From Gracilariopsis chorda (Eukaryota > Rhodophyta > Florideophyceae > Gracilariales > Gracilariaceae): a DNA stretch of 64,000 nucleotides. Below, piece by piece: positions 1-64,000 of the stretch. The notes beneath the pieces were generated by a model. The model saw only the letters and a list, made by a program, of their open reading frames with translations. It searched no databases and was not told where the DNA came from. The DNA lies in assembly GCA_003194525.1 (NCBI GenBank), contig NBIV01000014.1:124001-188000 (forward strand), in the 5' to 3' direction. The translations under genes were made by a program, and so were the position numbers. The stretch's first letter is position 1, and every line of letters begins with the position of its first letter.

Positions 1-1019
1 ATTTTGTTCTCATTCCTCTGCGCAGCCTCGTACAATCGTTGAGATACCTCTTTTGTGAGTTGTGGCTCGTGATCATGAAACGTTGTGGCAGTGAAGGGTA
101 CATTTGGCAGAGAAAGCTCGCCAACAAGAGCCACATTTCTTCGCACCAATGTGCGTCTGGCCGCAGCAATCGAGCTGGGTGGCGCGTAATACTGATCCGT
201 GGCCAGGTGAACAAACAGCGTGCTTGGATACTTATCACTTGCATTTCGCAATGCGCGTTGGTTTCCGGGTGAGATATACAATGCTTGACTGGCTATGGGT
301 AGTTCATGTGCCAGCACACTCAACATCGTTGCTCCCGAGGAGACGCCGAGTGCTGTAATGGGAACCGCAGAAGCAATTTGATGTTCTGTCATCCACTGTC
401 GCACGGCGACCTTGACGCGCATGACGTCTTCGTTTTCTCTACTTGGGAACCGTGTGCTCCAGCAACCGGTGACTCTGTTCTGAGAAGTGAGCGCAAGCAG
501 GGCGAAACGCTGCCGGAGCAGCTCCGAGCTCACGAGCTTGTGTTCTGGAAGTGAGAACCAATCCTCGGCATTTTGAGAGCATCCATGAAATAGCAAGGCC
601 ACTCCTCGTAGCTTAGTTGGAGCAAAAGGATTGCTGTACGCACCATCGACGTCGCCGATCCGAACTGAACGAAAACCGCTCTCCAACGTGTGACCAGACA
701 AAGGGATCGCGCCATCAGAATACCCATGATCACGTGAAAGCAAAGGAAAGGGTAGAAGCTTTCGGAACCAGGCAGCGACCCGCTGTACCACGCCCGGTTT
801 CTGCTCTTTTGGCGTTTGCACCTGTGAGCTTGATGCGTTCAAAGTCCTATCAGGGTTTGCAGGTTTGTCGATCGTTCTGGATGATGACAGGTTCAGTGAC
901 TTAGTGTCAAGCAAGGATTGCTGAGATGAAATTTGACCTCCATCCCTCATCTTCACAAGCAGGAGCAAGGCGAAGGTAGCAGCAATATATATGCTTGCAA
1001 ACATTGTTCGAGGATGCAT
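1..1019 (-). CDS. alpha/beta hydrolase, membrane-anchored (3' end beyond the window)
   Basis: An open frame runs from the ATG at 1019 to the left edge without a stop (339 complete codons), so the C-terminus is missing. Residues 7-23 are hydrophobic and would act as a signal anchor or signal peptide. A Ser/Thr-rich linker follows to about residue 80. The hydrolase fold begins near 138 with VALLFHGCSQNAEDW, a strand followed by the HG oxyanion turn. The nucleophile elbow is GVSSG at 225-229 (Ser227). An Asp in the LATDQ stretch near 275 and a His in TFHDHE near 315-317 fit the rest of the triad. These features are those of the alpha/beta hydrolase superfamily; substrate cannot be told. Its upstream neighbour is a 1.8-kb gene-free stretch. 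Confidence in the fold is good, in function low. Confidence 0.78.
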   Translation of the reverse strand, partial: MHPRTMFASIYIAATFALLLLVKMRDGGQISSQQSLLDTKSLNLSSSRTIDKPANPDRTLNASSSQVQTPKEQKPGVVQRVAAWFRKLLPFPLLSRDHGYSDGAIPLSGHTLESGFRSVRIGDVDGAYSNPFAPTKLRGVALLFHGCSQNAEDWFSLPEHKLVSSELLRQRFALLALTSQNRVTGCWSTRFPSRENEDVMRVKVAVRQWMTEHQIASAVPITALGVSSGATMLSVLAHELPIASQALYISPGNQRALRNASDKYPSTLFVHLATDQYYAPPSSIAAARRTLVRRNVALVGELSLPNVPFTATTFHDHEPQLTKEVSQRLYEAAQRNENK

Positions 1020-2822
1020 CGTTGTTCCTTGAGAAGGCGTAGCATATACGGGAAGTGCCACTAGCATGAGGAAGAATACGGAGTGCTTGTTTTCGGACCC
1101 AGACTGGAACCTTGTGTGCACATTGCTTCCGGCTGGTGCCACTCGAAGAATGACATTGCGTTCTCCTTGTTTTCTTTATTGCATGCTCCGTTTTCTAATT
1201 GGAAATGTTTAACGAGCATGGCAGAGGAGTGACGTGCATTAATTTTAGTAGTACGCTGTCTGTCACATGTATCTTGTGTTACTCTTGTGTTTTCTGATGC
1301 CTGTCTGTGATGTTGGCGGGTAGCTTTGTAATAGATCCGATGATGGTTGCACAACTCACACTTCCGGCCACACTACTCCTAGAACCGGAACAGAGAAGCA
1401 TGTGCTATTGAAAGAGCAATACAGCTCCTGTGATGTGAGTATGACTATACTACCCCAGACATGCAAGGGGCTCTTGACGGTTCAAGCGTTGACGGAAATC
1501 CGAGCACATCAGAACAGAAACAAGCTCTTGATTGCGTTTGTTCGGTACGTAGTCTGTAACAATGGGAACCATCTACACTCGATTCGAATTGCGCTTTGCG
1601 CGGGGCTGTTGTCGAGGTTATGGTCTGAATTGTAAGACCCAACATGTTCGACTATACAATGCACGAAGAATCTCTGTACCTCATAGGAAAGACTAGTCGC
1701 GACATTAGCTTCCATGAGATTGTACATGAATTATCCCGTCTGGTGGCTTAACTTTCAGGGTAACAAATGAACTGTACTTGTTCATTCCTGTTCTCTGCGC
1801 ATGGCATCAGTGGGCAAAGTAGTGTCAATGAAGGCTCTTTCAACCTTGACATCTTCCTACGCACAAATTCGCGCTTGATATCACATCGTTTGATACTCGA
1901 GCCCCTGAGGTGTGCAAAACTGATTCTGGACTAAGAAAAGCAAAGTATTTGGCTTCTTGACCATGTGTGCTTGATGCCTTCAGCTTCTTGTCTAACATAT
2001 CGTTGACGAATACTCCGTCTTGCGCGTAGCTTACCAAACTCTACCAGTGCAAGAGGTTCTAGAATGGGATGGAGAGAGATAGAGCAACCGTAGTGGCAAC
2101 CGTAGTGAAACCGATGATGAATCACTGATATAAGTGAGCGTTTGTATTAACGTTTCAACTTATTGTTTGATCCCTCCTGCAGCCATTGTTGGTGAAGCAG
2201 CAGCGTCTCATACCATGGGTTTTGCTGTAGATTCTCTCCTTCGCAGACCACATCTGGATTCTCTACTGTTAGGCGTACAGAAAGTCAGAATGGGATAGCA
2301 CCCATTGGATTGACGAAGATAGCCGCTTGGTTTGGCGTTGCAGCTGCAAGGCTAGTTAGTGGTCAGTTCTCGTCACTCATCTACGGCAGAACTTACTGAT
2401 CAAATCAACGGAGGTGTGTTGATGAGCAGATTTTCATGGAGGAGAATTTCCAGGAGACAGAGAGATGAGAGACGCCGAATAAACAGGGTATTCATTTTGG
2501 CGGTTCAACGGAGCGGCCACGATGCCAATTTTTGTTTCGTGGATACTCACTGTTCACAGCATCCAGGACGAGGGATTTGCAACGACAGTGCGCTGCCCAG
2601 AACAGGCGCGCAGCCCCCTAGCCATGCCTGTCTGCACCGGTATAAGTGCATGCCTGTCTCGCTCGTCGTCGTGCCATGCACGAACGTCCTTCGTTGGTGG
2701 TGTCAATCAAAGTGCAGGACCTTCAATCCACCAGCACCCTTACCCTCACCACACTCTGAACCTCTTTGCACACTTCGACGAAAGAACCTGACTTAGCGTA
2801 GCGTATCAAGCCCACCTCCATC
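1020..2822. other. intergenic, no gene recognised
   Basis: This is the divergent intergenic region between the hydrolase (-) and the IES2-like gene (+). Short open frames exist on both strands (for example 2359-2796 +), but none has recognisable motifs or a credible composition. I see no RNA gene. Confidence 0.5.
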
Positions 2823-4076
2823 ATGTCACCAATGGAATCGTTTAGTAGTGACGAAGTTAACAAGCTTCCAGCAGTGCCCCGCGTCCGTCGAAGTAGCGGT
2901 GCCAAACCCCCTGCGCCTCGCAGCAGTCGTTCGGCGAGTAAGAACAGCAAACGCGAGTCTAGCGTCGCGGAGAAGCGTCCCATTCGGCAATCAGCTCGCA
3001 GACGCATTTCGAAAAGAAGCTTTCGCGAGGACTCTGTGAACAGTGAAGATGAAGACAACGATGAAAATGAGTCGTCACATGTTGTGGTTCGACGCACCTC
3101 TCGTCGCACACAAAAGACTCGTAAGGTAATTGAAGAAGAAGATGATTACGAGGAAGAGATGGTCGACACTGAGGATAAGGATGATTCGGAAACAAAAGAA
3201 GAGAATGAGTCGAGCCCTGGCATCGGAGATGAAGAAGATGAAGTCGATGTCGATGACGCTGTTGAAGAGGGAAGTGTTTCAATGAGTGGCTCAAAGATTG
3301 CTTCAAAGAGTGCTTCGACATCTTCTCGACGTTCGAAGAAGAGACGAAAGACCATTCGAGAAAGCAGCAGCGATAGCAGAGACAACAGTGGAGACAATGA
3401 TGATGACGACGATGATAACGACGAAAGCAATGAACTTGGAAACGAAAGTTCTGAAGCCGAGGGAGTCGAAATCATAAAAGGGCAAAATGACATTCTTGCA
3501 CAACTGGAGAACGAAGTGAATAACAACGACTCTGAAGACTTTAAGAGTGAATCTTCTGAGGAAATGAAGCCAAAGAAATCTCGAAGGCTTACAAGCAGAC
3601 AAAGAGCTTTGCAAGGTGAAAATGTGAAGCTAGAGTACTCGAAGCTGGAGTCACCAAAGGCGAAAAAGAAAGAAGTTCAAGAGGAGTGGGATCATGACGA
3701 AGAAAAGGAGCTCAAGAGACAACAAAAAGCAAGACTCCGACAGATGGTCTCTGAAAAGAGGAACAGGGAGAAGCGAGCTGCGATGGTGGATAAGGTTCTT
3801 CGGGGAGTAACATCTAAACGAAAGAAGTTTACATTGGCGACCGAGGCCAGAGCAGCACAAGTTGAAGTCCGTTTGGCTCAAAACGAGGTGAGGGACGGAT
3901 GCATGAGATACGTGAGTAACAAGAATGGTATCACGCTTTCTATACCTAAAGATTCCAGCACTCCATCTTACCTCGGCAGAAGTCTCAAGGCCGTTTATCC
4001 ACCTAAGTGTGAGCGAGATCCGAAAACCGGGAAGAGGTTGCTGACGAAGGTCTCAACTACAGCCACAGCTAGTTAG
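2823..4076 (+). CDS. INO80 chromatin-remodelling complex subunit, IES2/INO80B-like
   Basis: The protein has 417 residues, starting at the ATG at 2823. Residues 1-285 are low complexity: basic, Arg/Ser-rich blocks alternate with long acidic Asp/Glu/Ser tracts, as in many chromatin factors. The conserved part is C-terminal. A charged helix at about 296-340 (KRQQKARLRQMVSEKRNREK, then MVDKVLRG) matches the PAPA-1-like region of Ies2/INO80B, and RYVSNKNGITLSIP at about 362-375 matches the short strand-like motif that follows it in this family. The zf-HIT zinc finger of animal INO80B is absent, as in yeast Ies2. Known family role: activating subunit of the INO80 nucleosome-sliding ATPase in the nucleus. 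The stop TAG (4074-4076) directly abuts the stop of the converging neighbour. The assignment rests on about 130 residues and is fairly but not fully secure. Confidence 0.72.
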   Translation: MSPMESFSSDEVNKLPAVPRVRRSSGAKPPAPRSSRSASKNSKRESSVAEKRPIRQSARRRISKRSFREDSVNSEDEDNDENESSHVVVRRTSRRTQKTRKVIEEEDDYEEEMVDTEDKDDSETKEENESSPGIGDEEDEVDVDDAVEEGSVSMSGSKIASKSASTSSRRSKKRRKTIRESSSDSRDNSGDNDDDDDDNDESNELGNESSEAEGVEIIKGQNDILAQLENEVNNNDSEDFKSESSEEMKPKKSRRLTSRQRALQGENVKLEYSKLESPKAKKKEVQEEWDHDEEKELKRQQKARLRQMVSEKRNREKRAAMVDKVLRGVTSKRKKFTLATEARAAQVEVRLAQNEVRDGCMRYVSNKNGITLSIPKDSSTPSYLGRSLKAVYPPKCERDPKTGKRLLTKVSTTATAS

Positions 4077-4610
4077 TTAATGAAGACTATCATCGCTAGC
4101 GTCGTTTTCAAGTTTTTGGATGCAGTCCTTAAACGTGGCGTCAACGTTTTCTTTCAGTTGTCTCGTTATACCTTCTTGCTCGTCAACCTGACGCTTTAGG
4201 TCGGCAATAATGTTTTCCTCTTCAGAAAGAATCGTCTGCAATCTGTCGACTTCTTTTCGTTTTTGTGCAAGAAGGTGGTTCTTTAGTTCTGTTGCTGGAA
4301 CCGAACTATCGGGTTTTGTAGTGCTTTCGTTTGTGATTTCCATTAATGCCGGCGTAATCATATCACTACGGTCAAGAGCCTCCCAGTGCGTAGACAGATC
4401 ATGCTCATGAGCCCATTGCATAACTTTTTCAATTGCCTTGGATGCAGCCAGGCTTGTGAGCTCGGATAAAAGTTCTTTAGCGGAATCGTCAGTGAGATTT
4501 GCACTTGGTACAGCGTCCTTTAGTTTTCGCCACATTCCTTCAGCTTCAAGTGTATTGCGTACGGAGAAAGTGATTGCCTCCTCAATAGCATACTTCCGTT
4601 CGAGAACCAT
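4077..4610 (-). CDS. small coiled-coil protein, function unknown
   Basis: A 177-residue protein starts at an ATG complementary to 4608-4610 and ends at TAA (4077-4079). The N-terminal 85 residues look helical and mixed-charge (EEAITFSVRNTLEAEGMWRKL and beyond). Residues about 105-165 form a heptad-like coiled coil (NHLLAQKRKEVDRLQTILSEEENIIADL and following). There is no signal peptide or membrane segment. I do not recognise the family; a kinetochore or centrosome adaptor would fit the architecture, but nothing in the sequence proves it. The gene converges on the IES2-like gene with no bases between the two stop codons, so the two 3' UTRs must overlap in antisense. Confidence 0.65.
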   Translation of the reverse strand: MVLERKYAIEEAITFSVRNTLEAEGMWRKLKDAVPSANLTDDSAKELLSELTSLAASKAIEKVMQWAHEHDLSTHWEALDRSDMITPALMEITNESTTKPDSSVPATELKNHLLAQKRKEVDRLQTILSEEENIIADLKRQVDEQEGITRQLKENVDATFKDCIQKLENDASDDSLH

Positions 4611-5854
4611 TGTCGAATTGTGTATGTTCTAGCGGTGAAATCGCGGGAACAGACAGGGTGGGGGATTCGCCACCTTGAACTTGACCGAGTCTTTTCCAAT
4701 GCTCCTATCCTTGGGGTCAACGTACAATTCACGTCTGCAGCAACGGTGATGGACTATACCTTCGGGTACTAGATAGTACGAGCAAACCTAATCTTGAACG
4801 TGCATATCGAATGGCGGAAAACTTAAATTCAAAAATTTGTCTGGCGGCACTGGTGCTTCTTCAGAAGTGGGATTCTAGGTATCTACACGTATACTATAAG
4901 AATACAGATGTAATTAGGTCAAGGGATAAAGGGTTGTAGGGATAGCTCCCAGAGATGCTGACGTGTACGAAGACCTCGATCACACTTCCAGACAGCAATG
5001 TTCGCGATGGTTAACAAACACAGCAGTTATTAAAGGTAATGCTAATCTAAAGGGTTAGCAATTATTATGCTTGTGGACGGCTTTGGCCTATCCTCTAGCA
5101 GCCGGGAAGCTCAGCGACACGGATAGAGTTCACCATTCAATGGGGAACACCTCTGCGCGAAAATTTCAAAAGCGATGAGTTGGCCAACTTTTGAAACTAC
5201 AAAAGGCACGAACAGATAGACCAGGAATAAAGAGTTGCCCGTCGCTAAGAGGTTGAAGAGCTATCCTTATATCAAGGGTAAAGAGTTCAGTGGGAAGAGG
5301 GTGGTCACGTAAAACATTGCCCAGATTCCGCTGAACATATTTTCTCGCAACAGAGAAAGTTCAGGAAGCTCAGTGAACTTGTGATATTGTATTCTAGAAT
5401 GATTGACGAGATTTTCCTACACACACGCGAATCGGAAGGAAGCCGAGCGGGTCGGCAGTTGAGACAGGCTCTACTTAGCGTATCTTCTTGTTTGTACTAC
5501 AACCATGCTACATACCTTTGTACGATGCCATGCAATGCAGAAACGCCTCGGAGTGCATCCTTCAACTTCACATTAGAAAAATCATTAGCAAAAAAGGAGT
5601 AATATTATCGTAAAGGAATATTCTCTGTTTCGCGCAAACCGCTGTTTCCGAAATGGCTTAATTTTCTGCCACATGTTTCCGCCTATGCGCTTGCTCGCAG
5701 ATCTCCGTCACACCCAAAAGCTCTATTATCCAAAATGGATACCGTCGGCAGCACTTTCTTCATCTGTTATAGTGCTCACCACGCATAGTGGAAAGAAGAA
5801 AGTTCTTATCCAACACAGAGATCAAAGTATGAAATAGTCGAACTTTATGCATAA
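4611..5854. other. intergenic, no gene recognised
   Basis: This is the divergent spacer between the coiled-coil gene (-) and the ISE2-like helicase (+). It is AT-richer than its surroundings, with only short unsupported open frames. Tandem repeats follow at 5855. Confidence 0.5.
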
Positions 5855-5995
5855 CAGACTTACGTTTTGTTTAACATTGTCGTTCCTGCCTTCTGCAACA
5901 ACATACTTGTGTCTTGTTTAACACTGTTGTTCCTGCTTTCTGCAACGACAGACTTACGCTTTGTTGAACAAAACCGTTCCTGCGTTCTGCGCTGA
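5855..5995 (+). repeat. three tandem 47-bp repeats upstream of the helicase
   Basis: Three consecutive 47-bp units begin at 5855, 5902 and 5949. Each contains a (C)AGACTTACG-like start, a TTTGTT(T/G)AAC core and GTTCCTGC.TTCTGC near the end. Units 1 and 2 are closest; unit 3 is more diverged. They end 61 bp before the helicase ATG at 6057, so they lie in its leader or promoter. The in-frame extension upstream of that ATG is translated from unit 3, which argues that it is not coding. Confidence 0.85.
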
Positions 5996-6056
5996 AATTG
6001 GTTGTAACCCCGCTGTCCTGGTATCCGAAGTTTTGCTAATTCGTTGTGTTCGTCTC

Positions 6057-9000
6057 ATGTGGAAGTCAACTATTGGTGTACCAGCTTCTTCTCACCTTCC
6101 AAGTTTTGCTCATGTGTATCATCTAAGCAACTTACGCCACGCACTCCCCAAAAGCGTTGTAAGATATGGGAGTAGATTTCGGTGTTCGTCTCTATCGCGA
6201 AGTTCGTTCTTTAGAACTGCGGAGAATCGAAGGAACTTGAGTTCTAACAACTACATTCTTAATTCTCGACAACTTCGTGTGAGCCCCACGTCGCAACTTG
6301 TCCCAACTACGCCAAGTCATAAGGAAGTTACTCCTGAATCAAGTATTGTCGATCTCCGCGTTCAATTCGATGACCTCAGCAGCAGATACTCTGGAAACGG
6401 CTCCCAACACTTTGCTAACCTTGTTGAGAAGATCTTCCCCTTCAAACTTGACAAATTCCAGCTGGACGCGCTAAGTGCATTGTGCAATGGGCAAAGCGTT
6501 GTACTATCAGCTCCTACTGGAGCCGGAAAGACGATAATTGGTGAAGCTGCCATCTATCTCGCACTTTGTCGGCGTATGAGAGTTTTCTACACCACCCCAC
6601 TAAAAGCATTATCAAATCAAAAGTTTTATGACTTCAAGAAACAGTTTGGAGAAAAAAGAATTGGACTCCTCACTGGAGACGTGACGGTAAACAGGGACGC
6701 AGACATAGTCGTGATGACAACTGAAGTGTACAGAAATATGCTTTACGCAGAATCTACAGAGGCAGGGGAATCAACGCCGATAACGGATTCGCTTTTTGCA
6801 GTTGTATTCGACGAGTTTCATTACCTAAATGACCGAGACCGGGGGACGGTATGGGAGGAGAGTGTCATTCATAGCCCGGAGCACGTCCTTCTTGTGGCAC
6901 TTTCTGCGACGATGTCAAACACCGGAGATGTACGCGATTGGTTCAGTAACGTCCAAGGCCCCACTGAATTGGTAACTTCTAGCGATAGGCCAGTTCCTCT
7001 CAAGTTTGGGTACTGTGATTCGGAGGGAATCACGCCCTTGTTTGCTGATGAGAGAAGGAGAAATCTTGTTTCAAAAAGGGATAGAAAGGGTTTTGGGGGG
7101 AAGGAGAGGGGCAGTAGTAAGGACAACAAAAGTGAACTGAAGCTTCATCCCAAACTCTTGCGTCGTCTAAAAGAAGCAAAGGACAAGAACATTGGTGATG
7201 CACGAAGCCGCCGAGGTTCAACATTGGATGAGGAGCTTACCGAACAGCAAATCAAGAAGCTGAAATATATGGAAGTTGTCGAGCGAAACAAAAGCAGACG
7301 TCGACCCCGACATACAGAAATCCCCTCATTTCCATATGTGGTTAGGTTGTTACAACGTCGCGAGATGCTGCCTGGTATCATCTTCATCTTTAGTAGGGCG
7401 GGATGTGATAAGGCTGCGAGACTAGCTTCTTCAAGTTGGGAAGACTTGGTATCTCCAAAGGAACAAAAAATGCTTCGTGAGAGACTTGATGCGTTTACAG
7501 CTGAACACCCGGGCTTGGTACAGAAGGATCGCATTGAGCTTGCTATGAAAGGAATTTCTAGTCATCACGCCGGGTTGTTACCACTGTGGAAAATATGTGT
7601 TGAAGAGCTTTTCCAAGATGGTCTCATAAAAGTGGTTTTTGCAACTGAGACACTCGCTGCAGGAATTAACATGCCAGCTAGAACGACAGTAATATCATCT
7701 CTGTCCAAGAGAACTGGTGATATCGGTTTCACAAACTTGACAACAAGTGAAGTTCTTCAAATGGCGGGTAGAGCAGGACGTCGCGGCAAGGATACGGTTG
7801 GTCACTCAGTTATTCTCCGAAGCCGTAATGAAGGCGCTCTTGAAGCCTTCAAGGTTTTGACGGCAGGTGTGGATGCTCTTGAATCAAAGTTTACACCCAA
7901 TTACGGCATGGTGCTGAACCTTTTGTCGTCAAGACCGCTTAAAGATGCAAAAAAGCTCGTTGACAGATCGTTTGGTAACTTCTTAAGAGAAAGAGAGTCA
8001 ATTCAAGGTTCTTCCGAAAGTGGAGCACGCCCTACCGCAGAAGATCTTTTGACAAGAAAGAGAGAAAAGCAAGCTTTAGAAGCAGTTCTCGCTGAAGCCG
8101 AAGATTTCGTGAAGTCAGTTGATGAGGGGCAGTTGCGGTCATACGTTAAATGCCTTGAGAGAGTTAAAGCTGAAAAGCGAGCTCTTGCTTATCTTGTACA
8201 GCAAAGCATCGACATGGATGCTGAAATGATCGAAGATACTCTCACTTTTGCACCTACGGGGACAAGGCTTCTGCTCAAAGATCGTGGACAAACACCATCG
8301 ACAGGCGCGGAAAGAAGACAAAAGCGACGTGAGTATTCTGCTGCACTTACGGCAGCAGGGAAAGGTGACGGGGGGGAAGAGTTGAAGTCCTTTTACTTTG
8401 GACTGGTGGATTTGGAAATGGCCGAACTCGAAAGCGAGTGTGAAGACGAAGAACAAAAAGTTGTCGAAGCTATATTCCTGGACTTGTATGATAACATGGA
8501 GGGCGGCTCTCCGATGTTTTTCGCTGTGGACGCCCACGGCGAGCTTAGGGTTTTTGCTCATACTGCTGTTGCAAGACTGTTTTATGAAGAGGAACCTGTA
8601 GAGGTGGGCAAATATGCGGGCGAATGGGCTGATGTATCATTACCAGGTCGTTCTCAATGGAAGTCCATAGCTTTCGACCAGTTCAGCGCTCCTCTGCCGA
8701 CTCGTTTGGATGGCCTTATACCTGTTGCCCGACAATGGCAAGCGGAAAGAGCAAGACAGGAAAGGGATGACTCTAACTCGGAAAGCTTGTCGGGACTTGT
8801 AGACATGAATCGACCGGAGATCCTTGCTCAGAAGAAGCGAGTTCAGAAAGCGAAGGATATGGTCTTACAGCATGAACTCCATGCGGATAACAGGATCAAA
8901 ACAATTATATCTGCGAAACGGGCCATTCCGAAAATCAGAGGAAGTCTTGACGGGACGATAGATCCGTATGGGACAAAGCGCAGAAAAGGCAAACGATCAA

Positions 9001-9701
9001 CAAGGTATTCCAGACTCTCTGAGAGGGAAGAGGATGCCAGTAACGTTAACACTGACAACAATTCTCACAGAGCAGCACACAACACAAACTGGGATGACTT
9101 TATGAGCCTTACTTCCGTGCTCCAGCATTACGGGTTCTTAGATGACAGCTATAATGTGACGAGCCTTGGCAGTTTGGGCGCTAAAGTGCGGTCAGAGAAT
9201 GAACTGTGGACGAGTTTGATGCTGTTGGAACCATCGCTGAATGACATATCACCTGTTCACCTAGGTGCTGTATTGGGTGCTAGTCTTATTGAAAACAGTC
9301 GTCCAGATGTGTATATTGCACAAGAGGTCTCTAATGATGCGAAGAAAAGCTTGGAGAAAGCAGCGACAGAAAGAGCTCGTCTGTTTGCGGTGCAGAACGA
9401 ATTCCAGGTTGAAGCACCTATATATCTGGACGCAGAACTAATGGGTATTGTTGAAATGTGGGCTTCCGGAATCAGTTGGGTTGAACTTCTCAGTAACACA
9501 TCCCTTCAAGAGGGTGATGCTTGCAGGATACTGAGGCGAGTGCTTGATCTTTTGCGGCAAATTCAGCATCTCCCCGTTGTAAGCGAAGAACTGAAGAGAA
9601 ACGCAAAGAGAGCGATTGCCCTTTTGGATCGCTTCCCTGTAACTGATGATAGGACGTATGTTGTCAGGGATAACGAAAGAGAAGAAGAATTCGACGTCTG
9701 A
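6057..9701 (+). CDS. ISE2-like DExH-box RNA helicase (Ski2 family), probably plastid-targeted
   Basis: The protein has 1214 residues from the ATG at 6057. A longer frame exists only by starting at TTG 5961 inside a tandem repeat. Residues 1-70 are rich in Ser, Arg, Leu and His and almost free of acidic residues, like an organelle transit peptide. Helicase motifs: Walker A APTGAGKT (152-159), motif II DEFH (252-255) followed by YLNDRDRGTVWEE, motif III SAT (283-285), and motif VI QMAGRAGRRG (568-577). A Lys/Arg-rich insertion lies between the RecA domains (about 330-425). The last 180 residues (tryptophan-containing helices before the C-terminus) fit the DSHCT domain of Ski2/Mtr4 proteins. The DE.HY.ND..RGTVWEES signature is closest to the cyanobacterial and plant plastid ISE2 branch, known for plastid RNA processing and ribosome assembly. 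Phe replaces the usual residue in DExH, which is tolerated in this family. Confidence 0.88.
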   Translation: MWKSTIGVPASSHLPSFAHVYHLSNLRHALPKSVVRYGSRFRCSSLSRSSFFRTAENRRNLSSNNYILNSRQLRVSPTSQLVPTTPSHKEVTPESSIVDLRVQFDDLSSRYSGNGSQHFANLVEKIFPFKLDKFQLDALSALCNGQSVVLSAPTGAGKTIIGEAAIYLALCRRMRVFYTTPLKALSNQKFYDFKKQFGEKRIGLLTGDVTVNRDADIVVMTTEVYRNMLYAESTEAGESTPITDSLFAVVFDEFHYLNDRDRGTVWEESVIHSPEHVLLVALSATMSNTGDVRDWFSNVQGPTELVTSSDRPVPLKFGYCDSEGITPLFADERRRNLVSKRDRKGFGGKERGSSKDNKSELKLHPKLLRRLKEAKDKNIGDARSRRGSTLDEELTEQQIKKLKYMEVVERNKSRRRPRHTEIPSFPYVVRLLQRREMLPGIIFIFSRAGCDKAARLASSSWEDLVSPKEQKMLRERLDAFTAEHPGLVQKDRIELAMKGISSHHAGLLPLWKICVEELFQDGLIKVVFATETLAAGINMPARTTVISSLSKRTGDIGFTNLTTSEVLQMAGRAGRRGKDTVGHSVILRSRNEGALEAFKVLTAGVDALESKFTPNYGMVLNLLSSRPLKDAKKLVDRSFGNFLRERESIQGSSESGARPTAEDLLTRKREKQALEAVLAEAEDFVKSVDEGQLRSYVKCLERVKAEKRALAYLVQQSIDMDAEMIEDTLTFAPTGTRLLLKDRGQTPSTGAERRQKRREYSAALTAAGKGDGGEELKSFYFGLVDLEMAELESECEDEEQKVVEAIFLDLYDNMEGGSPMFFAVDAHGELRVFAHTAVARLFYEEEPVEVGKYAGEWADVSLPGRSQWKSIAFDQFSAPLPTRLDGLIPVARQWQAERARQERDDSNSESLSGLVDMNRPEILAQKKRVQKAKDMVLQHELHADNRIKTIISAKRAIPKIRGSLDGTIDPYGTKRRKGKRSTRYSRLSEREEDASNVNTDNNSHRAAHNTNWDDFMSLTSVLQHYGFLDDSYNVTSLGSLGAKVRSENELWTSLMLLEPSLNDISPVHLGAVLGASLIENSRPDVYIAQEVSNDAKKSLEKAATERARLFAVQNEFQVEAPIYLDAELMGIVEMWASGISWVELLSNTSLQEGDACRILRRVLDLLRQIQHLPVVSEELKRNAKRAIALLDRFPVTDDRTYVVRDNEREEEFDV

Positions 9702-10528
9702 GATAGCCTCGCAGAGCCATGCTACGGACACTGGCGCAGTACAGGTGCAAAGGACAGGACACGCGATGCAATGCACAAAAAAAGGCGAGACAATATATCG
9801 GAGACATCATAACACATTCTTGAAAGAAATCAATATGATGAGGGAAACTGTCACCAGTATTCAGACCGAGGTATCCGATCTGCGTGTGAATCAAGCATTG
9901 TAGATATAGAATAGCAGCTTCGATACAGCATCGCGTGCTTGGCGAGCCAAGCTTGGTGTCGTTGCAAACAAGCTCTGGTTTGTATTGGATAGTAGGCTTG
10001 CTCCATGAGCAGACAGGAGTCGCTTACTCCCGGATTGTAGGGGATCCAGATTCTGATAATGGGTTAAGGGTTATTCGTCAACATTAAAATCAAACACCTC
10101 ACCATGCATGCGGTGAAGTTTCAAGGCTGACCTTCTAACTGCTGAACAACCACGTCTCCTCAAAGATCAGACTTCGTGTGTACCGAATGGGCTCCGGCTG
10201 TTCATTTTTTCCGATGGTACAAAGATAAGAAGGCTATCTTACGTGTAGTAGATCTCGTAAAGTCATACAGTTATTCATCACCTCCATCTTGAAGTTTCCT
10301 GAAAAATACGGAGACAGGACGCGTGCGATTCATTATGACTGCCTTGATACAATGCTGATGCTAGAGAGGCGGTTCTTTGAGGGCAGGGGGTGTTTTGAGC
10401 TATTCGGACTTGAACCGAATCCCACGTGGTGGCGTTGTGTGGACCAGAACAGACGAATTTGATTTGTGGAGACGAGCAATTTTTGCATGGGCGATGCATG
10501 ACAGGTACGATCTATTCGCTTGAGTAAG
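9702..10528. other. intergenic, no gene recognised
   Basis: This is the spacer between two genes on the same strand. It has no credible coding frame. A T-arm-like sequence on the minus strand near 10404-10425 lacks the rest of a tRNA. Confidence 0.5.
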
Positions 10529-11242
10529 ATGACTATAGAAGTGCGCATGGCGTTCGTGTGTCCAGCGCTTTCGTTTGCAACCAGACGAGTCCCGACCTCA
10601 ACTTCATTTCTTCCAAAGCAACCCTTTCCAGCTAGAAAGAATCAGCGAACCAAAATGGCAACTCCGTCAATGCAAAACGTGGTACTCGTCGACATGGACA
10701 ACACTCTTGTAGATTGGGATAAAGAGTTTGCAAAACGTTGGGCTGAACATCGACCAGATGACGCTGCAGACATCATCAAAGATCGGCAACATTTTGAACT
10801 GGAACAGAACTTCAACAAGGAGTTAATGCCCATTGCGATTGAAATCATGTCGCAACCGGGGTTTTACGCTGCGCTGGAACCTCAACCTGGGGCTATTGGA
10901 GCGGTGAGAGAAATGAGTGATGCCGGTTTGCATGTTTTGTTTTGTACGGCTCCTATGCCGTTTCAGTATGAGACGTGTGTGGCGGAGAAGTACGCGTGGG
11001 TCAGGCAGTGGCTTGGTGAGGAGTTTCTGCCGAGGCTTATGATTACAAGAGACAAGACGGTTGTGAAGGGAAGGGTTTTGATAGACGATAAGCCGGCTGT
11101 GAAGGGGCGGTGTGACGAGCCCGAATGGGAGCACATTGTGTTTGAACAGCCTTACAATTTGGGTGTGAAAGGGCGACCGAGAATGAAGAACTGGGCGGAG
11201 TGGAGAGCAGTACTGAGCGAGTACTTTGAACTTAAGGCGTAG
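10529..11242 (+). CDS. 5'(3')-deoxyribonucleotidase (HAD superfamily, NT5C type)
   Basis: The protein has 237 residues from the first ATG (10529). In-frame ATGs at 10547 and 10655 would give 231 or 195 residues. The catalytic domain starts just after the last of these: HAD motif I VVLVDMDNTLVDWD (residues 51-64, nucleophile Asp55 and acid/base Asp57), motif II in FCTAPM, and motifs III/IV in TRDKTVVKGRVLIDDKP with the Lys and the Asp pair. These match 5'(3')-deoxyribonucleotidases, which dephosphorylate dNMPs and protect organelle or cytosolic dNTP pools. The N-terminal segment MAFVCPALSFATRRVPTSTS is short, hydroxylated, basic and free of acids, so an organelle isoform from ATG 10547 and a cytosolic one from 10655 are plausible. 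The site of translation start is inferred, not shown. Confidence 0.85.
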   Translation: MTIEVRMAFVCPALSFATRRVPTSTSFLPKQPFPARKNQRTKMATPSMQNVVLVDMDNTLVDWDKEFAKRWAEHRPDDAADIIKDRQHFELEQNFNKELMPIAIEIMSQPGFYAALEPQPGAIGAVREMSDAGLHVLFCTAPMPFQYETCVAEKYAWVRQWLGEEFLPRLMITRDKTVVKGRVLIDDKPAVKGRCDEPEWEHIVFEQPYNLGVKGRPRMKNWAEWRAVLSEYFELKA

Positions 11243-12475
11243 GGGCAACGCAGCAGCTGAGATTGAGATTGGTGCTGTGCATTGTGAGATAATGTTGATG
11301 TTTGGTATGTAGGAGATAAAGCATGGTTACAACATTGAACAGGAACCAAACTGCAATTGAAATGAGTAGCATTCCGTTTGCTGAACAAGTGGGGGTAGAC
11401 GGGAGGGGAAGGTTGCTAGTATCTACAGGAGATGCTCCCGGTAAGCATGTGCAGACTGCACATGAAAGGTTGTGAGGGATGGCCTCCTCTTTAGAGGTGA
11501 GTTCTGGTACAGGAGGATCAGGCTGTGGATGGAAGGTGGTAAGCGGGCTCAGGCTAGATACGTATTCCTTCCCGTATTCCTCTCAGGACGTGTAGCGTGG
11601 AGGATGCGCAAAGCCATCCAAGCGAAGTTGACCCAGGTGGCGACTGTAAGCAAGCTCTCAAGGGCGGCGTTGTTTGCTTGTGAAGATACGTTCTGATCGT
11701 CAAGGAGCGCGTTTACGTCGACTTGAGGTTTTGGACCAAAAATCGGCGTAAAAGCGGATAAGAGTTGCGTCTCGAGATAGAGTCTCTACTGCATCATATT
11801 GCTATCTGACGAGAAGAGACTCCGGTGAGCTCTTCGCTCGGGTGGGCGTAGGAGCTGGGCAGCGGGACTGTGGTTAGCTTCGTTGGCTGCGAGCAAGGCG
11901 GTCGGCGCGCAATGCATTGTGCATGCATTGTGCATGCATTGCAGGGCTAACTTAACTGGTTTCGTCAGGGAAACGGGTTGAAGGCCGAAAACGGTGCCGC
12001 GGCCGACAGCAAGTTCAACAAGGCAGCATCGGTAAGCAGGCCGCGAGTCAGTCGACTTGCCGTTGGCACTTGTTCGTTTCGTTTACACGTAAGGTTATGG
12101 TGGCTCGAGACGAGTGGTACACGCTTCGACACGTTTGCAAGCAGCCAGTCAACGCGCTGCAGCAATGCAAAGGGCGTACCCCCCCGCAGCGGTGCATGCT
12201 CACGAAGCGTCAAAACGGAACACGTAGCGCAAAATAACTCAAAATCAAACTCGAATTGGTGTCAGCGCGTCGGCCAGGCCATCAGCCACCGTCAACGGTA
12301 TTCCCGCTGCGTTCTCGCACCTAACACTTTGCTGTCCACAGTTCACTCCACCCACTCTTCATAATCCCTCATACAGCGCACCCCTGCCCTCTCCCCCAGT
12401 CCCCCGCTTCCCGTCCGCATCTTCCTTCAACTCCACCTTGTCGAAGCTGTCTCGCTCTTGCTTCTCGTTCCAAAC
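11243..12475. other. intergenic; promoter and leader of AIP1
   Basis: About 1.2 kb without a supported gene. It holds a short CATGCATTG repeat cluster at 11912-11944. The last 110 bases before the AIP1 ATG are strongly pyrimidine-rich, with C runs, which is typical of leaders in this window. Confidence 0.5.
11912..11944 (+). repeat. short direct repeat of TGCATGCATTG
   Basis: Three overlapping copies of a TGCATTG/TGCATGCATTG unit with 11-bp period lie about 540 bp upstream of the AIP1 start. The unit contains the palindrome TGCATGCA, similar to plant RY (CATGCA) elements; a regulatory role is speculation. Confidence 0.6.
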
Positions 12476-14296
12476 ATGGCTGATACACTCACTCTTCAAG
12501 ACGTTTACGTCGGCGTGCCCACTACTGTGCGCGGCGAGGCCACGCGCATTGCCTCTGATCCCTCGGGAAACTCCTCGCTTATCGCCTATGCGTCCGGTCG
12601 AGTCGCCGTCGTCCGATCACTTGACAACCCGCTAGACGCTCGCGTCTTTTCCAAGCACTCCGCTCCAGTCACCTGTACTTGCTTCTCTCCAGACGGAACG
12701 CTAGTCGCATCCGCCGATGAACATGGCTTCCTTCGCATCTGGAATGCCCAAACCACGTCCCAGACCACCGAGATGCAGGTTACCGCCTCCGCAATTCGCG
12801 ACGTTGCCTTCTCACCTGACGCCAAGTTTCTGGTAATTGCCGGTGACAGTCGCGGCGCTTTCGCAAAAGTCGTCAAGGTGCCGTCTGGCGGCAGCGCCGG
12901 TGTCTGCAATGGACATACCAAGAAGGGTCTGGCTTGCGATGTCATAAAGGGATGTATCGCTACCGGTAGTGAGGATATGAGTGTCGGTCTTTTTAAGGGC
13001 CCTCCTATTCGTGAGTTTGACACTCCCAAGTTCCTCAGACATCACAATGGTTTTGTTAATGCTGTGCGTTTCTCTCCCAGTGGCCAATATCTGGCTGTTG
13101 CATCTTCTGATAGAACTTTCACTGTTGTTGATGTCAACAGTAACGAAGTCGCTTGCACAGTTACGGAACATGCCGGAAGTGTAACCGGTGTTGTATGGCT
13201 TGATGATAACAACCTCATGACCAGCTCTAACGACAAGACAAACAAGTTTTGGTCCATCCCGGATGGAAAATGCCTGCGAACCATCAATTTTGGAAAGGAA
13301 GTCATGGACATGCAGGTTGGTTGCACCTACTCCAAGAAAGGTGGTGAAACCGTCTCGGTCAGTTTGAGGCCTCAGATCAACATCATTGACGCCGGTCAAG
13401 ACGCTGTGTCCAAAATTTTCCGTGGTCATTCGAAGCAAATCATCGGTGTTGCCGCTGTCGGAAACAAGCTCTTCACTGCTGACTATTCCGGTCTCATGGT
13501 AGCATGGCAAGTGGGCGCTGGAGGCGCACCGCTCAATTTTTCAGGAAAGGGGCCTGCTTCTTCTGTATGTGCGATTTCAGCAAACGAGGAGGTTGTTGCC
13601 AACGTTGGTTTGGACGGAAAGATCTTTATCACTCCCTTGAGCACCTTGAAATACAAGAAGCCAGTTGTTGTTAAGGGTGGTGGCGTAGACATCGCCGTGC
13701 CTATCTGTCCTACATCATCATACTCCGCCATTGTTGTGAACGAAACTCGCCTGGTCTCTGTGGATGCTGAAGGAGCTGCTATCACCGCCGAACTGAAGTT
13801 TGGAAACGGTGAAACGGGTACATCAGTGGCCGTGAATCCTGATGGACTTATTGCCGTCGGATTTGAAATTTCTGGGGGCTCTGGTGAATTGCGATTCTAC
13901 ACCCTGAACGACTCCAAGTTAGTGGGGGCTGGGGAGCCAATGCGCATGCCTTCTCCACCAAACAAGCTCGCGTTCTCTTCGGATGGAGAGTACATAGCTG
14001 TGGGCGAGAAATCCAGAAGAGTGAAGATTTACAACGCCACTACTCGAGAGACGGTTACCGGAGGTGGATTCGGGCATACTGCTCGAGTGGACGCGATTTC
14101 ATTCTCTCATGATGGAAGTCTGGTGGCTTCTGGAGGACTGGATGGCTCTGTTGCTGTGTGGCCTGTGAATTCTGAGGACGACCCTGTGAGACTTAAGACG
14201 GCGCACCGTGCCGGGGTGACGGGAATTGCTTTTGTTTCGGATAACTGCATCGTTACTTCCGGTGGTGACTCATGCGTGAGAACGTGGAACATGTAG
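12476..14296 (+). CDS. AIP1: actin-interacting protein 1 (WD40 double propeller, WDR1/AIP1)
   Basis: The protein has 606 residues from the ATG at 12476 (MADTLTLQDVYVG), which is the usual length of AIP1. The N-terminus with VYVGVPTTVRGEATRIASDPSGNSSL is the family-typical start of the first propeller. WD40 repeats run to the end, for example KHSAPVTCTCFSPDGTLVAS..GFLRIWN, HHNGFVNAVRFSPSGQYLAV and HTARVDAISFSHDGSLVASG..GSVAVW, closing with GGDSCVRTWNM. About 14 repeats in two beta-propellers are expected. Known role: it binds cofilin-decorated F-actin and promotes filament disassembly and barbed-end capping in the cytoplasm. The pyrimidine-rich leader and lack of introns match the rest of the island. 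It converges on the MFS-like gene, with 461 bp between them. Confidence 0.92.
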   Translation: MADTLTLQDVYVGVPTTVRGEATRIASDPSGNSSLIAYASGRVAVVRSLDNPLDARVFSKHSAPVTCTCFSPDGTLVASADEHGFLRIWNAQTTSQTTEMQVTASAIRDVAFSPDAKFLVIAGDSRGAFAKVVKVPSGGSAGVCNGHTKKGLACDVIKGCIATGSEDMSVGLFKGPPIREFDTPKFLRHHNGFVNAVRFSPSGQYLAVASSDRTFTVVDVNSNEVACTVTEHAGSVTGVVWLDDNNLMTSSNDKTNKFWSIPDGKCLRTINFGKEVMDMQVGCTYSKKGGETVSVSLRPQINIIDAGQDAVSKIFRGHSKQIIGVAAVGNKLFTADYSGLMVAWQVGAGGAPLNFSGKGPASSVCAISANEEVVANVGLDGKIFITPLSTLKYKKPVVVKGGGVDIAVPICPTSSYSAIVVNETRLVSVDAEGAAITAELKFGNGETGTSVAVNPDGLIAVGFEISGGSGELRFYTLNDSKLVGAGEPMRMPSPPNKLAFSSDGEYIAVGEKSRRVKIYNATTRETVTGGGFGHTARVDAISFSHDGSLVASGGLDGSVAVWPVNSEDDPVRLKTAHRAGVTGIAFVSDNCIVTSGGDSCVRTWNM

Positions 14297-14757
14297 AGGC
14301 TGGTACAGGCCGATAGAGAATTGCAGACTAGATCACGCTGTTTGTTTGTAGATAAGCACGCACGCACTCGGTGACGAACCGATTAAACCAAGGCAAGTTT
14401 AGTGTTCACTCCTGTGCCCTTGGTGTCATTTACAGGTGGAAACATCATCCCAAGATGTGGGCATGACGTGGAAGGTAACGTCCGCACACAGATGGTGCGG
14501 GAATGCGGACTGATGCGATTACAAGCCTAGACCGGCAATCCATTGGAGAGTCTCCCGCGGATAGCCGGTCTGGTCTCCAGAGGAGAAGCACAGAAAGTGT
14601 GTTTTGTTGAGTTGGTTTTCGTAGCAAACTGAGGCTCTAGTTATGATACATAGAGTTGAATTGTAATAGTGCAATTGGCGATCGACTAGGTTGCAGTTAG
14701 ATGAGAAGTTGGTGGTGGTAAGCCAGAGTTGAGCCAAACGCACGAAAACGGTAGAGA

Positions 14758-16077
14758 TTACACAGAGGTGGTGAATGTGTAATTCGAGGATTGCGCAGTG
14801 TGGTTGTCCAGCAAAGGGGTTTGTTCATGAGACAGATCGCTGGTCGATGCAGAGGTAGCCAGCAAAAAGGCAAACGGCGTGCAACAGCGAAGTACAAGAT
14901 GTGGAACAACAACGATAAGCGCGACAACAATCATAACTCTATACCAGACCAGAATAGCAAAATCAAATCCAGAACGCTCTGCAAGAACGCCGGCCAAAAA
15001 CATACCCAGCGCCTCTCCGCATGAGAAGGTGCGCGCAGCCAAAACGGCGATGGGATCGGTGACGGAATTGAGCGGTTGATTGGTAGTGGCGGCTATATCA
15101 GACACTGCTAGAACCAGAGATGCTGATGATCCTAATGCCATGAAGAAGAGACCGATTGTGATAAAGGAGTGGTGAACGAGAGATACACCTGTGAGGGCGG
15201 TGAGAATTCCGAGTGATACGGCTGTTCGAAGGGTGATGTGATTGGTTAGAAGGGGCGGAACAAGCGTCTCTGCTAGAAAGGCGGCGACGGCATGTAACGA
15301 AAAAAGCAAGGCCGGACGCATGTACGACGAGAGTGTGTTGTCCGGCGCCATGTAGGGAACCAGCAGCGGTCGCAGATAGGACGAAGTAGCGGCGGAAGCA
15401 AGCATGGCGATGAGCACGAGGATAAGACGCGGATGTTCACGCAGGGAAGGGAGAGCAGGCGAAGCCTCTGAAGGCGCGATCTGGGGCGCGTGAACGCGCT
15501 TGTGGTCATCTCGCAGCGCGAACGGCACGAGAACGGCATGGGCGAGAGCGAGGGCGAAAAAGGGCAGGGTCGGGAATCGGAAAAGCGCGGCAGCAAGCGG
15601 CGGAGCCAGCACTGCAGCGGCGGCAATGAAAGAGTGCAACAGCGCCAGACGCATTGCAAGAACTCGGCGATGCGCGCGTGCGGCCACGAGGGAGGCGTGC
15701 TGCGCAAGCGCAACGGTGCCGGCGACGGCGAGTGCGAGCGGCGGACAAACGCGCAGCGCGAGCAGCAGCGGCGGGACGGCAGCAACTGCGTGCAAGGCGC
15801 TGCGAAGAGCGCGGCGATTCGCCAGCACGGCGACGGGCAGTAGCAGCGGCGGAAGCACGAAAGCGCCAAGCGCGGCGGCGACGCCGAACGCGGAGCGCAC
15901 GCCCAACAACGGCAGCACCGGCGCCGCAGCCGCGTACGTCGCGTGCGTCAGCGCCGCGTGCACCGCGCGTCGCCCCAGACCCGCCCCCGCGTTGTCTTCT
16001 TCTTCGTCTTCCATCAAGCGCATCCTCCCATCGCCTTCCTCCGTCATCAGCGCCGCCCCCACAGCCGCACCACTCAT
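14758..16077 (-). CDS. major facilitator superfamily-like transporter
   Basis: A 439-residue protein starts at an ATG complementary to 16075-16077. The N-terminal 25 residues are acidic and cytosolic. About twelve hydrophobic segments follow, very rich in Ala and Leu in the first half. A charged central loop (about 190-215, RDDHKRVHAPQIAPSEASPALPSLREHPR) separates two six-helix halves, as in MFS carriers. The C-terminal tail of about 40 residues is Ser/Thr-rich. I see no clear MFS signature motif in the first cytosolic loop, so the substrate is unknown and even the family call is by topology. The 5' half has extremely high GC, which produces long shadow frames on the other strand. It shares a 533-bp divergent promoter region with the PH-domain gene. 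Confidence 0.65.
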   Translation of the reverse strand: MSGAAVGAALMTEEGDGRMRLMEDEEEDNAGAGLGRRAVHAALTHATYAAAAPVLPLLGVRSAFGVAAALGAFVLPPLLLPVAVLANRRALRSALHAVAAVPPLLLALRVCPPLALAVAGTVALAQHASLVAARAHRRVLAMRLALLHSFIAAAAVLAPPLAAALFRFPTLPFFALALAHAVLVPFALRDDHKRVHAPQIAPSEASPALPSLREHPRLILVLIAMLASAATSSYLRPLLVPYMAPDNTLSSYMRPALLFSLHAVAAFLAETLVPPLLTNHITLRTAVSLGILTALTGVSLVHHSFITIGLFFMALGSSASLVLAVSDIAATTNQPLNSVTDPIAVLAARTFSCGEALGMFLAGVLAERSGFDFAILVWYRVMIVVALIVVVPHLVLRCCTPFAFLLATSASTSDLSHEQTPLLDNHTAQSSNYTFTTSV

Positions 16078-16146
16078 CTATAAGGCGCACTGCCGCTGTA
16101 AGCAGCCTCATCGGCGCCAAACCGGCACCGACTCAATGTGCGTTGT

Positions 16147-16280
16147 GTGAAACGTGTATCGTTTGCACCAATCACAGCGCAGAGTTCAACGCTGCCACGG
16201 AGGCGGTCCTCTCGCCCGCCCCGCTTGCTGCGCAAGGGTGAACTCTGCGCTGTGATTGGTGCAATGGTGACACGTTTTAC
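16147..16280. promoter_or_regulatory. 42-bp inverted repeat with opposed CCAAT boxes in a divergent promoter
   Basis: Arms at 16147-16188 and 16239-16280 are complementary over about 42 bp with roughly five mismatches, separated by 50 bp. The innermost 26-27 bp match perfectly. Each arm contains CACCAATCACAGCG, so CCAAT occurs forward in one arm (16168-16172) and reversed in the other (16256-16260). A third CCAAT is at 16336-16340. The structure sits between the start codons of the MFS-like (-) and PH-domain (+) genes. CCAAT boxes are NF-Y sites in eukaryotes; a bidirectional promoter is my inference. Confidence 0.65.
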
Positions 16281-16610
16281 ACAAGCCGCATTTCAGCGGG
16301 TGCGCCAAAGCGCCCGTCCACGTGTACCCCCACAGCCAATGAAAAGAGGCCATTCCGGTGGCCACGGCGCGCGAATGCGCCGTGATACAGCAGTGCCGCG
16401 TGGCGATCATGGTTTCGTAACGGCCGCTATAGATGAGTTGTAAACGGCGAACGGCTCGCTGCGTTGACGCTGCAGCGCGTCAACGTCTCCACGAGCCGCC
16501 GCGAGTGCTGCCATTGAAGAGCTCCGCACAGTGTTTCAGTCACCCACAGTCGCTTCCCCCCCCCCCCCCCCCTTTGCTCTCCCCGCAATGCCGCCCACAT
16601 CCACTGCGCC

Positions 16611-17897
16611 ATGGGGATCCCCGGTCTTCGTTCAGACAAGGAGAACGTCCCGCTCCCCCGCTTCTCACGCCCGTGGGACAACGTCTCGCCGCCCCCAATT
16701 CCCCCACCGCAGTCTCCTCCCCTTGCGGACTTCTTCGCCAATCCCGCCCCGTCCAACGTCCCCACACATCTCTCTACTCGTCTCGGCAACCGAGAGCTCA
16801 AACCGCCCTATGCACCATTGATCCCTCCCCCCCTCGCCGCATTGCCGCTCCCCCCCAAACCCCCACCATCACACCCTCGCGACGACGCCATCGAGAGCAT
16901 CCCTAAAGTCGGCCTCTGCATTCAGGACGACACCCCACCCCCGCGACTAAGTCGCTCCCGAGCCACCACCACCGAACCATCCTCCTCGACCTCTGATCAC
17001 CCCGATATGCCTCCGCGCTTCTCCTACCGTCGCTCTGTACGTTTTCCAAGCGTCAACACCGTGCCCGATCGTCCTGATTCCAGCGCCCGTTCCTTTCGCC
17101 TCGTCGCTGCCGAAAATCTCAACTTCCTCCCCTCATCTTCATCCTTCCTCGACTTCAACGATGACGAGCGCTTACAAAAGCTCTCGCAGAACGTTGCGCC
17201 ACAGCAAAACCCCCTCTGGCACGGCCTGTCCTTCGACGACGCCGATTCGTTCTCCACGTTTGGAACTTTGGACAACCACGTTCCGGATGCCCCGATCCCG
17301 CCCACACAGGACCAGATGCCCAGACCAAACTCTGACGAAAGCCAGGCAGCCCCACTCCCGACCGCGTCCTCCCCTGACGACGACGACGGTGCGCTTGACG
17401 TTCCGAAACGGATCGTGTCTCGTCCAGCTGCTACAGGTGCTCTCAAGGACTTGCAACGAGCAAGCATCACGGCTGGACGCGAGCTGGCGTCTAGTTTGAG
17501 GATGATGGCAGAAGCCGAAAAGAAAGGCAACGTCGCCGCATCAGTGCCACGCGCTGGAAGTGTTTCAAAGGCGCAAGGAGAGTTATTATTGCGCAGTCGC
17601 ATCTTTCGGAGGTGGAACTTGAGATATGCATCCATTGTGCATCAAGGTTATTTCGGCGCCGTTTTACTACTGTTTCGCCCGGAGAGTAGAGGCGTGCTTG
17701 GAAGCATTGCTTTGCGAAATAGTAAGATGATCGCTCTTACGGAGACGGCGGTGCGTCGCCTCGAGTCGAAGAAACCCAACTCCCCGTTCATGTTTGAACT
17801 TCGTACCAGTCAACGAACGTACACGTTTGGATGTAAGGAAGCGGAAGGAAGGGAGTTTTGGGTGAATCACCTGAGCTTACCTGATGGCGGGGGATGA
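16611..17897 (+). CDS. PH-domain protein with long disordered proline-rich N-terminus
   Basis: The protein has 428 residues from the ATG at 16611, 38 bp after a run of 17 C (16556-16572). Residues 1-315 are disordered: proline-rich stretches (PPPIPPPQSPPLADFF), Ser/Asp-rich segments and no transmembrane helix. Residues about 325-422 form a pleckstrin-homology domain: LLRSRIFRRWNLRYASIVHQGYFGAVLLLF, then GSIALRNSKMIALTE, then SPFMFELRTSQRTYTFGCKEAEGREFWVNHL with the hallmark Trp in the last helix. PH domains bind phosphoinositides or proteins at membranes; which ligand is unknown. The N-terminal extension may carry docking motifs. It converges on the cysteine-rich membrane protein gene. Confidence 0.75.
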   Translation: MGIPGLRSDKENVPLPRFSRPWDNVSPPPIPPPQSPPLADFFANPAPSNVPTHLSTRLGNRELKPPYAPLIPPPLAALPLPPKPPPSHPRDDAIESIPKVGLCIQDDTPPPRLSRSRATTTEPSSSTSDHPDMPPRFSYRRSVRFPSVNTVPDRPDSSARSFRLVAAENLNFLPSSSSFLDFNDDERLQKLSQNVAPQQNPLWHGLSFDDADSFSTFGTLDNHVPDAPIPPTQDQMPRPNSDESQAAPLPTASSPDDDDGALDVPKRIVSRPAATGALKDLQRASITAGRELASSLRMMAEAEKKGNVAASVPRAGSVSKAQGELLLRSRIFRRWNLRYASIVHQGYFGAVLLLFRPESRGVLGSIALRNSKMIALTETAVRRLESKKPNSPFMFELRTSQRTYTFGCKEAEGREFWVNHLSLPDGGG

Positions 17898-18316
17898 AAC
17901 GGCAAGTGATATGACACCTTTTTTGGTTTGGACTCCCAGCGTGACTGACCGCCATGCGCGTGTGGTTTGTCCGTACCGACTTTCGCTTTTCGATTGCCTA
18001 ATTGTTGTTTTTTTTTGTCTTTTTTTGTCTTTTTTTGTTGTTTTTCCTTTCCTTCCTGCGTCCGTTTCGTCTCGCATTGCAGTCAGGTGTACCGTCGTAC
18101 CGAAAGTACCTGCGACTGCTTTTTGTTCTGTAAAGATTGCTACTGTTTAGCATCGCACCGCTCCGTATCCGTCTCCGCAAACCGGAGCACTGAATATATT
18201 TATGAGCAGCAAAGAGGCGAAAAGTGTGTGTGTGTGTATGTGTGTGCGTTTTGTTCTTTTTTGTTTTCTGTTTATTTGCTACTGCTAGAAAGGAGGTAAA
18301 GAGTGGCCGTCGGGGT
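17898..18316. repeat. convergent 3' spacer with T-rich and TG-repeat tracts
   Basis: Between two converging stop codons lies a poly-T region with repeated GTCTTTTTTT units (18007-18055) and a TG dinucleotide repeat (18224-18246). No coding frame is supported. The T tracts may act in 3'-end formation of the PH-domain gene. Confidence 0.7.
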
Positions 18317-19048
18317 TCATGTCTTGGAGTCGGACGAATCGTGACCTAGCGGTGCAAACTCAGGGATGGGATCGAGTGCACAATTACTGCTCTTTGTTTG
18401 TAAAGGCGGTGGCATGGAATCGGGATGGAGCATTGGCTCGTCGTCCGGAATTTTCGGCAGCACTGTGGCAGGTCTAGCAAGCTCGCCCGACAAGCTTCTA
18501 CTATGCCGCGAAGCCGCAGGACGATAAGCGCCCTGCAAAGTGTTGTAGTTGATCATGGGACCCGAGCTAGGCAGCACTCGAGCGTGCTCCGACGCGGTTG
18601 TAGTTGCGATGTTGTTGTAGCCGTCGAAGCGCTTGTAAAGGCCGTATAGCAGAAGCGCGACTGAGATTACTATGAAGAGTGACGGAACCACCTCCAAGAT
18701 CCATCCTTTTCTTACTATGCAGTCCGAAGTTACCATGGATGAGACTTGTCCACAGGTTATTGGAAACACGGAGGCGCAGGTGTCTACGTCACATTGCGCA
18801 CAGCTCTGAACGTCGAACGAGGTGTCGGTGGGCGGTACGCAGTCAGTTCGGCCGCTTTTTCCAATGCTGTAGCAACAATCGCACTGACAAGTGTTCTCAA
18901 GCGCGGAGGCTGCCGCGGTGATTCTTGATATCCACTTGTCGCGGCTATGACTGGCGCAGGAGGGGGGAATAGCGGCGATGAGAAGCAAGACGGTTAGGAA
19001 GAAGCTCACGACGGTACGTGGGGTTTGCGATTGGATGCAAGGATGCAT
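18317..19048 (-). CDS. type I membrane protein with ten-cysteine ectodomain
   Basis: A 243-residue protein starts at an ATG complementary to 19046-19048. An upstream extension to 19207 has only a TTG start. Residues 12-33 (VVSFFLTVLLLIAAIPPSCAS) are a classical signal peptide. The ectodomain (about 34-115) has ten cysteines (54, 56, 58, 59, 70, 83, 86, 91, 99, 110), including a CQCDCC cluster, suggesting a disulphide-rich extracellular or lumenal module. A membrane helix (about 119-137, EVVPSLFIVISVALLLYGL) is followed by KRF and a 105-residue cytosolic tail, Ser/Pro-rich, with possible trafficking or phosphorylation sites. I know no named family with this cysteine pattern. The gene is on the same strand as the syntaxin downstream of it on the map but separated by 750 bp. 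Confidence 0.7.
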   Translation of the reverse strand: MHPCIQSQTPRTVVSFFLTVLLLIAAIPPSCASHSRDKWISRITAAASALENTCQCDCCYSIGKSGRTDCVPPTDTSFDVQSCAQCDVDTCASVFPITCGQVSSMVTSDCIVRKGWILEVVPSLFIVISVALLLYGLYKRFDGYNNIATTTASEHARVLPSSGPMINYNTLQGAYRPAASRHSRSLSGELARPATVLPKIPDDEPMLHPDSMPPPLQTKSSNCALDPIPEFAPLGHDSSDSKT

Positions 19049-19799
19049 GCTTGCTTTTTTTTTCTCTTTTTGGCCACCGATGATGAATGCGAAGGCACTC
19101 TGTTGCAAGAGTGCTATGAGAAGGGCGAATGGTTTACGTAGCAGAGATGCCAACGTGAAGTGGAGAAAAGGGAAAGTGCGCGCCCGGGCGGGATGGATAG
19201 AACGCAACGGGAAAAGCGGAGTTAATGACGAACTTTGGGCTTTGTTTTTTACTGACGCAGTGCAGCAAAATCAGCTGCGCGTCAACCACGCATGTGACGT
19301 GGCGCCTCGACAAGCGGAGAAATCACACACAGTAACATACAAGTGGCCATTTGGACGCCTCGCACAGAGACCAACGGCACTCACGGATCGTGTTCCAAGC
19401 TTAACACCTTGCCACATGCATAGATATCTACCCGTTTACGTAAAACGCGCAGAGAACATCACAACTGAGCGTGGCGTTGCAGCTCAACGGCTGACGATAC
19501 ACCCAATGCGCGCATACTGGCGACTGCCAAATTGCGCCGCGCTGAACATATTCATGCCCGGGATTCATGCTTTGCACGCAAGAGCCGTTTGCAAATACAT
19601 GCGAGTGGCAAGATTGGGTCGAAGCAAACGGTTCGAAAAGGGAGCGGTTCTGCTATTTACTGGCGGTGCTGTGTACTGGGATCCAACGAAGATAAGCGTA
19701 GCTGCCTGCGAAAACACAAAAAAAAATCATTAGAGCGAGAGACAAGGAGGGAGAAACATGGGCACATCGAGAGAGACAAGTAGCGTTTGTACGATATTG
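19049..19799. other. intergenic, no gene recognised
   Basis: This is the promoter side of the cysteine-rich membrane protein gene and the 3' side of the syntaxin gene. A 251-codon plus-strand frame (18978-19733) crosses it but is antisense to the signal peptide region and has no motif, so I treat it as chance. Confidence 0.5.
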
Positions 19800-20849
19800 T
19801 TAGTGATTCCATTGAGCTGTCAACTTGCGTTGCCAAAGCTCGCTATCCGCTGGTACGAAAAGAGCCGCTGTCCTGGTAGTAGTGCCGCTGTCCGCGCCGC
19901 TAGCAGTGCCGCCATCAGTGCTGCTATCAGTGCCGCTGCTGCTATCGTTGTTGTTGTTGTTGTTATCATTGTTGTTTCCGCCAAACCAGCCGTTCCTGAG
20001 GCCCTGCCAGATGAGGATGCCACCCACAATAGCCACTATGATAACCACCACCGAAATGATGCAGCACGCCTTCTTCCTACGAGCGGACCTTTGATGATTT
20101 CGCGCTATGTGCAGTTCCTCTGCCGCTTGCTTGGTGGTTTTATGCACGTCCTTGACGTTGTATTCAATGTTGTTAATAAGCTCTTGTTGCGTTTCCACCA
20201 GCAAGCTCATGTCCGTGAACATCTTGTGCAGCTCGATAATATTCTTTGATAGCTTTTGAATGTCGCGGTTTCTGGAACGCAGGTCCTCTATCTGATGCTT
20301 CAAATGCACGTCATCCACCTGAAGAACCGAGTCCAAATCGCCTGTTTGCAACGCACGGTCAACTTGACGTTCCGACGCGTGCGGATTGGCGGCGAGAACA
20401 TCACGTTTGACAGCATCTGTGACAACATCACGATGGCTCTCCCTGACAGACTCCATATCGGTCGTAATGGCCATAAAGTCCTTACTGAGCTTGGTAAAGC
20501 GATTGACGCGAATACGCAAGGTGGCCGGGGAGGCATCTCCAGCGGTGGCCATTTGCTTGTTCTCATCGGCGATTCTACGAAGTCGTTTACGGACGGCATC
20601 GAGCTTCTTGTCAATTGTGTCTAACTGGGCGGTGACGGACGGCAGTGCATCTGGGTCAGACAAAGCGGTGGTGACTGTACGGATGGAGCGGTCCGCCCAG
20701 ACGAAGACCTTCTCAATTGCCTCAGCCTCGCGGTTAAAGGCGGTTAGAGTGGCTTCTGCGGCGGGGTCTAGTCCGGCTTCGACGTCATGCTCGGGTGGAA
20801 CGCTGTCTGAGAGACCGGCCGGACGTAGCTCTGCGAGACGGTCGGTCAT
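19800..20849 (-). CDS. Qa-SNARE (syntaxin) with long C-terminal lumenal tail
   Basis: A 349-residue protein starts at an ATG complementary to 20847-20849, 13 bp from a run of 19 G (poly-C in the sense strand). Residues 30-150 hold the helical Habc-type region (NREAEAIEKVFVWADRSIRTV; LRIRVNRFTKLSKDFMAI). The Qa SNARE motif spans about 190-252; MFTDMSLLVETQQELINNIEYNV carries the zero-layer glutamine at about Gln221. Basic residues (RRKK) precede one membrane anchor at 261-282. Syntaxins normally end within a few residues of the anchor, but here 65 residues follow: a poly-Asn/Asp/Ser/Thr/Gly stretch, then a conventional-looking end (FVPADSELWQRKLTAQWNH). Family role: membrane fusion in plasma-membrane or endomembrane trafficking. 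The tail would lie in the lumen or outside the cell. Confidence 0.9.
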   Translation of the reverse strand: MTDRLAELRPAGLSDSVPPEHDVEAGLDPAAEATLTAFNREAEAIEKVFVWADRSIRTVTTALSDPDALPSVTAQLDTIDKKLDAVRKRLRRIADENKQMATAGDASPATLRIRVNRFTKLSKDFMAITTDMESVRESHRDVVTDAVKRDVLAANPHASERQVDRALQTGDLDSVLQVDDVHLKHQIEDLRSRNRDIQKLSKNIIELHKMFTDMSLLVETQQELINNIEYNVKDVHKTTKQAAEELHIARNHQRSARRKKACCIISVVVIIVAIVGGILIWQGLRNGWFGGNNNDNNNNNNDSSSGTDSSTDGGTASGADSGTTTRTAALFVPADSELWQRKLTAQWNH

Positions 20850-21256
20850 TTTGGGGGGAAACGGGGGGGGGGGGGGGGGGGAGTGAGTGTGAGATTAAGT
20901 TAGAGGAAGACGGGTGGGCGGTTTGAAGGGGGAGGGGGGGGGGCGGAGGAGGAGGCGGAGGGGGCAGTGAGAGGGTGGTGCCGAACGGTTTTGGTAGGGG
21001 CGTGTCGAGTTTGCGCCGTTGCTGGTGCGTGGTTGGCGCGGCACGATGTCATTGTTGGTTGGTGCGCCTGTCGTTGGGCTAGTAGTGGTGGCGCAACGGT
21101 CTCAACGCGTGGCCACGTACAAAGTTGCTTGCTGTCCACGTGGCGTATACGCATTCACGATCGGATCAAATCGGAGTGAGCGGGAAAGTACGGACCGAGT
21201 TGCGGCGTGGGAGCAAGACGCTGAGGAAGACGCGCGGCCAGGAAGACGACGACGAT
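20850..21256. other. divergent promoter region with G/C homopolymer runs
   Basis: This is the spacer between the syntaxin (-) and NDC1 (+) start codons. It contains G runs at 20863-20881 (19 G) and 20934-20943 (10 G), i.e. poly-C in the syntaxin sense strand, and a purine-rich stretch to about 20970. No TATA box is evident. Confidence 0.6.
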
Positions 21257-22798
21257 ATGACGACGCCGGCGTCCAGCGCGTGGCATCGGCGGCGCAACGT
21301 CATGAGCGCGCCACCGAGGACCGATGCGGCGGTATCGCGACTGACCGAATCCCTGCGCGAACTGCCGCCGCGACGCGCCGCCTCGCTGCACACCGCCGTA
21401 GTGTGCCGCGTTGAATCGGACACCGTCGGCACATGGCGTATACAAGAGGCTCTAGACAGCGCTGCGTGGCGAACTTCAGCCGCTTCCTTCTTGCTGGCAT
21501 CGGCTTCGTTAACGCTCTCAAGATCAGCGTCGTGCCCCGTTTCGGTGCTCGTTCGAATGCTGCAGATACTTGCGTTTGCGCTTTATGTGGCTGTTATTGT
21601 CGGCGCGGAAGCTGCTTTATCTCGCGCCCGGCCGTTAATTGATAGGCGACGAACGGCCTTTCACGCCGTTGCTACCGCTGCTCTGCTGGTCGTTCAAAGC
21701 GTTCTTCACTCGTTTATTACGCAGGGGACTTCTTTAAGTGCGGTCTGTGCCGAGGGGAGCGTGTTACCGTCTGCGAAACATATGTTACCGTCTGTGATGT
21801 TGGCGCTGCTTTGTGCACCGGCTTACACGCTGTTGGTACGCGAGTTGCATAGCTCTTTCATAGCGTTGCGTCCTTTCCCGTCGCTGTTTTGGAGGGTGCG
21901 TGCATTGGCACCGCGCATGTTGGTGCTGTCTGCGGCACCGCCCTTAGCGGCGCTACTACCGGTGTTAGTGTTCTCTGCGGGCGTAATGCGCTCCGTGAGC
22001 ACAGCTGTGTACTCGGTGTGGAGCGCTTTTCAGGCGGCGACAATGTCGCTTCTGGTGTGGAATTTGATGCAGGGAGTGACCAACATACCTCGCGGTTTGT
22101 CGCTTGCAGAGGCGAGAGAGGAGGCTGGTCAGTTGAGTAAGCCGGGCGTGGTACCGGGCGGAAAAGTGCTCTTGGCGTTGCGCACTATCAGTTTGCATGA
22201 AGCGCAACTTAGCTCGTTCGTGGGCTTCACAGATGCTAGTGGAGAGGCTTGGCGGGCTGCACTGGGCGTTCTGCTGGAGCCGCTTAACAGGATGACTAAC
22301 ATTTTACGAGCGCATAACAGTTCGGCGAAAGTGCCGCTGTTGGTGCAGGCTGGACTAGGTGGTGGGGGTGGTGGCGTGGTATCTGGGGCGACGGTGGTAG
22401 ATGAAAGTGTGGCTGTTGAGGCTGTGGCGGCGTGTAAGACGCTTGCTATATTGTTTGTGAAGAGCTATAAGGTGGATGTATATGGGGTTGTACAGCGCAC
22501 TCTACCAGCGACGTTGGCGTGCGTGCTCAAGCTTAAGGAAGAGAGCGACAAGTTTGTTAAGGGCGGGGCGCAGGGGGAGGGACAACATGTTTTGTGGCAG
22601 AGTTTGAAGAATGTGATGGGAGTTAGTTGCCAACGACGACTTGTGGAAGTGGTTGATGACGAGGTTGTGCGTTGTGCATACGCAATTGTTGCGCGCTTTT
22701 CCAAGTTTGTGAGCACATTCTTAGCGGGCAAGGAACTGGAGTGGGATCGCTCTGCTGATGGCGCATTAAGTGCACTTCTACAGTTCGGAGTGCCTTGA
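21257..22798 (+). CDS. NDC1: nucleoporin NDC1-like membrane protein
   Basis: The protein has 513 residues from the ATG at 21257; an upstream extension begins only with TTG. The N-terminal half has about six hydrophobic segments (for example VRMLQILAFALYVAVIVGAEAAL, AFHAVATAALLVVQSVLHSFI, MLPSVMLALLCAPAYTLLV, MLVLSAAPPLAALLPVLVFSA), and the C-terminal half is soluble. Two stretches resemble conserved NDC1 segments: LLALRTISLHEAQLSSFVGFTDASGEAW, like the family's L.FHELWLIS..R..IF.D...W block, and VDVYGVVQRTLPATLACVLKL, like the YGVV...LP.IL..LL.L block. NDC1 anchors the nuclear pore complex in the pore membrane. The membrane topology and these blocks make this likely; overall identity would be low. 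It diverges from the syntaxin gene, and its stop is only 17 bp before the TATA box of the next gene. Confidence 0.75.
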   Translation: MTTPASSAWHRRRNVMSAPPRTDAAVSRLTESLRELPPRRAASLHTAVVCRVESDTVGTWRIQEALDSAAWRTSAASFLLASASLTLSRSASCPVSVLVRMLQILAFALYVAVIVGAEAALSRARPLIDRRRTAFHAVATAALLVVQSVLHSFITQGTSLSAVCAEGSVLPSAKHMLPSVMLALLCAPAYTLLVRELHSSFIALRPFPSLFWRVRALAPRMLVLSAAPPLAALLPVLVFSAGVMRSVSTAVYSVWSAFQAATMSLLVWNLMQGVTNIPRGLSLAEAREEAGQLSKPGVVPGGKVLLALRTISLHEAQLSSFVGFTDASGEAWRAALGVLLEPLNRMTNILRAHNSSAKVPLLVQAGLGGGGGGVVSGATVVDESVAVEAVAACKTLAILFVKSYKVDVYGVVQRTLPATLACVLKLKEESDKFVKGGAQGEGQHVLWQSLKNVMGVSCQRRLVEVVDDEVVRCAYAIVARFSKFVSTFLAGKELEWDRSADGALSALLQFGVP

Positions 22799-22815
22799 CA
22801 CGTTTTTGTGCGTGG

Positions 22816-22823
22816 TATAAAAA
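22816..22823 (+). promoter_or_regulatory. TATA box of the cysteine-rich miniprotein gene
   Basis: TATAAAAA lies 66 bp before the ATG at 22889 and 17 bp after the NDC1 stop. A transcription start about 30 bp downstream would give a leader of roughly 35-40 bases. Most other genes here lack so clear a TATA box. Confidence 0.65.
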
Positions 22824-22888
22824 GGCGTTACGCAGTTGCGGCGGAGCAAGAGTTGCGTTTTTGTCTTGTGTGCTGGGATTGAGTGATT

Positions 22889-23089
22889 ATGGCGCCGCAA
22901 ACGGATGATGAGGAGAAGGGCGGTTCGCCGCCGCCGCCGCGCGTGATGGGCACTCCGCTACGCTCGCCGGAAGGCGCTGCCAGGGAGGCGGACTGCATGG
23001 CGTGCTGCAATGACTGTCTGGCCGCGGGCTGCTTGGCCGGCTGCGCATTCGGCTGCGCCGACGCCGATTGCTTGGGGTGCTGCATGTGA
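22889..23089 (+). CDS. 66-residue cysteine-rich miniprotein
   Basis: The small frame starts at the ATG at 22889 behind a TATA box. Residues 1-35 are hydrophilic, acidic then proline-rich (EEKGGSPPPPRV). Residues 36-66 hold ten cysteines in a Gly/Ala/Leu background: CMACCNDCLAAGCLAGC, then AFGCADADCLGCCM. The pattern recalls CYSTM-type or PLAC8-like short cysteine-rich membrane-associated peptides, but the match is not formal. High cysteine content with no signal peptide would allow metal binding, palmitoylation or membrane association. The clear promoter, correct size and strongly biased composition argue for a real gene. Four copies of CCGCCTT follow the stop codon. I cannot assign a function. 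Confidence 0.6.
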   Translation: MAPQTDDEEKGGSPPPPRVMGTPLRSPEGAAREADCMACCNDCLAAGCLAGCAFGCADADCLGCCM

Positions 23090-23512
23090 CCGCCTTCCGC
23101 CTTCCGCCTTCCGCCTCTCCTAATTGCCTCTTGCCTCCACCGCCCGACGGTCGCACCGCTACAGCTACATACTGCGTGCAGGCATAGCATTATCACTTAA
23201 ATTGAGCGCGTGTTGCATGGCGGCGCTTGAGTTGGCGGCCTGGCGCCGTTACTGACAATGCCGCCCCGTTTTCGACAGCAGTAAAAAGAGGCCACGTAAA
23301 ACTTTGTTCATGTTTGATTTTATAGTGTACACAACTCTCCGCTGCTCTGTACGCAACAACAAACCTTTTCATCCCCACCACACCCTCATTTCCTCCCCCC
23401 TTCCTACCCCACCCATCACCCCCCCCCCCCCCCCCCCCCCCACACTCCGCCTTTTTCTTCCGCTACTCCCACCCCTTCCTCTTCCCCCCCCCCCCCCATC
23501 TTGTGCACCGCC
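23090..23512. other. intergenic; poly-C leader of EAF
   Basis: This holds CCGCCTT repeats just after the preceding stop. From about 23370 to the next ATG comes an almost pure pyrimidine leader with runs of 23 C (23419-23441) and 14 C (23484-23497). Confidence 0.7.
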
Positions 23513-24319
23513 ATGAACTCCCCGAACGCTCTCCACCCCGAGCCGCACGCCCCGCAACCCGGCGTGCGCTACCCTATCAAGTTGGGCAAGTCCATCGTCA
23601 AACCGAATAATGCCCGTTCACTACTCTCGCTTCGCTTCTCCCACGTGCCCTCCATCGTTCACCCGCACGCCGCAGGCGTCTTAATCCCCGCTCAAAACGC
23701 CTGCGCCGTCGAACTCCCGCTCTCCAACCAACCCTCCCGCGCCGCTCGTTTCGACTGTCAGCGCGCGCAACGCAAGTCCGACGTCCGTAACTACGCCCTC
23801 GTCTTCGCCAAGAACGCCTTCTGGCTCGAGCGTGTAGACGACGTCTTCAACTTCGCAAAAGCCGGTACAATCAATTCCCAAACCACACCGGTTCCCGCCG
23901 CCCCCGTTGACCGCGTTGCGAACGACCCGGATTCTTGGATGGACATTGACTCGCCATCAGGTTCTCCTATAACACCCGAGGGGAATGAAGGAGCTCCTGT
24001 CGATGACCACCCTCCGATACGTTCCCACGGAGGAAAATCCATTCCGGTTTATTCGGATAGAAGGATGGTTTCTGCGCGTGGTATGCAGTCGCTGCATACT
24101 TCTACTGCTGCTGCCCCTGCTTCGCCGCCTCCAGCCACTAGACCTGAGGCCGTGAAGACCGTTCCTACGAAGGCTCCCACCATTGTACATCCGCTTAATG
24201 GTGACGCTAGACCGGATGTGGAAGAGGAAGGTACATCGTCGGAAGAAGACGATAGCAGTGACGATTCCGACTCCGACTCGTCGGCAGAGTACACCGACAG
24301 TAGTTCGGAGGAAGAATGA
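23513..24319 (+). CDS. ELL-associated factor (EAF) family transcription elongation protein
   Basis: The protein has 268 residues from the ATG at 23513 (an upstream TTG is not used). Residues about 17-118 match the EAF N-terminal domain: GVRYPIKLGKSI, then SLLSLRFSHVPSIVHPHAAGVLI, then ACAVELPL, and the closing NYALVFAKNAFWLERVDDVFNFAK, which mirrors the CVLIFD..F.LERL segment of EAF1/EAF2. Residues 120-235 are disordered Pro/Ser/Thr sequence, and the last 30 are an acidic serine-rich tail (EEEGTSSEEDDSSDDSDSDSS) like the transactivating tail of animal EAFs. Known role: EAF binds ELL and stimulates RNA polymerase II elongation in the nucleus. It is the last convincing gene before the retroelement region. 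Confidence 0.8.
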   Translation: MNSPNALHPEPHAPQPGVRYPIKLGKSIVKPNNARSLLSLRFSHVPSIVHPHAAGVLIPAQNACAVELPLSNQPSRAARFDCQRAQRKSDVRNYALVFAKNAFWLERVDDVFNFAKAGTINSQTTPVPAAPVDRVANDPDSWMDIDSPSGSPITPEGNEGAPVDDHPPIRSHGGKSIPVYSDRRMVSARGMQSLHTSTAAAPASPPPATRPEAVKTVPTKAPTIVHPLNGDARPDVEEEGTSSEEDDSSDDSDSDSSAEYTDSSSEEE

Positions 24320-26949
24320 GGCACTCCTGCCGTCCTTCTGTGCCTTTTTTTCGTTCGGCCGCGATTTGGCTCTGTGTATTGCCGTGCCGTGCACAGAACG
24401 AGCTACGCTGTGTTCCTGTCGCAATGGGAGCGCATGCACTCGTTTTTCCCTTCTTTTTGGTGGCTTGTCGCCATCGCTTTTTCCCCGCGGTGCCACCACT
24501 TGCACTGCTTGAGTCGGGAAGCGTTCCTTTAACAACATGGTGGCTTCCGTGGTGTAAGAGGCCAAGCAAAAGAGCCGCCAGTTGAATACGAACATACGGA
24601 ATCGCTTTGCTTCGAGAACATCACACCGCTCTCAACTTATACCTGAAAGCCATCGCACCCGTAACGTTTGTCTGTCGGATGATGTCACTCACAAAGCCAT
24701 CCGTTTTATCAATGCATTACAAATCCGTTGAAATATTCTAATGTGAACGTTTACATCGCCGACTGTGCGCATCGACATCTTCATGCACAGCTGCCCATAT
24801 GCTTTTACTGCTGTTTTTTATCTTGGCTCTATTACGGGGGTGCTTTCTTTGGGAGCAACTTGGGTGTTCATGAGAGCTGACCACGCTTGGATGGACTGCT
24901 TCTTTTGTGCAGCTTCACATTTTGCGCTTTTTCGCATTCTCTCGTTGCTCTTCAGATCACACTGCTTTGCGACCAAGCCGAGGCGAGGGCTTATCTATGT
25001 TTCTATATTTTTGGAGGGACCTTCTCTCCTGATATCGCTTTATGCAAGCCGTTTACCGCTGCGTGTTTGACTAACAACTTGACTGGACGTAAGAATACAC
25101 ACGGGGCGATGGTTCATAATCACGTTCTGTGGCGGGAAAAGTATCTTCCACCCTTCTATGCTTCATGCAAGCCGGACAATTGTGCAGGGCGACGATTTCC
25201 CACAACTTGCTTCTACTCGGTACTGGCCTGCCTTGTTCTGTGCCATGAAGGGCGGCGCACGTCTGCTTGCGACTGCTGTTTGTGCAACCAGTTTGACCTT
25301 ACGTTGTAACACTCCTGCTAAACGACGATGATGTGTTTTGTCCAGGAGTCTATTTCGTGTGCACACCTTTCATTGCGCCCAACGCCATTTGATTCATGCT
25401 GCTTTAAGCGACGTTCCAACCAGGCCAACGCAAAGTATACAAGTGCCTTTGCTATGCGGGTGGTGGCCATCAATATCTTACCTCTGGTATCGTCCGCTTG
25501 TACAGTTACATTTCTACGCTGTTGTATCAGTAACCCTTGTACAGTTCTCTGGGTTCGTTCGAAGAAAAGGTTTGAGTTTCTGGCTTCTATGTAAAGGAGT
25601 TTGTATCTCAAAGGCTTCCTGCAACCAGTATTCACGACTTAAAAGTTTAGATGTACTTCTGTAGGACACAAGAGTTGCAAGGGCTCTGCCTTTTAACAAA
25701 CGAAAACAAATGCTTTCGCCTTTGGATATCTTCTCTTAATTCTGTTCCATCACGGTGTGTGTTTTCCCTGCAACGTTGACATTTGCTGCCCCCCTTTACA
25801 ATAATCCGGAAGCAACGCCCCCATGTGGCCCCATCGCAGATTTCTCACCTGTATCCTTTGTTCGGCTGAATCTGCAGAATTCTTTGCCTTAAGCTTGTCT
25901 GGGCACCATACAAACGATCCCTTTGCTACAGTGGAGATTCATATAAATGTAGAATATCGAGGAAGTGGCCTTGGTCCTACTTGTGAAATGTGGGCCGTGG
26001 CCCACTAAAGCTGCCAAATCTGTCACAGAAGGCGGACGTTAACTGTGCACATGCTCCTCAATCTGCGGAGTACCGAGATACTTTCTCTGTTCTTGATCAT
26101 AAGCGAATACCCCATCTCGGTGGCAGTACACGACGCGAGGTGGTGACAGCCTAAAAACAGGAGTAAACAATAGAACTCGTACCCAATACGAGAGCACCAG
26201 CCACCGAAACAACTGTGAGTGTGATTTTGCACGAGGAAACGACACCGGACGGCGACAGTCCTTAATATGCCCCCTTCTTAGCTAAAAGAGGACAAGAAAT
26301 GGGTTCGTAGCTCGAGAGTACCAGCACAGGCGTGCAATGCCAATGTAGTGAATAGGCACAAACTGTAAATAAGAACCAAGATGAAAGGTAGAGAGGAAAC
26401 CCGGCAATGACTGTACAACACAACGAGCAACAAAGTCCAGGAAAATGTAGCAAAGAGACTACATCAGCGGATAACCTACGCCATTAAAACCTTAGATCTA
26501 GCGTAGGGCTTATGATCAGTCCTAGTATAGCGCGATGGCCAAAATGCACGACCAAAACCTAATATCTTGTGCGCGGCCGAATTGCATCTTGCTAGACAAC
26601 ACAATTACAAAGGCAGTATACTACAAGCACGTACAAAATGCGGAAGACCACGCCGCAACAAGTAAAAGAGTGAGTGGTGAGAGCTTCAAAAGGAAAGAGA
26701 ACTGATCTGGCCCGCGTCGGTTTGGAGCCGCCAAACTCGGTATTTTACAGAAACTTCTTGTATTTGCATACACCCTAATTCTGCAAAATAGGTCTAAATA
26801 ACTACCCATAACAACCTGTTATGGGAAACATCATTTTCATGATGGACCTGCTTAGCAAAATTTATTACACCTCTTAGGATAATTTGTTGTCTATATGATA
26901 TGTGGTGAGGGCACCAGATAGTTCTAGCAACATTTTTTCAGCCTTTATC
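24320..26949. other. gene-poor stretch at the island/retroelement boundary
   Basis: This 2.6-kb stretch has no coding frame that I can support. Frames such as 24765-25309 have no motif and an arbitrary, hydrophobic or Cys-rich composition. No LTR, tRNA or long repeat is obvious. It may be old, unrecognisable transposon sequence or a long non-coding transcript. Confidence 0.5.
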
Positions 26950-27399
26950 ATGCCCAGGCCAGACTTAACCGCTCTCATTCGAGGTCTTTATGATGATTCC
27001 ACCTCATCGCATCCCTCCATTCCATATAACTAATTCATCGAGATGGAATCTGAAGATGAAATCGAAGAAGATGAGCAGATGGGCGCGCGAGCCCCAACAG
27101 CTACCGCACAGGACGACTTGGAAGGTTTTCCACCACACGTTGAAGGATTCAGGTGGTCCAAAGATCAACTACTAAAATTTGAGTAAATACTCCACTGCCT
27201 ATCCGAGAACGAAACCACTATAGAGGCCAAGGTCACCAGGGTTAATGATATTATTGCCCAGATACCAAGCGTGTACGTGCGTCGACTGTTTCATGGCATG
27301 ACACTTTCTTCCACCTGTCATACCCTGCATAACCTCATGCCTAGTCATTCCATGCTTATGATGATAGATTCTCGTTTGAACAGGGTAAACTTTGATTAA
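26950..27399 (+). pseudogene. eroded coding frame, possibly retroelement gag-like
   Basis: From the ATG at 26950, one frame reads 149 codons to TAA at 27397 with two in-frame TAA codons (after about 27 and 77 codons). Between them the translation is protein-like: MPRPDLTALIRGLYDDSTSS, then an acidic block ESEDEIEEDEQMGARAP, then DLEGFPPHVEGFRWSKDQLL and, after the second stop, ENETTIEAKVTRVNDIIAQI. It lies about 700 bp upstream of the copia gag remnant and on the same strand. I do not recognise the family; an upstream gag-like or host-derived gene is possible. Confidence 0.45.
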
Positions 27400-28102
27400 A
27401 GCGCTGATGTGATACTATATTTTGCTAGTACCGTATTGCGGCGACGCCGGAGTTGATGCTTGGGAGCGGGGGAGATGCAGCAGTAGTGTGCGGTGAATGG
27501 ATAAATGCACGGAGAAACAGCGGCGGCAAGCAGTGATCAGTGGCGGTAGCAGGAGTGACGGAAGCGGCCGGTAGCTTCTACAACAACGGTAGTGGGTGCT
27601 TGTGCGGCGGTGGCTCACGGACAAACGGGCAACATGCATACTTATGCGTGAGCATGCACGTGCCATGATGACAGAGTATGTAAATTTTGAAGGCATGCCT
27701 TCCCATCATGGCAAGGGAACAACAACCAAAACTGGGTCTTCACCCCACCAAAACGTCAGACAAATTTTCAATCAGCCTTATAATGGACATAGCATAGAAA
27801 AGCGGGCCGCGTAAGATCGCGACGTAATGAGAAGAGGTAGAATCTTCCTCTCATAGGCTATGGCCTTAAGCTGCCCGTAGCGCTTCTTCCCAGGCCTCCC
27901 CTTAAACTCCAAACCCAGTTCTTCGTCCCATTCACGTCACAACAAGCCCCTACATCACAGGTTTGTACAATCGTCTCGTACGACGAGTTTGCAGGTAGTT
28001 CAAGCGCGACACAGAAGTATACACAAATCAGCTTTATCACAACGTAATCACACCGCGAAAGACACGCATATCATACAAAATACGACACAGTAATCAAATT
28101 AA
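27400..28102. other. unassigned sequence upstream of the copia element
   Basis: This contains a GGCGG/AGCAGTGA-rich patch (about 27430-27640) and a short basic frame near 27665-27814 without known motifs. A 5' LTR of the copia element would be expected here, but I cannot delimit one. Confidence 0.4.
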
Positions 28103-29170
28103 ATCATAGACATCAGCAACTCTACCACCTACTTAACCCTTCCAAAGCTCAACCCTGCTAATTACTCCGCAAAGCTGTCTGCCATAAAAAACCACGATCA
28201 TACTCTTGAATCCACTGCCTACATTTCGTTTATCTCCGAATTCCCTCTAGAACCAGTCAAACACAAGATCTACATGGAAAAGAAGACCAAACTCACAACT
28301 GTCGTTCTCAGTAGCGTACGAGATATCCTCGGACAAATGTTCTTCCCAGATGACAACCTCACATTGCAAGAGCTCCTCACGCGAATCATATCTCACATCA
28401 ATCAAAGCACCAAGGAAGATCATCAATTCCTAAAAAATGAGGCAGAGAACTTTCATTTCCAAGACAACACCAAAATCGGAGAGTAAATCGAAGACGACAA
28501 AAAAAAGCATCAGTGCATGCTCGTGGCCAAATATCTTAACATGACAGACGACGCCACAACAGTGGACTTCCTTATCGAGGACCTAAAGAGGAAAACCAAG
28601 CTGGCTACCATCATCTTCCAATTCGTAGCAAACAAACCGAAAGATATCAAGGAAGTCAGCCATAAATTCAAAGAACTCTACACCTTTTCTCAAAATTTTA
28701 CGCCTTCAAAACCATAGGCTTCGTCAACAGCTATTTTCACCGGGCATTACATTCGCTTTCACCAATACCATAGATACGATCGTCGCCCATATTATTCTCC
28801 CCGCCCTCCATTCTCCGGCAAGCCTTGTCAGTTTCACTTCTCCCTCAGAATTCCTCCGCAGCGTACAGACAACGATTGCCGGGACCCTAGACAACCCAAA
28901 CACCGCAATCAGGCCAACTTCGCAGAAAGCACCATGGACGTACACCAATCTGCCGCACAATTACCACAACCTGCTCCAAGAACCGGCGTATCAACCCATT
29001 CTACTCTCCAAACACCTCTAACAATCGATATAACATCTGTAAACGGCACCGAGACAAGAAGTACGTTCGTTCTAGACAATAGAATAATATAACCTACATC
29101 ACTCACCCCATTCTGCAACTGGAGTCACTTACCACACCAACACTCACCCATGCGGCCACTGACCAGTTGA
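28103..29170 (+). pseudogene. copia gag-protease remnant
   Basis: One frame runs from 28103 to TGA 29168 with in-frame TAA (28484), TAG (28715) and TAA (29090). The start STTYLTLPKLNPANYSAK resembles the gag N-terminus of copia elements. The middle is helical and charged. Near 28800-28900, KPCQF and then DCRDPRQPKHRNQANF resemble a decayed CCHC knuckle and basic tail. At about 29065-29130, TFVLDN then SLTPFCNWSHL matches the copia protease site, where the usual DSGA has eroded to DNRI followed by a stop. Non-functional. Confidence 0.65.
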
Positions 29171-29639
29171 CCAAGTGCTTCCACCATGGGACCCTACTCA
29201 CTCAATCTCAGAGAAGTAACCAAATCTTACCACTTCAAGCTCTAGCCAATCGCCACTTTAAGCACAATCTGCTTTCAATACATGACCCAGTGTCGGGATA
29301 TGGACTCGTTACTTTCACACCCAAGCGAGCATCTATTCTCAACATCAAGTGCTACCCTCTACAGGTTATAACAACCGCCAAATGTGAAGGCAACCAATAC
29401 CAACTACAAGCGTCCATTTTCTCACCAGTGGCGTATATATCTGTAGTGCAACTCGTTCGCGGACACTTTGCCATTTTTATGTATTATATGCTGGGGTCTC
29501 CCCCCCAGGAGGTAATGGCTCACTATATGAATGCAGAGGATATTTTCGACTCATTTATTGGTGGGTTGTATGATTGACTACTTAGTTATGAATTACACAG
29601 CATTGCTGACTGCCTGCACCCGTGGATGGTTGTAGCACC

Positions 29640-30250
29640 CAATTTTGGGGTAGGTCTAGTGTTTAATAAATATGTTAGATAGTATTATTGTAACCCACTG
29701 CACAGTGGCTGACCCCCACTACTTGAGCGGGAGGGCTCGGCCCAACCTTGGGTGAAGTAAACGAACCAACCGAGTGTTCGGCTCTAACTACGCACCCCTG
29801 GTGAGTGATATCCTCCTCACAGAGAGACACAGCCTTATGCAGGTTTAGTTATCCGCCCCGTGGCATCTACAGCGCTACATCCGCATTCTGCGTGTTATCC
29901 CTGGTGTTCCTTCTTTTCTTTAGCCTACTGTTCTACAGGTATTACCACCCGGTATACCGATGTCAGCCCCGCCTACGGCCGCCCACTTTCGTGGCTGGTG
30001 TCCGCCCCCGCGGCTCTCGCCACTGTCGTGTTCTTACCTACTGCCGTGGCGACGTCCTGCACCGACCGTGTCGTGTTCTGTACCGATTTGCGCGACTTCT
30101 TTTACATATCACTCTCTAGACTCGTTGTGACGGTGATCCCCGGAGTTACGCTCGGCTCGTGCGATCAACCTGATAGAAGCTCTACCGTTTGTTCTAACCC
30201 CATACACAGAAAGGCCCCGAAGACCTCTGGGTGCCCTCGCCCGTTCTCGG
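29640..30250. other. GC-richer, LTR-like segment inside the copia element
   Basis: Copia coding similarity stops near 29630 and resumes near 30430. The segment between has C-rich promoter-like composition, a pyrimidine tract ending in CTTTAG (29905-29925) and short inverted repeats such as CCCAACCTTGGG. In style it resembles the LTR of element C, but I cannot align the two. It may be a solo LTR; no target duplication was seen. Confidence 0.35.
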
Positions 30251-30429
30251 GAGTTGCACGACAATATCACGCACAATATCAATGCCAAGCTACAAACACA
30301 AAACTTCTGCCTCGCGCCCCTCCCCCACCCCATTTACCTGCCCCTCAGTCATCCTCCCCTCACACCACTCTTCGAATCACCAGTGCGAAATCCATTCATT
30401 TAGCATCGCACACAAACTGGGGCAGCTTA

Positions 30430-30672
30430 CACTATTCTAAAAACCCTCCAACCTCTACCCCAACCAAACCCAGTACTCATCGGTGGCATCTTCGTCCTAA
30501 CCATGCACACCCGGCCAAAATTGCCATGACAACACAGAAACGACTCATCTCCACCCTACCGAAAACTCTCTCAGCAGATTCCATCCTAACCTGCTCAGCA
30601 TGTCATCAGGATAAACTCCACCCCATGTGGAGCAATATTCCTAGTCGAGAAATCCTCCCAAATTGTTCGCAG
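30430..30672 (+). pseudogene. copia GAG-pre-integrase domain remnant
   Basis: The frame reads HRWHLRPNHAHPAKIAMTT, then LISTLPKTLSADSILTCSAC, then HQDKLHPMW. This is the pattern of the GAG-pre-integrase domain (LWH.RLGH..., LP, C.AC..GK) with its His and Cys ligands largely kept. No complete gene surrounds it. Confidence 0.65.
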
Positions 30673-30689
30673 CCTCGCTCTCTTGTGAG

Positions 30690-31310
30690 TTAGGTGCCGC
30701 GAAAGGGCCCTTCGTACCACACGTTGTTCGCGGGGGAAACCGAGGTGGCTTCCGTTTATACCGACGGGTTTGATACTGACAATCGGGTTACCAGCTGTTC
30801 AGAGTAGTGCGCAGGTCCATTTGAGCGGTGTTCTGGTCCACAAAGAATCCAGAAAGAAACAAGGGAAAAAGGAGAGAAACCAAAAGGGATGTTACAACCC
30901 GGTGGGTCTTGCGGTAATCCGAAAGAGACCCGGCGGTGGGGGGTGTTGCTTGTTCAGCCAGCACAGCACAACTCAATAGTAAGTCGAACGGATATCTGTT
31001 CCCACAATACAAAGTAACCAAAACGATGAAAGCAGTGAACACTGCGCGAACCCACGGGTTAAGACAGATCAGCGGTCCTTGGTGATACTGGGCGGGTGAG
31101 TATAACGAGACCGAACGCGGTAAACCCCCAGCAGGAGTTGGTCACTTTGCGCAGGCGATAAACTCAGACCCAAGTCACAGATTGTCTCTACTTCATGGTG
31201 AAACGGCAAGGCTGTCCTCCCTTGAGTACTATTTCGTCACAATAAACTGAGAATACTACTACTGTAGTGTGCCACACTTGTGGTTGACACACTTTTCAAT
31301 AATATCAGTA
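30690..31310. other. second non-copia segment inside the copia element
   Basis: No copia coding match is found between the pre-integrase domain and integrase. The segment begins near a GTGAGTTAGG sequence and carries a candidate LTR-type start TGTTACAACCC at 30891 and a GTTGACACA end near 31300. Whether it is a solo LTR or other insert is unresolved. Confidence 0.3.
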
Positions 31311-31559
31311 CGCTTTCCACGCGTCCATCTGTTCCAGATACCACAGAAATCACCCACGAAGTTTCCAAAAATACCAATTAAACTTCTTATCGAATTTCAC
31401 CCAATATTTTTGGGGATCCACTCATACCTGAGTTGAACCGATGCCACGTCGGTATTGAATCATTCATGTTCCACCTCGTTTACAGCGTATGCGCGAAGGC
31501 AATGCTCTACACCTCACACTTCACAAACCTACTCAGAACATCTAACCCATAGAAGCGGA

Positions 31560-32120
31560 GGTTATTTCAGACACCTGTTGGCCAGTCACACCCAACTTCA
31601 CCCACGGAAACAATCGTATTATCATCATTATCTGTGCGGTGAGCCGATTCGTATGAGCCCACCTCATCAGGGAAAGGAAAGATATCTCGAAACACATCGA
31701 TGATACCGTCCATTATATCAAACAACAAATGGGCCATGCACTGACCGATTTTCGCACTGATAATGCCAGGGAGACCACTCCAAGAACCATGAGCACCATC
31801 TATGAAAACAAGTCACTCACTACCTCTGCACTACCCACTAGCCGCAAGAAAACTGTGTAGCAGATCGCTCCAACAGAACTCTCGTGGACTGGGTTCGAGC
31901 CCTACTCCACACCGCTAATCTGCCCTCGGAGTACAGGGAGGACGCAGCTCGCGACACTATTTTTCAGTACAATCTCCTCCACCACTCCAGCATCTGCACG
32001 TCTCCCTATCATATGTGGTATGGCCACAAACCGCACCTACCATGCATATTCACCTTTGGACAGCTGGGCATGATACCCATCTATAAGCCAAAGAAATGGA
32101 TCACAGGGCTGAACTGGTAA
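31560..32120 (+). pseudogene. copia integrase remnant
   Basis: The core reads NRIIIIICAVSRFV, a TGA where Trp is expected, then AHLIRE, DISKHIDDTVHYIKQQMGHAL and TDFRTDNARE (second catalytic Asp region, RSDNG.EF in relatives). After a frameshift near 31855, ADRSNRTLVDWVRALLHTA matches the ER.NRTL..MVR.ML helix, with Asp in place of the catalytic Glu. LPSEYREDAARDTIFQYNLL and the SPYHMWYGHKP segment (31940-32090) complete the copia integrase C-terminal part. Confidence 0.75.
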
Positions 32121-32329
32121 GGTATATGTACACCGCATCACTGAGCACCATAATGGTCCAGATCATCAGAACTAAACAATATCAAAGTACTAGAACACTG
32201 GACTTTCATCCATACCACAAAAGTACAAATCCCACCATTGAAAAGTCACAAACTTTCCACACAAAAACCACCCTTGGACGATCCGTTCCCATATCTATCA
32301 TTCCCGATACGCCCCCACCCTCCGACCTA

Positions 32330-32612
32330 GCACAGGCTCGAAAATATCCACACGCGTATGTATGGAAAGTGGTACACGACGCCGAACTACACAATCTCGA
32401 CCAATACCATAGCATTGAATGGCTCCCTCCAAAATTTAATTCCTCTCCACGAATCTATCATCCCCTTCATGATGTTTTATAAACACAAGAGGGCGGCTGA
32501 AGGCATAATCACACAAATGAAAGCCCTCTGCAATTTATGGGGAGACCTCATGGAGCCTGGCCTCCACTCCAACCTATATTATAATACTACGTCCTTTGGC
32601 CAACTGGGGTAG
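32330..32612 (+). pseudogene. copia reverse transcriptase N-terminal remnant
   Basis: Two overlapping frames give VWKVVHDAELHNLDQYHSIE, then YKHKRAAEGIITQMKALCNL and GDLMEPGLH. These match the opening of copia reverse transcriptases (W..A...E...L...TWELVP; YK.KR...G.I.R.KARLVA.G). The frame ends at a stop at 32610; the rest of the domain is missing. Confidence 0.65.
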
Positions 32613-33639
32613 TAGTCTACCAGGGGGTAGTAACGGCAGAGAGCCAGCCACTAGGGTGACAATCCACTGGGTCTACTAGTGACGTGGGCACCAACTGGCA
32701 GCCAGGCGCAATGGGCGGGCGCTATCTCAAGTCGCTACTGGTCCGGAGAATGGTAGCAATGGCCTGGAGGCCTTTGGGGTCCTACTGGCTGCATATGCCG
32801 GCAGGGAGACGGCGATGGTGCTTGCCTTCACTCTTCGGAGGTCGGCAGCACTAGAGCCAAGTTATCTAGCTGGCGATGGGCTCTGACCTCTGGAACTATC
32901 CTAAATAATTATATAAAATTAGCTACATAGTAAAATCTATGGTCAAAATGCCCCAGCACTTGCACTGTCCCCTGATATCACCCGCATGGGCACCCAGCTT
33001 AGCCGCGTGGAGTACTTGGGCCAGCAATGGTCTGAACTCTGCCTTTCCATTCCTTTGGTTACCTCACCACTCCGCCTACCCGGTGGTCATTCCCCTACAG
33101 ACCTTCCCCCTTAAGATCCATCCTCCTGTCGGTTCCTTCCATGTTGGGGGTCTCACCTTTCCCTTCAGCTGGCGTCTTCTCTCTCCAATGGGGGTAATCT
33201 TCCTCAGGTCCCCTTACTGGTATAGGTCATCCGTTCTTTGCCTGAAATGGTCCACCAGCCCTCCCGTGCTCCATACGGCGGACGTACCATCGTGCGTCCA
33301 TTTGGGGGATTTTTCGGCAACTGGCACGTGGCTGCTACCATGCCATTGGACACTTGCGACGGGGTATCCTCCCGTATTGAGTATCCAACTCGGGGCACCC
33401 TTCGTTCTCTTGCATTCCCCTGACCCCTTTGGCGGTCACCGACACTTTCCTCCGGATTCCCTCGTCCTTTCGGCCTCTCCTTTTCCCGCGTTTCCCCTTT
33501 GTGCATTCACCGTCCTCGACCCTTTGGTAGACTTGGGTGTATTTCTGTGGCTTTTCAGGTTCCGGACCGTTGGCTTCCATGGGTGCCGTGTCCGCTGTGC
33601 CGCCTAGTCGATGGCGTCTACGCCATGTCCTCATGGGCG

Positions 33640-33646
33640 TATAAAA
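33640..33646 (+). promoter_or_regulatory. TATA box upstream of antisense gene of element A
   Basis: GTATAAAAGC contains TATAAAA at 33640-33646, oriented toward the antisense frame whose first ATG is at 33724. This suggests the antisense gene of A has its own promoter near or in the 3' LTR. Confidence 0.5.
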
Positions 33647-33723
33647 GCTCCCATGGTTACCTGACAGACTATGACGGCTTCGAACGAATCCCACGGGTGG
33701 CCATCACGGTCGATTCGATCATT

Positions 33724-35459
33724 ATGGCTCTAGTAACTAGCAGTGCTTATGCTCATCCCGAGGAAAAATATGACCACACCTTGCGTCGTAATCCGATGGC
33801 CGAGAGAAGTACCCATCTTCCCAGCTCGGTCGCCGATTTTATGCGATACGCTGACCAATAATTGGACTCCTGTCGGTTCGCTGCCATCCCAAACTATGCT
33901 CGCAAGAAGAAGAATTCCCAAGAGCACTCCTGGTACAACCACTGTCTCCATCTTCCCGCCGATGCCCGTTTGGTCGCGGGATGCCGCACTCTGGTCCCCC
34001 CGACATGCCGTTTCTCCACTGTGGCGAGGAGTTCGATTACCAATGGAGAGTAAAAAAGCTCCTAAAGGATATATAATGGATGCATGGCGATCCTAAGGCC
34101 CTCTTCCCTCCTTCTGGTCATAACCTCCTCGGGCTGGTCTGCTTCAAGCACCCATATGACTGCTTGTACTGGTTATACAACTGGACCTACTGGAATGAGA
34201 TGATCCAACCGGATGGCCGCATCCGTAATACCTTGAAGTACTTCTTTTGTTGGCATCAGGTGGCGTTTCACGATATGCCTCCTTCCTGCAGGTCTTCCTT
34301 ATACCCTCCCTTTCCTCCGCTTCGCGCCGGCCTACAGGCCGCTATTTGGCACGTTTTGAATCTTTTTATGGTCTTCACTCCACCCATTCTGGCTTATCAC
34401 ATCCACCAGCTGCAGAAATACCTCACAAAGCGTCTCGCGCGGTTGACTTGGCAGGTGCTCTTTGCCGAAAGGGCCGTTTTCTGTCTCGTGGCCTTTCTGG
34501 ATAATGCCCGCTATGGGTCCAGGCTAACGTCCAGGAGGCCGACTACTCCATCTGGAATGAGCAGGGGCTCCTCATTCCCAACAGCCGACTCGTGCCCCTG
34601 CCGCGGCCCTTAGTCCTGCTCTCTCGTGCGTTGGGGGTGCAGAACATCGTCCAAGATACGGATTATGGAGTGGAAGAGGCCGAGGCCTTATTGGATTATG
34701 TCCTTCAGGTCGACTGCATGCAGAACCCCGGTTTTCTTTGGTACGATTACGACACTGGCACCTTCTCTCCGATTCTGCGACACCTTCTCGGCCATAACGA
34801 TGGAAATGTATACCAGGCCAAACCATTGTTGTCTGTCCCCGGGAACGAACTGCGCCAGTCGGTACCAGATTACTACCCCGAGGCGGCCATCGGATTTGAC
34901 GCGGATTGTGTTCGTCCTCCTCTGCAGGAGCAGGTAGGAGTTCCGGTACCAGCCCCGTCGGTTGCGCTGTCACTCGTGCTGGCGTGCAACCACGACGCGA
35001 TAGAGCCCCCAGAGGTATCCACTGGTCCACCGTTTCCGCAACCCTCCGTGTCCTTGACGGTGTCTGCTCCCTTGGTCCCTCCTGTTCCTCCTGGGTCGGT
35101 TAAACCTTAAGCCATTACTATGGCCTTTGAAGACTTGAAAGGTCTGCGCGTCCGTTGGTGTTCTTGAACCCACTGGCATTGTTGAGGCTCTCTGTGCCGC
35201 CCAATAAAGTCCTGGACAAGCCTCGCGGTACCACTTCTTGGTGCAACGTAACAAAGAGGTTAAAGAAGCCTTGGCAACCATCCTGGAGAACAATGCGAAG
35301 GTATTGTCGGACCACGTCACAACGGACCCCGACAACTGTTTCAGCTTGAACCTTTTGGACACCGAGTCCTCTGGTCGAGAAGCGTCCGAATCAGACCAGA
35401 GTCCAGCCCGTAAGCTCGCCCGCACAGGGTCCCTTTCTCAGCCGGCTGCCACGTCCTAG
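33724..35459 (+). pseudogene. antisense protein of Gypsy element A (novel family), broken
   Basis: This lies on the strand opposite to pol, between pol and the expected 3' LTR. The ATG at 33724 opens a frame with HPEEKYDHTLRRNP, then LPSSVADFMRYADQ, a stop, then LDSCRFAAIPNYA. After frameshifts come FPPSGHNLLGLV, then CLYWLYN, RIRNTLKYFFCWHQVAFHDM and, at 34620-34790, LGVQNIV, EEAEALLDYVLQVD and GFLWYDYDTGTF. A Pro/Val-rich linker follows to TAA 35108, and a last helical part RNKEVKEALATILENNAKVL ends near 35457. The same ordered blocks recur in elements B and D and, faintly, in C. I know no named family with these blocks. Confidence 0.7.
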
Positions 35460-35858
35460 TGGTCTCCCTTACAGATAATAATCTCTTGGTAAACACTATG
35501 GTTCACTTTTGGTGCCTCTGGCGTCTGCTTGTGCCTCATGTCCGCCGCTGTCTATGGGTCTTCGCCTCGTAACTCGATACCTGTAGGTCAGTTTCAGAAT
35601 AAGTCCCTGGGGTTTCGATGCATCTTTACCATAGGGTAGCTGCGCGTTCTTCTCCCGGGTTTCAGCCTCATTGGTCTAGGGACTTCAGAGTTATGTGAAC
35701 TACTATTCGGTCATCATTGCGGCGAACCTTGGGAGGCACCAGCGAGCGGGGCTTAGGCGGGAAGGGGATCCTTAAGCGCTGTGCCAAGCGGCGGGCTGCT
35801 GGAGGCGTTTCCATGAGCGCCGTAGCCAGTGGCTGGGTTCTGATTGGACGGAGTCTGG

Positions 35859-38800
35859 TTAGGCACGTGATGGCAAACATTTGTGGCCAGAAAAACCCCC
35901 CTCCTTGAGGTCACGTTCCGTGTGGCCTGTGTTCGACCAGTAGCGGGCCACAAAACTATCCGGTATATCTGACCTTAGAAGCCAAGTATCGTCTTTGGGT
36001 TCATAGTCATACCAGCGGACTTTGTAGCGCACTTAGCAATCATTGGTCAGCCCAGCGGAGACGATGTGGTCAATTACATACTCCTGTCTGTCGCGCCAAT
36101 CTGTAACCTCTGGCAACTCCATTTGGTCTAGGGGACCATATTCGTGAGTGTCTGAAAGAACAGCGTCGTGAGCGTGTGCTGCGACGTCCATCGGGTTGGT
36201 TACTTTGTCAGGAAATATCATTTCGTCCAGGGGGCCGTAGCCATTTGAAGAAGGGCTTCGTGGATCGGCGGAGACCTGTGGTTTTGTAGAACCTGTAGAG
36301 ATATCAACCAGTGATTCTGTAGGACTGGAGGGTGGGGGTTGGGACAAATGTCGAGCGTGCAAGTCCCATGGATCACTGGAGGGAGGGCGTGGCGCCAAAG
36401 AGACACGGTCAATTGTGGCTGTGTCCTGAAGGCCATCTCGGTCGATAGAAACAGTGTGCCCAAGGCACTTGAGTAACTTGAAGGGCCCAGTGGACTCAGT
36501 CTTTTGTGATGTCCTCAGCCTCGTGCTTTTCTTGAGGTATTCTGTCCAAAGGGACGTAATCTCCCACGGCCACTTGTGGTGTACACCAAACGGACCGATC
36601 AAAATCGGCCTTGCAGCGCGCCTGCACTTTGTCCAACGTGGTCTGCGCGGCCTTCAGAATAGAATCACTTCTTTTCTGCGAACACCGTTTGGCCTGGGCG
36701 GGAGTCATTTCCCGTGTTGTGTACTGACGCGCTCTTAAGTCCTGTAGATCAACAATGTACGGCGCAGGTGCACGTACGAGGGTGAGGTCAAAAAGAGTTG
36801 TACCGGGAGACTTATGCACTTGATTTAAATGCATAGACCAGCGGTTCGACGTAGTCATCCCAGTCCAATTGGTGCTCGGAAACGTAGTGAATCAACCTTT
36901 TGTACAGGGTTCTTTTGAATCTTTCGGCTTTTCCGTTGGTGTGAGGGTGGTACGCAGTAGTGAGGATATGTTTTACACCCAATGCAGAGCACAAATGCTC
37001 AAAGCATTTGAAGATAATCTGAGAGCCCTTGTCCGTGAGGAGATAGAGCGGTAATCCATAGGGATAAATCCAATGGACTATGAAAGCCTTGGCTACGGCT
37101 GTAGTGGTCGTTAGTTTAAGCGGATTTGCTAGGGTCAACCTAGTGAACCGATCAGTAACCACCAATATAAATCGCTTACCATGGGGCGAATTTGGAAATG
37201 GACCTAGGATATCCAAAGCGATGAACTCCCACGGCCCGGATGCTGGGAATAACTTCAGTTTCCCGTAGTGTAACGCTCTTTTCCCTTGGATTTTCGCGCA
37301 TGCTGCACAATTCCTTGCGGTTTTCATTACGTCATTGGCCTTCAGAGGCCAGTAAAGTATCGTTTCAGGGTCTGATACATCTCAGTCCTTACAGGATGGC
37401 CAGCCAACCTCGGATGGTGAGCGAGATAAATAAGGCGTGCGCGTAAGGACTGAACAACCACCCGCTGTATCGCCCCGTCCACCGGTGACATGTGACATAA
37501 TATGCCCCGGCGTTCATAATCGAGCAGCGACCCAGAATTCCCTACTTTTTCTCGTACCGGGACGCAATATTCGTCCTTTTTCTGGGCCTGAAAAAATTCC
37601 TCGAGGGGTATTGGTGTAAGATCTGCGCTTTCCGACTGGGCCATATGGACATCCAGCGGTGGACCTTCCCAACCTTTGGTGCATAAGATTGCTTTGCCGT
37701 GTCCGTCCGTCCCTTCGGCCATTCTCACCTCATCCATCCGCGGTTCCCCTTCTTTCTCGTCAGTGTCCGGTGGCCGATCCCAGATGGTGGGAATCTCAGC
37801 GTCCCGTGGAGTTTGGTCTGTACCATTGGTCAGAATGCGTGACAGGGCATCCGTGACCTGATGTTTCAGCACTGGCCTATAGGTTACTTCATATTCGAAT
37901 TCTGGCAGGCGAAATCACCATCAGGTCAGACGGGAGGATGCGTCCGTCATGTTTAATAACCACCGGAGAAAATTTTGATCTGTCCTAGTGGTAAAGCAAG
38001 TTCCTTCCAGATAAGGCCTAAGATGGAGCTCGCGGATGCATTCGTATCCAATATATACGGCTTATTGGTCCTGGGTAGCCCCAGGATCTGCGGATTAACC
38101 ATATAGTCTCTGAAGTTCTGATACACCTCATATTGCTGGTCCGTGAGGTGGTCAAATTGCGAAGGGGTCTCTTTCTTCAGCATTTCATTGAGAGTTGCTG
38201 CGATTTTCGTGAACCCTGGGACAAACCTATGGTACAAATTGCATAGGTCAAAGAATTAACGCAGTTCTGTATGGTTCCTAGGGTGTTGTGCTTCCTGTAT
38301 GGCCTTAGTTGTAGCTTTGGCTACTTGTAGTTTTCCAGGAGAAAACACATGGGCAAGGTAATCCACCGAGGGCAGAAAGAAGAAACACTTGTTCAGCCTC
38401 AATGTTACGCCCGCCTGTTGGAATAACCTTAGGACTGCCTTCACATGTGTGAAATGTTCCCTAATGGACCTGGAGACGATGATCACATCATCTAGGTAGA
38501 CCAAGGCAAACTTCCATTTGACCTTGGACAGAATGATGTCCATGGCACGCTGGAAAGTGGCTGGCGCATTCATGAGACCAAAGAGCATCCGGGTAAATCG
38601 GAATAATCCCAAGTGGGTCATGAATGTAATTAGCGACTTCGCCTTGTCGTTCATGGGTACTTGCCAATAAACACAATTGGCATTTAGCGTGGTGAAGATT
38701 TGCGCGTCCCCAAGGGAATCTAGACAGTAGTCCATTTGGGGGATAGAATAAGTATCCCTCTTGGCCACCGAATTTAGTTTGTGGTAATCAATACAAAAAC

Positions 38801-39494
38801 GTACGGTCCCGTCTTCTTGGCCACCAAGACAAAAGGGCTAGCCCATTCGGCCTCCGAAGGTGGTGCATGATCAATAACCCCTGCAAATTCATCTTCTCAG
38901 TCTCCTTGGCCACCACGTCCCATCCTTTCAGGTCATCAGGTCAGTTCGATATGGGTGTTGATATTAGGGCGTGGCCCCATCCTTAAGGTCAATTCGATGA
39001 TTTGTGGTTTCGATTGCGCCCAGCTTATCACTCCACATGCTAGCAAAGCCCTTGAGGAGATCACTGAATTTTTCCCTATATGGTTCAAAGTCCTTGCCCA
39101 TGTTGACGTCGTTTCTCCAATTGGCCGGGGGATCACCATCTGGAAGCAACTCCTCCGCGTCAATCTCCATAATGGCCACGGGAGCAGGCATAGATATCCC
39201 CACCACTGCATCCTTATGCAACCTCGTAGGCTTGTCACGGAAGTTGCTCGTGGTAACCACAAAAAGCCTGTAGGGTACCACAGTCATTACTCCATTGTCC
39301 ATGAGGTTTAGGTGTCTCAATACCCGCTTGGCATGGTTTTGCAACAAAACTTGACCTGAGGACTCGCATACCCCTGCAGCAGCCACCTGAGTCATAGGCA
39401 GTATGGCTATCGATCTGTTAGGAACAGAGGTGCAGTGGTTGATTTGGTTGGAAGTCGATGGTGATGATCCGAGTGACAAGTTCGGAACATCCAT
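35859..39494 (-). pseudogene. pol remnant of Gypsy element A (RT, integrase, chromodomain)
   Basis: Reading 39494 to 35859 on the minus strand: linker; reverse transcriptase with FGLMNAPATFQRAMD and LVYLDD (about 38510-38580); the start of the RT-RNase H connection to about 37953. Most of RNase H is absent: the frame jumps to KHQVTDALSRI near 37870. Then come the integrase zinc-binding region (LAHHPRLAGHP), the core with IALDILGPFPNS, LLTDKGSQ and GKAERFKRTL (36830-37220), and a chromodomain at about 36060-35920 (EYVIDHIVSAG, stop, YKVRWYDYEPKDDTW). Numerous stops and frameshifts make it dead. Confidence 0.75.
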
Positions 39495-41689
39495 CGGGGT
39501 TTATATAGAGTTTCTATTCTAGTTCTATCAGTGCCACTAGTCGATGAGAATTCGTCCGAGTTAAACGGTATGATGCTTGGTGTTCGTGCTTGCCTCCGTA
39601 CGCGACTGGTTTACCGGTTTCAGTGCCAGATCTAGTCATTTGATGACTTCGGCAAATTTCATCAATGCTGATGACTTGTCATCAGACGAGGTCTTGATGA
39701 TCTGGCATGAACTCAGGGTGCCAGTGATGACTTCGCACGACTCCCTCGGGAATGTTCCATGACCGTTCGATCCCTGCTGTACCGTGTGAAGTGTCTGTCA
39801 ACGTTGTGCGTAGTAGGCAACGTGTACTTTAAAGCCAATATGTCCACGTGGTCAACCAAGACTTCTTTGACATGAATATGTTGTCATAGCATATTGACAA
39901 TGTTTCACGAAAATGTCAACTCCGCTTTGAGGAAAGTTTGGTATGGCAAATGGGGAACCGATTTCTTCAGCAGATCGAGTAGAACAAAACTAGCTGTTTT
40001 GTGCACGTTAGAACTGATGCTAGAGCCAACTATACTCAAAGAAAGGTAAATAATAACTAATTCTAACACGCCCTTGCCAATCTGACCTTGTTGGAAACAG
40101 TCTTCGTGTGAAACATGACTTAGCTGGGGTAGGCTATGGTCCCAGGCGCGAGTCAACGATCGGCAATGGTCGAACTCGATGGAAAGCAACCCTCGTTTGG
40201 CCAGGACAGTTTGCTTAGCAGGTTCAGTCATTTTGGCCCCAGCATTTCCATTTGTTCGTGCTTTCTGCTTATCGTTTTCATTTTTACCGTGCTTTCAGCT
40301 ACGAGGAGACCCTTTCCAGCGTACCTTAGTGTTACGTTTGTCCTCACCCGCGTCACCGTTTTGTGATTTTCAAACATTGCTGTACAGTAACCACAGAACT
40401 GATACATAAGCCGTCGAGCAACGAGCTGCAAGAAAAATGAGGAGGTAGTGTCTTCACTCACAAATCATGGACCCTACGCTGGCGTAGAAGAACCCAAACC
40501 AACCCCGCTCAGAACTTCAAACATACTAAGAGTCAACCACAGCCAGTGCACACAACGGCGCCCCACCCAACTCGCCTCGCTCGCCGCCTTGGTGGGGAGC
40601 TACGACAACACCTCTACATCAAAGAATTATGCTAAAACGCCATCCTGAACCACAGAGACAACCACGAACCCCAAGATACAACACAAGCTACCGTCATAGC
40701 CACAGGCTCACACTGGTCCAGCCCAACTACACACACCCACCAACCAAACTCCACCCACCCCATCAAGGACACGACAAATTTCTCAAACTGTAGTGCAGCC
40801 AGGGGTGAGCACAACGTCCGTAAAATAGGACTATTAGATTCAGCCTAACAAATGGGTTCCAATAGGTGGCGTTCTCCCTAATATAGAAGTGGCAATTGCG
40901 GGAACCCTGAAAGGAGATCTGCAAGCACCAAGCAAAGAGCGGGTTCACTAGGGGTACGATAATCCTACAGGCGCTGCTACGGGACGCACTGGGTATTGAT
41001 GGCTTAGAAACAACACCTAGAGGGTGTCGTAATAATCTAACTGAAGGTGAGTATCACGAGTTTGAACCAGAATAACTAGAACAAGCCTCATTGGTGCTTG
41101 CTATACTTCCCTGGAGGTGAAGCTTCCAGCGGTGCACTATATACAGTGCCACAAGCTGACCTTGACGGAAACTATCTACCGTATCCTATAAATATCTCAG
41201 TTAGGTTATTCTATCTAATTGAATTACAGTCAAATGGAACAATTTCTCTGGATTAATGTACCACGTGGAACCCGCTAGAAAGTACGAGTAATCCACTAGG
41301 AATATTCCGTAACAACCCATCCTTAGAAGCATGCACAGTACGCACTGTACTACATACCCCTTTTCTTGGAATGCATAATGTCCTCGAGGTTCATCACGCA
41401 TAAGTGCTCGTCTCCCTCGGTTATTTGAAGGGTCCACTCAGGGCGCGCCGGGCAGAGGTGAGCCTTACCTCCATCACAGATGCTGTCCGCGCATACAAGG
41501 TTTTTCCCTGCAGCGTCCGTTTGGAACCTCCATGGCGAAAACATTGCCCATATCTCATGAGTATCCACCCACGTCTGCTCATACCTCAGTTGTAACTCCA
41601 TCTGGTGGTTGGGTGCATATCAGCCCCATTTCTCTACCTCCTCGTGCGGACGACTTTCATAACCTGGAGGAACGCCTGAAAGCGGGTCT
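39495..41689. other. spacer between elements A and B, no gene recognised
   Basis: This is gene-free. It includes a patch of GATGACTT/TCATCA repeats (39638-39742) with the palindrome TGATGACTTGTCATCA (39669-39684). A C/A-rich block at 40450-40800 resembles the composition of the copia element but gave no domain. The 3' LTR of element B is expected toward the right end, undefined. Confidence 0.45.
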
Positions 41690-41896
41690 GTGAATCAGTT
41701 CCGCATTATGAAGCGGTCTATGTCTCCTGCATATTCCGAGGGGTCATCCGCCCGAATTCCTCGACGGCATTTCCATAGTCCTGCGATTCCTGAGAGACAT
41801 AGAAGCTGCGGCACTCCTCTGCAGGTATGGACTTCCTTTCTTAGTGTCAACACACAACCTTTTCCTGCTCTTTCTTCTTTTTTCTTCTCCTTTGTA

Positions 41897-43648
41897 ATGT
41901 CCCAAGCTTATAACGATCAATCTTCGACTCCCGTGGATCCTCAGGTGTATCACACCTCTACTGGTGCGTCAATCCAGCCTAAGGAGCATATCGATCATTG
42001 CGCCATACGTGTGGTCGTGCCGTTCCACGATCGGCATGTCAGACTACGGTGCTTCGTCGGTGAGTACATCCATCATTTCGGGCGATACCTTCAGTTGGTG
42101 TATTCTCGCGGTTCCCGAGACTCCCTGAAGTGAGGGCAAACGTAACCGTGAAGATTCGTATCGCAGTCATTGGCTACACGTTCCGGTGCTTTGCGATAAA
42201 GCTCCAAACACGGTAGGGTACTGCGATCGTCCCTACCCTAAGTGTATCAAGGAACGCAAAATGCAGTCGCGTCTGCAACTGCTCTTTCAAAAGAAATCCA
42301 TTCACCATGCGGAGCGTCGTCCTGGCGGCATCTCGGATGCCCGCTTTGTTCTGGTCTTGCTTACTTATGACCCTCCCTATGAGGGCCTGTATTGGTTAGA
42401 GCGCAGTAGTTCGGGTACCAACTCCGCGGTCGAAATCCGTATCATAACAACCTTTGGATTCTTCTTCGGAGGGCAGAACACGGTATTCCATGATATGCCT
42501 TCAGGTCATCGTTCTATATACTACGTCCCCATCGTCAGCTCTTGGAGGGACCACTGGGTGTCGCCTCACCTGAGTTTGGAGACGCCGCTCTTCTTTGTAT
42601 ATTGCACCTCCGAGGTACTTGATACCCACGGCTTCCTGAAAGGTTTCGTTATGCTGATTGCCTCTACGAAGTTCGCTGTAGGGGCCCTTATGGCGTACAT
42701 TCAGGCGGCAGATGAGAATGTCCTCTCCTATACGCGGAGCGGCGATGGTCTTCTCGATTGGTACTCGTCATACCAGCCTACACCGGGTTGTTTACTTCCT
42801 CTTTTGGTAGCCATGATCCAGTATATCCATTCTTTGGGTTTCCAAAACCTTTTCAGGGGCACCATGTGGAGTGCCGACGAGGCGAAGGCTCTTCTGGATT
42901 ACAACCTTCAGTTTGACTGCTCTGAAACCCCTGGTTTCCAGTGGTATGACTATGGGGGAGACAACTTCTACCCGATCAGGCGAAGCCCGAACGATGACGA
43001 TCACGGGCGCGCATATGCTGCTTTTCCGCGCCATATTGAAGAGAGAACGCCTAAGGTGCCATGATTTCAGGTCTCTGATTATGATACGAAGGTTGGGAGT
43101 CTGTCGATCTGCACGTTAGTTCCTCTGCCCCTTGGAGGATTACCTGTAGCTCCTGCAGTTAGTGGTTATACTTCTCCTAATCCTGCGGTGGCTGCTGCAG
43201 CCCCCGTCAGTGCCACTCCGGCGTCAGTGCCCGCGGCCCCTGTGGTGGGGATGGATGTTCCGCGCATGAAGAAGAAGGCGATCCCTCCTGCCCCAGTGGG
43301 TCCAACTCCTTCGTTTTTTTTCGGCTCCTGCAGTGCAGCCCGTATTGAATAGTGTGCCACCTCAGGATATTTCCTCACCTCCAGTGTCAGTTCCTGCAGT
43401 TGTTTCTCCGGCTTTTCCGTTGCCATCGCCTTCAGTGGCTGGACCTGCTTCCCCTATCCAGGCTATTGCCTCTGCCCCAATGGTGTTACCCGCAGCTCCT
43501 TCGGTGGTTGCTACCGAAGTCGAGTCAGCAGAAGATGCGATGGCAGTCGCCTTTCCGGAGATGGTGCATGGTTGTTGCCATCAGTGTGCCTGCTTCTCCA
43601 GTTGAGGCTATGCGCGAAGCTCGCGGCTGGATGCTAGAGCACCGTTAG
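41897..43648 (+). pseudogene. antisense protein of Gypsy element B (novel family), broken
   Basis: The likely start is the ATG at 41897 after a pyrimidine-rich leader. Block 1: KEHIDHCAIRVVVPFHDRH then FVGEYIHHFGRYL (to 42133). After a frameshift, 42186-43064 is a long frame containing ARFVLVLLTYDPPYEGLYWL, IRIITTFGFFFGGQNTVFHDM and RSIYYVP, then IHSLGFQNLF, DEAKALLDYNLQFD and PGFQWYDYGGDNFYPI. A Pro/Val/Ala-rich linker (43090-43600) and a short helical end (EAMREARGWMLEHR) follow. Order and spacing match the antisense frames of A and D. Function unknown. Confidence 0.7.
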
Positions 43649-44007
43649 GCACGTACTGGTAGCAAATCCCTCGGGGGGAGGCATGACAGCCTTAAGGAGT
43701 TTATCGATAACCAGGCCACTGTGGCGAAGGCGCGCTTGCGTGCGGAGTATGCGGTGCACTATTGCGGGAACCTCCGGGCAGTTTACATAGCCTGTACGAT
43801 CCAGTTAGTAAATTCAATAAAATTATTCCCTAGGTGGTACAGCAGCTCCATCTAAGGTTAGTGTTAAATTGGGTTCATTAGTCCCCTTAAGTGCAAAAGA
43901 GAACGACAAGAAACCTATAGGGTGGTGGGAGGATGTTTGTCTCCTGTAGGAGAGGGAAGCGGAGATAGACCATTGTTGGTGCCCCCCCCTTTCTGAAAAG
44001 AAAACGC

Positions 44008-46814
44008 CTACGAGGAGTTGCGTTTTCGCTCCAGTGTGGCGTGGTATCGCCTAAGAACGTTCTTCGAAATATGATCCGGATGTTTTTCGGTATCATTTTC
44101 TGAGGTGTAACAGTACCATCTGACGCGGTACTTTATTTTGGAACCGTTTCGACGGTGCGACACGATGTGATCTACCACATATAAGGTCCCACCCTGGGGT
44201 GTCGAAGGTACCTCCGTGGTATCCCGAGGAGTTTTGCCTAACGGAGGGGCATTGTCACTCATGAAAGAGCTATGGGCGTCTGCGGATACTACCTTTGGTG
44301 AACAGGGAATGCCCGGTCTTGTCGCTGGTGTCACTTGCGATGGAAGATGAACGATGGGTTGCTGCTGAGGCCACTTCCGTGGAACCTCTGGGACGTTTGT
44401 CTCCCTCTCTCGTAAGCATTATAAACATACGTGAACGTGCCCACGTATGCGACCCAACCTTCTGGTAATCCGCAATATAGTGTTTTAGCCTGGAGGCGAT
44501 TGCCTTGTTGAACCTTTTCGCTGGGCCGTGCATCTCGGGATGAAAGGCGGTGGTAAACAGTTGTTTCATCCCCAGCATTTCTGAGATGGTGCCGAAAATT
44601 TTCGCTGTGAATTGGGGACCGTTATCCATGAGGAGGTACTGGGGTATTCCCTAAGGATAGACCCAATTCTCCAGAAAGGCGTCCGTAATAACTCCAGCCA
44701 TGGTGCTCTCCAGACGAGTGGCGCGGGTGAGCTTCGAAAACTGGTCGGTGATAACCAGGATATAAAGTATCCGCGATCCGACTTCGGTAGAGGGCCCAAT
44801 AAATACATGGCCACCAACGTCAAAAGACCTGAGAAAAACAAGGTTAAGGGAGTCATATGCTTCCTTACGGTACCCCTGTTGGCCGCGAACGAACGGCAGT
44901 CCGCCACTTCTTGGAACAAATCGTTGGCCATGTTTGGACAATAGACTTCCCTTCTCATGGTGAAATACATGCGAGAGCCACCGGAGTGTCCTGCGAGGCG
45001 CGGATAATGGAAAAGGCACAGAACTTTAGCCCGCAGGCTGGCCCGGACCACCTTTTGGAGTAATCCGTGGAGGGGAGCGCGGCGCACCAACACGCCATCC
45101 CGGTCTATATCGAACAGGGATGTCGTGTGTCCAATAGTGGCGAGGTTCTCCTTACAGATAGGTTCCGTGCTCTGCTCCTTCAGAAATTGCTTCATGGTTA
45201 TGTGGAGTACTTCCTTCTCCTCCTCAACTAGTGCCATCACCTCAGGAATGCTGGCATATTTTCCACTGAGGTTAATACATTCCACGGAATCTCCTGCAGG
45301 TTTGCTTCCTTCCTCCGTGCCACATAGGGTGAGGCACGGAACGGTGTCCTCTGAGGGGGTTGTATCTTCTCCATCGGTGGATATATGGGAAAGAGCGTCT
45401 GCTGCCTGGTGTTTCATGCCTGCGCGGTGGATACTACTAAATTCGTACTCCAGCAGGCGCAACCTCCAACGTTCTAGGCATCTGTCAAGTACAATATCCA
45501 CTTCAGTGGAGCATTATCAGACCTCAAGGTGAAGCTAGTACCCTCAAAGTAGAGGCGCAGTAGTAATACTTCCCACAAGATAGCGAGACAATAGCGTTCG
45601 GAAGTGGAGTCGTTCCACCCCGCCTGGGAGTGGCAACTACTCCCGTAACATATTTGGCAGCATTCCACCTTCCAGTTTTTCCTGTAGAAGAGCGTGTCCC
45701 ACCTGGTACTTACAGGCGTCCGTATCCAAGCCCATGCGTCCGTGCCGTTTCGATACAACCAATATCGGAGGTTCAATCAGCTTCCTCTTCAGGATGTCGA
45801 AAGCTCCATACTCTTCGTCCGTCAAGGTACAAATCTGTGTGGGTTTATCTTTTTCCAAAGGGTGGTTCAATGGGAAGGCTATTCGGTAGAAAATAGGGAC
45901 AAAACTGCTGAAGAAGTTGCACAAAAATAGGAGGAAACGTAGTTCCGTCTGGCATATGGGCGTTTTGGCTTCTTCAATGGCGTCTTGAGTCTTGCTTGAT
46001 ACCTTTAGGTGACCGGCGTGCACTAGGTATCCCAAATAATCTACAGAAGAATGAAAATGAAGCACTTCTCTAGCTTGAGGGTGAAGTGGACATCCTTCAA
46101 GAGTTTGAGGACGTGTCTCACATGGGTTAAGTGTCCCTTCACGGTGCACAAGTAGATAATGACGTCAGCAATGCATACTAGGGCGTAATGCAACATCAAA
46201 TTTGACGGGAGTATGTCAACTGACTGCTGGAGTGTGGCGGGGGGTTTTTTAATCCAAAAGACATCCTTAGGAATCTGAATATGCTACACTGGGTGGTGCA
46301 CATTGTCTTGTCTTTATCAGCGTCGTCCATCGCGATTTTCCAGTATCCCCTATTGGCGTCCAGTGTAGAGAATACCGACGCATCGCCTTAGGAGTTGATA
46401 CATTCATCCATGCAGGGTATCAGGTAGGAATCCCGCACAGTTACCTCATTCAGGCGCCTTTCATCGATACAAAACCTCACAGATCCCTCTTTTTTCTTTT
46501 CGAACACCACCCAATAGACCCATTCGGAGGTTGACGGGTCAATTACGCACTTGTATAGCATGCTTTGGATCTCCTCACGCTCGAAATCGCGTGCATGGGG
46601 TCTGGCTCTCCTTGGGAGAGGATGTTTCAGTTTCGCCCTCATGTGTTAACTGGATCCGGTGCTTGGTCAAGGTAACTTGCCCCAAACGGCCGAACCACAT
46701 ATCCTCAAAGGCGGATAACATTTCTCTTATCCTTTGGCAATACTCTATGAATTCTTCGCCAATTTGGAGCTTCTCCTGCCATGGGGCAGTGAATATCTGC
46801 TTAGAAGGCTGAAT
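44008..46814 (-). pseudogene. pol remnant of Gypsy element B (RT, RNase H, integrase, chromodomain)
   Basis: From the right: linker with FEDMWFGRLGQVTLTKHRIQ (46660-46740), RT start (FCIDERRLNEVTVRDSYLIP, 46420-46480), later RT with SSVDYLGYLVHAG, RNase H fragments (GLDTDACKYQVGHALLQ; TSFTLRSDNAPLKWIL), KHQAADALSHIST, and the integrase zinc region (FHYPRLAGHSGG). The integrase core is poorly preserved but has MDNGPQFTAKIF and EMHGPAKRFNKAI. A chromodomain-like end reads YVVDHIVSHRRNGSKIKYRV, then RWYCYTSENDTEKHP. Many frameshifts; not functional. Confidence 0.72.
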
Positions 46815-47629
46815 TGCAACCCCCTCAGGGAAGAATTCTTGGTACTAGAATGCTTTCCCGAAATTATCGTTTGTGTAGTGTGTATATGAACTACGCCCCA
46901 CAATGGTGGATATGGACACGTGAGACACGGTTTTGGGTCAATGGGCGGTTGGCCACAGTAGTAGATGTTGCCACGAAATGTGGAGTATTTTAGTTGATTT
47001 TATTTATTACTTTCACACTCATTTCTGGGAAGCTAATACTTAGTGCGACGGCGCACTGCCGTTGCACCAGTAAACCTTCCCCAATAAGGGAACCCAAGCT
47101 GGGGAATTGGCTCTAGTTGTTACCGCTTGCGCGCGTGCTCTACTCCTCCTTGGAGGGAAACGCCGCGAACCACGGGACATCTAACCCCCTTGCACATCTA
47201 AAGGGACCCATCACTGGGAGTCATATTATTCCAATCGCATTGGTGTTTCGTCCTGTATAGGGATATTGTTACCGGCATCGCCGTTCGCCCCCGTCGCTCT
47301 CGCGACTCATTTCGTCCTTCCTTCCTCCTCTTCGCCCTTCTTTTTTCCTCTTTTTAGGGTAGCACCTCCCGCTATTCGCGGCTCTCGTGTGCGCATCCGC
47401 TCACACACCCCCACTTACGTGGAAACCTACCTCTGGCGAGGACGCATTCCCGCTCTCGCGGATACCGATTCTTGTCCTAAACCCTCTTGCGCTAGTCGCG
47501 AGGGGTTGGCTCGGTCTTACAAACCGGCTCCGCCGTGCCACCCCTAGAGGGGCTCTACCCAGCTGGGGTCACCTCCACGGAGGAAAGATCCCGAACGTCT
47601 TTCGGTGTTTCTCCCCTTGGAGCGTTGCA
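46815..47629 (+). repeat. 5' LTR of element C
   Basis: Aligns along its length with 57676-58489. Starts TGCAAC and ends GTTGCA. It includes a TTTTATTTATTAC stretch near 47000, a pyrimidine tract ending in TTTTTAGGG near 47340-47360, and five compact inverted repeats in its last 90 bp (47541-47622). No canonical TGG-initiated primer-binding site follows the end immediately. Confidence 0.92.
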
Positions 47630-47739
47630 ACACAATGTGTTCTCCCGACCTAGAATGGTTTTTTGTTTTCCCTTTTACGAGGTTTGTTTTCATTCACCAG
47701 AAGTTCCGTGATCGTTTCCCGTCGTAACGGTATTTTCTC

Positions 47740-49853
47740 ATGTCGAGAAATCCCTCCGATGCGGAGCCAGTGGTAACGCGTAGTCGCTCCCGCGACAACG
47801 CGGACACTTCCGAAGTTCGGTTCGTACCCCGTATCCCTATACGGACAAGTTCCAGCCGTGCTGGCGCCGCTTCATTGCGGAATGATACCTCCGACCGAGA
47901 AACCCGGAACCTCCTTTTGCCCTCGTTATCACCCCCGCAGGGGAATGCAGCATCGACTCCGGCTGTTGCCGCAGTGCCCCAGGCACCGCAGCCTGCTCCC
48001 GCTGTCGCGGCTTCAAGCCCCCGTGGAACGTGCGATAACACCCCCCAGGGGACTTCCTTGGAATCCCAGGTCCGCGCTCTGTGGACCGCCCATGACACCC
48101 TTGTAGGGGAACTACAATCCCTCCAAGAGGTGGTCTTGGCAACCCCCGTAAAGGAGGTTGCCGAGGAACTCCATATTTTACGGTCTGACGTCAACTCCGT
48201 GTTGGAGAGTTTGGAACAACCCGCCACCTTCATCGAAGGAGTTGAAGCCCGATTTGATCGGATTGGTGCCCGCCTGGAGACGCTGGAGCAGTTCTTCCTC
48301 ATGGACAAACCATCCCCGGGTGATCCGGTAAACGAGGCATCGCACAACGACCAGCTTGCTGGGAAGAAGAAACGCCGTCACCGACGGAAACACCACGGAA
48401 AATATTCGGACTCCGATTCTTCGACATCGTCGGACTCATCCCGAAACCATTCGGTTAGCTCGAGCTCCTCGGATTCCGACTCGGAGGACGAGAAGCGAGG
48501 CTACTCCTCCCGCTCGAAGCGGTCATCGGCCACTGAAGGTGTGATCCGAACCCACCAGAAGGGGAGAAGACACCCTGGTCTCCGGGAATTGAAACCGACA
48601 AACCCGGATTACCGGAAGCTTTTATCATACCGGTACTACCGGCTCGAATATTGGTCACTTGGACGTACGCCCTGCGGTATGGGAAAGGTGCGAGAATGCA
48701 TTAAGCGAGTGCAGCTCTCGCTCCGCAACCAGTATTTTACTGGAGAGGACCCGGTCCTAGTACTGGATTCTTATCCCGCTTTGTAGCGGAGGCCGATATA
48801 CTCGGTATGAATGAGGGACAAGCCTATTTGGCTTTACCGTATTTCTTACGGGGAGTGGCGGAGGACCAATACAACTCTTTCAGAGGATCTTCTCGCGCCT
48901 CCGAGGGAGGGGTTACTTGCTGGCCGGAGGCTGTGCAGTATCTTCTGCGCTCCTACGCCACAAACCCCGCTATTAAGCAGGCTATCCTCGCTTTGCGAGA
49001 TACACGCCAGCGTGCTGGAGAGACCGAGACCGATTACTCGGTGCGCCTTAACAAGGCTTTCCACAGATGTGGTAACGTACACCGCGCTGGGGAGCGCAGT
49101 ACCATGTTCATCGATGGTCTTGACCCGGCAATCCGGATTTTAGTTACCCTTTATCGGGAAGACAAGCGGAGGATCACCTATCTCGGGCTCGTCCAACACG
49201 CTCGAGGGGAAGGGGATGCACTTCGTGCAAGAACTCCGAACAATCTGTCGAAATCCGCCAAGGCATTGTTGCTAGAAAGCGAAGCTTCATCACTCCCGCT
49301 CACTGCCAATGGGAACCCTGGAAAGGGATTTGATACCGTGCATTTAGTGCAGGGGGATGGTGTGTCTATACCCACCAGTGATTTGCCGTCGACGAGGGAG
49401 ATGACCCGTAATACGGGAACAGAAGATCCCGTTCTATACGGTTGTAACGGTCGGATCCAACCCCAACGACTCCCGTTTTCAAACGGTCATTCCCGTTATC
49501 AACGGCCTGGATGGACTGACACCCGCCCTGCCCGCCCTGCGGTTCGCTTCTTCGATACTCGGAATAATAATCCGCGTGTCGAGGTGTTGGCTCTCATTTG
49601 CCACCTTTGTTATGCCGATGGCCATACCACGCCTCAGTGTATCTGCTCACTGAAGGATATGGCCAAGGTGGTGGCAAACTACGAGGCCCTCACTCCAGAG
49701 GAGAAACGTTCCGTCCCGATGGCTTCCTACCTCCGTGCAAAAAACGGACTTTTCCCATGCCCTACCACAGACCTCGCGTGCGCGGCAAGCTTCATACACC
49801 CCGATTCAGGAGATCGCGCAACCATCTGTTGCAACTCCCGCTTATGCGGATAG
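47740..49853 (+). pseudogene. gag of element C (frameshifted)
   Basis: The ATG at 47740 opens 348 codons with a low-complexity Ser/Asp and basic domain (KKKRRHRRKHHGKYSDSDSS), ending at TAG 48784. The frame resumes before 48807 (SRFVAEADILGMNEGQAYLA), so a single base was lost near 48768. The capsid-like region follows: YFLRGVAEDQYNSF, AVQYLLRSYATNPAIKQAI, SVRLNKAFHRCGNV, MFIDGLDPAIRI. A CCHC zinc knuckle CHLCYADGHTTPQC (C-X2-C-X4-H-X4-C) is at about 49601-49642. The frame ends at TAG 49851. Protease lies in the same frame after this TAG and a TGA at 49872. Confidence 0.82.
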
Positions 49854-49874
49854 AGCCCCCTGTCAACGGAATGA

Positions 49875-52800
49875 AGCACTCGTTTTCGAGGAAACAAACC
49901 CACCGCTGAAGGCGGAAAACTAAATGAGGGAGTCTCCCCTTTGGGAGAGGCATCCTCAGACAAGAGGCTGTTGGCGCCCGAGGCGTCCTCGCCTCGCTCC
50001 CCGGTGAAAGTCCTCTCGAGGAAAGACACCGCTGACGCGGACTCTGCGCACCTTGGTGTGTTGCGTCGCCCGTGGATACGGAGTGCAAATCCCCGGATTC
50101 CCGGTAGAGTCTGGGTCGTGGCCAAGCGCAACTATAAGGTCTATGCCGAACTTGGCCTTGATCCCCAGTTTATGGTGAGGTTTCTCACCGTCCTGGATAC
50201 AGGTGCAGGCCCCAATTTTGTTGTAGAATCATTGTTACCGCCGCTTGTGCGGTCTCGTATCCGCTCTGAAGCGGTACCCGACATTTCGGTTGGAAACAAC
50301 AATCCGTTACAAACGGTGGGCACAGTGGACCTCGTCGTGAGACTTGGTATCTCTGTGGTGAAGTTGGACTTCATCGTTTGCCGTTCATTTGCAGCACCAG
50401 TCATACTGGGATTTGATTACTGCGACAGATTTGTCGACGCAATCAGGCCCCGCCTCAGGCGTGTAAGATTTGACGAGGGATCGTCGGTTCCGATTGTTCG
50501 CCGCCCGCTAAAGCGGTCCTTTCGGAAACAAGTTCCGCTCCCTGCTGCGCAGGAACGACCGCCCGTGTCCCGCGAGTCCACCAAGCTCAGCGTCGCTTCC
50601 TCGGTTTCTATACCGCCTGAGTCCTAAGTCTGGGTGCAGGTAAATTCCCGTCAACACGATCTTCGGGTTATACAACCCCTCGCCTCGTTGTACGGGAAAT
50701 CCCAGCTGGCACTGGCTCATGGAATTGTCTCCATTTCCCCGGTTGTTCCTTTCCGGATATTGGTTGCCAATCTTGGCAAACACCCCCAGTATCTGGTAAA
50801 ACACCGAGTAATTGCGAGTGTAACCCTTCATCCTATGGGAATGCTGCCAACGAAGATGACAGCCGCCGATGTACTCGGAGTTACCACCTCTTCTGAGGAG
50901 TTCGCCCCGCCGTCCGAAGAGGACAAATCTAAGGAGGGGGAGGAAACCGCTACTTCAGCGTCGAACATACGGAGTAACTCGGAATTGCGAGCCACACCTG
51001 TTCCACAGGACAATGCTCCATCGAACAACGACCGGATTGATCCGGGAAAGGCACCTGAAGCGCTGGACTTCAGCCACGTGCCAGAGTCTCACCGCGAAAA
51101 ACTCCGTACAATGTTACGGGAACTCACCACAATGTGGGATGGCTCGCTTGGCGAGATTAATGCAACGGAACACCGGATCGATTTATTCCCCGGTGCGTAC
51201 CCGGTTCCACAACCCCCTTAAAGGGCAGGTCCGAAAGCTCGGGAACAGGAGCAGTCCCAAGTGGACAAGATGCTCCGCGCAGGTGTGATTGAGCCCGCTC
51301 AATCACCCTGGGCATCCCCAGTTGTACTGGCTTTGAAGGCTGATGGAACCTGGAGGTTCGGTTTCGACTACCGCTGGCTCAATGCCGTGACTGTGAGGGA
51401 CACTTACCCTATCCCCCTTATGGACGAGTGTATTGACTCCCTCGGAGACGACACCGTTTTCACGGCTCTCGATGCTAATTGGGGATATTGGCAAGTACCT
51501 GTCAGACAGGAGGATCGCGACAAAACTGCATTCACCTGCCACGCAGGAACGTACCACTTCAAGCGGATGCCATTTGGGTTAACCAACGCCCCTGCCACCT
51601 TCCAGTGCAGTAGATATTCTACTCAACCGCTTTAAGTGGCGGAGCTGTCTGGTCTACCTTGATGATATTATCATCTTCTCCAACTTGTTGGACGACCATC
51701 TCACTCACGTCCGAGACGTGCTGACCGTACTCCGCGATGCGGGAATTACCCTCAAGTTGAGGAAATGCGAGTTTTTCACAGATACTGTGAAGTATCTGGG
51801 TCACATTATTCGTCCTGGACGGTTAGCGATCGAGAAAGCTCGAGTCAAATCTCTCGTTGAGGCGAAAGAGCCCCGTACTCAAACGGAACTGCGCTCCTTT
51901 TTGGGGCTGTTCAACGTCTATCGACGGTTTATCCCGAACTTTTCGGATATCGCAGCGCCCCTGAACGCGTTTTTGCGAAAGGAGAACCCCCCAAAATTGG
52001 GAACATTTACGCCCGAGCAATCGGAAGCCTTTAACTACTTGAAGGAGGCTGTCACATCAGCACCAATCCTACATCTCCCAAAACTTGGGTTGCCATACTC
52101 CGTAGATACGGACTCGAGCGACTACCAAGTCGGGTGTGCTCTTTTTCAAACCACCCCCGAGGGGGAACGACATCCAATTGGTTATTGGTCAGGCTCGCTC
52201 AATGTTCATGAGCGGAACTACTCCGTATCGGAGAAAGAGTGCCTCGCCGTCGTATGGGCGATGACCACTCTGCGCCCCTACCTTATGGGAGTTCACTTCA
52301 CCGTGTACATGGATCATTCCTCATTGAGGTGGTTAATGATTATCTCCGACCCGTTGGGACACCTCATGCGCTGGAGACTCCGCCTCGCGGAATATGACTT
52401 TCAAGTCATTTATAAAAAGGGTGCGCAGAACACCCAGGCCGACGCTTTGTCGCGGTTACCCACAAGTGGGGAAGCACTCCCAACTGAGGATGATGAAGTC
52501 CCATGTTTCATGGCTATAGACCCGGATGATCCGGAATATGCCGTCGAGGCTAGGCCAGGAAACTGGGGCGAGGATGCTGATTTTGACGAACTACTCGCAT
52601 CGCGAGATAAATCTGAGAACCCGTTACCGGGAAACTTTGTACCAATATCACCGGAAGAAATGATCCGAGAACAATTCGGCGACCCATTCTGTACGAGGGT
52701 TCGTGCCCGTATCAACGGTGGTGAAGATCTCCCTTTCGGGGTAAACGAAAAAGGCTACATCTTAAGGAAGGTCGAAGCCCGCCCACAGATTGTGGTACCT

Positions 52801-55584
52801 CATTCCCTGCAGTCGCGGGTGTTACATCTATCACACTACGCCCCCATTGGATGTCACCCAGGTGGGAGGAAACTGTACCTAACCCTGCGAAGGGATTTCT
52901 ATTGGCGCGCTATGGCAGTGGATTGCTACGCAACCGTGCGGTTTTGTAGCGAATGCGCGAAGAATCGCGTGAAACTCCGCAAAAATGCGAAGAACATGAA
53001 ACTATTCCCCGCAAGGGCGCCGCTCGAGTTTATCGCGATCGATATTCTCGGACCACTACTCACCACGAAACGTGGAAACAAGTTTCTACTTGTCATTACC
53101 GACCGCTTTTCTAAGCTGGTACGGACTATCCATCTTCGGAGTATAACCGCTCTAACGGTGGCCCAGGCTCTGGTGACGCACTGGATTTTCGTCTACGGTC
53201 CCCCTGTGGAAGTGCTTTCTGATAACGGGAAACAACTCGCGAGCAAGTTCTTCCCGGATGTTCGTCGCATCCTGGATGTCAAGAACTTGTTCACGACTAC
53301 CTACCACCCCCAGTGTAACGGGCAAGTTGAACGGTTTAACCGGACGTTACTCGCGGCGCTACGTTCCTACGTCGCCGACCACCCAAAGAACTGGGACATG
53401 TACGCTGATGCGTTAGCCTACGCGTACTACACGCAGGTACACCGGCCTAGCGGAGTTTCGCCATTCGAGTTGGTTCAATCTAGAACACCCCCGCCTGTGG
53501 CGCTGGAACCCAAAGCTACCTTGGACAATTTCCCATCAGTGGGTATCTACCGGCAGCAATGGAAGCAATGGCTTTCCAAGCTGGTCCCCGCTGCGCGGAA
53601 GTCTATGGCACGGGCCCAAGCCGCTTACAAGCGGGATTTTGATGCTCGCTTGCGAGGGAAACCGTCCCCGACTCGGGCAAATAACTACGTCTTCATCAGG
53701 AAGGAGTACTACAACCCGGAAAGGGAGAAGCGCCATAAACTCTCGCCTGTGGCGGATGGACCATTCAAGGTCATCTCTATGAACACCGACACTGTCGTGG
53801 TAGAGATGGGCGATACGCACGAACGGATTTCCCGTGACCGTGTTGGCCTTGCCCCTCCTCCCTCGTCAGAGGTTGTCCTGGATCCAGGCAACCCCGATTC
53901 TACGCACTCTGGAACACCGGAATCATCCGGGAGTACTAGGCCTACGGTACTACCACACCCCAGCCGGGGACTCTCAGACCTACCCACCCTGTCGGACTCA
54001 CCGGCTCAGCCGGGTATTTCGGGCCTCTCAGCGCCCGCCCCTACCACGCCCGACCCCTTGGCGCGAATTTATACCATCCAGGCAGGGAATGTTATCCCTT
54101 ATCCCGCCGCTCCGTCTAAGGAGGGGGAGGAGAACACTCTTTTTCGAGGAACGATATCGCCGTCGCAAGGGAAAACACGGAACATACGGAACACTGACCG
54201 TGGAGCACGGAGTATGTCACACGACACTAATCCCCCGTTCTCGGACAGTGCTGCGCAACAAAAACCAGACGCGCAGGCCCCGCAAAAGCGGCAATTATAC
54301 CGTCCGTCACGGGAAAACAAGAAGCTCCCCCCCAAAACCGCAGCAGCGGAAATGCAATCGCCCGATCCATCCCCGGAGGCATCGCCACAAACGCGGGAAA
54401 TATACCGTACTACACGGGAGGTTGAAGCGCAACTACCGCACACCCCTGTCAAGGAAGGATCCCCGATACGGGAGTATGGTGAAGATCGCCCCCAATCCCC
54501 TGAGCAGAGTGATGCATCGAAGCGGCCATTGGCAGAAGCCCCCGCAAAAGCGGTCCAATTAGGTCCAGCAGACCCGCCTCAAGCGGAGAAGAGGCGCCCA
54601 GATACGCCAGCGCCACTGGGAAATAACCACACCCTTCTTGGGGAAAAATGCGGCCAAGCCGCAGTCGAAGCTTCAGGCCCTGGCGCGCAAGCACCGGAAA
54701 CGCCTCCTGTCATCGACGTAATCGAAGCCCCCGCTCCGGGGAATAAGTTGCACCAACTTCCGCAACGCTGCGGCGAAGAACCGAGGAACTCGGGAAAAAC
54801 GCGCGCCATGGCACGCTTGAAACCGGTCGTACCGGACGCTGCCCCTCCTCATGGAGACGGTGCACTGCGCTTAGCGGCAAGGCCCCTGAAAAGGGTTTCA
54901 TCGGTAACTGCCTGGCCCCCCCCAAAGGAGAATTTTAACCACAATGCCGGTGTACCAGAGTTAGCCTTAGCCAACTCCCCAGTAGCCGGGGACACCACGG
55001 CACAGCCGGAACGTATGGCAGAGAACACTCGTGATCCCCCAGGGGAGGCGGAACGCTTACCAATCACCGTGTCGCACGGGACCCCGCAGGGGATGTCGCA
55101 AACGCCGTTCCCGCATACGCCGCAAAGACCCCGCAAGCTCGCGGTTCGCAGAGAACACCGCACTCGTGGAGTTCAAGTCCCCCACCGACTGGCGGTTTGC
55201 CCGGCCTGCCATGATGACGGGAACAACGACGCCGCTCTGGGGAATAACTTGGCGGTGAAAACCATGACGCCAGACACCCTCTTGAGGGATATCCTCCCGC
55301 ACGAGCAGCGGCCGCTACCACAGCGCACGGCAACGCCAGATTTATCGCCGAACACCCTGCTAAGAGACATTACACCGCACCGCGGGCAACCCTCACAAGG
55401 GAATACAACCACCACCCGGCACGGCGTGCAGGTCTACGAACGAGAGTGCGTAGTAGACCGACTTGTCGGACACACATGGGACCAGGATGGTATTCTACAA
55501 TACCGGGTCTGCTGGTACGGGTATGAACCCAGTGGGGATACGTGGGAGCCAATTGAACACCGCCCACGATCGCAGGTCGTGTGA
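49875..55584 (+). pseudogene. protease-RT-RNase H-integrase-chromodomain polyprotein of element C
   Basis: Protease: FLTVLDTGAGPNFV (near 50200). TAA at 50625 and TAA at 51219 interrupt the same frame. RT: DKMLRAGVIEPAQSPWASPV, PFGLTNAPATFQ, then a 2-base loss near 51608, then LVYLDDIIIFS (YLDD 51654-51665). RNase H: YSVDTDSSDYQVGCALFQ, VSEKECLAVVWA, DHSSLRWL. Integrase: zinc region HYAPIGCHPG..CSECAKNR and core DILGP..SDNGKQ..QVERFNRTL with Asp at 53041, Asp at 53221 and Glu at 53329, a D,D-35-E spacing. A GPF-like module (about 53740-53860) is followed by about 515 residues of Pro-rich sequence, then a chromodomain (55432-55570, YRVCWYGYEPSGDTWEPIEH). From 51610 to 55584 the frame is intact. 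Confidence 0.88.
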
Positions 55585-55831
55585 TACCACCATCAAACGG
55601 GAACTGCAGCCCCAGCCACGCTGGTTAATGCCCAAGTCAGGTAACGTTGCCGCGCGAGCGGAGGGCAGTAAGAAAGGATAGGAAGGGAAAGTCCGTCCAA
55701 TACGGGGAATTTTAATTGGAAATTACCGTCCGAGACGGGAAAGTTTACCTAGTGGAGCAGCAAGCTCCATACTACACTACACTAAATGGCATAGCCAGGG
55801 AAAGAAGAACCAGGAAACTGGACTAGAGGTT

Positions 55832-56128
55832 TCACTCACCCCCATCGTCCGGGGCGTAAAAACCAGCGAAGCGGTAGGCCAACGCGTCCGCCATGGTAGT
55901 GACATCCCCCGATACCTCGGCAGCGCTCAGACCGGCACCCCGGAGAAAACGTGCGATGATCTCGTTTTCATTCGCCGTCACCCCGCTGGGGATAGAAGGT
56001 CCGGCACTTGCCGCAGAAGGGTCAGCAGCCGGCTCGGCCGGAGATACCCCCTCTGGGAAAGCTTCCGCGCTAGCGCCGGTTTCCTCTACGTCCATCTCCC
56101 CGGGTTCTTCCGGTTCGTTATCGACCAT
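55832..56128 (-). CDS. small acidic antisense frame of element C (possible second antisense product)
   Basis: 98 codons from an ATG complementary to 56126-56128. Acidic N-terminus (DNEPEEPGEMDVEETGASAE), Pro/Ala-rich middle, then NEIIARFLRGAGLSAAEVSG and TTMADALAYRFAGFYAPDDG. It starts after a stop that ends the main antisense frame, and ends 248 bp from the pol stop. In element D a second antisense frame also follows a stop at the equivalent place. No recognised domain. Confidence 0.4.
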   Translation of the reverse strand: MVDNEPEEPGEMDVEETGASAEAFPEGVSPAEPAADPSAASAGPSIPSGVTANENEIIARFLRGAGLSAAEVSGDVTTMADALAYRFAGFYAPDDGGE

Positions 56129-56143
56129 TGGGTCATCTCCGCC

Positions 56144-57615
56144 TTATGCGCGGTAGTACTCGTCAGAATCGACGTAACCCACCGGGTGGTCTTCTGGCAC
56201 ATGCTGGGGGCATCGCGAAGCTCGCGCGCCTCCTCGGAGGAAATTTCCCGGGACTCCTAGGGGTCGAAGTAGATAAAATCCCCCGCAAGGGCGGTGTTTC
56301 TACCCAGTCCTGGACCACCGGTGTTACCGCTGCCGCCATCCAGACGACCGCTTTGCTCCAGCGGGACCTCACTCCAGCTAACGCTGTCGATGTACCCAAG
56401 TAATTGGAGGATCTCTTCGTTCTTGGCCTGGCCCCCAAGAGGGATGCAAAGATCCAAATTGCGGATGGCTGCCCGCACACGCGGTGGAAGGAACCGGAGA
56501 CGATACTGGTCGTACGCCTCGTTGAGGATATAAGCCGCAGTGCGGGCTGCCCACTGCGTAACCACTACGGACCACAACCCCGACCGGGGATCCTGCATGA
56601 GCAGCGAATCGAGGTACGTAAGTACCAGCGGGAGTTCTATGTAGCATCCCCGGCAGGCTTCATGGAAGCGCCACCACTCGGGGAGTGCTACATACTGACC
56701 TTGTCGGTGAGGCGGCGCAATCCGCTCTATCTCCACGTTCTGATACAGGATGAAATACCCGAATCGGGATCGTCAACGCCGCTCATAGCGGATGAAGTTC
56801 TGGAGGAAGGTTGACCAGTATTGCCGGGAAAGATAGCGGAACTCCGCCCGAATAATCGGTCGCTCCCCACAAAGGGCTTCTTGCCGCGCTGCGGGGAAAT
56901 TCCTCCAAGCGAGGGTCTCGAGGCGAAACAGGTTGTCGCCGTACCCAATCTCCCCGCGAGTGCGGAAGTGGCTAACGTCGAAGCCAAACTCCGGTGGGAC
57001 CGGTACATCGAATGGAGCCCGGCTCTGCCGTTGGTATGCCATGCGCGTCAACGTGGTCTGTGCCGCAGCGACGGTCTCGCCCGAATTCCTTCGGAGGTGG
57101 TGACGCGGAATCGCAATCCGGTGACGCCAATCCCACGATGTGGTGACTGCTCTGGGCAGATCCCCCGGAAGGGTGTCTGAGCCATCCGCATATGCGGTGA
57201 CCAATCCCTCATTGAGGACAGTGACCTGAAACCACGGGGCAAGGCACAGGTGCGACGCGTGATTCCGATTCATGGGGTTGAGCCCCACCAGGGTGTTGTA
57301 GGTTGACCAGTTGAACGCCGGAGCGGTTCCGGAGGACCCCACCGATGGTGGTAGTGCGAAGGGATGGTCGGCTGCAGCAGCCATATTCCCCGGTTGTACC
57401 AGATTTTGATCGCCCTGAGGCAGGGGAACTGACCGGAAACCGGTGGTGTATCGCCCGAGAGGCCTCGGAGGTTGGCTGTTGTTGTTGATGTTGTTGTCGT
57501 TGTTCATTTCTCCCTTTTCGAGGGTGGTTGTTGTTGTTGTTTGTGCGCTCGATGACTCTGGTGCAGAGGGATTTACCGGAGAACCGGAGACAGTGCAAAC
57601 GCTTTTATCACCCAT
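56144..57615 (-). pseudogene. antisense protein of element C (distant member of the novel family)
   Basis: The ATG complementary to 57613-57615 is 60 bp inside the 3' LTR. The frame reads 280 codons to a TGA (56773-56775), continues in the same frame to TAG 56257, and a related frame ends at TAA 56144. N-terminus: Thr/Asn-rich low complexity. Then APFDVPVPPEFGFDVSHFRT and GDNLFRLETLAWRNFPAARQ; after the TGA, LVLTYLDSLLMQDP, RLRFLPPRVRAAIRNLDLCI, NEEILQLLGYID and GDFIYFDP; and last, in another frame, PEDHPVGYVDSDEYY. The latter blocks line up in order with LFRLPCELVHFIRGLGVQNI, AEADSLLDYVVRIDW, GYLWYDYD and RHPVGRDDG of element D. Similarity is weak but collinear. Confidence 0.55.
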
Positions 57616-57658
57616 TTTAGTCTGGGAATCCTCCGCGTCCGCGGTCGTTTTCCCTTCT

Positions 57659-57675
57659 TAGGGGGGAATATGAAG
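57659..57675 (+). promoter_or_regulatory. polypurine tract of element C
   Basis: AGGGGGGAATATGAAG immediately precedes the first base of the 3' LTR (57676), the position expected for plus-strand priming. It is also just upstream, on the other strand, of the antisense gene start. Confidence 0.7.
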
Positions 57676-58489
57676 TGCAACGCCCTCAGGGAGGGATTCT
57701 TGGTACTTGAATGCTTTCCCGATATTATCGGTTGTGTAGTGTGTATTTGAGCTACGCCCCACAATAGTGGATATGGACACGTGAGACACGGTTTTGGGTC
57801 GATTGGCGGTTGGCCACAGTAGTGGTTGTTGCCACGAAATGTGGAGTACTTTAGTTGATTTTATTTATTACTTTCACACCCATTTCTGGTAAGCTAGTAC
57901 TTAGTGCGACGGCGCACTGCCGTCGCACCAGTAAAACTTCCCCAGTAAGGGAACCCAAGCTGGGGAATTGGTTCTAGTTGTTACCGCTTGCGCGCGTGCT
58001 CTACTCCTCCTTGGAGGGAAACGCCGCGAACCACGGGACATCTAACCCCCTTGCACATCTAAAGGGACCCATCACTGGGAGTCATATTATTCCAATCGCA
58101 TTGGTGTTTCGTCCTGTATAGGGATATTGTTACCGGCATTGCCGTTCGCCCCCGTCGCTCTCGGGACTCACTTCGTCCTTCCTTCCTCCTCTTCGCCCTT
58201 CCTTTTCCCCTTTTTAGGGTAGCACCTCCCGCTATTCGCGGCTCTCGTGTGCGCATCCGCTCACACACCCCCACTTACGTGGAAACCTACCTCTGGCGAG
58301 GACGCATTCCCGCTCTCGCGGATACCGATTCTTGTCCTAAACCCTCTTGCGCTAGTCGCGAAGGGTGGTCTTGGTCTTACAAACCGGCTCCGCCGTGCCA
58401 CCCCTAGAGAGGCTCTACCCAGCTGGGTTCACCACCACGGAGGAAAGATCCCGAACGTCTTTCGGTGTTTCTCCCCTTGGGGCGTTGCA
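57676..58489 (+). repeat. 3' LTR of element C
   Basis: 814 bp, TGCAAC..GTTGCA, aligned with 46815-47629 and differing by scattered substitutions, densest in the first 300 bp. Several of the compact inverted repeats seen in the 5' LTR have a mismatched arm here. Contains the palindrome CCGATATTATCGG near its start. Confidence 0.92.
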
Positions 58490-61069
58490 TCACAAAGGGG
58501 ACAGTGAAGAACCAGTCTCTATTGCCATGCCATTGTCCTGCATGGTGATTTATTCCTTTGGCAGGGTCTGAGAGAGTCCTGTAGGAGCGTGTAGAGCTAT
58601 CTCAACTACAGTGCTCTTGGGGAGCATTAAAAGAGAGTGCTTAAGGTTCGCAACGACAACCCTGAAAGGGATGGTTGGCACTATTTCCATGACACCATTC
58701 GCCATCATGGAGTGTTGTCTCGTAGTAAGTTGAGGGTTCCCTTGCAAGAAGGACAAGCCTGAGGTGGATGATTGCAGCCAAACATCCGCCTGGCTCCTCG
58801 CGGGTATCTGAACACTTTTCACCACGCGGAGTTTGTTCAACTATGTCTCCTTTGGAATTTTCCCAGTTGAAGCGCATTTGCGTCAGTTCCTGGGGATGCA
58901 GACACAATACGTACAGGAGCAGCATTATGAAATGTCACCTTCCCCAGGCGTGGGTAGATGGCACGCACATATCATTCCACAAAAGAAGTCCCCAGTATGC
59001 AGCGTGCAGCCAACTTTGTCGCCACCAGGAACCACATTCCTACCTTTAAGGATCCGACAGGGTGATGTAAAGGCAGAACCCCGAAGATGTTTGATGTTTT
59101 CCGTGAGGCATCGCGCACCATTGGTAGTTTGTCCGTCCTTAAATATTTTAGGGCCTACCTGGGGATCATGTACACAGGTACCAGGTTTGGACCGGTGCCT
59201 GTGTCCAAGATGGCACTCGCGGTGGTTGATGCGAGACAACAGCATCCTAAGAAAATAAATACTTTGTAGTTCTCGCGTTGGAGCAAATATACTGATTCCT
59301 CGAAGGTGGTGGTTGGGTCCGCTGAAAATGTGGGATCCAGTGGTTTCGTTTCATTTTGGCGTGGGGGGTCTACCAATTCCATTGCAACTTGGCACACGGG
59401 TTCCCGCCCTTTCCTAGAGACGACTTCCGTTGGTCTGGGGCCCGACGGAAGGGAGCCACGCGGGGCCTCTACGTGAGTTCTGAGGGGTTTCCTGAGTGGA
59501 GGTTGTTGGAGTTCTAATCGCTGCGTCCGGCTGTAGCGGTGCAACCGGGGCGGCAGGGTTCATTTGCGAGCTTTTGCGACCTGAAGCCGGGGCCGGCCGT
59601 CCGTGCGTAGGTGGTGCTTGGACTGGTTGAGCGGCTGTCCCCAATGGCATGCGATATCCATAACGACCTTGAGCAGAGCAGAAATCGCCAGAAGGCGTAT
59701 GATAACTATCATTCTCCGAAATATCTCCCTCCTAGAAGATGGCTACCCTCATTGCCGGGGTGAGAGTGGTGCAGTGCACCTGTTCTCGGGACAAACAAAT
59801 CCTACAAATTGGTGGGTAGCTTCGAATATTTGCGAGGCGGATGTTCCGAAAGGATACCACTGATTTGTATGCGTTGGGTGAGATCGGTGTCCGTGAACCA
59901 GACGGTGCCCCTTGAAGTGACGTAAAGCTGAGAGGAATGGCATCCTGCTTCTGTTCGAGCGTTAGGTCTTCCGCGTCTCCTGAGGTGCTGGTGTCCAACT
60001 TAAATGCCATGGCCATGTGATTTCTTGAGGCGGAAGGTTTTTCCAAAAGTAGAGCGTGGCTTCGCCGTGCAGCCCATTGGGTTTCCCCGTAGGATTCCGC
60101 GAAGCGTGAAAATTCCGTATAGGTGGTCCGCGGATGCGTGGTCAAATTATTGTGCACTCTCGCTCGTATCGAAGGGAGGAGTCCATCGACGAACAGCGAC
60201 TCTGACTCCCGTTTAGAGTATACGTTTCTGCATCTTAAGGCCTTGCTCCAGAGTCTCTGGGAAAAAACCGTTTCGGTCATTCCTGTGCTCTGGCGGTAGG
60301 AGGTGACGTCAGTGTCGCCATGTGCAATCATCCCATCTGTGGCGTACTGTTTGAGGAGGAAGTTGATCACCTCGGGGTATATCATCAGGACTTCTGTTCC
60401 AGGATTATTCGCAATGGCGCTTTCTCCTCTGAGGCGCGGTTGTGCGAGGGTGTGCGCCTGCCCAGTGAGGTAGAACTGACAGCACCACATGGCGGCACCT
60501 CCATGCACGCAGTTGGTGTTACACGCCAAACGGAAGCGTGTAAGGGAGTTCAGAACTGAGATGGGATGTTCGCCTGAAAAGGTGTATTTCTTCATTTGAA
60601 TATCCATTCCGCTCTGAATTTTCATAATTTATTTAGCCACCGACGTGTCGTAAACAGTGGAGCGATCATTCAACCTATAGATTTCGTAATCCACCACCAT
60701 GGCAAATAGATCATTTAACCGGACAATCTTCCTGACCCTTGGTCGTTTCTCCGTCAGAGACGCGTCGTCCTCTGAGTTGGAGCTGTTCTCGGAATCGGAG
60801 CCTGTACTACTCTCCGAGTCGGGGTTTCTTCTGTTTCTTCTTCTTTCCCGCCCTTTCTGGCTTTTCCTGAGTGGTGTCTGGGCGTCTGACTTGGTCCATG
60901 TTATCGCAATTACCCAGCAGAATATTCTTTCCTCCTCTCCGGAGGTGAATTTTGTCGCGACCGATATCCTTTTCGTACTCTGTTGTGTGTCAGATCCAAA
61001 CAATTCATAGCGATGTTCATAGGCCTTGCCTGTTTCCTTGCAGTGATATCCTGTCTTTCTCCGGCCCAA
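58490..61069 (-). pseudogene. gag-protease half of Gypsy element B
   Basis: Minus strand, right to left. The gag start is a truncated basic/Ser region (RERRRNRRNPDSESSTGSDS), then KIVRLNDLFAMVVDYEIYRL, an in-frame TAA (near 60629), then the capsid-like part (VINFLLKQYATDG, VFSQRLWSKALRCRNV, SLFVDGLLPSIRA) to 59732 with a decayed zinc knuckle (CRICLSREQVHC). A protease remnant has ILDTGTGPNLVP near 59180. The linker QPQ-type block (58550-58840, VPTIPFRVVVANLKHSLLML) equals the one after protease in element C. About 180 gag residues at the start and the 5' LTR are missing, apparently cut by element D. Confidence 0.75.
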
Positions 61070-62027
61070 AGAATGGCAGTATCCTGTGCTCGTCTGCCCT
61101 GCGTTACCTTAGTTATAGATAGAGGGAACCTGTCCTTTACGTAAGATGCACTTTGGAACGCAGCTAAAGGTTCTAGGTGCGTGGTTTGGGAGCAAACCTC
61201 CGCTGTATATAACCAGAAACCACCTCTAGGAAAGCATCCGATTCTAAGAGGGCGTCTGCCGCACGGTGTGCAATTTCAATGGCAATCTCCTCCACTAGGG
61301 CGTGGTGGCTGGATCGAAGTTGCGCCTCGACACCTATGTGACATAGTGCGCGCGAGCGCCCTACTCAGGTGAAATGTCCGGGAACGGTGACGGTGCGCAT
61401 CGCGCAACGGGGTGTAAGGCCGTGCAGCTACCGAGTCGGAAAAGGCGGAACGGTGAAGGTTCGGAGTACCGCAGGACCCTCTGCTGTGAGGCCGAGTACG
61501 GAGACACCCGTAGCCAAAACAGGTACCACGCCCCTAAACAGAGAGCGGATGTAACGGTAGATATCCGATACGGCGCAGCCTGTACAGGACTTTGACGAGC
61601 TGCGTCTCCTACTACGACTTAGGATCCGTGCCAAGGAACTAAGACGAAGAAACTAGTAGGAAGCTCCTTGAATTTACTTGGTGAGGGCGTCGGCCGCGCT
61701 GGCGGAGAATAAATATCCAGCTGGGCCGCGCCAAACGTGTATGGCTTACCGCTCGCGGGGCACTAGCTGCCACCGGCACACACGTGTGCTACTACAAATA
61801 CTACACTAGCCGAATAGCGGAAGGGCTCTTACAGCCAGAATCCCACTCCAAATAACGGTTTTCACTTCCTTACAGACCCCCCTTCTCACACTGTTGTCCA
61901 TCCCCGGACAGCCATCTTCGATTTCCGTGTATGGCCTCTTTCAACCGTTCTGCTCGACCCGTCCTCATAAGAGTCCGCTTCACTTTCACTTTATCGCTTC
62001 GTCCCGCACCCCGGTTCACACTGCATC
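61070..62027. other. probable 3' LTR region of element D
   Basis: The gag of element B stops abruptly near 61070, and the antisense gene of element D starts at 62028. By analogy with A-C the interval should contain the 3' LTR of D. It has no coding frame, a TATAT(A)ACC near 61206, and a pyrimidine-rich last 150 bp. The matching second LTR would lie outside the window, so this cannot be proved. Confidence 0.4.
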
Positions 62028-63886
62028 ATGCCGCAGGTCGGCGAGAATTGGGTCAGCCCTGACACAGAGTTCGACCATCGCCGCCTTCCGGGACGCACAC
62101 CAATTTCCCGTCGTCGGATTGTTCTTCCCTCTCCTGTCGATGAGTACATTGCTGCCGCCGCTGAGTGGTTCGATGCTTCTCGCTTCTCCGCCATCCGGGT
62201 TCGTCCGAGCATTGGTTATAGGGCTGGGAATAAACGCCTTCGCGGTGGTGCGTGGGAAGCCGGATGGGGGCACATGCGAATCCGAGTCAATGACGGACCC
62301 CACCTTAATGCCGTACGAACGGAACTCGCTGTATCCTTTGATATGCCGTGGGTTCGGTGCGCACAGGAACGAGATTATCAACACAGACTTTCCGTAAATC
62401 CCTTCGGGATCAATATGATTCAAACACCGACACGGAACCCTTCCCACCACCAGGCCACAATCTCCTTGCTCTAGTCGCGTGGCGGGCGCCGTTAGACGTA
62501 TTCTACCTCACCTGCGAGCGTGAGCGCGGGGGTGATGACATCAGCGACGAAGCACGCATCCGGAGCTGTCACGCGATGTTCTTTGGATGGCACAACCAGG
62601 AGTTCCAAGATCTTCTTCGTCCGAAGCGGCAGGGCTTATATCTTCTTGTTCCACAGGAAGAGCGGATGTTCGACGTATAGAGGTATCTCTGTATGCCGAC
62701 TCCCCCGATTGCGGCATACTATTCGGGCGTGATGCTCGCCGAAGGGCAGCTGCCATCCATCGCCCGCACTGTTCTCCAGACGGAATGGTCAGTGCTGGCA
62801 TTCTTTGCGTTCCTTTACGCAGCCCATGACGGACTACCAATGCAGTTGAAGTTCTCCGACTTGCGCCTTAGACAAGATCCTGACATGGACGCTCCGGTTG
62901 GACGGCTGTTCAGGCTCCCATGTGAGCTGGTTCACTTCATCCGGGGGCTCGGGGTCCAAAACATAGTCCGCGGAACCGCATTCGGCGCAGCAGAAGCCGA
63001 CTCTCTCCTGGATTACGTCGTCAGGATCGACTGGGAAAGGACACCGAGCCCCGGATACTTGTGGTACGACTACGACGAAGACCGTTTCACGGATATCCCA
63101 AGGCATCCTGTAGGGCGTGATGATGGCAAGTAGTACAGAAACAACCCTCCTTATCTGCCGGAGTCGCAGTGGATGGCGGCGCCTCGCGACTACGCTCCAA
63201 ACTATTTTCCACAAGCAGCGGGGTTCGTTCGGGAATGCCTCGCTGGTATGCAATTATTCAATACCGTCAGCGGAGATGACGATGACGAAGGCGCATTGGC
63301 CGACCAGTCTGAAGCGACACAATATCCGACTCGGATGCGCCCAGGCGTTCGCTACATGCACCAGCGCCGGGTTTGTTCGGTCAATATCGAACCAGATTCG
63401 GTGACTGCTCTGCATCATGTCCATCGGAATTCCGTCGTGACTGAGGAGCTTGACTTGTCCACCGATAGAACAAATCTTTCAGCAGCACTGTACCAAGCCT
63501 ATCGCAAGTTGAACGACCGGTGTGCAGAGCTGGAAGTGCCGGTATCGGATAGCATTACGCAAGCACTGGACGGCGCGATGGAATGGGTGGTGGAAGCGAA
63601 ACGCCATGCGAGCTTGCGAATTGCTGCGTCCTATCAGTTAAACGAGATAGTCAATCAGGTGAGGCGCAGTGCTGAAACCGTGCTCGGGAATGCAGGTAGT
63701 GTGTTCGCCTGCGAGGACGCAACCAATGTTATAACGGGAGTGGCGGCGGGTTTGGCGGTCGAAGCGTCCGGTGCAAAAGTGGTGTTGGGCGAGGACCATG
63801 TAACTCTCACTGAGAGCGAAACAGATAGGACAGGTATGCCAACGTCGGATGGGGCGCATGGCGATTATCAGAGGCAAGGCGCGTGA
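62028..63886 (+). pseudogene. antisense protein of Gypsy element D (novel family), nearly complete
   Basis: The ATG at 62028 opens MPQVGENWVSPDTEFDHRRL, then VLPSPVDEYIAAAAEWFDAS and RFSAIRVRP. A frameshift near 62420 moves to one frame that stays open to TGA 63884 except for TAG at 62678 and TAG at 63131. It encodes FPPPGHNLLALVAWRAPLDV, RIRSCHAMFFGWHNQEFQDL, LVPQEERM, RLFRLPCELVHFIRGLGVQN, AEADSLLDYVVRIDW, GYLWYDYDEDRFTDIPRHPV. After the second TAG comes a 237-residue helical part (NDRCAELEVPVSDSITQALD; SYQLNEIVNQVRRSAETVLG). All blocks recur in A and B in the same order. It is the best-preserved copy in the window. The associated pol should lie beyond the right edge, on the minus strand. 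Confidence 0.7.
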
Positions 63887-64000
63887 TGAATGAGTGCAAT
63901 TGATCAAATAAAATAAATGAGCAATTGTTTGAGCAGTGCCACATATGGTTGAACTGGTTCATGCGCCCGAGCTCCGAATACGGGCCAGGATACAACAAAC
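63887..64000. other. end of window, start of the antisense gene/pol gap of element D
   Basis: The last 114 bases are AT-rich just after the stop (AAATAAAATAAATGAGC, possibly 3'-end signals on either strand). No pol sequence is recognisable yet; in A-C the gap between the two convergent genes is about 250-400 bp. Confidence 0.4.

What the first reader, a model, noticed from the sequence alone, without database searches (positions are those of the whole stretch)
33724..63886. A conserved antisense gene in every Gypsy element of the window: a candidate new protein family
At 33724-35459 (A), 41897-43648 (B) and 62028-63886 (D) the plus strand encodes proteins sharing ordered blocks: (1) E..DH....R.P....LPS.V..(F/Y) near the N-terminus; (2) PP.GHNLL.LV..(P).(D)..YWL; (3) RIR.....FF.WH...F.DM; (4) LG.QN(I/L)....(G/A)..EA..LLDY...(D); (5) P.G(F/Y).WYDY...F..I; (6) a helical end. 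In A and B this frame lies between the 3' end of pol and the 3' LTR on the opposite strand; in D the pol is outside the window. Element C has an antisense frame at the same place (57615-56144) with weaker but collinear matches. Persistence in four independently diverged elements, each still protein-like on the antisense strand, suggests selection on the product. Extra antisense frames are known in some plant LTR elements, but I recognise no named domain here.
Basis: partly seen in the sequence, partly recalled or inferred. Interest (0 to 1): 0.9.

Follow-up and report, generated by a model that had tools for sequence, protein, structure and literature searches.

The report
Selected antisense gene in algal retrotransposons
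A group of jumping genes, probably in a red alga, carries an extra gene written backwards behind its usual genes; natural selection has acted on its protein, yet the protein matched no named family and its job is unknown.

Summary
All four elements of the window hold a relative of one antisense protein, though all four copies are decayed. The same genome holds hundreds of relatives, many with long open frames (436-847 aa). Of 182 distinct A/B/D-type places, 28 lie within 8 kb of a scored integrase; all 28 are opposite in strand and downstream. Two copies elsewhere sit inside LTR pairs 99.8% and 97.5% identical. In diverged pairs the antisense frame shows purifying selection (pN/pS 0.32-0.69; conserved core lower), while young decayed pairs approach 1. 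The C type and the A/B/D types are distant homologues and split broadly as their integrases do. No Pfam, NCBIfam or PDB match passed a cut-off; six database proteins matched, one named, from Agarophyton chilense. It resembles the antisense extra ORFs of plant Retand/Grande elements, but lacks a TRP28 match and sits in chromodomain elements. Best guess, inferred: an accessory protein acting in the nucleus on element expression or silencing.

The parts
33238..34966 (+). Element A: decayed antisense gene, in several frames (pieces 33424-33858, 34077-34610, 34505-35107); a possible tail piece 35208-35456 by eye
   Evidence: tblastn with L019, L062, P0001 and others; frames
36033..39500 (-). Element A: protease/RT/RNase H/integrase pieces on the opposite strand; 36033-36653 chromodomain-like start by eye only
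   Evidence: blastp to element C frames
41687..43774 (+). Element B: decayed antisense gene; longest open piece 42129-43061
   Evidence: tblastn with L043 (57% over 42108-43130)
44273..46844 (-). Element B: pol pieces left of the inserted element C
   Evidence: blastp to element C and A frames
58553..60628 (-). Protease-like and gag-like pieces right of element C, assigned to element B by position and strand
   Evidence: blastp to element C frames 50628-51218, 49875-50624 and 48705-49850
46810..47635 (+). Element C 5' LTR; by eye starts TGAA, ends CACA, flanks AAGGC/AAGGG
47740..49850 (+). Element C gag-like frames
   Evidence: 48705-49850 similar to the gag-like piece of B
51583..55581 (+). 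Element C pol frame: RT end, RNase H, integrase, C-terminal chromodomain
   Evidence: Pfam PF17917, PF17919, PF00078, PF17921, PF00665, PF00385 over their cut-offs
55835..57657 (-). Element C: antisense gene (first in-frame ATG at 57615), frames broken; its stop lies 247 bases from the pol stop, tail to tail, no overlap
   Evidence: 90.5-91.2% to the open 609-aa frame of L069
57671..58495 (+). Element C 3' LTR, 55 bases from the antisense ATG
61992..63883 (+). Element D: decayed antisense gene (pieces 61971-62471, 62342-62677, 62681-63130, 63134-63883); nearest scored integrase outside the window at C14:189409, minus strand
   Evidence: tblastn with L003, 92-93% to 63508

Best explanation
It is a third gene of a lineage of chromodomain Ty3/Gypsy (chromovirus-type) elements, lying tail to tail behind pol on the opposite strand and most simply inherited with pol since before the lineage split into two integrase groups. 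It encodes a protein of about 600-850 aa: a variable start, a conserved central domain of about 300 aa (motifs read from the alignments: WHN.EFHD, VPTP..AYH, PLP..L...R.LG.QN, DW..TPGF.WYDY), and a variable tail. Most likely way of working (inferred): it is made from a separate antisense mRNA started in or beside the 3' LTR, enters the nucleus, and acts as an accessory regulator of the element's own expression, integration or silencing, as proposed for Grande/Retand antisense proteins and as HBZ does in HTLV-1. Shown here: the gene, its position, many open copies, selection on the product. Inferred: co-inheritance (no tree built), transcription, nuclear site, regulatory role. I give about 0.97 to 'selected protein-coding antisense gene' and about 0.4 to the nuclear-regulator step; the confidence below is for the whole statement.
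For: Relatives in all four window elements and in 182 distinct A/B/D-type places (from the capped lists) plus 133 scored C-type places out of 1425 first-look candidates. Long open frames, stop to stop: 774, 738, 847, 708, 516, 609, 609, 561, 436 aa. 109 of 133 scored C-type places have no stop in the matched stretch (counted by eye). All 28 A/B/D-type places within 8 kb of one of 150 scored integrase rows are opposite in strand and downstream, 2.5-5.7 kb away; the other 154 had no scored integrase near, that list being capped. LTR pairs: C69 99.79% with ATCCC on both sides, C555 97.5% with AGCAG on both sides; the antisense frames lie within about 0.3 and 0.7 kb of one LTR (repeats read by eye). 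Selection: window D vs L012 pS 0.735, pN 0.227 over 150 ungapped codons; L043/L042 pS 0.26, pN 0.08 over 717 codons; 0.24-0.63 in 15 pairs of the 609-aa family. In diverged pairs the other frames give about 1 or more, except the frame whose third positions mirror this one, which is low but holds 20-70 stops. The two types are homologous: hhalign probability 97.4, score 93, against at most 21.7 in 20 column shuffles and 16.9 reversed. Integrases of C, L084, L085 vs L081-L083 and A split broadly the same way. Hints of a nuclear protein: KR.R near the C-terminus of L062, P0001, P0002; RGR/RGG ends of L061, L063 (ends by eye).
Against: No expression or localisation data. The basic C-terminal motif is found in 3 of 11 proteins examined; L043 and the C-type tails lack it, and the tails of L069, L070 and L080 are acidic. 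No known nucleic-acid-binding domain passed a cut-off. Three of 11 proteins have a 19-residue stretch above the customary 1.6 hydropathy mark (L063 1.71, L043 1.67, L080 1.85; the mark is recalled), so a membrane-associated protein is not excluded. The protein diverges faster than integrase (L061/L063 35% vs 68% for their integrases), which also fits a host-interaction role. Young D-type copies scatter around a ratio of 1, and L019/L024, L019/L026, L019/L022, L043/L044 are at 0.72-0.90.
Confidence: 0.4

Rival explanations
1. Anti-silencing factor: the protein counters host small-RNA or chromatin silencing of the element (an accessory protein acting on the host rather than on element transcription).
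For: Faster divergence than integrase, as for proteins in conflict with a host; recent bursts with open frames.
Against: No domain or motif points to it; fast divergence is common in accessory proteins.
Confidence: 0.25
2. Structural protein: a second particle or envelope-like protein that happens to be coded on the other strand.
For: Position between pol and 3' LTR is that of env; size 600-850 aa; a moderately hydrophobic stretch, above 1.6 in 3 of 11 proteins.
Against: 8 of 11 proteins lack such a stretch; antisense orientation; no similarity to gag pieces of elements B and C (hhalign probability at most 0.8); no PDB match by sequence.
Confidence: 0.18
3. Captured host gene carried as a passenger.
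For: Such captures are known in LTR elements (PMC7264820, passages read).
Against: Present in two integrase groups and selected across saturated synonymous divergence. None of the six database hits was recognisable as a cellular gene, but their surroundings were not examined.
Confidence: 0.06
4. Antisense non-coding RNA, or a shadow of a sense-strand feature, with no protein function.
For: Antisense transcripts of LTR elements can act as RNA (PMC7264820, passages read).
Against: Codon-position pattern and low pN/pS in this open frame; in diverged pairs the other five frames hold 9 or more stops; no overlap with pol in element C or L080.
Confidence: 0.03

Closest known systems
Antisense extra ORFs (aORF-3R) of plant Retand/Grande/RIRE2 elements (PMC11963269 abstract and passages; PMC7264820 passages)
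   Same: Antisense gene between pol and 3' LTR, kept in many copies, of unknown function; Grande's product is reported as nuclear.
   Different: Those are non-chromovirus elements of flowering plants, and the paper's abstract gives TRP28 (PF04195) in 97% of Retand clusters; here element C has a chromodomain, the host is probably a red alga, and no TRP28 match was found in 15 alignment members scanned.
Antisense ORF of fungal Boty elements (named in PMC7264820, passage read)
   Same: Antisense ORF between pol and 3' LTR outside plants.
   Different: Sequence not compared here.
HBZ of HTLV-1 (details recalled; named in PMC11963269)
   Same: Antisense gene read from the 3' LTR side; a works-like comparison only.
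   Different: HBZ is a short bZIP protein overlapping other genes (recalled); here about 600-850 aa, no bZIP match, no overlap with pol in element C.

Membership tests
Antisense extra ORF (aORF-3R) of LTR retrotransposons | Antisense to gag-pol, between pol and 3' LTR | tested here: met
   Element C and two other copies by LTR pairs; 28 of 28 integrase pairs. C69's orientation rests on a primer-site-like stretch read by eye. Not shown for A and B themselves.
Antisense extra ORF (aORF-3R) of LTR retrotransposons | Present in all or most copies of a family | tested here: inconclusive
   Many copies carry it, but integrase and antisense lists are capped, so the fraction of elements with the gene was not measured
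Antisense extra ORF (aORF-3R) of LTR retrotransposons | Conserved protein | tested here: met
   pN/pS below 1 in diverged pairs
Retand antisense protein | TRP28 domain (PF04195) | tested here: not met
   No match at E up to 10 in 11 + 4 alignment members; the whole-genome scan found none, but its controls did not ring, so it adds little
Retand lineage | Non-chromovirus element | tested here: not met
   Element C pol ends in a chromodomain, PF00385 E 8.5e-7
Chromovirus-type Ty3/Gypsy element | RT-RNase H-integrase order with C-terminal chromodomain | tested here: met
   Element C only; A, B, L019, L080 by eye; no RT phylogeny was made
HBZ-type antisense retroviral protein | bZIP domain | tested here: not met
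   No Pfam bZIP match
HBZ-type antisense retroviral protein | Promoter in the 3' LTR, nuclear protein | not testable with these tools
   Only indirect: ATG 55 bases from the 3' LTR in element C; KR.R tails in 3 of 11 proteins
Envelope-like extra ORF | Sense orientation | tested here: not met
   Antisense in all pairs examined and in element C
Envelope-like extra ORF | Transmembrane segment | tested here: inconclusive
   Highest 19-residue hydropathy above 1.6 in 3 of 11 proteins, below in 8

The most novel reading that the evidence does not exclude
A protein family known only from these elements and a few database relatives, as old as the split of two groups of chromovirus-type elements, has evolved independently of TRP28 and HBZ into an antisense-coded nuclear regulator, which would make a backwards third gene next to the 3' LTR a recurrent solution among LTR elements rather than a plant or HTLV oddity.
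Probability: 0.35. Interest if true: 0.75.

Novelty: new variant of a known kind. Interest (0 to 1): 0.58.

Why it matters
In the two papers looked into, antisense extra genes of LTR elements are described from flowering plants, a fungus and some retroviruses, and their role is open. Here is a selected, high-copy case without a recognised domain, in chromodomain elements of what is probably a red alga, with at least one very young copy (LTR pair 99.8% identical). It gives a new protein family to solve and many natural variants with which to ask what an antisense gene does for an LTR element. It also bears on annotation: the one named relative is listed only as an unnamed protein product.

Tried and rejected
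Tried without result: structure prediction (switched off), so no fold search; PDB by sequence none; NCBIfam none; PHROGs one weak match, E 0.027, to a glycosyltransferase family; Pfam at E up to 10 gave only sub-cut-off matches, each in 1-2 members (PF04954 0.24; PF19728 0.098; PF02591 0.17; PF12189 0.29; PF11921 1.7), which I take as chance. PADLOC was not searched. Viral contigs by A1, P0002 and L061 and genome contigs by A3: pattern hits, no relative by tblastn; these scans are limited by their short patterns. PF04195 genome scan: nothing, controls silent too. hhalign of the antisense families with gag pieces of B and C: none. A resemblance of the PLP..L...R.LG stretch to the TRP28 motif is from memory, could not be tested for lack of TRP28 sequences, and is not used. 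Searches for a prior description in red algae (listings seen, two of them empty; one passage of PMC6431247 read, about CACTA elements of Chondrus) showed none; they cover open-licence PMC papers only, so Repbase or subscription papers may describe the elements. Rejected: chance frame, shadow of sense coding, RNA-only function; 'in every Gypsy element of the genome' (L079).

Rows left out of counts. One search used 12 of the 17 D-like loci L001-L017 (L011, L014-L017 had shorter matches). One search used 20 chosen pairs among 23 loci. One search used L069, L070, L073-L076 of the ten C-type loci; L068 is the window copy, and L071, L072, L077 had shorter or broken frames. P0004 (second half 99% to P0001, first half DnaA: probably a chimera) and P0006 (88% to part of P0001) were not used in alignments; P0005 is 97% identical to L061, perhaps the same species. 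One search gave 29 of 29 pairs for an incomplete merge with one place counted twice; one search recounts it as 28 of 28. One search also gave, for the C type, 2 of 133 places near a scored integrase (7.9 kb), opposite in strand but upstream of it; most likely neighbouring elements, not examined.

Doubts about the numbers: pN/pS between distant subfamilies uses saturated synonymous sites and protein-guided alignments, so it is rough; the ungapped D core and L043/L042 depend less on that. Over longer stretches L012/L013 rises from 0.21 (dN/dS, core) to 0.40 (pN/pS). In one search some alignments ran through decayed frames with 15-40 stops in the antisense frame itself (L019/L024, L043/L044, L043/L048, L043/L032), and in L019/L022, L019/L024 and L022/L028 another frame was as low. 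Hit lists are capped, so copy numbers are lower bounds.
Full report
What was checked. The finding says that plus-strand stretches at 33.7-35.5 kb (A), 41.9-43.6 kb (B) and 62.0-63.9 kb (D), and a minus-strand stretch in element C, encode one protein family antisense to Gypsy pol. Straight translation of the three ranges shows many stops, but stop-to-stop pieces match one another (A/D E 3e-17, A/B E 8e-15, B/D E 5e-18). With 11 long relatives as queries, tblastn finds the protein in all four elements: A 33238-34966 (+), B 41687-43774 (+), C 57657-55835 (-), D 61992-63508 (+). All four window copies are decayed.

The genome. The window is part of an unnamed 91.3-Mb, 1081-contig assembly. The D piece scored 150 places, the B piece 129 rows, the C piece 133; the lists are capped. 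The first two merge into 182 distinct places. Long open frames, stop to stop: 774 (L061), 738 (L062), 847 (L063), 708 (L043), 516 (L003), 609 (L069, L070), 561 (L080) and 436 aa (L078). Of the 133 C-type places 109 have no stop in the matched stretch (counted by eye).

Position in the element. Comparing two end stretches each of two copies gave LTR pairs: C69, 478 bases, 99.79% identical; C555, 608 bases, 97.5%. By eye both start TG and end CA, with ATCCC (C69) and AGCAG (C555) on both sides. The antisense frames begin about 0.3 kb (C69) and 0.7 kb (C555) inside one LTR. In C555 this is the 3' LTR by the strand of its integrase; in C69 by a primer-site-like stretch at the other LTR, read by eye. 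Element C has LTRs 46810-47635 and 57671-58495, 95.5% identical; its antisense ATG is 55 bases from the 3' LTR, and its stop is 247 bases from the pol stop, tail to tail. Of the 182 A/B/D-type places, 28 lie within 8 kb of one of 150 scored integrase rows (27 integrases), and all 28 are opposite in strand and downstream; the other 154 had no scored integrase near. For the C type only 2 of 133 places had one within 8 kb, 7.9 kb away, opposite in strand but upstream, most likely neighbouring elements; there the geometry rests on element C, L078 and L080. For A and B no LTR pair was found.

Selection. Ungapped 150-codon D-type cores: among the young copies L001-L008 ratios scatter around 1 (0.55-2.90); against the older L012 and L013 pS is 0.71-0.77 with pN 0.19-0.23, and L012/L013 gives dN/dS 0.21. 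In 20 longer chosen pairs pN/pS was 0.32-0.90; four pairs of recent, decayed copies lie at 0.72-0.90. The frame whose third positions mirror this one is also low in diverged pairs but holds 20-70 stops; the other four are about 0.85-1.7 and hold 9 or more stops. In a few recent pairs another frame is as low as the antisense frame. Within the 609-aa family 15 pairs gave 0.24-0.63; 13 pairs across C-type subfamilies 0.56-0.63 at saturated pS. Integrase of the same kinds of element gives 0.26-0.38 in 7 pairs at saturated pS, so the antisense protein is selected but less tightly.

Two types, one family. A profile of nine A/B/D-type cores (A4) matches a profile of four C-type proteins (A6) over 175 columns, probability 97.4, score 93; 20 column shuffles reached at most 21.7 and the reversed profile 16.9. 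tblastn also links L061 to element C (E 1e-8). Integrases of C, L084 and L085 share 60-71%, those of L081, L082 and L083 65-69%, A 55-58% with the latter; between these two groups 43-57%. B's integrase fragment is 44-45% to L082 and L083, 38-40% to the C group and 35% over 60 residues to A. The antisense types split broadly in the same way, so the gene most simply descends from a common ancestor; no tree was built. L079, downstream of another integrase with a chromodomain-like end (by eye), has no match, so the gene is a lineage trait, not universal.

Relatives elsewhere. Three searches of about 5.8 billion proteins gave P0001, P0002, P0003 (unnamed product of Agarophyton chilense), P0004 (probable chimera), P0005 (97% to L061) and P0006 (88% to part of P0001). 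Scans of viral and prokaryotic contigs gave none. Pfam, NCBIfam and PDB gave no match over a cut-off.

How it may work. Of 11 proteins, 8 stay below the usual 1.6 hydropathy mark and 3 exceed it slightly (L063, L043, L080), so a soluble protein is likelier but membrane contact is not excluded. L062, P0001 and P0002 have KR.R near the end, and L061 and L063 end in RGR/RGG, but L043 and the C-type tails lack this; a nuclear role is suggested, not shown. With the ATG so near the LTR in element C, the transcript probably starts in the LTR; this is inference. The nearest known things are the antisense genes of plant Retand and Grande elements, for which regulation is proposed and a nuclear product reported for Grande (PMC11963269 abstract and passages; PMC7264820 passages). 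Position and conservation are alike; domain (TRP28) and element lineage differ. I therefore file it as a new variant of the antisense extra-ORF kind and commit to an accessory nuclear protein at about 0.4, an anti-silencing role being the main rival.

Noticed in passing
46810-58495: Element C is inserted in element B in opposite orientation, splitting B's pol (left) from protease- and gag-like pieces (right); flanks AAGGC/AAGGG by eye suggest a 5-base target duplication with one change.
   Followed up: partly
28629-32482 (+): Frames that look by eye like Copia-type integrase/RT remnants.
   Followed up: no
16135-16292: Inverted repeat, 72-base arms, 78% complementary, 14 bases apart.
   Followed up: no
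L079 (G000:C53:253100-258000): A different element type: integrase with a chromodomain-like end (by eye), no match to this antisense family, and a gag-like frame on the opposite strand downstream (by eye).
   Followed up: partly
P0004: Database protein joining a DnaA start (Pfam as precomputed) to a stretch 99% identical to the second half of P0001: probably an assembly or sample chimera.
   Followed up: partly
Element C (after 47635) and L064 (C555): Shared primer-site-like stretch TCTCCCGACCTAGAA just after the 5' LTR (by eye), as expected for related elements.
   Followed up: no
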